Notes under the pieces: generated by a model
The model's database searches: none
What the model saw: the letters and a program-made list of their open reading frames with translations, nothing else
Told to the model about the DNA's origin: nothing
Part shown: positions 1 through 27,343 of the stretch, piece after piece
Layout: each line of letters begins with the position of its first letter
Numbering within the stretch: position 1 is the stretch's first letter
Made by a program: the position numbers and the translations under genes
IMG/VR virus record: IMGVR_UViG_3300023272_000011
Coordinates: 1-27,343 of that record
Length of the DNA: 27,343 bases
Reading direction: 5' to 3' (one strand)
DNA from: a virus

Positions 1-120
1 GTACTTCTCTCTCCCCGGCAGGCCCCTGACCTGCGGAAACGCCGCTCGGCGCCGCGCACCCCCTCTGACCTGCGCAAACGCAGCCCGGGATGATCACCGC
101 CCCTGGTCACGGTCGGTGAC
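1..120. other. Left-edge non-coding region with short repeats
   Basis: I see no credible gene here. It holds a 17-bp direct repeat with one mismatch (CTGACCTGCGgAAACGC at 26-42, CTGACCTGCGcAAACGC at 65-81). The second copy forms a small hairpin (CTGCG/CGCAG, 70-74 and 79-83). Another short inverted repeat, GTCAC/GTGAC, lies at 106-110 and 116-120. Together with the 29-bp inverted repeat that follows, this could be the end of an upstream transcription unit, a regulatory region or a replication-type element. The sequence does not decide between these. Confidence 0.4.
26..81 (+). repeat. 17-bp direct repeat pair
   Basis: Copies at 26-42 and 65-81 are identical at 16 of 17 positions and start 39 bp apart. 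Each contains a potential small stem around an AAA core (GCGgAAACGC and GCGcAAACGC). Only two copies are visible, so calling them iterons would be speculative. Confidence 0.6.
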
Positions 121-192
121 GGGTCTCGGAGTGCTCCGAGCGCTCCACAGGCCGCGGCCGGGGTGTGGAGCGCTCGGAGCACTCCGAGACCC
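121..192. repeat. 29-bp perfect inverted repeat, 14-nt loop
   Basis: Positions 121-149 are the exact reverse complement of 164-192, separated by 14 nt (150-163). Each arm itself contains an inverted repeat: CTCGGAG at 125-131 against CTCCGAG at 134-140, mirrored in the right arm. The element can therefore form one long stem or several small ones. There is no T-tract. It ends 45 bp before the -10 box of the 417-aa gene. It could be a strong transcription terminator insulating that gene, a protein-binding site, or a structural DNA element. The length and perfection are seen directly; the role is inferred. Confidence 0.85.
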
Positions 193-199
193 CACGAGA

Positions 200-240
200 T
201 GTACCACCCGGTGGACCAGACTGCCCCGGCTCGTGGTACA
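200..240 (+). promoter_or_regulatory. Inverted repeat overlapping the -10 of the 417-aa gene
   Basis: TGTACCAC (200-207) and GTGGTACA (233-240) are perfect 8-bp inverted arms separated by 25 bp. The right arm covers the first bases of the -10 box TACAGT (237-242). A shorter version, TGTACC-N7-GGTACA, sits in the same position before the 65-aa gene. This fits an operator for a repressor or activator that controls both genes, but no such regulator is recognised in the window. Confidence 0.45.
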
Positions 241-249
241 GTCCTTCCC
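234..249 (+). promoter_or_regulatory. Leaderless-type promoter of the 417-aa gene
   Basis: An extended -10 (TGG-TACAGT; hexamer 237-242) lies exactly 7 nt before the ATG at 250, and no Shine-Dalgarno sequence lies between. In actinobacteria a TANNNT box 6-8 nt before the first base is the usual signature of transcription starting at the start codon. A -35 is weak; TGGACC at 212-217 (19-nt spacer) is the best candidate. Confidence 0.65.
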
Positions 250-1503
250 ATGACGAACACCACTCCCGCCCGCCAGGCCATCCGCTGGACCGCCGACGCC
301 AACGGCTGGACCTGGGCGCCCAAGGGCATCCGGTTCGACCAGTACTCGCGCGGCCCCATCGTGATCACTGTGGAGTTCATCCAGTCCAGCGGCGTGACGC
401 GCGAGGGACGTCGCTTCAACGGCGTGACCTCGGTCCTGACCCCGTCCCGCGGCAAGCGCGAGACGGTCCTCGGGTGGCTCGTGGAGGACGCGGCCGTGGC
501 GGACGCCATGGCGGCCAGTGTGGAGCTGGACGAGAGCCGGCGCGGCGCCGATCAGGCCGAGGACGCCACCGACGCCCAGCGCGACCAGGACGCGGCGATG
601 CTGGAGCTCGCCGGCGACTCGGAGTCGGCCACCATCCCCACCGTGGACGAAGTCGCGGCCGCGGTCACGGACCCGGCCTGGGGCCGCGAGGCCGCCGCCG
701 ACACGATCGCGCGCGCGGCCGACGGCCTGGACGCCCAGACCGCGCGGATCGTCGAGCTGGAGCGCGAGCTGGGCGTGGCCAGGCGCGCCTACGCGATCCA
801 GGCCCAGGACTACCGCACCGCCCGCGCCCGGATCGCCCAGCTGGAGGATGCCCCGATCCGGGCGCGGGCGCGCCGGCTGGTTGAGGCCCTCACCGACATG
901 CGAGGCCCGAACGGCGAGCCGGTCGTGTCCCTGTCGGTGAGCAGGGCGTGGGGCGCGCTGGCGGACGCGCTGGGCATCGACACGAGCCGCCCCCTGGCCG
1001 TCGCCCCCGAGCCGGCTCGGCCCGTCAGCCCGTCCCGGGCGCTCCAGGACCTCGGGATCGCGGTCCTGCCCAGTCTGCCCGGCGAGCGGGTCGCCGTCCG
1101 GGAGGTTATGCGCGCGCTCGGCCAGCCGCTCCCGGTGCAGCGCGTGATCGGCTACCTGACCGATGACGTGCTGCGCACGGACGAGGGCAGGGAGGCGCGG
1201 GAGATCCAGGTCGAGCACGTGCCCGCCTACGTGGCCGCGGTCCGCAGGCTGGGCCGCCCGACCCCGGCGGCGCGTCGGCTGGTCGTCGCTCAGCTGGTCG
1301 GTCAGGCGCAGCGCCTGACCGACGACGCCGAGCGGGCAGCGGCCTACGTCGCCCAGTCCACCCAGACGTGCGATCACGGCCGGCTGCTGTGGCAGTCCTG
1401 CAACCAGTGCGGCGTGCCCGCCTGGGTCCCGCCGGTCGAGGTCAACCTGGGCGACCACCCAGCCGGCGACGACGGGGGACCGCTCGACCCGTCCAGCCGG
1501 TAG
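250..1503 (+). CDS. Hypothetical protein with coiled coil and C-terminal Cys/His cluster (417 aa)
   Basis: Function not recognised. The start at 250 is chosen because it lies 7 nt after a TACAGT box and begins MTNTT, as does the separately promoted gene at 1591. The N-terminal ~80 residues look like a small beta-rich domain (IRWTADANGWTWAP near residues 11-24). A charged, Ala-rich helical middle follows, with a likely coiled coil around residues 150-220. Near the C-terminus C374, H376, C384 and C387 (CxH-x7-CxxC) could bind one zinc ion. The final ~20 residues are acidic and probably disordered. The gene stands alone between strong hairpins at 121-192 and 1508-1554, so it looks like an independently controlled unit upstream of the structural genes. 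A regulatory or DNA-associated role is possible but not shown. Confidence 0.8.
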   Translation: MTNTTPARQAIRWTADANGWTWAPKGIRFDQYSRGPIVITVEFIQSSGVTREGRRFNGVTSVLTPSRGKRETVLGWLVEDAAVADAMAASVELDESRRGADQAEDATDAQRDQDAAMLELAGDSESATIPTVDEVAAAVTDPAWGREAAADTIARAADGLDAQTARIVELERELGVARRAYAIQAQDYRTARARIAQLEDAPIRARARRLVEALTDMRGPNGEPVVSLSVSRAWGALADALGIDTSRPLAVAPEPARPVSPSRALQDLGIAVLPSLPGERVAVREVMRALGQPLPVQRVIGYLTDDVLRTDEGREAREIQVEHVPAYVAAVRRLGRPTPAARRLVVAQLVGQAQRLTDDAERAAAYVAQSTQTCDHGRLLWQSCNQCGVPAWVPPVEVNLGDHPAGDDGGPLDPSSR

Positions 1504-1507
1504 CCTG

Positions 1508-1554
1508 CGCGGCGCCGGGCGGCTCGTTCCCAGTGCGGGCCGCCCGGCGCCGCG
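1508..1554 (+). terminator. Hairpin terminator-like element after the 417-aa gene
   Basis: A perfect 16-bp GC-only stem (1508-1523 with 1539-1554) with a 15-nt loop begins 5 nt after the stop codon at 1501-1503. There is no U-tract, which is common for terminators in high-GC actinobacteria. It ends 24 bp before the next -10 box, so it would separate the two units. Confidence 0.65.
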
Positions 1555-1562
1555 TGGCGCTC

Positions 1563-1590
1563 TGTACCGCGGACTGGTACAGTTCCTCCC
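1563..1590 (+). promoter_or_regulatory. Leaderless-type promoter and operator-like repeat of the 65-aa gene
   Basis: The extended -10 TGG-TACAGT (hexamer 1578-1583) is followed by 7 nt and then the ATG at 1591. TGTACC (1563-1568) and GGTACA (1576-1581) form an inverted repeat that overlaps the -10. The stretch 1575-1607 repeats 234-263 almost exactly, apart from two base changes in the spacer and one extra ACG codon after the start. The two promoters and gene starts therefore share a recent common origin. Confidence 0.65.
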
Positions 1591-1788
1591 ATGACGACGA
1601 ACACCACCACCGGCCACGACCCCCGTTGCGTCGAGAACACCCTCTGCCGGATCGCCGAGAACAACGCGGTGACGGAAATCGAAGAGCCGGGCCGGGCCCT
1701 CACTCCGGAGACGGAGGCAGAGGCGCTCGAATGGCTGGGGAACGGCAACTCCGATTGCTGGTGGGACGGGGAGCACTGCCACGTCTGA
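1591..1788 (+). CDS. Small acidic Cys-containing protein (65 aa)
   Basis: Function unknown. The start lies 7 nt after TACAGT and is probably leaderless. The protein is acidic and contains four cysteines (C13, C19, C56, C63) plus two adjacent Trp near the C-terminus (SDCWWDGEHCHV). The Cys/His content could allow metal binding or a disulfide. Its first codons (MTTNTT) match those of the 417-aa gene through the duplicated promoter/start region, but the rest is unrelated. It is flanked by hairpins on both sides. Its small size and its own promoter suggest a regulatory or host-directed accessory protein; this is inference only. Confidence 0.65.
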   Translation: MTTNTTTGHDPRCVENTLCRIAENNAVTEIEEPGRALTPETEAEALEWLGNGNSDCWWDGEHCHV

Positions 1789-1795
1789 GTAGCCG

Positions 1796-1837
1796 AGAGT
1801 GCCCCGCTCCGATCTACGGCCTGGAGCGGGGCACTCT
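1796..1837 (+). terminator. 15-bp hairpin between the 65-aa and 98-aa genes
   Basis: Perfect arms at 1796-1810 and 1823-1837 enclose a 12-nt loop. The stem starts 8 nt after the TGA at 1786-1788, and its last base is the first base of the next -10 box (TACGAT, 1837-1842). It can act as a terminator for the upstream gene. Cruciform or hairpin formation could also affect the downstream promoter. Confidence 0.65.
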
Positions 1838-1849
1838 ACGATCCCGCCC
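1837..1849 (+). promoter_or_regulatory. Leaderless-type promoter of the 98-aa membrane gene
   Basis: TACGAT (1837-1842) is followed by exactly 7 nt and the ATG at 1850, the same spacing as at 237 and 1578. No extended TG element and no clear -35 are visible. No Shine-Dalgarno sequence lies between box and start. Confidence 0.55.
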
Positions 1850-2146
1850 ATGAACCTCTCCGCGTACCTCACCAGCGTGGCCCGAACGGTCATCCCTAGC
1901 GCCTGGGGTGCGCTGATCTCCTGGGCCGTGTTCGCCGGCCTGCTCACCCCGGAGCTCCAGGCCCAGGCCGAGAGCTTCGCCACGGTCCTGGTGGGCGTGG
2001 CGATCGCGCTGTACTACGCGCTCGTTCGCCTGGCCGAGGCGCAGGCCTGGTGGCCGGCCTGGCTCTCGGTCGTGCTCCTGGGCGCGTCCACCGTGCCGGT
2101 CTACCGGGACCAGGCCGCCCCCGAGGTCACCGGTCACGCCGTCTGA
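1850..2146 (+). CDS. Small membrane protein, holin-like (98 aa)
   Basis: Three hydrophobic segments are visible, around residues 10-30, 42-62 and 67-84, with short loops and an uncharged C-terminal tail. The layout (arginine near the start, VIPSAWGALISW, a central YYALVRLAE, then a Trp-rich helix) resembles a small membrane protein family common in actinophages and often annotated as holin-like. The start is taken 7 nt after TACGAT. It is the last of three stand-alone cassettes and directly precedes the packaging genes. A holin role is possible, but no endolysin lies next to it; the nearest is at 6688. Confidence 0.75.
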   Translation: MNLSAYLTSVARTVIPSAWGALISWAVFAGLLTPELQAQAESFATVLVGVAIALYYALVRLAEAQAWWPAWLSVVLLGASTVPVYRDQAAPEVTGHAV

Positions 2147-2164
2147 TCGACTAGGATCAGTGGC

Positions 2165-2251
2165 GCGCCGGCTCCGGTCCCCCACTCCCGAGGTCGAGGG
2201 TCCCCGTCCCTCACCGTTCGTCGCGGCTCTCGGGAGGCTCGGAGCCGGCGC
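2165..2251 (+). promoter_or_regulatory. Inverted repeat in the terS leader region
   Basis: A perfect 12-bp inverted repeat (2165-2176 and 2240-2251) spans most of the 126-bp gap before the TerS-like gene. A possible -10, TAGGAT (2152-2157), would place a transcript start at about 2164, right at the left arm. The element could be a structured 5' leader or part of a packaging (cos/pac) region, which often lies next to terS. Neither is proven. Confidence 0.35.
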
Positions 2252-2272
2252 CACGCCCCGAGGGGAGCGGCG

Positions 2273-2710
2273 ATGGACGAGACCGAGGACGGGACGCCGG
2301 CTGGCGTCCCAGCGCTGCACCGGGACCCGCTCGGGGACGCGCTCCGCACGAGCCTGACCGCGCTCGAACCGGGCGACCAGGACCAGGCCATGGCCGCGCT
2401 CCTGGCGCTCTACGCCCACGAGTTGGACGGCGCGGCCGCAACGGCCGCGCGCGCGGCCCGGGTGGCGCGTGAGGTGGCCCGGGAGCACGGCCAGGAGTCC
2501 GCGCTGTACGAGCAAGTCCAGGCCCTCCAGGCCGCGCTCAGTCGCCGCCAGGCCTTGGACAGGATCGGCGCCCGGTTCCATGCCGGCCTGGTCGAGATGC
2601 TCGGCACGCCTCGCGCGCGCAGCGCCGGCAAGGCCGGCGCGCCCAGCTCCGGCTCGGGCGGCAACGGCTCCCCACTGGCCAAGCTCCGGCTGGCCTCGGG
2701 TGACGGGTGA
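2273..2710 (+). CDS. Terminase small subunit-like protein (145 aa)
   Basis: It lies immediately upstream of, and overlaps by GTGA, the large terminase at 2707, the usual place for the small subunit that recognises phage DNA for packaging. The sequence is mostly helical: an acidic start, long Ala/Arg-rich helices around residues 35-105, and a disordered Gly/Ser/Ala tail. A strong Shine-Dalgarno sequence (AGGGGAG) sits 5 nt before the ATG. No clear helix-turn-helix is visible, so the assignment rests on position, size and composition. It is unrelated to the HTH protein on the opposite strand at 25992-26468. Confidence 0.6.
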   Translation: MDETEDGTPAGVPALHRDPLGDALRTSLTALEPGDQDQAMAALLALYAHELDGAAATAARAARVAREVAREHGQESALYEQVQALQAALSRRQALDRIGARFHAGLVEMLGTPRARSAGKAGAPSSGSGGNGSPLAKLRLASGDG

Positions 2711-4302
2711 TCCCGTCCCCCGTCGCGCCGGTCGCGCTCCTGGGCTTCACCACGCCCAGGCTCTACCGGCCCCCGCTGGCCAAGGGCCCCCCCGGTCCGT
2801 GCGGCTGTGGCTGCGCGCTCACCGGGCGCACGAGCCGCGGGTACGAGGCCGTCCAGTTCGCCACGGACGTGCTCGGGGTCCAGCTCCTCCCGTGGCAGCG
2901 CTGGTGGCTGATCCATGCCCTGGAGACCGTCCCCGGGGACGGGCCCGGCAGCCGTCGCGGGCGCCGGCTCCGGTTCCGCGTGGTGCTCACCCTGGTGGCC
3001 CGGCAGCAGGGCAAGTCCACATTGCTCATGGTCGTGAGCCTGTATTTCATGGCGCTGCGCTACGCCCGGCTCGTGCTCGGCTCGGCGCAGGCACTCGACA
3101 TCGCGGACGAGTGCTGGCGCGGCGCGCTGGCCATGGTGGAGGACTCCGAGCTGGCCAGCGAGCTCGGCCAGGTCATCCGCGGCAACGGCAAGACGTCATT
3201 TTCGCTGGTCAACGGCGCGCGCTACCGGACGGTGGCGGCGACGCGCTCGGCCGGCCGCGGGCTGCCGGTCGGGCTGCTGCTGCTGGACGAGCTCCGGGAG
3301 CAGCGCGATTGGCTGGCCTGGGGTGCGCTGTCCAAGACCACGATCGCCCAACCCGGCGCGCTGATCCTGCCGACCAGCAACGCGGGCGACGCGGAGTCCG
3401 TGGTGCTCAACTCGCTGCGCGCGCAAGCCCTGGCCGGCGCGGACGACGCGCTCACGCTCATGGAGTGGTCGGCTCCGGACGGATGCGAGCTGGACGACCC
3501 CGAGGCCTGGCGCGCGGCCATGCCGGGCCTCGGGATCACGATCACCGAGGCTGCCGTGCGCTCCGCGCTGGCCACCGATCCGCCCGAAGTCTTCCGCACC
3601 GAGCTCCTGTGCCAGCACGTGGACGTCATGGACTCGGCGATCACGCCCGAGACCTGGCGCGCGTGCGCGGACCCCGGCGGCACCTTGGCCGGCGTGCGGA
3701 ACCGGATCGTCCTGGTACTGGACGTTGCGCCCGACGGTCGGCACGTGACCGCGGTCCTGGCCGCGCCGATCGGCAGTCGCCTGGCCGGCTCCAGTGCGGC
3801 CGCCAGGCTCATGGCCCCGGACGTCCCCCAGGACATGGTCCGGATCGAGGTCGCTGGCGCCTGGGACAGCACGGACGCGGCGATGGCCGCGCTCCCCGGT
3901 CTCGTGGAAGCGATCCGCCCGCGCGCGGTCGGCTGGTACCCGCTCGGGCCCGGCGCCGTCCTGACCGCCGACCTGGAGCGGCTCTATGACTACTCGGACC
4001 CCACCGTCCGGCGCCGCCCCCGCTACGCTCCCGACCTGATGAAGATCTCCGGCGGAGACGTCACCGCCTCGTGCCAAGGCCTGGTGGATATGATCAACAC
4101 GCGCCGCGTGCTACATCCGTCGGATCCGCTGCTGAACAGCCAGGCCATCGGGGCCCAGCGCAAGGACGGCGCGGACGGCGGCTTCCGGTTCGTCCGGGTC
4201 GGGGCCGGTTCGTCCCATGTGGACGCGGTCTACGCCGCGGCCGGCGCGGTCCACATCGCGCGCACGCTCCCGCCGCCCGTCTCCCGACCGATGGTGTACT
4301 GA
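2707..4302 (+). CDS. terL: Terminase large subunit (first copy, 531 aa)
   Basis: This is the ATP-driven DNA packaging motor and nuclease that fills the prohead. Walker A is ARQQGKS at residues 98-104 and Walker B is LLLLDE at 190-195, with E195 the likely catalytic glutamate. The nuclease domain begins at VLVLD (D339), and a late acidic residue is D506 in SSHVDAVY. Length is normal for the family. The GTG start overlaps the TerS-like gene by 4 nt. It is followed by a small membrane gene and the portal, the canonical packaging-head order. The sequence is clearly different from the second large terminase at 23356-24951, so the two are not a recent duplication. Confidence 0.95.
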   Translation: MIPSPVAPVALLGFTTPRLYRPPLAKGPPGPCGCGCALTGRTSRGYEAVQFATDVLGVQLLPWQRWWLIHALETVPGDGPGSRRGRRLRFRVVLTLVARQQGKSTLLMVVSLYFMALRYARLVLGSAQALDIADECWRGALAMVEDSELASELGQVIRGNGKTSFSLVNGARYRTVAATRSAGRGLPVGLLLLDELREQRDWLAWGALSKTTIAQPGALILPTSNAGDAESVVLNSLRAQALAGADDALTLMEWSAPDGCELDDPEAWRAAMPGLGITITEAAVRSALATDPPEVFRTELLCQHVDVMDSAITPETWRACADPGGTLAGVRNRIVLVLDVAPDGRHVTAVLAAPIGSRLAGSSAAARLMAPDVPQDMVRIEVAGAWDSTDAAMAALPGLVEAIRPRAVGWYPLGPGAVLTADLERLYDYSDPTVRRRPRYAPDLMKISGGDVTASCQGLVDMINTRRVLHPSDPLLNSQAIGAQRKDGADGGFRFVRVGAGSSHVDAVYAAAGAVHIARTLPPPVSRPMVY

Positions 4303-4307
4303 TCGCG

Positions 4308-4511
4308 ATGGAAGCCTCCCGCGTTGCCGCCACCGTGGCCCAGATCTGCGCGCTCGTGGCCCTCCTGGCCGGCGTCTACCTCCTGGCCGGCTTGGCCTGG
4401 ACGCTGGTCACGGGCGCGCTCGTGGTCGGCACGCTGTCTGTTCTGATCGAGTACCTGGCCGCCCGTTCACCCCGGCCGCCCGTGGCCCCAGCACCAGGAG
4501 GTGACCGGTAG
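4308..4511 (+). CDS. Small membrane protein between terminase and portal (67 aa)
   Basis: A short charged start is followed by two hydrophobic segments, about residues 8-28 and 30-50, and a Pro-rich tail. Small membrane proteins of this kind often sit between terL and portal in actinophages, with no established role. The ATG at 4308 is 6 nt after the terL stop. The stop TAG shares one base with the GTG of the portal gene, so the two are probably translationally coupled. Confidence 0.75.
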   Translation: MEASRVAATVAQICALVALLAGVYLLAGLAWTLVTGALVVGTLSVLIEYLAARSPRPPVAPAPGGDR

Positions 4512-6688
4512 TGGGCCTCGGAGAGCTGCTGAACCGCGCGCACGTCAACGTCAGCGTGACCACCACGAACGAGGCCGGCGCAATCCTCGGTTCGGACGTG
4601 TTCACGATCACCGACGGGCTCGTGCCCTCGTGGGCCGCCAGCCCGTACCGCGGAGCGATGAACCTCCCCGGGGCGTGGCGGGCGGCCATCATCGCGGCCG
4701 ACCTCCTGGGCTCGTTCCCCTGGGAGGCGTACGAGCGCGGCCCGCTCGGGGTGGACGTCCTGGCCTCGGATCAGCCGCCGCTCCTGACCCAGCCAGCGCC
4801 CCCGGACGCCGGCATCACCACGGTGAGCTCGTTCGGGCTGGACTACATCTGGCACGGGAACGCGGTCGCGCTGAAGGGGCCGCTCACGCCCGAGGGAGAC
4901 GTCTCGGTCCTGGCCCCGGTGCCGATCGCGAACGTGGCCATCGGCCGCAGCAACGGCCACGACCTCGACGGCTTCCGGCGCGGCGAAGTCGGATACCGGA
5001 TCGGGAACCACGTCTACCACGCGGACCAGGTGCTACACCTGAAGGGCCCGTGCGAGCCCGGCGCGCTGCGCGGGCTCGGCGCGCTGGAGGTCCACCTGGC
5101 CGGCTCGCTGCGCACCGCGCTGGAGCTCCAGCGCCAGGCCGGCCAGCTCGACATCTCCGGCGTGCCCACCGGGACCCTGAAGGTCACCGCTCCGGACCTC
5201 ACCGAGGACGAGGCCGCGCTGATCAAGTCCCGGTGGTTGGCGTCGCAGAGCTCGCGCACCGTCGCGGTCCTGAACGACATCACCGAGTTCACCCCGCTAG
5301 CGTGGAATCCGACCGAGACCCAGCTCTTGGAGGCGCGCAAGTTCTCGCTGCACGAGATCGCGCTCATCGTCGGTGTGCCGCTGTACTTCCTCGGGGTCGA
5401 GACCAGCAACCGCACGTATTCCAATGTGGAGCAAGAGGGGATCGTGCTCACGCGCTTCCACCTGGCCGGCGCGATTCGACGGATGGAGGCCGCGTACACC
5501 GGTTGCATGCGGCCCGGCCGTCACGTCCTGGCCGACCTCTCCGACGCGCTGCGCGCGGACACGCTCACCCGTTATCAGGCCTGGCAGATCGGGGCCGCGG
5601 CCGGATTCCTCACTCCGAACGAAATCCGCGCACGCGAGGGACTCGCTCCGATCCCGGGCGGGGACGAGCTCGTGCAGCCGGCGTTGCCCGGCGGTCCGAA
5701 TCCGGCGACCAAGCCGGACACCGGCCCCCCGGAGATCGGGGAGGGTGAGCACGAACAGGGCCGCGTGCTGGACGAGGACGAGCTCGGGCCGGCCGAGTTC
5801 GCGGCCGTGCTGGACGTCTGGTTGGCGGAGGAGACCCGCGCGCGCGGGGGCGGCGACCCGGACGGGTCCAACCTCAAGACGTATTGGACGACCGGCGCTG
5901 GTAGAGCTCGATGGAACTCTTGGACCGAGCTCTACCAGCACTTGCTGAAGCACTTGAGCCCGGACCGCGCCAAGCGCACGGCGTCGCAGTGGTTCCACGA
6001 CGTGAAAGGCTTCTGGCCAGGGGACAAGCGCAACCGGTCCGCCCAGGACGCGTTGTCGCCGGAGCTCCGTGGGCGGCACTCGGCGTACGACCCGGATCAG
6101 CCGCGCTGGCCCGAGGGGACCCCGGGCGTCGCCGGACAGTGGAAGGGCGATGGCGGGAGCCCGCTGGCGCCCAGCAGCGGCGGCGGCCGACACAGGTTCG
6201 AGCCACCGCAGCAGCGCCCGCTGACCGCGAACACGGGGGGAGCGCCGGCCAAGGGGCGGCCGGCGCCGTCGGCCGCGGTCGTGAGCACGCCGAGCCAGAG
6301 CTCGAACTCCGGTGACAGTTCCAGTGACAGCTCCGGTGACGATGTCACCCTGCCCAAGCCTGGAGACGTCGTCGGCCAGGACGCCGAGGGTCGGCCGATC
6401 GTCGTCGGCGTCGACGGCGGCCAGGGAGTACTGCGCCCGGACGTTCCGAAAAGAGACGGATACGGGGGCGGGAAGGACGGGGAACCTCGATACCGGCTGA
6501 ATAAACGGAAGTTCTGCCCCACCTGCGGAGGAAAAGCGCAGGATCCTCAGCCGGAGAACCCCAAGACCAGCACTGGAGTTGTCGACTGGACTTCAGACGG
6601 GGAGCCACTCTACGAACCAGGGTACGAGCCGGAATCCTGCGACGAACCGACGCACGACAAGTCCGATCCGGATTACGAGGCTGATTGA
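4511..6688 (+). CDS. Portal protein with long C-terminal extension (725 aa)
   Basis: The portal forms the dodecameric DNA entry ring of the head. Residues ~1-400 look like HK97-family portal: a typical middle (residues ~190-340) and a distal section with TPNEIRAREGL. The usual length is 400-500 aa, so ~250 extra residues follow. They contain a YWTxGxGxxRW...WFHDVKGFWPGD segment (about 458-500) seen in portal or capsid-maturation proteins of other actinophages. Next come GTPGVAGQW at 536-544, a Ser/Asp-rich linker, and a final part with CPTC (C669, C672) and C710. The last ~180 bases are clearly less GC-rich than the neighbours. The GTG at 4511 has AGGAGGT 8 nt upstream. Confidence 0.9.
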   Translation: MGLGELLNRAHVNVSVTTTNEAGAILGSDVFTITDGLVPSWAASPYRGAMNLPGAWRAAIIAADLLGSFPWEAYERGPLGVDVLASDQPPLLTQPAPPDAGITTVSSFGLDYIWHGNAVALKGPLTPEGDVSVLAPVPIANVAIGRSNGHDLDGFRRGEVGYRIGNHVYHADQVLHLKGPCEPGALRGLGALEVHLAGSLRTALELQRQAGQLDISGVPTGTLKVTAPDLTEDEAALIKSRWLASQSSRTVAVLNDITEFTPLAWNPTETQLLEARKFSLHEIALIVGVPLYFLGVETSNRTYSNVEQEGIVLTRFHLAGAIRRMEAAYTGCMRPGRHVLADLSDALRADTLTRYQAWQIGAAAGFLTPNEIRAREGLAPIPGGDELVQPALPGGPNPATKPDTGPPEIGEGEHEQGRVLDEDELGPAEFAAVLDVWLAEETRARGGGDPDGSNLKTYWTTGAGRARWNSWTELYQHLLKHLSPDRAKRTASQWFHDVKGFWPGDKRNRSAQDALSPELRGRHSAYDPDQPRWPEGTPGVAGQWKGDGGSPLAPSSGGGRHRFEPPQQRPLTANTGGAPAKGRPAPSAAVVSTPSQSSNSGDSSSDSSGDDVTLPKPGDVVGQDAEGRPIVVGVDGGQGVLRPDVPKRDGYGGGKDGEPRYRLNKRKFCPTCGGKAQDPQPENPKTSTGVVDWTSDGEPLYEPGYEPESCDEPTHDKSDPDYEAD

Positions 6689-7566
6689 TGGACATCGTCC
6701 CGCGAAAGCGCTGGGGAGCCAGGTTCTCGGCCGGTTTCGGGCCGGCGCCCCGGGCGACAGAGCTCTGGCTGCACCACTCGGTGACCAAGAGCGCCGGCCC
6801 GGACGTGACCGCGGCCCAGGACGCGGTCACGGTCCGGGACCTGGAGAAGATCGGCCAGGACCGGTTCGGCGGCGGGGTGTCGTACACGTTCGTCGTGTGC
6901 GAGTCCGGCCGCGTGCACGAGGGCACCGGGCCCGGCCGGAAGGGCGCGCACACGGGCGGGCGCAACTCGGTGGCCCGTGCGATCTGCCTCCTGGGCGACT
7001 ACAGCACCCGGCGTCCGACCGACGCGCAGATCGTGGCCGTGGCGGAGCTCGTGCGCCACGGCCACGCGGTCGGATGGTGGACGGTGGACCGGCTCACCGG
7101 CGGGCACCGGAACGCGCCCGGCGCAGCCACGTCGTGCCCCGGCAACGCCGCGTACGCGCTGATCCCAGTGATCAATTCCAAGGCCACGACCGCCCACCTG
7201 GCCGACGATCTGGAGGACGAGATGAACGCTGAAGACCGTGACCGGTTTGCCCGGCTGGAGGCCGGGGTGACGATCATCCTCCAGCAGTTGGTCGGTCCCG
7301 GCGCCACGATCGCCGAGCCGTGGCCCGGCCCCGAGCGCGGCGGTGGCTGGCCCACGTTCCGCTACGGCGACGAGGGCCGGACCAGGCTCACGCTCGTGGA
7401 CTACCTCCGCGAGCTGGACCGGGAGCACCGATCCAGCTTCCTGGTCGCCGACGCTCCCACGGACGACCGCTACCCGACCACCCTCGTGGGCCACACCCTG
7501 GCCGTGCGCGCGCTGGCGCTCCAGCTGGAGCAACTGATCGTGAACCTGGGAGGCCGCACCCGATGA
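6688..7566 (+). CDS. Endolysin: N-acetylmuramoyl-L-alanine amidase (292 aa)
   Basis: This is predicted to cut the amide bond between peptidoglycan glycan and stem peptide. Residues ~1-165 match the Amidase_2/PGRP fold: a histidine pair in LWLHHS (H29/H30), then GHRNAPGAATSCPG with H140 and C150, giving the family's zinc ligands. The C-terminal ~120 residues are helical and charged, with no recognised cell-wall binding motif. The ATG at 6688 overlaps the portal stop by one base. An in-frame TTG one codon earlier is less likely. The location between portal and protease is unusual for an endolysin; most actinophages keep it after the tail genes or in a separate lysis cassette. Confidence 0.9.
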   Translation: MDIVPRKRWGARFSAGFGPAPRATELWLHHSVTKSAGPDVTAAQDAVTVRDLEKIGQDRFGGGVSYTFVVCESGRVHEGTGPGRKGAHTGGRNSVARAICLLGDYSTRRPTDAQIVAVAELVRHGHAVGWWTVDRLTGGHRNAPGAATSCPGNAAYALIPVINSKATTAHLADDLEDEMNAEDRDRFARLEAGVTIILQQLVGPGATIAEPWPGPERGGGWPTFRYGDEGRTRLTLVDYLRELDREHRSSFLVADAPTDDRYPTTLVGHTLAVRALALQLEQLIVNLGGRTR

Positions 7567-8261
7567 GCACCGGGACTGACGAACTGGAGCAGGACGAGGA
7601 CCGGGAGGACTACGCCCCTGACGGCGTCCACGACCGCACCGACCAGGAGCGGTGGGCGGGGGTCGAAGTCCGCGGGTACGTAGAGCCCGACCTGGAGATC
7701 CTGCCGCGGTCCAAGGGTGGAGACGGGCGCACGATCACCGGGATCCTGGTCCCGTTCGGTCGCGCCCAGCGGATCCACGAGGGCCTCGTGGAGCAGTTCC
7801 GCACCGGCGCCGCAGACCACCAGTTGGCCCGGCCGGCGATGATGAAGTTCGCCCGCGAACACCTGAAGCTGGGCGGGACCCTGATCGGTCGCGCGCACGA
7901 GCTCCGCAACGACGCGTCCGGGCTCTGGGGCGCGCTGCGCGCCAGCAAGACCACGGCCGGGGACGAGGCCGTCACCCTGGTGGAGGACGGCGCGCTGGAC
8001 GAGTTGTCGATCGGCTTCCGGGCGGTGCGGTCGCGCCGACTCCCGGACGGCACGGTGGAACGGGTCCGGGTGGATGTCCTGGAGACCGCGCTCGTGCTCC
8101 AGGGCGCCTACGGGAAGGGCGCGCGCGTTACCGGGCTCCGGTCCGCCAGCGGGGCGCAGAGCCACGCACAGGGCATGTCCGTGGCTCTGGCGCGTGCGCA
8201 GGCAGCCGCGCTCACGATCACTCCGGCCACGGCCGCCGCTCTCCGGGACTTGATCCGCTAG
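7563..8261 (+). CDS. Prohead (capsid maturation) protease, S78-like (232 aa)
   Basis: This is predicted to cleave the capsid delta domain during head maturation. It has the family pattern: a GILVPFG strand near residue 60, a likely catalytic histidine H100 followed by GTLIGRAHEL, and DELSIGF with catalytic serine S149. The first ~35 residues are acidic and the last ~60 are Ala-rich. The ATG overlaps the amidase stop (ATGA). Its position just before the capsid gene supports the call. Confidence 0.92.
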   Translation: MSTGTDELEQDEDREDYAPDGVHDRTDQERWAGVEVRGYVEPDLEILPRSKGGDGRTITGILVPFGRAQRIHEGLVEQFRTGAADHQLARPAMMKFAREHLKLGGTLIGRAHELRNDASGLWGALRASKTTAGDEAVTLVEDGALDELSIGFRAVRSRRLPDGTVERVRVDVLETALVLQGAYGKGARVTGLRSASGAQSHAQGMSVALARAQAAALTITPATAAALRDLIR

Positions 8262-8409
8262 CATCCGAGCTACACGCACCACGCAGTACCCGGCCATCCA
8301 GGCCGGCCGGCGCAGTACGCCGCGCGCTCCCCACGTGGCGTCATCCCGGTCGGTCCTGCGCGGCGCCCGGTCATCTGGTGAGCAGCACACACCGACGACC
8401 GGAGGACAC
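8262..8409 (+). promoter_or_regulatory. Protease-capsid intergenic region with small hairpin and repeats
   Basis: This 148-bp gap is among the longest in the structural cluster. It contains an 8-bp direct repeat, CGCAGTAC (8282-8289 and 8311-8318), flanking a 6-bp hairpin (CCGGCC 8290-8295, GGCCGG 8301-8306). A TANNNT-like TAGCAT overlaps the protease stop (8259-8264). These could give the capsid gene separate transcription or mRNA stability, but no convincing -35/-10 pair is visible. The capsid Shine-Dalgarno sequence GGAGG is at the right end. Confidence 0.35.
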
Positions 8410-9762
8410 ATGTCCCGCGCGCGGCTGGCCCAGCTCCAGTCCATCTATACCGAGAACCACGCCGGCCTGACCGCGGTCCTGGACCGGGCGGCCACCGAGA
8501 ACCGGGCCCAGCTCACCGAGGCCGAAGAGACCCAGGTGACCGCGTTCCGCGCGGAGCTGGCCCGCGTCGGGCCCGAGCTGGAAGACCTGGTCTCCACCGA
8601 GTCCCGCTCCCGCCAGATGGCCGACCTCCTGGCCGAGGTGAGCGACGGCACGGACGCCGACGACGGCAGCACAGGAACCGGCGAGACCCGCGGCACCGCG
8701 ACCGGCACCGGCCGGTTCACCACTCAGGACCGGGATCCCGGCCACTACCGGTCGGCGAAGGAGGGCGGTACGCACTCCTTCTTCCACGACATGGTCTACA
8801 GCCGTCCCGACGTGGCCGACGACGTCGACGCCCGGACCCGGCTGCACGAGCACCAGCGCGCACTGTCCACCGGCGTGGCCGGCGCCGGCATCGTCCCGCC
8901 CAAGTGGCTGACCGACGAGTACGCCCCGCTGGCGCGCCAGGAGCGCATGCTGGCCAACGCCGTGCGCCACATCGACCTCGGGGACGACCCGCGGCCGATG
9001 ACGCTCCCGCACCAGACCACGGGCACCGATGCCGTGGTCGCGGAGCAGGCGTCGGAGAACACGCACCCGTCCGAGACGGACGCGTTCGCGACCAGCACGG
9101 TCACGGTCACGCCCAAGCCGACCAGCGGCATCCAGGTCGTGTCCCGGCAGATGATCGACATGACCACCCCGGCCGTGGACGAGCTGATCTACGGGGACAT
9201 GCTGGCGGTCTACGACACCAAGGTGGAGGCCGCCGTAGCAGCGGCCATGGTCACCGCTGCTGGCGCGGCAACGGTGACGTTCGCGACCAACACGCTGTGG
9301 GCCGCGAACAACGGCAAGGACGCGCTCGACGCCGTGATCGATACTGAGTTTGCGGTCTACTCCGGTCGCAAGCTCCCCCCGGACTTGATCATCATGCGCA
9401 TTCCGCGCTGGGGCCGGTTCCGCAAGCTCCGCGACACCACCGGTCGGAGCCTGATCCCGCCGGAGTTCGCGCGCCAGCAGATGGTCAACGTGAACGGCGT
9501 CGGCACGATCGCTGCCCGTGGCCAGGTCGAAGACCTGGCCGTGGTCCCGACCGAGGGACTCGGCACGGTCGCCGTGCTGGAGAACATCCTGATCGCTCGT
9601 GCGCGCGACACCATCCTGTTCGAGGGCGCCGTGCAGCGCTTCCGGTTCGAAGAGGTGGCCGGCCCCGAGTCGATCAAGCTCGGAATCTGGGCGTACACCG
9701 CCGTGAACGTGCGCTACGACACCTCGGTGGAGCGCATCCAGATCACGAGCTCCACCACCTGA
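8410..9762 (+). CDS. Major capsid protein, HK97 family (450 aa)
   Basis: This is the shell protein of the head. The N-terminal ~110 residues are a charged helical delta/scaffold domain (LAQLQSIYTENHAGL onward) followed by a Gly/Thr-rich linker, where the protease probably cuts. The rest has HK97-fold features: GAGIVPPKW near the start of the mature region, long beta segments, PDLIIMRIPRWGRFRKL, and a beta-rich end with TVAVLENILIARARD. The ATG at 8410 has GGAGG 4 nt upstream. An in-frame ATG at 8335 is rejected because it has no ribosome site. Protease before and connector after fit the usual order. Confidence 0.93.
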   Translation: MSRARLAQLQSIYTENHAGLTAVLDRAATENRAQLTEAEETQVTAFRAELARVGPELEDLVSTESRSRQMADLLAEVSDGTDADDGSTGTGETRGTATGTGRFTTQDRDPGHYRSAKEGGTHSFFHDMVYSRPDVADDVDARTRLHEHQRALSTGVAGAGIVPPKWLTDEYAPLARQERMLANAVRHIDLGDDPRPMTLPHQTTGTDAVVAEQASENTHPSETDAFATSTVTVTPKPTSGIQVVSRQMIDMTTPAVDELIYGDMLAVYDTKVEAAVAAAMVTAAGAATVTFATNTLWAANNGKDALDAVIDTEFAVYSGRKLPPDLIIMRIPRWGRFRKLRDTTGRSLIPPEFARQQMVNVNGVGTIAARGQVEDLAVVPTEGLGTVAVLENILIARARDTILFEGAVQRFRFEEVAGPESIKLGIWAYTAVNVRYDTSVERIQITSSTT

Positions 9763-9764
9763 TC

Positions 9765-10133
9765 ATGACCGCTCCGGACCCCTACCGCTGGCCGCCCACC
9801 CTGGACGAACTGAAGGTCGACGCCGGGATCAAGGACAGTCGCCAGGACGCCAAGCTCAGCCAGGAGTTGGAGGCTGCCGTGGCGTACGTGGAAGGGGTTC
9901 GGAGCGGCCAGGTGGATTTCGCCGCGCTGGCCGACCCGGCACCGCTGGCGCGGCCGACGGCCACGCTGCGGCTCGGCACGATCCGGCTGGCGCTGCGCTG
10001 GCAGGCCCGCGGCCGGAGCCCTGACGGGATGATCGCCAGCTCCGAGGGGGGGGCATCCCGGGTGTCCTCCGGTGACCTGGACATCGATCGGAAACTCCGG
10101 ATCGGGCGGTTCGCGCTCCCGGTGATCGCATGA
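9765..10133 (+). CDS. Head-tail connector/adaptor protein (122 aa)
   Basis: This small protein directly follows the capsid. It has a Pro/Trp start (DPYRWPPTLDELK) and helical segments carrying LSQELEAAVAYVEGVR and TATLRLGTIRLALRWQARG, the pattern of gp6-like adaptor proteins that bind under the portal. The ATG is 2 nt after the capsid stop, and the end overlaps the next gene by ATGA. The family call rests on position and helix pattern. Confidence 0.75.
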   Translation: MTAPDPYRWPPTLDELKVDAGIKDSRQDAKLSQELEAAVAYVEGVRSGQVDFAALADPAPLARPTATLRLGTIRLALRWQARGRSPDGMIASSEGGASRVSSGDLDIDRKLRIGRFALPVIA

Positions 10134-10516
10134 CCAGCCCGGCCGGGCCGGCGCTGGTCGTGGACGAGATTCAGGAGCACCTGGCCGGTCACGCCCTTCT
10201 CGCCGGCGTACTGGAGGTCACCGAGCTGGACCTGGCCCCGAACCTGCACCCCCCGTCGGTAGTGGTCGGTCCGCCGACGATGCGAGCCAGCACACCGGCC
10301 GGCACCGACGGCCCCATGCTGCACCGGCTCACTGTCTACGTGGTGGTGCAGGAGGACGAGGGGGCCTACCGGTCGCTGTTGGACCTGACCCAGCTCGTTG
10401 TCCGGGTGCTGGACGAGCCGACCGGGATCGTGATCCCGGAATGGCGACCGACCACCTTTCCCTCGGGCGCTGTTGAGCTACCCGCCTATGCCATTGATAT
10501 CGAGGTGACCGCGTAA
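10130..10516 (+). CDS. Tail terminator/head-tail joining protein, probable (128 aa)
   Basis: Size, alpha/beta pattern and position just before the tail tube protein suggest the tail terminator that caps the tube and joins it to the head. The N-terminal helix (VVDEIQEHLAGHALL) is followed by strands (LTVYVVVQEDE), a helix (LLDLTQLVVRVL) and a final strand (AYAIDIEVTA), the typical order for this fold. It overlaps the connector gene by ATGA and the tube gene by one base. Confidence 0.65.
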   Translation: MTSPAGPALVVDEIQEHLAGHALLAGVLEVTELDLAPNLHPPSVVVGPPTMRASTPAGTDGPMLHRLTVYVVVQEDEGAYRSLLDLTQLVVRVLDEPTGIVIPEWRPTTFPSGAVELPAYAIDIEVTA

Positions 10517-10938
10517 TGGTAATCCACGCTCCTACTCTCAAGTATGTCTCTCTAGACATTGGCGGGAACGAGTTCCGCGCACAGATCACCGACTGGAAGT
10601 TGGTGGACGAAACCGACGAGGGCGACTCGATTTACACGTACGGCCCCGACGGACAGAACGAAGACCAGGAGGAAGGCGACGACGCGTGGAACCTGGAGCT
10701 CAAGTTCTTCGCCGACTACCGCACTCCGACCGGCCTCAACCACTACCTGTGGACGAACGCCGGCCAGACCGCGGAGTACACCATCCATCACAATCTCGGA
10801 ACCGTCGGATCCGATCCTGTGTACTCCGGCCAGGTCAAGCTCAAGCGCCCGAACGTGGGCGGTGAAGTCCGGACCAAGGAGGTCACGGAGCTGACGCTCA
10901 AGGTCGTGGGCGTCCCCGACTACACCCCGGCGGCCTGA
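10516..10938 (+). CDS. Major tail tube protein, probable (140 aa)
   Basis: It is beta-rich with a tube-protein pattern: an N-terminal strand (YVSLDIGGNEFRAQITDWKL), an acidic loop, WNLELKFFADY, and a C-terminal VTELTLKVVG strand. Tail tube subunits polymerise around the tape measure. Position between the putative terminator and the chaperone genes agrees. The coding sequence near the start is less GC-rich than its neighbours, which may reflect high expression. The start TAATG overlaps the upstream stop by one base. Confidence 0.8.
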   Translation: MVIHAPTLKYVSLDIGGNEFRAQITDWKLVDETDEGDSIYTYGPDGQNEDQEEGDDAWNLELKFFADYRTPTGLNHYLWTNAGQTAEYTIHHNLGTVGSDPVYSGQVKLKRPNVGGEVRTKEVTELTLKVVGVPDYTPAA

Positions 10939-10939
10939 C

Positions 10940-11293
10940 GTGGCGCGCCAGAGCCCGAGCGTTCAGCGGATCACCCGCGCCGGGCTGAACGTCGTCATGA
11001 CCGCGCCCATCATCGACGGGGACATTCTCCCGGCCGGCCAGGTCGCACTCCAGGTCTTGAACGGCTCCGGGGGCGCGATCACCGTCACCGTCCAGACCCC
11101 CGGCACCGACCCGGCGTCCGGGGTCGCGCGCGCGGAGCTCACCGTGTCGGTGCCGGCCGCGGGCACCAGGCTCATCGGCCCGTTCCCGGCCAGCCTGTTC
11201 GCTCAGGCCTCGGACGCGGCCGTCGGTCCGCTCGGGGTCCTGGTCGACTACTCCGCCATCACCTCGGTGACCCGCGCCGTGGTGTCGTTCTAG
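10940..11293 (+). CDS. Small beta-rich virion protein (117 aa)
   Basis: Not confidently assigned. The sequence is Val/Thr/Gly-rich and predicted to be all-beta (GGAITVTVQTP, RAELTVSVPAAGTRLIGPF), like small decoration or tail-surface domains. It starts with GTG one base after the tail tube stop and is followed by the tail assembly chaperones. It is probably a structural or accessory tail protein translated together with the tube protein. Confidence 0.7.
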   Translation: MARQSPSVQRITRAGLNVVMTAPIIDGDILPAGQVALQVLNGSGGAITVTVQTPGTDPASGVARAELTVSVPAAGTRLIGPFPASLFAQASDAAVGPLGVLVDYSAITSVTRAVVSF

Positions 11294-11312
11294 AAGCACT
11301 GGGAGTGCCGCA

Positions 11313-11609
11313 ATGTCCGCACGAGGAACGATCACGTTCGAGATCACCCCGGACGGCGACAAGCCGTTCGAGGTGGTGGCCACGAGCCGCGACCTGGCCC
11401 GCTGGGAGGCCATGGGTAAGGGCCGCTCGGTGGCCTCGTTCGCGACCGGCGGCGCTTCCATGCAGGACCTCTACCAGATCGCCTGGCTGGCCATGAGCCG
11501 CCGACACGAGGCCGGCGAGCTGGAGCTCCCCGACGGCGTCGAGGACTGGAAGAGCCTGCGGGAGCTCTGCGACTTCGTCACCAACGAGGACGAAGACGGG
11601 GACGAGTGA
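11313..11609 (+). CDS. Tail assembly chaperone, first part (98 aa)
   Basis: Position before the tape measure and the sequence (FEITPDGDKPFEVVATSRDLARWEAMGKG, then MQDLYQIAWLAMSRR) match actinophage tail assembly chaperones, which bind the tape measure during tail assembly. The acidic end overlaps the next gene by GTGA. In most siphoviruses the two parts are joined by programmed frameshifting. Here the second frame is -1 relative to this one. Confidence 0.85.
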   Translation: MSARGTITFEITPDGDKPFEVVATSRDLARWEAMGKGRSVASFATGGASMQDLYQIAWLAMSRRHEAGELELPDGVEDWKSLRELCDFVTNEDEDGDE

Positions 11610-11845
11610 CCGACGACCAGGAGGACGGCCAGGAGGGCGACGGAGCCGCCGCGCCCGGACTGGGCGACGTCTGGCCCGAGGGCTCGATCATGCGGCTGGT
11701 CGTGTCCCTGGCCCTACGCACCAGCACCATGCCGTCCTGGTGGCTGGACGAGCCGGACGGCGTCCTGGATACCGCGCTGGAGCTGCTCAGAGCCCAGGAC
11801 GAGGCCACCGAGGCCGCCATCCGCGCCGCACAACACCACGGATAG
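11606..11845 (+). CDS. Tail assembly chaperone, second part (79 aa)
   Basis: This frame continues directly from the first chaperone in the -1 frame, the place where lambda-like phages make a G-T fusion. The sequence has MRLVVSLALRTSTMPSWWLDEPD followed by a helix, the usual second-part pattern. GTG at 11606 overlaps the upstream stop (GTGA), so reinitiation is possible. No canonical heptanucleotide slip site is visible near the overlap; the only run is GGGG at 11598-11601. Confidence 0.75.
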   Translation: MTDDQEDGQEGDGAAAPGLGDVWPEGSIMRLVVSLALRTSTMPSWWLDEPDGVLDTALELLRAQDEATEAAIRAAQHHG

Positions 11846-11856
11846 GAGGGGGAGCG

Positions 11857-12297
11857 ATGGCGGAGCGGATCCGGGTCTCGATCCAGGGCGACGCCGAGGT
11901 TTTCCGCGCGCTGCGCAAGCTCCCTGACGACGGCAGCGCGGAGCTCCGGGACAAGGCCGGCGTGCTCGCGCAGGTCATCATGCGGTCCGCGCGTGGCCTG
12001 GCGTCGAGCAACCTCCAGGCCCGCGCGGCCGCGCGCACCCTCCGGATAGTCCGTGACCGGTTCCCGACGGTGGAGGCCGGTCCGGAGAAGCGTTTGCTCG
12101 GCTCCGAGTTCGGCCAGACCCGACACACCGGGTGGTATGCCCGCGCGCGCTACTGGGACAGCCCTGGGGACCAGTATCGGCCGCACCGGGGCCGGGCCTC
12201 CTACTGGTTCTTCCTCGCGCACGAGCGCAACCGCGCGACCGTGGACGCCGGCTGGCGCGATGCGCTGGACGCCACGGTCCGAAAGTGGAGCGCGTAG
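11857..12297 (+). CDS. HK97 gp10-like tail protein, probable (146 aa)
   Basis: The start (VSIQGDAEVFRALRKLPDDGSAELRDKAG) and the later Tyr/Phe-rich core with a C-terminal helix (RDALDATVRKW) resemble the HK97 gp10 family, which usually acts at the head-tail joint. Those genes normally lie before the tail tube, whereas this one comes after the chaperones and directly before the tape measure. The ATG has AGGAGGGGG just upstream. Confidence 0.6.
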   Translation: MAERIRVSIQGDAEVFRALRKLPDDGSAELRDKAGVLAQVIMRSARGLASSNLQARAAARTLRIVRDRFPTVEAGPEKRLLGSEFGQTRHTGWYARARYWDSPGDQYRPHRGRASYWFFLAHERNRATVDAGWRDALDATVRKWSA

Positions 12298-12300
12298 CCC

Positions 12301-14820
12301 GTGGCCGAGGACCAGCGCAGCACCATCCGGGTCGTGTTCGACGGCACGAGCACCGGCCTTGTCACGGCCGCGGGCGTGGCCAGCGCCGCCGTGCAGGGCG
12401 TAGGGAAGGCCGTGGCCGGCCTGGCCGGGCTCGGCGTCGGCGTCGGCACCATCGCGAACGTGGGCGCCGCGCTGTCCGCGCTCGCGCCGGCCGCGCTGCT
12501 GCTGCCGGGCGCCTTCCTGGCCGCTCAGGCTGCCATCCAGACGTTCAAGGTCGCCACGACCGGGTTCGCCGACGCGGTCGGGGGCGACGCCGAGGCCCTG
12601 GCCAAGCTGGCTCCGGCCGCGCGCGAGGGAGCGAAGGCCGTACAAGAGCTCGGCAAGCAGTTCGACGTCATCCGCACGGCGGTTCAGCAAGAGTTTTTCC
12701 GCGGTTTCGCCGACGACGTTCGGGTGCTCGGGTCCACATTCCTGCCGACTCTGCGCACCGGAATGACCGACGTTGCGGGCGCGTTCGCGGAAGTGCGCGC
12801 GGCCAGTGTCAAAGCGTTCGCCCAGCCGGAGCAGGCCGCGGCCCTGGGGAATATCTTCACGAATACGGCCGAGTCGATCCGCCAGTCCGGATCCGCGCTC
12901 GGCGACTTCGCGGCCGGCTTCCTCCAGCTCGGTTCTATCGGGTCCGACTTCCTGCCGGGTCTCACGGCCGGACTCGACGAAGTGGCATCCCGGTTCCGAT
13001 CGTTCGTCGAGGACAATCCGGACCAGATTCGATTCATGATCTCCAGCGCCTTGCAGGCGTTCGGTGACCTGTTCATCGGGCTTGGCAATATCGCGACCGG
13101 GATCCGAAACATCTTCAGCGACATTGCCGGCCCCGAGGGTGCCGGCAATGTGCTCCAGTCGTTCAAGCTGATCACTCAGGCGTTCGAGGACTTCACCGCC
13201 GGAGAGGCTGCCGGGCAGGCGTTCAATGCGCTCGGATCGCTCATGCGCCAGGCCGCAGAGGTGATGTCGGGCCTACTCGGCCCAGCCCTGGAGCTCGTGG
13301 CCGACCTGTTCACCGCCGTCGCTCCACTGGCCATGGTGCTGGTCGGGGCGTTCGGCCAGGTCGCCGGCATCATCCTGGACACCGTCGGCCCGGCGATCAC
13401 CACGCTGGCGCGCGAACTGACCAGTAACCTCGGGCCGGCCATCCCTGCACTCGTCGACGGTTTCGGCGATTTCATGGGCGCGCTCGGGCCCGTGATCACT
13501 GCCCTGGCCGGGCCGCTCGCATCCATCCTCGGGACGGCCGTAACCCTATTCGGCAACCTCCTGGAGGCCGTTGCCCCAGTGGTGGCCGCGCTGGCTCCGA
13601 TCGTCGAGATGGTCGGCAATGCCTTGGCCGAGGCGTTTGCTCGGCTGGAGCCGGTGATCACCCAGGTCGTCACCGTGGTCGGGACCTTCCTGGCCGATGC
13701 CTTTACTGCGCTCCAGCCGTTGATTCCGCCCCTGGTGGACGCTTTCTTCTCCCTGATCGACTCGCTCTCGCTGATCATTCCGCCGGTGCTGGAAGTGGCC
13801 CAGGCCGTGTTTCCGATCTTGATCGCCGTGCTAACCGAGATCGTCCAGGGGTTCACCGCAGTCATTACCGTGGTCGCGGACGTGGTCGCCGCACTTACTC
13901 CGGTTGTGACCTTTATCGCCGAATGGACCGCCGAAATAATCGGGTTCATCGAACCGTTCATCACTGCCGTCATCACGTTCTTTGGTGACATGCGCACCAA
14001 TGTGATCACGTTCGTCGGCGACATGGTGACCGGGGTCATCACGTTCTTTACCGACATGGTCAATAACGTGACCACATTCGTCACCGACCTGTTCAACTCG
14101 GTGACCACGTTCTTCAGCGACATGGGAACGAGCGTGTCCGGCACGGTCAGCACCATGGCGGACTCGGTGGTCACGTTCGTCGGGAACATGGTCGACAACG
14201 CGATCAACGCCGTGACCACCTGGGTAGCGGACATGATCGCTAAGTTTATTCAGATGAAAGACGACGCCCTGGCCAAGGTTCGCGAGCTAGTCGACGGCGC
14301 CGTGCGATTCCTCCAGGAGTTGCCCGGCAAGGCGTTGCAGGCGGCCAAGGACATGGTCGCCGGTCTGGTCCAGGGGATCAAGGACGGAGTCGGGGCGGTC
14401 GGTGACGCTGCCCGCGACCTGGCGAACTCGGCCTGGGAGGCCATCTCCGGAGTGTTCGATTTCGGCTCCCCGAGCAAGCTCACGTACTGGGGCGGCCAGA
14501 TGACCGGCCAGGGTATGGCCAACGGAATCCGGAGCTCGATCCCGGACATCATCGCTTCCGCCCGAGCCGCGGCCGAGGCCGCGCGCGACGGGCTCGGGGT
14601 GGACGCCGGCCTGGCGGTGGCCGCCGGGCAGAACGCGACCGCGGCCACGGTGGCCGCGCTGGACGACATCGCTCGGAAGCCTGGTGGGGGCGCCGCCGGG
14701 ATCACGGTCCGGGTCTATATCGGTGAGCGAGAGCTGGGCGATATCGTCCGCTCCGAGATCGCCGAGGATGATCAGGACACGGCGGAGCGTGCGCGCGCCG
14801 GGAGCGGAGCGTCGTTCTGA
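12301..14820 (+). CDS. Tape measure protein (839 aa)
   Basis: It sets tail length and is ejected at infection. It is the longest gene here, with an N-terminal Gly/Ala-rich helical start (residues ~17-75, hydrophobic) and several hydrophobic stretches in the middle (about 300-530). Seven 11-residue repeats of the form V-[IT]-TF-[FV]-x-D-[ML] cover residues 557-633. The C-terminal FGSPSKLTYWGGQMTGQGMANGI (about 718-740) is a hallmark of tape measures. By the usual ~1.5 angstrom per residue, the tail would be about 125 nm. The GTG start is 3 nt after the upstream stop. Confidence 0.93.
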   Translation: MAEDQRSTIRVVFDGTSTGLVTAAGVASAAVQGVGKAVAGLAGLGVGVGTIANVGAALSALAPAALLLPGAFLAAQAAIQTFKVATTGFADAVGGDAEALAKLAPAAREGAKAVQELGKQFDVIRTAVQQEFFRGFADDVRVLGSTFLPTLRTGMTDVAGAFAEVRAASVKAFAQPEQAAALGNIFTNTAESIRQSGSALGDFAAGFLQLGSIGSDFLPGLTAGLDEVASRFRSFVEDNPDQIRFMISSALQAFGDLFIGLGNIATGIRNIFSDIAGPEGAGNVLQSFKLITQAFEDFTAGEAAGQAFNALGSLMRQAAEVMSGLLGPALELVADLFTAVAPLAMVLVGAFGQVAGIILDTVGPAITTLARELTSNLGPAIPALVDGFGDFMGALGPVITALAGPLASILGTAVTLFGNLLEAVAPVVAALAPIVEMVGNALAEAFARLEPVITQVVTVVGTFLADAFTALQPLIPPLVDAFFSLIDSLSLIIPPVLEVAQAVFPILIAVLTEIVQGFTAVITVVADVVAALTPVVTFIAEWTAEIIGFIEPFITAVITFFGDMRTNVITFVGDMVTGVITFFTDMVNNVTTFVTDLFNSVTTFFSDMGTSVSGTVSTMADSVVTFVGNMVDNAINAVTTWVADMIAKFIQMKDDALAKVRELVDGAVRFLQELPGKALQAAKDMVAGLVQGIKDGVGAVGDAARDLANSAWEAISGVFDFGSPSKLTYWGGQMTGQGMANGIRSSIPDIIASARAAAEAARDGLGVDAGLAVAAGQNATAATVAALDDIARKPGGGAAGITVRVYIGERELGDIVRSEIAEDDQDTAERARAGSGASF

Positions 14821-16307
14821 TGGCCGTTATCCACAACCTGATCATCGTCCCTGCACTGAAAATCGATGACGGGACGCCCGGCGCGCCGTGGTTCCTCACG
14901 GGGTGGGCGCGCACCACGAGCGCTCACGCCAGCCTCCCGCGGACCACGGCCTGGGCCGGTACCACGGCCGGTCAGGTGGTCTGCTCCCGCGCGCTCGGAC
15001 TGACCGCGGGCCGTTACTGCGTGTTCAGCGTGTCGATCCGGGCCATCGCCCCGCAGACCGGCACGCTCGGGATCGACTGGCGCGCCTCGGGTGGCGGGTT
15101 CCTGTCCAGCACCTCCGGCGCCGGATCGGACCACGGCGTGATCAACATGACCGCCAGCAGCACGCAGCGGTTCGCGATCATCGGCCAGGTGCCGGCCAGT
15201 GGTGTCCGCGCGGACCCCGTGATCAACGGCATGGACGCGGGCGGGGCCCAGGTGACCGCGTCCATGCTCACTGAGCACGCCACGCTCGCAGAAGCCGAGG
15301 ACGCGCTGGAGTCCGCGATCCTGGACGGGGGCTACGCCGACGGCGACTCGCCCGGCGGGACGTGGGACGGCGCCGACGGCGAGAGTACGTCGACGATCGT
15401 CCGCGACCCGGACGGCTCGGGCGTTGCCGAGCTCGGCGCGCTGGTCGGGACCGGGCTCGGCGTCCGCACGAGCAACGATGCGCACGGCGTGGCCGTGTTC
15501 GGGGCCCTGTTCGCCTCCAGCGGCCTCATCCCGACCGCCCAGTACGACCGGGAGCGGGGCCGGATCCGGGTCTCTGCGGCCGGCCTGGCCGCCAACGTGG
15601 TGCGCGTGGTGGTCTACAGCCGCCCGCTCGGCACCCGGAGATGGACCGTGGTGCGCGGCGGCAAGGTCACGGTCACCGCTGGCGCCATGGCCCGGCCGGT
15701 GGACGACTACGAATACCGGGCTGGCGGCGGCATGGAGTACCGGATCGACGCTCTGTCCAACTTGGAGGGCCAGCCCGAGGACGTCGTGCAGACCGCGATC
15801 GTGAGCGTGAGCGATACCGAGGCCCGGACGTGGCTCAAGTTCATCCCGGCCCCCTGGACGAACATCCCGGTGGAGCTCGTGGTGGACGACTGGGAGCTGA
15901 GCCGCGACGCCCGTTCCACCGTGCATGAGGTGTCCGGCCAGTCCCCGCCGATCGTGGTCTCGGACGTGCACACCAGCACCAGGACCGCGGTCCGGTTCAA
16001 GACCGGCACGGACGAGGCCCTGGCCAAGCTCCGGCACGCGCTCGGGCAGGGTGCGCCGGCGTACCTCCAGGTCCCCGACGCCGTCCCGCTCCCGACCATG
16101 TACGTGTCGGTCGGGAAGTTCGTGAGCCGGCGCTGGGGCGGCCGGGAGTCCCGGAAGTACGTCACCACGGTGGACATCGTCGAGGTGGCCGCGCCGCCGC
16201 CCAGCGTGGTTCCCGGGACGATCACCTACGGGGCCCTCTCCGGGCTGTACGCCACCTACGGCGAGCTCGATGGCGTGTTCTCCACCTACGGCGAGCTGGC
16301 CGGATGA
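14820..16307 (+). CDS. Minor tail protein, Dit-like (495 aa)
   Basis: It directly follows the tape measure, the usual place of the distal tail protein. The N-terminal ~150 residues look like a carbohydrate-binding jelly-roll (GRYCVFSVSIRA...). The second half (about residues 200-460) is beta-rich and ends with a DxVxV domain like Dit proteins. The last residues carry a decapeptide repeat, TYGxLxG, at an exact 30-base period (16224, 16254, 16284). Similar Tyr/Trp-rich tails occur in other actinophage Dit proteins. It shares one base with the tape measure stop. Confidence 0.8.
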   Translation: MAVIHNLIIVPALKIDDGTPGAPWFLTGWARTTSAHASLPRTTAWAGTTAGQVVCSRALGLTAGRYCVFSVSIRAIAPQTGTLGIDWRASGGGFLSSTSGAGSDHGVINMTASSTQRFAIIGQVPASGVRADPVINGMDAGGAQVTASMLTEHATLAEAEDALESAILDGGYADGDSPGGTWDGADGESTSTIVRDPDGSGVAELGALVGTGLGVRTSNDAHGVAVFGALFASSGLIPTAQYDRERGRIRVSAAGLAANVVRVVVYSRPLGTRRWTVVRGGKVTVTAGAMARPVDDYEYRAGGGMEYRIDALSNLEGQPEDVVQTAIVSVSDTEARTWLKFIPAPWTNIPVELVVDDWELSRDARSTVHEVSGQSPPIVVSDVHTSTRTAVRFKTGTDEALAKLRHALGQGAPAYLQVPDAVPLPTMYVSVGKFVSRRWGGRESRKYVTTVDIVEVAAPPPSVVPGTITYGALSGLYATYGELDGVFSTYGELAG

Positions 16308-18232
16308 TCCCCGTCACGGACCGGTTCCTGGAGACCGTCCGGGGGTCCCACCGCTCGGTCGCGCGCCTCACTCTGGTGGACGGCGTCCAGCACGGCCCGG
16401 CGCCCACCGGGCTCCCGGTGCCCATGCTGGCCGGCGCGGTGCGGCTCACGGCCTCGTCCATGGTCAAGGCCCAGCTCCGGCTCCAGATTCCTGGCGACTG
16501 GTGGGACGACGTCCAGCCGTTCGGGGCCGAGGTGTTCGCCGAGCGCGGCGTGGCGTTCGGCGACGGCCAGGAGGAGTACGTGCCGCTCGGGTACTTCCCC
16601 CTCGGCGACCCCGTTCAGGACTCCGCCCCGTACGGCCCGCTGACGCTCTCGTGCGATGACCGCATGGGCCGGCTGATCAAGGTCTGTCGGATCGTGATCC
16701 CGTGGCAGATACCGACCGGCACCACGCACCGCCAGATCGTGGAGCGGCTGGTCAACGGGGACCTGTCCGGCGTCGGGACCTACGGCATGTACCGGCTCCA
16801 GGGTGCGCCCCCGGTCCCGATCATGTGGGACCAGGCCGGATACGACCCGGACACGGCCACGGTGGACACGCTCCCGCTCGTGGACGACTCCGCGGCCGAG
16901 TACCTGGCCAAGCTCGTGGACACCCGTGGGTGCGTGCTGCGCTTCCGCCCGACCGGTGAGCTGGAGGTGGTGGCGGCCAGCCCGCCGGTCGACGCTGCTC
17001 CGGTCTACCGGCTCAGCACCGGGCCGGCCTCGGGGGCCACGCTCAAGCGCTGGAGCCGGCGCACTACCGACCAGGGGGTGTTCAACACGGTGCGCGCGGT
17101 CGGGTCGGACCCCGCCCACCAGACCGGGTACCGCGTCGCCCGGATCGTCGACCCGACCAGCCAGCTCCGTTACGACGGCCCGATGGGCCCGCGCGTGCGC
17201 TACTACGCCAGCCCGCTCCTGACCACCGACGCGCAGGCCGACGAGGCCGCCGCCAGCGTGCTGGCCCGCAGCACCGGGCTGCCGACCGAGACCCAGCTCT
17301 GGTCCGTGCCCATGCCGGCCCACCAGCCGCTCGACGTCGTGGCCGCTCCCTCGGGCTCGGGGATCGGCACGTTCGTGCTGGAGGAAGTAGAGATCCCGCT
17401 GGTCGGTGGTGGTGAGACCGTGCTCAAGACCCGCACGCTCAACCCGGTGGCCGAGGTGGAGACCCCGGACACCCCCGAGCCGACGCCCCCACCGCCGTCC
17501 GGACCCGGCACGACGCCGGACCCCGGACCGGGGCCAGGACCGGGCGGCGGGGACCCGTCGGACGGCACTCAGGCCGCGGTCCTGCTCGGCTGGGGCCCAG
17601 TGATCGACGGAGACGAGTTCGTCGGGAATGTGATCAACACGACGAAGTGGGGTCTCTACCGCGGGCCTGGTCACAGCGGGAACGGCACGCGCCGGCCCGA
17701 GGCGTTCAGCCAGCACGACGGCATGCTCACGATCACCGGCGACCGCTCCGGCCAGTCCGGCGGCGCCACGTTCCGGCGCGGGTCGAACGGGTACCGGCTG
17801 GAGTGCCGGGTGCGCGCCTACCCGGACGGCGACCGAGGCGCCTACCCGGACGAGTACCACCCGGTCCTGATCCTCTGGCCGGACAACAATGAATGGCCCG
17901 AGGGAGCTGAGTACGACTATCTGGAGTTCGATATCGGGGACAACAAGGGTGCCGGATTCATGCACTTGCCGAATCACACCCCGTACCGTCAGGATCATTT
18001 CACGTTCCCGGTGGATCCCACCCAGTGGTTCAACATGGCGTGCGAGTGGAACCGGGTCAAGAAGACGCTCAAGGCCTGGTGTAACGGGGTGCAGGTCTAC
18101 TCCGGCTCGGGCCGCGTAGCCGAGGCTCCGGGCCCGATGCACCCTACCTTCCAGCTCGACCATTTCGGCGGGAAGCCGCGCCGAGCAAAGTTCGACATGG
18201 CATTCATCCGGATATACGGGGTGCCCTCGTGA
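16304..18232 (+). CDS. Minor tail protein with C-terminal GH16-like glycosidase domain (642 aa)
   Basis: Residues 1-385 look like a tail tip/Tal-type minor tail protein (GYFPLGDP, a central VDDSAAEYLAKL). A Pro/Gly/Asp-rich linker fills ~386-420. The last ~220 residues match the glycoside hydrolase 16 jelly-roll: DEFVGNVINTTKW, then RRPEAFSQHDGMLTITGD, YHPVLILWPDNNEWP, and the catalytic pattern ExDxxE as E536-Y-D538-Y-L-E541. Both catalytic glutamates are present, so it is probably active on a beta-glucan or similar surface glycan. It overlaps the Dit-like gene by ATGA. It may open a capsule or cell-wall glycan during adsorption. Confidence 0.85.
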   Translation: MIPVTDRFLETVRGSHRSVARLTLVDGVQHGPAPTGLPVPMLAGAVRLTASSMVKAQLRLQIPGDWWDDVQPFGAEVFAERGVAFGDGQEEYVPLGYFPLGDPVQDSAPYGPLTLSCDDRMGRLIKVCRIVIPWQIPTGTTHRQIVERLVNGDLSGVGTYGMYRLQGAPPVPIMWDQAGYDPDTATVDTLPLVDDSAAEYLAKLVDTRGCVLRFRPTGELEVVAASPPVDAAPVYRLSTGPASGATLKRWSRRTTDQGVFNTVRAVGSDPAHQTGYRVARIVDPTSQLRYDGPMGPRVRYYASPLLTTDAQADEAAASVLARSTGLPTETQLWSVPMPAHQPLDVVAAPSGSGIGTFVLEEVEIPLVGGGETVLKTRTLNPVAEVETPDTPEPTPPPPSGPGTTPDPGPGPGPGGGDPSDGTQAAVLLGWGPVIDGDEFVGNVINTTKWGLYRGPGHSGNGTRRPEAFSQHDGMLTITGDRSGQSGGATFRRGSNGYRLECRVRAYPDGDRGAYPDEYHPVLILWPDNNEWPEGAEYDYLEFDIGDNKGAGFMHLPNHTPYRQDHFTFPVDPTQWFNMACEWNRVKKTLKAWCNGVQVYSGSGRVAEAPGPMHPTFQLDHFGGKPRRAKFDMAFIRIYGVPS

Positions 18233-18459
18233 GCGCCGTCGTGGCCGCGCTCCTGAACGGCGGCCAGGGAGGTCAGCCGCTCCCCGTCTTCTCCGGGTAC
18301 TGCCAGAGCACGGCCCCGGTCACCGTCCAGATCAGCGGCGACACCGTGCTGACGGGACTGGAGTACCTCGGCGTCGCCGGCACGCTGGTCGTTGGTCGCG
18401 TGCTGCTGCTGCGCGTCCCCGACGGCCGACCGCTGATCCTGGGCAACCTCAACACCTGA
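18229..18459 (+). CDS. Small beta-rich tail-associated protein (76 aa)
   Basis: Not recognised as a named family. It starts by GTGA overlap with the GH16-bearing protein. The sequence is mostly short beta strands (VTVQISGDTVLTGLEYL, VVGRVLLLRVPDGRPLILGNL), like a small OB-type or beta-barrel tip domain. Many actinophages carry a similar small gene after the large tail-tip protein. A role in the tail tip is inferred from position. Confidence 0.65.
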   Translation: MSAVVAALLNGGQGGQPLPVFSGYCQSTAPVTVQISGDTVLTGLEYLGVAGTLVVGRVLLLRVPDGRPLILGNLNT

Positions 18460-18479
18460 TCACCTGAGAGGATCACACC

Positions 18480-18869
18480 ATGCCCGCTACCGGATGGATC
18501 CAGGCCCGCGCCGCCGCGTTCCTGGCGTCCGAGGCCGCGGCCTTCCCCTGGATCAAGCTCCACACCGGACACCCCGGGTCGGCAGCCACGGCGAACGCCG
18601 CCACCGAGACCGATCGGCTCCAGGCGACCTGGGGATCGGTCACCCTGGCCAGCGACGGTCACTCGGTGGAGCTCGCGTGGACCGCGGACCTGGAGTGGAT
18701 CTCCGTTGCCGGGTCCGAGGACTACACCCACATCTCGGGATGGTCGCTGGTCACCGGCGGGCTCCCGGGCTGGACCGGAGAGCTGACCGCGGACGCCGTG
18801 GTCGTCGCGAACAACTTCAAGATCCCGGCGGGGGCGTACATCCTGCGCCAGCCGATCGCCTACACCTGA
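18480..18869 (+). CDS. Minor tail protein (129 aa)
   Basis: An N-terminal helix (WIQARAAAFLASEA) is followed by IKLHTGHPGSAATANAATETDR, a pattern common in small actinophage tail proteins (LHTxxPG...), and a beta-rich second half (HISGWSLVTGGLPGWTGEL). It is probably a fibre-tip or receptor-facing subunit. GAGAGG lies 9 nt before the ATG. The gene stands in the minor-tail block with 20 nt to the upstream stop. Confidence 0.75.
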   Translation: MPATGWIQARAAAFLASEAAAFPWIKLHTGHPGSAATANAATETDRLQATWGSVTLASDGHSVELAWTADLEWISVAGSEDYTHISGWSLVTGGLPGWTGELTADAVVVANNFKIPAGAYILRQPIAYT

Positions 18870-18882
18870 TCGGAGCGCCACC

Positions 18883-19593
18883 GTGCCGCAGACCAACCGC
18901 TGGGGTCTCACCTACCCGACCGAGAACGATCCCGTTCTCGTGTGGCTGGACATCCAGACCTTGGCCGAGAACGCCGAGGCCGCGCTCGGGCGTGCGTTCC
19001 CGGTCGCGGACGAGGCCGCTCGGACCGCGCTCGGGGTCGCGCTCGGAGCGCCCGGAGCCGGCTTCCTCGTGCTCCAGGTGGACACCGGTCAGCCGTACAT
19101 GTGGCTCGGGGCGACCTGGCTGGCCGTCGGCGGCGGAGGCGGTGGAGGGGGCGGGGATGGCGCGCTCCCGTCGCTCGGGCGCTGGGGCGGAACCGCGGCC
19201 CAGGCGATCCCGAACGCGGACGCCACGGTCGTCTCGTTCCCTACCGAGATCACGGCCACCCCGGACATCACCCGGGAGACGGCCAGTCCGGGGCACAAGT
19301 TCGTGCTCCAGCGCGCCGGCCGGCTCTCCGGCTCGCTCGTGATCCGCTACGCCACGACCACGGCCGCGGGCGTCCGGGACGTCCACGTCCTGGCCAACGG
19401 CACCCAGTACCTCGGCTCCAGCGGTGGCGCGGTCGCCGGCCAGCCGGCCACGCACTCGGTGGCCATCGAACCGGTGGACCTGGCCGAGGACGCCGAGATC
19501 ACGGTGGAGGCCTTCCAGGGGACCGGGAGCACGCGCACCCTGGAGCCCGGCGCCGGCTCCCGCTGGGTGCGGCTGACGCTGGAGCTCCGATGA
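18883..19593 (+). CDS. Minor tail/fibre protein with glycine linker (236 aa)
   Basis: The N-terminus (TNRWGLTYPTENDPV) resembles the start of many tail fibre proteins that attach to the baseplate. A helix with Ala/Leu follows, then a run of nine glycines at about residues 83-91. The C-terminal ~130 residues are a beta-sandwich reminiscent of C1q/TNF-like fibre tips (GHKFVLQRAGRLSGSLVIRYATT). GTG start, 13 nt after the upstream gene. The end overlaps the next gene by ATGA. Confidence 0.75.
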   Translation: MPQTNRWGLTYPTENDPVLVWLDIQTLAENAEAALGRAFPVADEAARTALGVALGAPGAGFLVLQVDTGQPYMWLGATWLAVGGGGGGGGGDGALPSLGRWGGTAAQAIPNADATVVSFPTEITATPDITRETASPGHKFVLQRAGRLSGSLVIRYATTTAAGVRDVHVLANGTQYLGSSGGAVAGQPATHSVAIEPVDLAEDAEITVEAFQGTGSTRTLEPGAGSRWVRLTLELR

Positions 19594-20003
19594 CCGCCCC
19601 GACGTACACCCTCCGGGACCGCCTCCCCGTGATCGACGTAGAGGCTCAGGCCGGGCGCGAGATCACGATCAGCGTGCCCGTGCTCGGCGCGGGCGGTGGG
19701 GGCGTCGACGTGGCCGGCCTCGTGCACGTGCGCGCACAGGTTCGGCTCCGGTGGGACTCCGATCTCGTGCTGCACGCGTGGGATGACGTGCTCGGCAACG
19801 CCACCCTGGAGGGCACCCCGGGCGGCACCGACGCGGCCGCCGTGGTGACCGCCACCGACGCCGAGACCACGATCTGGGGCATGTCCTGGCCGCGGCTGGC
19901 CGTGTTCTGGGATATCGAGGTGGAGGACACCGGGGGCGAGATCCACCCGTTGTGCACCGCCTCCCCGTTCGCGCTGCTCCCCGAGATCACCCGACCCACG
20001 TAG
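19590..20003 (+). CDS. Minor tail/virion protein (137 aa)
   Basis: It is beta-rich throughout with a short Gly run (GAGGGGVDVAG), strands VRAQVRLRWDSDLVLHAWD and RLAVFWDIEVEDTGGE, and one cysteine near the end. No specific family is recognised. It overlaps the fibre-like gene upstream by ATGA and is probably a co-translated virion component. Confidence 0.7.
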   Translation: MTAPTYTLRDRLPVIDVEAQAGREITISVPVLGAGGGGVDVAGLVHVRAQVRLRWDSDLVLHAWDDVLGNATLEGTPGGTDAAAVVTATDAETTIWGMSWPRLAVFWDIEVEDTGGEIHPLCTASPFALLPEITRPT

Positions 20004-20013
20004 GAGACCGCCC

Positions 20014-20427
20014 GTGCTCACCCTCACCGACGCCATCCGCAACGCGCGTGTTCAGGCCATCACGAACGCGTTCAACGATGGTCCGGGTGCCGGCACCATC
20101 CAGATCAGGTCCGGCACCCGGCCAGCCACCCCGACGACCACGGCAACCGGGACGCTCCTGGCGACCGTGACCCTGGTCGATCCCGCGTTCGGGTCCGCGA
20201 CCGCGGGCGTGGCCACGATCGCCGACCCGGCCGGCGTCACGGCGGCGGCCACCGGAACGGCCAGCTGGTTCCGCGGATTCGACTCGACCGGCGCGGCCGT
20301 GTGCGACGGTTCGGTCACGGCCACCGGCGGCGGTGGCGACCTGACCCTGGCCTCCACCTCGGTGGTGAGCGGGACGACCGTGGACATCACCGGCGGCACG
20401 TTCACCGATCCCCAGGGCACCCCGTAA
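20014..20427 (+). CDS. Minor tail protein, small beta repeat type (137 aa)
   Basis: Sequences of this type (LTDAIRNARVQAITNAFNDG, IQIRSGTRP..., GTLLATVTLVDPAFG, a WFRGFDS strand, and a final GGDLTLASTSVVSGTTVDI) recur in many phage structural gene clusters, usually as small virion proteins of unknown exact role. The GTG start has GGAG about 9 nt upstream. Confidence 0.78.
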   Translation: MLTLTDAIRNARVQAITNAFNDGPGAGTIQIRSGTRPATPTTTATGTLLATVTLVDPAFGSATAGVATIADPAGVTAAATGTASWFRGFDSTGAAVCDGSVTATGGGGDLTLASTSVVSGTTVDITGGTFTDPQGTP

Positions 20428-20480
20428 CCGTTCCGTTATCAATTCGAGAACGGCCCTGACCAGAACCGGGAGGTGAGCTC
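20428..20480 (+). promoter_or_regulatory. AT-richer gap with short hairpin
   Basis: This 53-bp gap is AT-richer than its surroundings. It carries a 6-bp inverted repeat, CCGTTC (20428-20433) and GAACGG (20448-20453), starting right after the stop codon, and a Shine-Dalgarno sequence GGGAGG for the next gene. The stem is short, so a terminator or promoter call is weak. Confidence 0.25.
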
Positions 20481-21659
20481 GTGACGGTCTCTGTCGTCGA
20501 CACGGCGACCGCAGCGCCGACCGCGGGCGTCACCACGTTCGCGGCCAGCCTGGTCGGGGCCACGGCCCCGAACGCCCTGCTCTGGATCCTCGGCGGGGAC
20601 AAGAACTCTGGCACGATCACGCAACCGACCGACACGCCGACCATGCCGATCGTGCTCAAGGGCACGAGCACCGCCGGTCCGGCCGATCAGGTGACCATCG
20701 CCCTGGCCCACGGCACCGCCGACGGTGGCGAGACCACGATCTCCGGAACGGTCGGCGCCAACATCGCAGGTGGCCAGCTCTGGGTTGCAGAGCTGGCCGA
20801 CAACGTCGGAACCGGCGCCTGGGCGCGCTGGGGCACGGTCACGAACGAGACCGACGGCGCAGACGTCACCTCGGTGGCTCTGACCGGCCTGGCCGCCACG
20901 GAGACCGGCCTGGCCGTGGCCGCGGTTGCGTCGGACTCGGTGAACACCCAGGGCACGGTGTCGTGGACGTCCAGCACCGGGCACACCTTCACCGTCCGCC
21001 GGTCCACGGCCTCGGGCGGCGGCCAGGCCGGCCTGTGGATCGCCACGGCCCCGGTCACCCAGGGCGACACGGTGTCGGTCACGTTCGCGCGCGCGGGCGG
21101 CACCGCCGACCAGCACTCCGGGTTCATGACCGTGTTCGCGCGCACGGTCGCCAGCGCGAACACCGGCGTCATGGCCGGAGCGGCCCGCCCAGCGACCGGG
21201 GCGCTCACCGGGACCGAGACCACGAGCGGCACCATGGCCGGCGCAGCCACGGTCGCGACGGGCGCCCTGACGGCCACACAGCGCACGACCGGCTTCCTGG
21301 CCGCCGTGGCCCGCCCGGCCACCGGGGACGCGGCAGCGGCCCTCGTGGACCCGGCAACGCTGGCCGGAACGAGCCCGGTCCCGGTCGGCAACTTGACCGG
21401 GACCCAGTCCACCCCCGGCGCGTTCGCCGCGCAGGCGCCCCGCGCGACCGGTCAGCTCACCGGGCAACTCGTGTTCCCGGTCATCGAAGGCGAGTTCGCC
21501 GCGCTGGCCGCGGTCGCGGTCGGGAACATCACCCAGGTGCCGGCGCCGCCCACAGATCTCCCGCTGCGCGCGGGTGAACCGTCCCTGACCGCCACCTGGC
21601 GCGCCGGCTCGCCAGCGATCGCGACCGGCTGGCGAGCCGGCGCCCCGGAGGTTCGATGA
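20481..21659 (+). CDS. Repeat-built minor tail/fibre protein (392 aa)
   Basis: Residues ~1-225 are a beta-rich domain (VGATAPNALLWILGGD..., VSWTSSTGHTFTVRRS, then TVSVTFARAGGTADQHSG) like virion surface domains. Residues 230-334 contain five tandem 21-residue units with a core ARPATGALTGT. The last 30 residues contain an 11-residue repeat, RAG[ES]P..TATW (at 363, 374 and 385). Such repeats usually form fibres or stalks. The gene uses a GTG start after GGGAGG. Its last ~60 bases contain a 16-bp hairpin, and it overlaps the next gene by ATGA. Confidence 0.75.
   Translation: MTVSVVDTATAAPTAGVTTFAASLVGATAPNALLWILGGDKNSGTITQPTDTPTMPIVLKGTSTAGPADQVTIALAHGTADGGETTISGTVGANIAGGQLWVAELADNVGTGAWARWGTVTNETDGADVTSVALTGLAATETGLAVAAVASDSVNTQGTVSWTSSTGHTFTVRRSTASGGGQAGLWIATAPVTQGDTVSVTFARAGGTADQHSGFMTVFARTVASANTGVMAGAARPATGALTGTETTSGTMAGAATVATGALTATQRTTGFLAAVARPATGDAAAALVDPATLAGTSPVPVGNLTGTQSTPGAFAAQAPRATGQLTGQLVFPVIEGEFAALAAVAVGNITQVPAPPTDLPLRAGEPSLTATWRAGSPAIATGWRAGAPEVR
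21601..21643 (+). terminator. Intragenic 16-bp hairpin at the end of the tail operon
   Basis: Positions 21601-21616 and 21628-21643 are perfect 16-bp inverted arms with an 11-nt loop, inside the end of the 392-aa gene and 13 nt before the next start. It is partly a by-product of the 11-residue repeat at that place, but the perfection is striking. It could attenuate transcription between tail and membrane genes or affect translation of the ATGA-coupled gene. Confidence 0.5.
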
Positions 21660-21976
21660 TCTGGCCGTGGTTCCTGGTGGACCCCATCATCCCGGCCGAG
21701 GTCGCGGACGTGCTCCGGGTGCTGTCCATGCTCGGATCCCTCACGCTCCTGGTCGCCGCGTGTTACGCCATGGTCGTGAGCCGCTACCGTGACCAGCGCG
21801 TCCGATTTGGACTGTTCGCAGCGTTCTCCGTGATGCTCACGGCCGGGAGCCTGGTCAACCTCGGCCAGGCCGCGGCCTGGCGGCTCGGGGTGCTGCCAGT
21901 GCTGGTCGCCCTGGCCGTCTGGTCCACGATCGCGTACGTACGGCGGGAGCTGGGGGAGCGGCGCCATGGACGGTAG
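21656..21976 (+). CDS. Membrane protein (106 aa)
   Basis: Three likely transmembrane segments lie at about residues 20-42, 51-70 and 75-95, separated by an Arg-rich loop (VSRYRDQRVRFG), with a basic C-terminal tail. It overlaps the repeat-built tail gene by ATGA. Small three-segment membrane proteins like this are frequent after actinophage tail genes. A lysis role (holin) is possible but unproven. Confidence 0.8.
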   Translation: MIWPWFLVDPIIPAEVADVLRVLSMLGSLTLLVAACYAMVVSRYRDQRVRFGLFAAFSVMLTAGSLVNLGQAAAWRLGVLPVLVALAVWSTIAYVRRELGERRHGR

Positions 21977-21987
21977 GAGGCTCACCG

Positions 21988-22305
21988 GTGATCCTGGATG
22001 GCGCGACGCTCGGAGTGATCTTCCAAGGGCTGGCGACGCTGGCGGTCGCGCTCGGGCTCACAGCCGCGGGGCGGAGCCGGCGCGCGGCTGTGGACCGGGG
22101 CGAGCACCGAACGCTCCAGCGGGAAAACCAGGCATGGGCGACGCACGGTCATCTGCTGGAGTCACGGCTGGCGGGAGCCGGATTGCCGGTTCCCGCGCGC
22201 CCGAGGATCCTGGAGGCTCGCTACGGCCCTGCACTGAGTGGGGCCGGAGGTGGTGACGATGGTGCCGACGGCGATTCCGCGGCCTCGTCCGCGGTCGGCT
22301 CGTGA
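21988..22305 (+). CDS. Membrane-anchored small protein (105 aa)
   Basis: One hydrophobic segment (about residues 7-27) is followed by a charged helix and a disordered Gly/Asp/Ser tail. The GTG has AGGAGG 7 nt upstream. Its last 47 bases overlap the next gene in another frame. Function unknown; together with its neighbours it forms a cluster of small membrane proteins. Confidence 0.65.
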   Translation: MILDGATLGVIFQGLATLAVALGLTAAGRSRRAAVDRGEHRTLQRENQAWATHGHLLESRLAGAGLPVPARPRILEARYGPALSGAGGGDDGADGDSAASSAVGS

Positions 22306-22603
22306 TCCAGCCCGTCCGCTCGGCGCCTGGCTGCCGGTGCTGCTGGTAGCGGCCGGCGTGCTGCTCTCGCTCCTGGGCTGGGCGACCGCGGCCAGGGTGG
22401 ACGCGGCCCTGGAGAGCGCCCAGCGCAGCGCGACATCCGCGGCCGTCGAGATGCGCGCCGCCGACCTGGCCGGCAACCGACTCGAACGCGCCCAGGACCA
22501 GCGCGACGGGCTGCGCGCGCTGGTCCTGTACCGGTGCGACACCGGAGTGATCACCGACGCCCAGCTCTGCGACGCGGCCCGCGCGATCGTGCCCGCCCGG
22601 TGA
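22259..22603 (+). CDS. Single-pass membrane protein with extracytoplasmic helix and two Cys (114 aa)
   Basis: The start at 22259 is chosen because GGAGG lies 8 nt upstream; in-frame GTGs at 22238, 22250 and 22253 are less well placed. A basic Pro/Arg-rich start is followed by one transmembrane segment (about residues 24-45), a long charged helix, and two cysteines near the end (CDTGVITDAQLC). The layout is similar to inner spanins, but actinophage hosts differ from Gram-negatives, so this is only an analogy. It overlaps the gene before by 47 nt and the one after by GTGA. Confidence 0.7.
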   Translation: MVPTAIPRPRPRSARDPARPLGAWLPVLLVAAGVLLSLLGWATAARVDAALESAQRSATSAAVEMRAADLAGNRLERAQDQRDGLRALVLYRCDTGVITDAQLCDAARAIVPAR

Positions 22604-23001
22604 GCGGAGAGACCGAGGGGGACGTCTCCGGGTGGACCGTGGACACCCTGCACGCGCACGTGGCGCGCCGGCTGACCGACCTGGACCGGCTGCTGAACGA
22701 GCGGAAGGCCGCCCAGGAGACCGCGCTGAGCGCGGCGCTGGTCGGCCAGGAGAAGGCCGTGGACAAGGCCCTGACCGCGATCAACGAGCGGCTGTACGTG
22801 CTGAACGAGCTACGCGGCGACGTGGCGACCAAGACCGCGCTGGAGGCCCTGGAGAAGGAGCTGGCCGCGCTCACGTCCCGACTCGACCGCACCGAGGGCC
22901 GCGGGGCCGGCCTGAACGCCGGCTGGGTGTACCTCCTGGCCGGCATCGCAGCGATCGGAACGGTCGTGTCCATCTTCTTGGCCATGCGCGGTGGCGCGTA
23001 G
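22600..23001 (+). CDS. Coiled-coil protein with C-terminal transmembrane segment (133 aa)
   Basis: A long helical part (about residues 12-105, with KAVDKALTAINERLYVLNELRGDV) has coiled-coil character, followed by LDRTEGRGAG and one membrane segment (about 110-130). This layout, including the RxEG motif before the final helix, is seen in a widespread family of small actinophage membrane proteins of unknown function. GTGA overlap with the upstream gene. Confidence 0.78.
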   Translation: MSGETEGDVSGWTVDTLHAHVARRLTDLDRLLNERKAAQETALSAALVGQEKAVDKALTAINERLYVLNELRGDVATKTALEALEKELAALTSRLDRTEGRGAGLNAGWVYLLAGIAAIGTVVSIFLAMRGGA

Positions 23002-23012
23002 CCTCCCAGGTC

Positions 23013-23174
23013 ATGACCATCGTCGTGTTCGTGCTCGTGCTGCTGGCGCTCGTGGCCTTCCTCGTGGGCGCCGTCCTCGCGCACCGCACCCGGGACACCC
23101 CGACCATGGCCATGTGCCTCGGCCTGGCCCTGTGGGTGGCCTCGGTGCTCATCCAGGCGTTCCCGGTCGGCTAA
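23013..23174 (+). CDS. Small two-helix membrane protein, holin-like (53 aa)
   Basis: Two transmembrane segments (about residues 2-26 and 34-52) are joined by a short RTRDTP loop. It is the last + strand gene, and its stop TAA (23172-23174) overlaps the stop of the - strand gene. No strong Shine-Dalgarno sequence is visible (CCCAGG, weak). A holin-like topology is all that can be said. Confidence 0.65.
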   Translation: MTIVVFVLVLLALVAFLVGAVLAHRTRDTPTMAMCLGLALWVASVLIQAFPVG

Positions 23175-23359
23175 CGCCAGCCCGTGATCCAGCCGGCCAG
23201 GAGCACGGCCGTCGGCACGATCGCGAACAGGATCACGACCCCGAGCGCGACCGTTCGACGCCGTCGGCCGTCGAACACCATCCCGAGCCCGGCCACGAGC
23301 ATGACCGCGCACTGGACGAGAACGGCCAGGACGCCCAGAACGATCGTCACGACGTTCAC
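23171..23359 (-). CDS. Small two-helix membrane protein at the end of the reverse operon (62 aa)
   Basis: Two hydrophobic segments (about residues 3-29 and 38-58) are separated by an Arg cluster (FDGRRRRT). The GTG start overlaps the stop of the second large terminase (GTGA), so translation is coupled. The stop overlaps that of the opposite-strand 53-aa gene. The two are topologically alike but not obviously related in sequence. Role unknown; holin-like proteins next to terminases are known in some phages. Confidence 0.7.
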   Translation of the reverse strand: MNVVTIVLGVLAVLVQCAVMLVAGLGMVFDGRRRRTVALGVVILFAIVPTAVLLAGWITGWR

Positions 23360-24951
23360 GCCACGGCCGCGTAATCGGCCGGGTTGACCACCCGGTAGAC
23401 CGGGCGGCCGGCCGCCGTCGTGCGGTGCGGGTTGCGGAGGTACTCCACCCCACCTGCGACGGTGTCCATCAGGTCATCGTGCGGGACGTGCGGGTAGCGG
23501 ATCATCTGCCGCTCCAGCTCCGGGAAGATCTTGGCGTGCACGATCTCTTTCCGTTCGTAGCGCCCCTCCAGCGTGTGGAACCGGTCGCGCTTGGGCTCGA
23601 ACGCGCGGTAGAGCACGAGCCGCACCGACGCCGGCCACGGGTCGCGCCCGTCCACCCGCGGGCGGAGCAGGATCTCCGCCCAGTCCCCACCCGCGTTCTC
23701 CTCCAGCACCACCGTGGTCACGTGCTCGTTCTCGGCCAGCATGCGCACGAGCCACGACCGCAGCTGCGAACCGGTGACGCGCCGGCCGCGGACGTACTGG
23801 AGCACGGCCACGCCCGGCCGCCCGATCGCGTGCCCGAGCACGCACACGGCCGTCTCGTCCGAGGTGGCCGTGACCGTGACCGCCGGGTCCACGTGCACGA
23901 TGTCGCCGGTGCTCGGCCAGCGCCGGTAGCGGAAGGTGTGCGCCGTCCAGTGCTCCCCACCGGGCTCGGGCGGCTGGCCGGCGTAGTTCAGCGCGTAGTT
24001 CCCGGGCTCGGACTGCTGAAGGTCCTGGAGCCACTCCAGCGGCCAGGAGGCCGGCCAGAGCGAGCGTTCCCCGATCGGCTCCCCGTCCTCGGTCACGCCG
24101 GCCGGGATGATCGCCGGGTAGTACCGCGGCCGGAAGCCCATTCCGGTGATCCAGGCCGCTGGCGGGCCGTCCCCGATCGCGGCCCGGACCACTTCGTGGG
24201 AGAGCGATCCCCAGCCGACCACGGTCCCGAACATCTGCACGACGGCCCTCGGGTTCATCGGGACGACCACGTTCTGGATCTTCTCCAGTCGCACCGTGCG
24301 CTCCCGCTCGGTCTGGCCGTCGCTCTCGACGTCGTCCAGGATCACCAGATCGGGCCGGCCCCCGGCCACCTTCAGCCCCAGGTCGGACGTGCCCATGGAC
24401 CTGGCCGTCACCGACTGCCCGTGCTGGCCGACGATCTGGAACACGGTGTCGACCGTGCCCCGGACGCGCCGGTCCGGCACGAGCTCCGGGTAGTCCTCCC
24501 GCAAGAGGTCGTTGCGCTCCAGCTGGCGGCGCAGGTCGCCCATGTGCGTCCTGATCTGGTCGTTCGTGTCCGAGTACAGCAGCACGGTCCGGCGCCAGCG
24601 GTGCGCCAGCGCCCAGAGCACGCACCCGAGCGCCCACGTCGACTTGGCCGCTCCGCGGGGCGCCACCCACGCGTCCCGGTAGGGCACGGCCTGATCGGTC
24701 CAACGCAGCGCGGAACGGGCCATGTCCACGTGCAGCCGGCTCATGCTCATGATCCCGCCCGTGTTCGGGCCGCGGAGCAGCTCCGACAGGTAGACCAGCA
24801 TGAACCGGAGCACGTTCCTGCGCGTGATGTCGCGCCGGTAGTCCGCATCCAGCGTGTAGAGCGGCTGCCAGCTCCCGCGCACGATCCTGCCCGCGGCCAG
24901 CGGCCCCAAGAGTGCATCGCGGTCCACCGTCCGCGGGAGCTGGATCTCCAC
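23356..24951 (-). CDS. Second large terminase-like ATPase/nuclease (531 aa)
   Basis: This is a complete packaging-motor protein of a different lineage from the one at 2707-4302. Walker A is APRGAAKST at residues 97-105 and Walker B is VILDDVE at 203-209. The nuclease domain starts with VHVDP (D355), and HDDLMD near the end carries D492/D493, the usual late acidic pair. Nothing is broken and the length is standard. GTG start sharing one base with the upstream TAG. It lies at the end of an overlapping operon led by an HTH protein, so this looks like an independent terS-terL unit. Alternatives are a nuclease with another role or a terminase from an integrated or satellite element. Confidence 0.9.
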   Translation of the reverse strand: MEIQLPRTVDRDALLGPLAAGRIVRGSWQPLYTLDADYRRDITRRNVLRFMLVYLSELLRGPNTGGIMSMSRLHVDMARSALRWTDQAVPYRDAWVAPRGAAKSTWALGCVLWALAHRWRRTVLLYSDTNDQIRTHMGDLRRQLERNDLLREDYPELVPDRRVRGTVDTVFQIVGQHGQSVTARSMGTSDLGLKVAGGRPDLVILDDVESDGQTERERTVRLEKIQNVVVPMNPRAVVQMFGTVVGWGSLSHEVVRAAIGDGPPAAWITGMGFRPRYYPAIIPAGVTEDGEPIGERSLWPASWPLEWLQDLQQSEPGNYALNYAGQPPEPGGEHWTAHTFRYRRWPSTGDIVHVDPAVTVTATSDETAVCVLGHAIGRPGVAVLQYVRGRRVTGSQLRSWLVRMLAENEHVTTVVLEENAGGDWAEILLRPRVDGRDPWPASVRLVLYRAFEPKRDRFHTLEGRYERKEIVHAKIFPELERQMIRYPHVPHDDLMDTVAGGVEYLRNPHRTTAAGRPVYRVVNPADYAAVA

Positions 24952-25169
24952 TACGCCCCCCGTCCCTCGTCCCAGGATCGGAACCGGTACGCGGCCGGGA
25001 CCGCTTCCGTGAGCGACACGCCCGCAGGACTGCCCACGAGCGCGGCCAGGGTTCGCGCGTGCTCCAGGCCGGTCCGGAGCACGGCCAGAGAGCGAGCCGA
25101 CGGGCCGGTATCGGTCGGGCCCAGGTTCAGCACGTCTGCTAGATGCTCCAGCGCCTCGTCCGCGGTCAT
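24951..25169 (-). CDS. Hypothetical protein (72 aa)
   Basis: A small, mostly helical acidic protein (TADEALEHLADVLNL, then SLAVLRTGLEHARTLAALV) without Cys or membrane segments. The ATG overlaps the upstream stop (ATGA), and its stop shares one base with the terminase start. Tight coupling to the second large terminase suggests a partner or assembly role, but no family is recognised. Confidence 0.7.
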   Translation of the reverse strand: MTADEALEHLADVLNLGPTDTGPSARSLAVLRTGLEHARTLAALVGSPAGVSLTEAVPAAYRFRSWDEGRGA

Positions 25170-25570
25170 CCTGCGCACCGGAGCACGCACGCGGCCGGGC
25201 TCACGATCGTGGTCGGATCCAGCGCCCTGGCTCGTGGCGCCGTGCAGGTCACGCACACGGCCTGAACCTCGGGCCGGTGCGTGCCGGAGTCCTCCGAGCT
25301 CCACAGCGCCAACGCCCAGACGTGCCCGAGCGGCTGACGGTCCTCGGCCGGGAACCACACCGTGAACTCTCGGCCGTACAGATCACCCGCGACCCGGCGC
25401 CGGCCGGCCGTGTCCGCCTGCACGAGCGCGGACAGGGGCAGCAGTCGGGCGAGCTCCCAACTGAGCAGGACCGGGCCGGGCTCGGGCGCCAGCGGGACCT
25501 CTCCGCGCGGGACTACGGGCTGGCCCAGGATCCGCTCCAGGCTGTCCAGGAACTCCCGGAACGCGCTCAT
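25166..25570 (-). CDS. Hypothetical protein with C-terminal CxxC tail (134 aa)
   Basis: No family recognised. The N-terminal part has a helix (AFREFLDSLERILGQPV), the middle is beta-rich (REFTVWFPAEDRQPLGHVWALALW), and the C-terminus has CVTCTAPRA followed by two more cysteines (AACVLRC). The CxTCT stretch also ends the neighbouring 142-aa protein, so the two may share a zinc-binding tail. ATGA overlaps on both sides. Confidence 0.7.
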   Translation of the reverse strand: MSAFREFLDSLERILGQPVVPRGEVPLAPEPGPVLLSWELARLLPLSALVQADTAGRRRVAGDLYGREFTVWFPAEDRQPLGHVWALALWSSEDSGTHRPEVQAVCVTCTAPRARALDPTTIVSPAACVLRCAG

Positions 25571-25995
25571 CGTGCACGCTCCAGGCACTCCGCGGCCAGG
25601 ACCGGCTCCGCGGCACGACGCGTGCAGGTGATGCACATGAGCCGGCCGCTCACCCCAGCCGCGTGCGGGCCGTCCGGTCCGCCCGTACCCCATGCATGCC
25701 CCGCGGGCGGGTCCATGACCGCGCGCGCGTCCTCCGGCGTGCCCTGGCCGACCATGGCCCGGATCGTGACCTGCGCGGCCTCCAGGTCTGCCTCCAGACC
25801 GGCGACCTTCTTCCGCCACATGCCCGCGGCCGCGTTCGACGCGCCCAGGACGTCGCGCATGGCCTTGGCCGCGCGCTCTCCACCCATGCGCGCGCGCTCG
25901 ATCAGGAACGGCTCCGTCACGGACCGCACCATGTTCATGATGGCGTCCGCCAGCCTCGCGCCCGTGACTTCGTTCTCGTCCTTGCTCTCGCTCAC
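25567..25995 (-). CDS. Hypothetical helical protein with C-terminal CxxC tail (142 aa)
   Basis: The GTG overlaps the stop of the HTH gene (GTGA). The first ~95 residues are helical with a likely coiled coil (KKVAGLEADLEAAQVTIRAMV). A loop rich in Gly/Pro/His follows, then CITCTRRA and a last cysteine. The tail matches the CxTCT tail of the next gene. No function known. Its place directly after the HTH protein hints at a DNA-packaging partner or scaffold. Confidence 0.7.
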   Translation of the reverse strand: MSESKDENEVTGARLADAIMNMVRSVTEPFLIERARMGGERAAKAMRDVLGASNAAAGMWRKKVAGLEADLEAAQVTIRAMVGQGTPEDARAVMDPPAGHAWGTGGPDGPHAAGVSGRLMCITCTRRAAEPVLAAECLERAR

Positions 25996-26468
25996 TGCCC
26001 CAGCTCCCGCCGTGTCTCCGCCTCGTCCAGAGCTGAAGCTCTGGCCGCTTCCTCTCGCATCGCCGCGATCAGGGCCGGATCCGGCGGACGCCGGTCGTCC
26101 TCGGTCGCGACCCGAACGGGGGCGTAGTTGCCCTCCACCCGGTTGATTTCGCTCACCACGCGCATGAGCGCGGGAACGACCTTCTCGTACGGTTGCGGCT
26201 CGATGTCGCGCTCGGGGTCGCCCTCCAGCGCGGTCACCCCGCGCCGCGCCAGCTCGTTCAAGAACTCGACCATGCGCGCGCGCCGGCCGGCCCGCTCCGC
26301 GACCTCGGACCACTCCGCGGCCTGGCGATACTCCTCGATCCACCGGCGCACCGTGGTGTGGCTGACGCCGAGTTCCTGCGCGATCTCCCGGGAGGACCAG
26401 CGCTGGCCGTGCAGCTGGTACGCGCGCACGACGTTGGCCGCCCGCTCCGCGTCCTGGTCCGGCCCCAC
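25992..26468 (-). CDS. HTH protein, probable small terminase subunit of the second module (158 aa)
   Basis: Residues ~24-46 form a clear helix-turn-helix (WSSREIAQELGVSHTTVRRWI) of the type found in phage small terminase subunits and resolvase/transposase-like binders. The remainder is helical with EKVVPALMRVVSEINRVEGNYAPVRV, similar to the central region of actinophage TerS proteins, then an acidic tail. GTG start with GGAAGG 9 nt upstream. It heads an overlapping set ending in the large terminase at 23356. It could also be a transcription regulator of its own operon; the C-terminal half argues for TerS. Confidence 0.7.
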   Translation of the reverse strand: MGPDQDAERAANVVRAYQLHGQRWSSREIAQELGVSHTTVRRWIEEYRQAAEWSEVAERAGRRARMVEFLNELARRGVTALEGDPERDIEPQPYEKVVPALMRVVSEINRVEGNYAPVRVATEDDRRPPDPALIAAMREEAARASALDEAETRRELGQ

Positions 26469-26531
26469 TGCCGATCACCTTCCGTCACCGCCCCGCGCGT
26501 TCCATACGGTTTCCACCATGATCAAGAGACA

Positions 26532-26565
26532 GGACGAGGCCCTGACCAGGGCCAGAGCCTCGTCC
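26532..26565 (-). terminator. Hairpin between the CxxC gene and the HTH gene
   Basis: Perfect 9-bp arms (26532-26540 and 26557-26565) surround a smaller inner stem (CCCT/AGGG). It lies 19 nt downstream of the stop of the 87-aa gene and 63 nt upstream of the HTH gene start. It probably separates two reverse-strand transcripts or lowers read-through. There is no T-tract. Confidence 0.5.
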
Positions 26566-26584
26566 GTTCGTCCGCTGTGGACGG

Positions 26585-26848
26585 TCATCTCCTCCGCTGA
26601 GGGGGCGGCTCGGGGCCGCGGTAGCGCGACCCCATCGGGCCGGCCAGCTTGGGCGGCTGACCCGATCCGGCCCGGTACCCGGCCTCCCCCGAGCCGTACG
26701 GAGCGCTCTTGTCCGCGGCCTTCAGCGTGCGCTTGCACTGGGCACAGACCTTGAGCGAGCTCCCCTTCTCGGCGCTGAACACGGCGTCGACGCGGTGCCC
26801 GCCCATGCCGCACCAGGGGCCAAGGATCGCGTCCACGAGCTTGCCCAT
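26585..26848 (-). CDS. Small zinc-ribbon-like protein (87 aa)
   Basis: Residues include WCGMGGH near position 12 and CAQCKR near 35, giving two Cys/His pairs spaced like a small treble-clef or zinc ribbon. The C-terminal half is disordered (Gly/Pro/Arg-rich). The ATG starts 2 nt after the stop of the upstream membrane gene. Function unknown; HNH-type or DNA-binding accessory proteins have similar Cys pairs, but no HNH catalytic signature is present. Confidence 0.7.
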   Translation of the reverse strand: MGKLVDAILGPWCGMGGHRVDAVFSAEKGSSLKVCAQCKRTLKAADKSAPYGSGEAGYRAGSGQPPKLAGPMGSRYRGPEPPPQRRR

Positions 26849-26850
26849 GA

Positions 26851-27177
26851 TCAGTCCGAGATGTCCGCGCGCAGAGTGCGCGGCACCGGCGGCGGCTCGG
26901 GGACGTCGTCGAACCTGGCCGAGAACGCCGGGGCGGCCTGACTCATCCGCTCCCGCGCCATGGCGTCCGAGCGCGCATCCGCGCGCTCCTGTTCGTCGCG
27001 CCGGGCCGCGGCCAGGACCATGCCCCAGCCCCAGGCACCGCCGACCAGGAACAAGATCACGCCCACAGTGACCGCGGCGCCGCTCCCGTCCAGGATCCCG
27101 ATCACGACCACCACGAGCCCGGCCGCGTGCGTGAGCAGTCCCGCCACCCGCAAGATCATTTGTTCGATGCTGGTCAC
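26851..27177 (-). CDS. Membrane protein (108 aa)
   Basis: The GTG at 27177 is preferred over the longer frame because GAGGG sits 8 nt upstream and the 33-aa gene ends just before it. Two transmembrane segments lie at about residues 10-30 and 34-55, followed by a charged, likely cytoplasmic tail with PEPPPVP. It is the second gene of the reverse operon. No known family. Confidence 0.7.
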   Translation of the reverse strand: MTSIEQMILRVAGLLTHAAGLVVVVIGILDGSGAAVTVGVILFLVGGAWGWGMVLAAARRDEQERADARSDAMARERMSQAAPAFSARFDDVPEPPPVPRTLRADISD

Positions 27178-27181
27178 GGGC

Positions 27182-27283
27182 CTATCCCTCACCGGTACAC
27201 GTGCCCCAGTGCCCACCACCGGGGCACGCTCCACAGCCCTTGCAGTGGAGCTCGGGCGTACCGCAGTGCGAACATTCGTCCAT
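27182..27283 (-). CDS. Tiny Cys-rich, probable zinc-binding protein (33 aa)
   Basis: This short gene has ATG at 27283-27281, AGAGGA 7 nt upstream, and stop TAG at 27184-27182, just before the next gene's GTG. The peptide has six cysteines (4, 7, 14, 17, 20, 29) and three histidines (6, 13, 25): CSHC, then CKGCGAC. This density of CxxC pairs in a peptide with a good ribosome site and a tightly spaced neighbour argues for a real protein. Role unknown; it could bind one or two zinc ions. Confidence 0.6.
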   Translation of the reverse strand: MDECSHCGTPELHCKGCGACPGGGHWGTCTGEG

Positions 27284-27307
27284 CGTCTGTTCCTCTCGTG
27301 AATCGTT

Positions 27308-27331
27308 GACGATCCCCGGGACGATCCCCGG
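27308..27331 (-). repeat. Tandem 12-bp repeat upstream of the reverse operon
   Basis: GACGATCCCCGG occurs twice in direct tandem (27308-27319 and 27320-27331), starting 25 bp upstream of the 33-aa gene start. The site is a natural place for an operator or -35 region of the reverse operon, though no clear -10 box is visible nearby. An ATCGT/ACGAT inverted repeat lies just inside it. Confidence 0.5.
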
Positions 27332-27343
27332 CGCGCTCGGCCG

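Follow-up and report, generated by a model that had tools for sequence, protein, structure and literature searches.

A second, portal-less terminase as a putative auxiliary enzyme in a lineage of soil phages

Results and Discussion

A viral DNA sequence of 27,343 bp, which constitutes an entire IMG/VR record and is a linear fragment (hereafter the window), encodes two complete large terminase subunits (TerLs) that are separated by about 19 kb and located on opposite strands. The second of these, TerL2, has no portal of its own, and the same extra terminase without its own portal is present in at least 15 other uncultured phages. As a working rule, tailed phages have one terminase per genome, and TerL is a common single-copy marker for their classification. 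We lean towards the view that TerL2 and its small-subunit partner TerS2 form a selected auxiliary second terminase in a soil-phage lineage, beside the terminase with which these phages fill their own heads.

The main and the second terminase of the window

The plus strand of the window carries a standard late module with a TerS1 candidate, TerL1, the portal, an amidase and more head, tape-measure and tail genes. The main large terminase, TerL1 (2707..4302, plus strand), matched PHROG 9 (4e-65) and adjoins the gene for the portal protein (4511..6688, plus strand), which matched both PF04860 (1.5e-43) and PHROG 12 (1.4e-43). TerL1 is intact, as it keeps K103, D194/E195, D339 and D506. The TerS1 candidate of 145 aa, encoded 5' of TerL1 (2273..2710, plus strand), gave no matches across the profile libraries, and its homologues were found 5' of TerL1-type genes in relatives, namely 5' of TerL1 in G006 (48%), L008 and L016. 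All ORFs named in the original prediction, which had been made from the letters of the window, were recovered at the same coordinates, and a near-identical contig (G001/L024) extends the window leftward by at least 967 bp.

TerL2 (23356..24951, minus strand) belongs to PHROG 38 as judged by its profile match (7e-58) and by its placement on a branch of its own inside the family tree, and its match with PF17289, examined as a marker of an RNase H-like nuclease, was weak and fell under the cut-off. Comparison of TerL1 with TerL2 by BLASTP gave nothing significant (best E-value of 0.36). Together with the respective matches to PHROG 9 and PHROG 38, this supports the view that one phage has two intact, unrelated TerLs, as originally predicted. 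The predicted TerL2 motifs, i.e. the Walker A motif APRGAAKST, the Walker B motif VILDDVE and the nuclease residues D355 and D492/D493, were confirmed and are conserved family-wide, with E417 as the third nuclease residue. K103, D355 and D492/D493 are invariant in 20 portal-less TerL2s, and D206/D207 and E417 are conserved in at least 90% of them. Identities of 27-34% were observed with the main terminases of phages of Microbacterium and Streptomyces, and with that of the satellite MiniFlayer, Walker B, D355, E417 and D492/D493 being invariant in this comparison. AKS replaces GKS in the Walker A motif of some portal-less TerL2s and of some portal-adjacent relatives. The idea that this alanine reflects inactivation was rejected, since AKS is also present in the portal-adjacent relatives L132 and L179.

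The AlphaFold model of TerL2 (pLDDT of 87.7) has terminase-like ATPase and nuclease domains. Its top PDB matches were the Avs3-bound PhiV-1 terminase (8dgc), T4 gp17 and the D6E terminase, with a best E-value of 5e-20. The structural comparison thus agrees with the original assignment of this protein as a terminase, the modelled fold being that of a full terminase over both domains. On these grounds TerL2 would be a working terminase, of which portal docking and packaging are predicted activities. Main terminases of PHROG 38 are recognisable by a portal gene located directly 3'. Instead, TerL2 is followed by a 62-aa ORF and then by the convergent late operon.

A small-subunit partner for TerL2

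The HTH protein encoded upstream of TerL2 (25992..26468, minus strand) matched PHROG 645 (7e-9). This family is labelled 'RNase E', yet its gene is located directly 5' of PHROG 38 TerLs in most of the portal-adjacent genomes tested, and Isperia gene 4, which is of the PHROG 645 type and lies 5' of TerL, has been annotated as a terminase small subunit. The protein has an N-terminal HTH and a helical part. The greater part of its predicted structure aligned with the TerS proteins of G20c (Z-score of 8.4) and P74-26 (Z-score of 7.3), values that are middling for helical proteins, and a Foldseek search with the model alone gave no significant matches. On the basis of the PHROG 645 context, the Isperia annotation and the alignment of the model, we named this protein TerS2, which probably represents the cognate small subunit with a putative site-binding function. 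The original prediction of a small-subunit candidate for each TerL therefore holds, through PHROG 645 for TerS2 and through the homologues 5' of TerL1 for TerS1.

TerS2 and TerL2 are separated by three minus-strand ORFs, two of which, of 142 aa (25567..25995) and 134 aa (25166..25570), are without family match, while the third is an ORF call of 72 aa (24951..25169). The final gene of the TerL2 operon is the aforementioned 62-aa ORF (23171..23359, minus strand), which encodes a membrane-like protein and is convergent with the late operon, with a stop-to-stop overlap of 4 bp. A strong intrinsic terminator with a 15-bp stem and a T-rich tail (26532..26565, minus strand; fold z of -3.9) is located just 5' of TerS2, and TerS2-TerL2 therefore looks like a separate transcription unit. 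A search for pac or cos candidates around TerS2 yielded weak repeats only.

Recurrence of the second terminase

A TerL1-based scan of viral contigs identified G006 (51.9 kb), in which a homologue of TerL2 is encoded as well, and two scans of viral contigs with TerL2 alignments identified more than 100 family members. Most of these directly precede a portal, but 20 (the window and 19 others) do not. The original prediction would have been contradicted if no related genome shared both terminase modules. Instead, 16 of the 20 contigs with a portal-less TerL2, the window included, hold a separate main TerL, which belongs to PHROG 9 in the window, G006, G073, G099, G120-G124 and G126-G129, and to PHROG 2 in G081, G118 and G125. 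The other four are G116 and G117, which end inside the portal region so that the expected place of TerL1 is off the contig, plus G119 and G130.

In 15 of the 20 contigs, HMM searches placed TerS2 5' of TerL2 with both genes on one strand. The two genes overlap or directly adjoin each other in G118, G119, G129 and G130, and G127 has an HTH gene directly 5' of TerL2 that looks like another TerS2. TerL2 is followed by 0-4 genes in its own strand run in 15 of the 20 contigs, and it is located on the strand opposite to that of the main TerL in 12 out of 15. Comparison of the predicted genes thus shows that the catalytic residues, the TerS2 partner and the place near the 3' end of its gene run, opposite the late operon, have been kept over deep divergence. 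In G006, TerL2 adjoins a gene for a Prim-Pol protein.

A prophage origin of TerL2 was rejected, because no tyrosine integrase was detectable in 19 contigs and no close TerL2 match was found in the genomes of 396 actinobacterial species, except for one portal-adjacent TerL. These observations suggest virulent phages or unsampled hosts. When three portal-less TerL2s were compared with isolates by tblastn, no portal-less match was present among the matches listed, and the best ones were main terminases encoded where the genomes of these isolates begin.

The junction between the late module and the TerL2 operon was also found outside the window. G116 and G117, which derive from other samples, contain the late genes of the window in unchanged order at 30-79% identity, and in both contigs TerL2 and TerS2 (37-39%) are located after the late genes and convergent with them. 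Judging from this repeated arrangement, an assembly join at 23171 is very unlikely. The original prediction had argued against such a join, and its case is strengthened by the convergence in G116 and G117 and by the presence of both TerLs in 16 contigs. G001 overlaps the left part of the window only, the junction lying outside the overlap.

Phylogeny and selection

In a maximum-likelihood tree of 71 rows, the 20 portal-less TerL2s are located on one branch apart from the 51 portal-adjacent TerLs, with an SH-aLRT support of 96 and a bootstrap of 100 that is not fully settled. An earlier tree of 81 rows with 5 portal-less TerL2s gave a support of 99/92. The branches are long, and rooting and detail of the tree are unsure. 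By its placement and diversity in these trees, the portal-less TerL2 branch is an old and diversified one rather than a recent capture. The original suggestion of a module captured from another phage can therefore be upheld in a deep sense only, in that the family serves as the main terminase elsewhere, and the part of it that would imply a recent event is contradicted by the age and diversification of the branch.

The well-measured selection concerns one pair of sister contigs, G116 and G117. In this pair, omega was 0.18 for both TerL2 and TerS2, like the values for structural genes, while it was 0.80 for the gene between them and 0.35-1.3 for several neighbours. These estimates indicate that TerL2 and TerS2 are under purifying selection in the G116/G117 pair. 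Other pairs, at higher divergence, had omega values of about 0.47 for TerL2 and of 0.57 to about 1 for TerS2. Fifty-five alignment columns are conserved in portal-less and portal-adjacent TerLs alike, with few set-specific changes.

Portals and possible roles of TerL2

The main portals found beside portal-less TerL2s belong to PHROG 12, PHROG 104, PHROG 2662 and other types. This presence of TerL2 alongside several unrelated portal families speaks against the phage having a docking partner that co-evolved with TerL2. The main portals of the PHROG 104 lineages show a distant relationship to the portals that are the usual partners of PHROG 38 TerLs. Besides the main portals, the portal-less TerL2 contigs contained no second portal of the kind partnering PHROG 38 TerLs, and a second portal elsewhere in the genome was rejected as the search gave only main portals.

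From its gene position, we infer that TerL2 would be made with early or middle genes, before and independently of TerL1. By analogy with other members of these families, TerS2 would select a DNA site, and TerL2 would cut and/or pump the DNA thus chosen by ATP hydrolysis. The auxiliary terminase may, with moderate support, start cleavage or packaging at a DNA or a site that is left unserved by TerL1. For this it would use portals that the cell contains beforehand, and these would belong either to the phage itself or to co-infecting phages and satellites with PHROG 38 native terminases. An alternative motor for the own capsid on the one hand, and interference or capsid piracy on the other, are the two forms that this preferred explanation can take. 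In the former case, which we put forward tentatively, TerL2 would load the genome of its phage into the proheads of that phage, starting at a second pac or cos site or acting under other conditions, and would so serve as a back-up for TerL1. This would be consistent with the retention of both the ATPase and the nuclease residues, with the single portal per genome and with the distant relationship between the PHROG 104 main portals and the partner portals of PHROG 38 TerLs. However, docking would need breadth given the several unrelated portal families beside TerL2, and the gene is located away from the late operon. Interference or piracy, where TerL2 would dock on the portals of other phages or satellites of the PHROG 38 type in a co-infected cell or cut their DNA, thereby blocking or parasitising their packaging, seems rather unlikely when taken by itself. 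Actinophages as well as the satellites MiniFlayer and MulchRoom do have a PHROG 38 member as their native terminase (PMC10690885), the TerL2 gene is placed with early genes and lacks its own portal, and the 55 columns conserved in both sets of TerLs would fit docking on such portals, but TerS2 is too far from canonical TerS proteins for a shared site recognition to show. It is doubtful that a tailed-phage lineage has a dedicated early TerS-TerL pair without portal that takes over portals of phages or satellites infecting the same cell, or cuts their DNA, which would amount to competition at the level of packaging by a full terminase instead of a small inhibitor.

The absence of a portal, the early or middle gene placement, the conserved nuclease residues and the Prim-Pol gene next to TerL2 in G006 would also be compatible with DNA processing that involves no portal at all, TerL2 acting as a TerS2-guided nuclease/ATPase in replication, concatemer resolution or the breakdown of host or competitor DNA. 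We regard this as somewhat improbable, since both a TerS and a translocation ATPase have been retained, which goes beyond the needs of a nuclease, and to our knowledge there is no precedent for a TerL in such a process. The top structural neighbour of TerL2 is the Avs3-bound terminase (8dgc), which illustrates that TerLs are ligands of defence systems, and an early TerL2 might engage or titrate a TerL-sensing defence of the Avs/AVAST type ahead of TerL1. Such a decoy role is very unlikely, as it would require neither the catalytic residues nor TerS2, both of which are conserved. Lastly, the window is a fragment, which could raise the suspicion of a captured, non-functional module or an assembly chimera, but this is barely credible in view of the presence of both modules in 16 contigs, the recurrence of the junction in G116 and G117, the single tree branch, the purifying selection and the intact motifs. 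The auxiliary second terminase thus remains our preferred reading.

Comparison with known systems

The portal-adjacent PHROG 38 terminases of the Microbacterium phages Isperia and OscarSo and the Streptomyces phages Yara and Wentworth are homologous to TerL2 (30-34% identity) with the same catalytic residues, and these genomes likewise carry a TerS of the PHROG 645 type. However, theirs is the main TerL located just 5' of the portal, whereas TerL2 of the window is a second, portal-less one far from the late genes and on a separate branch. The satellites MiniFlayer and MulchRoom have a TerL of the same family as TerL2 (27-31% identity), and these satellites and the cf-PICIs resemble the present case in that their own terminase occurs beside that of the helper in one cell. 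Satellites with their own terminase also encode portal and capsid (PMC10690885), as do cf-PICIs. In contrast, the second terminase of the window is located inside a phage with a complete late module, the head and tail genes being on the same contig, whereas a satellite is short of some virion genes and relies on a helper. Two TerL annotations per genome, as in the window, are also known from phiPDS1, vB_G30_01, vB_EfS_SE and XaC1/XbC2, but these represent one split TerL or neighbouring or tandem homologues (PMC10773633, PMC11512304, PMC11510935, PMC11273794) and not two complete unrelated TerLs. Our literature search, which most subscription papers fell outside of, likewise retrieved only split or tandem cases and none with two complete unrelated terminases of which the second is portal-less.

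A recurrent, selected second terminase breaks the rule of one terminase per genome. Marker-gene counts and trees can choose the wrong TerL, and end-type predictions may be misleading when they are based on a single TerL. If TerL2 acts on foreign portals or DNA, this would represent an undescribed conflict between phages or between phage and satellite; if it acts on the own portal, portals would accept unrelated motors. The recurrence of a second terminase that lacks a portal suggests that this familiar viral machine has a function yet to be described.

State of the main terminases

Several main TerLs in contigs with two terminases look degenerate, with a GKDP Walker A motif, NET or TES in Walker B and lost nuclease aspartates (G121, G127 and G129). 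A decay of TerL1 with takeover by TerL2 was nevertheless rejected, because TerL1 of the window is intact and because of controls from single-terminase phages. Lannister and Footloose, which have a single terminase, show the same GKDP Walker A motif and a Walker B motif without Asp. The first nuclease Asp of the main TerL is kept in 85 of 98 single-terminase relatives versus 12 of 15 two-terminase contigs, and the last one in only 49 of the 98 versus 8 of the 15.

Motifs of the main large terminase subunit

The main large terminase subunits (TerL) of viral contigs G099, G120 and G122, and those of the single-terminase phages Lannister and Footloose, belong to a large actinophage TerL subfamily with non-canonical ATPase motifs, in which the Walker A motif reads GKDP and the DE of the Walker B motif is replaced by NET or AET. 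These ATPase motifs are also present in single-terminase isolates. The main TerL proteins of G121, G127 and G129 lack the first and last nuclease aspartates, and the last of these residues is likewise absent from about half of the single-terminase relatives.

Small subunit and neighbours of the second terminase

Despite its 'RNase E' label, PHROG 645, represented in the window by the gene at 25992-26468 (- strand; TerS2), behaves as the small terminase subunit in phages with a PHROG 38 TerL, the family of the window's second terminase (TerL2). The label is likely to be an annotation error. Between TerS2 and TerL2, contig G116 encodes a 427-aa protein (L226:3718-4998) that evolves fast, with an omega of 0.80 in the G116/G117 pair, and for which a Pfam search returned no match. 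In G126, a two-terminase phage, a gene for a TROVE/Ro60 RNA-binding protein (L246:2005-3690; TROVE 1e-46, Ro60 vWA 2e-57) is located a few genes upstream of TerL2.

Head operon and contig ends

An amidase/endolysin gene (window 6688-7566) lies within the head operon, directly after the portal gene. The same arrangement is seen in G006, and in Microbacterium phage Isperia an amidase/endolysin gene is close to the head genes.

The tape measure gene of G006 and the main TerL gene of G118 are each divided between two contig ends, which suggests that both contigs represent nearly complete, circularly permuted genomes. A near-identical contig (L024) extends 967 bp leftward beyond the window (L024:1-967). 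This extension contains an HNH-like ORF, and an alternating purine-pyrimidine stretch immediately precedes window position 1.
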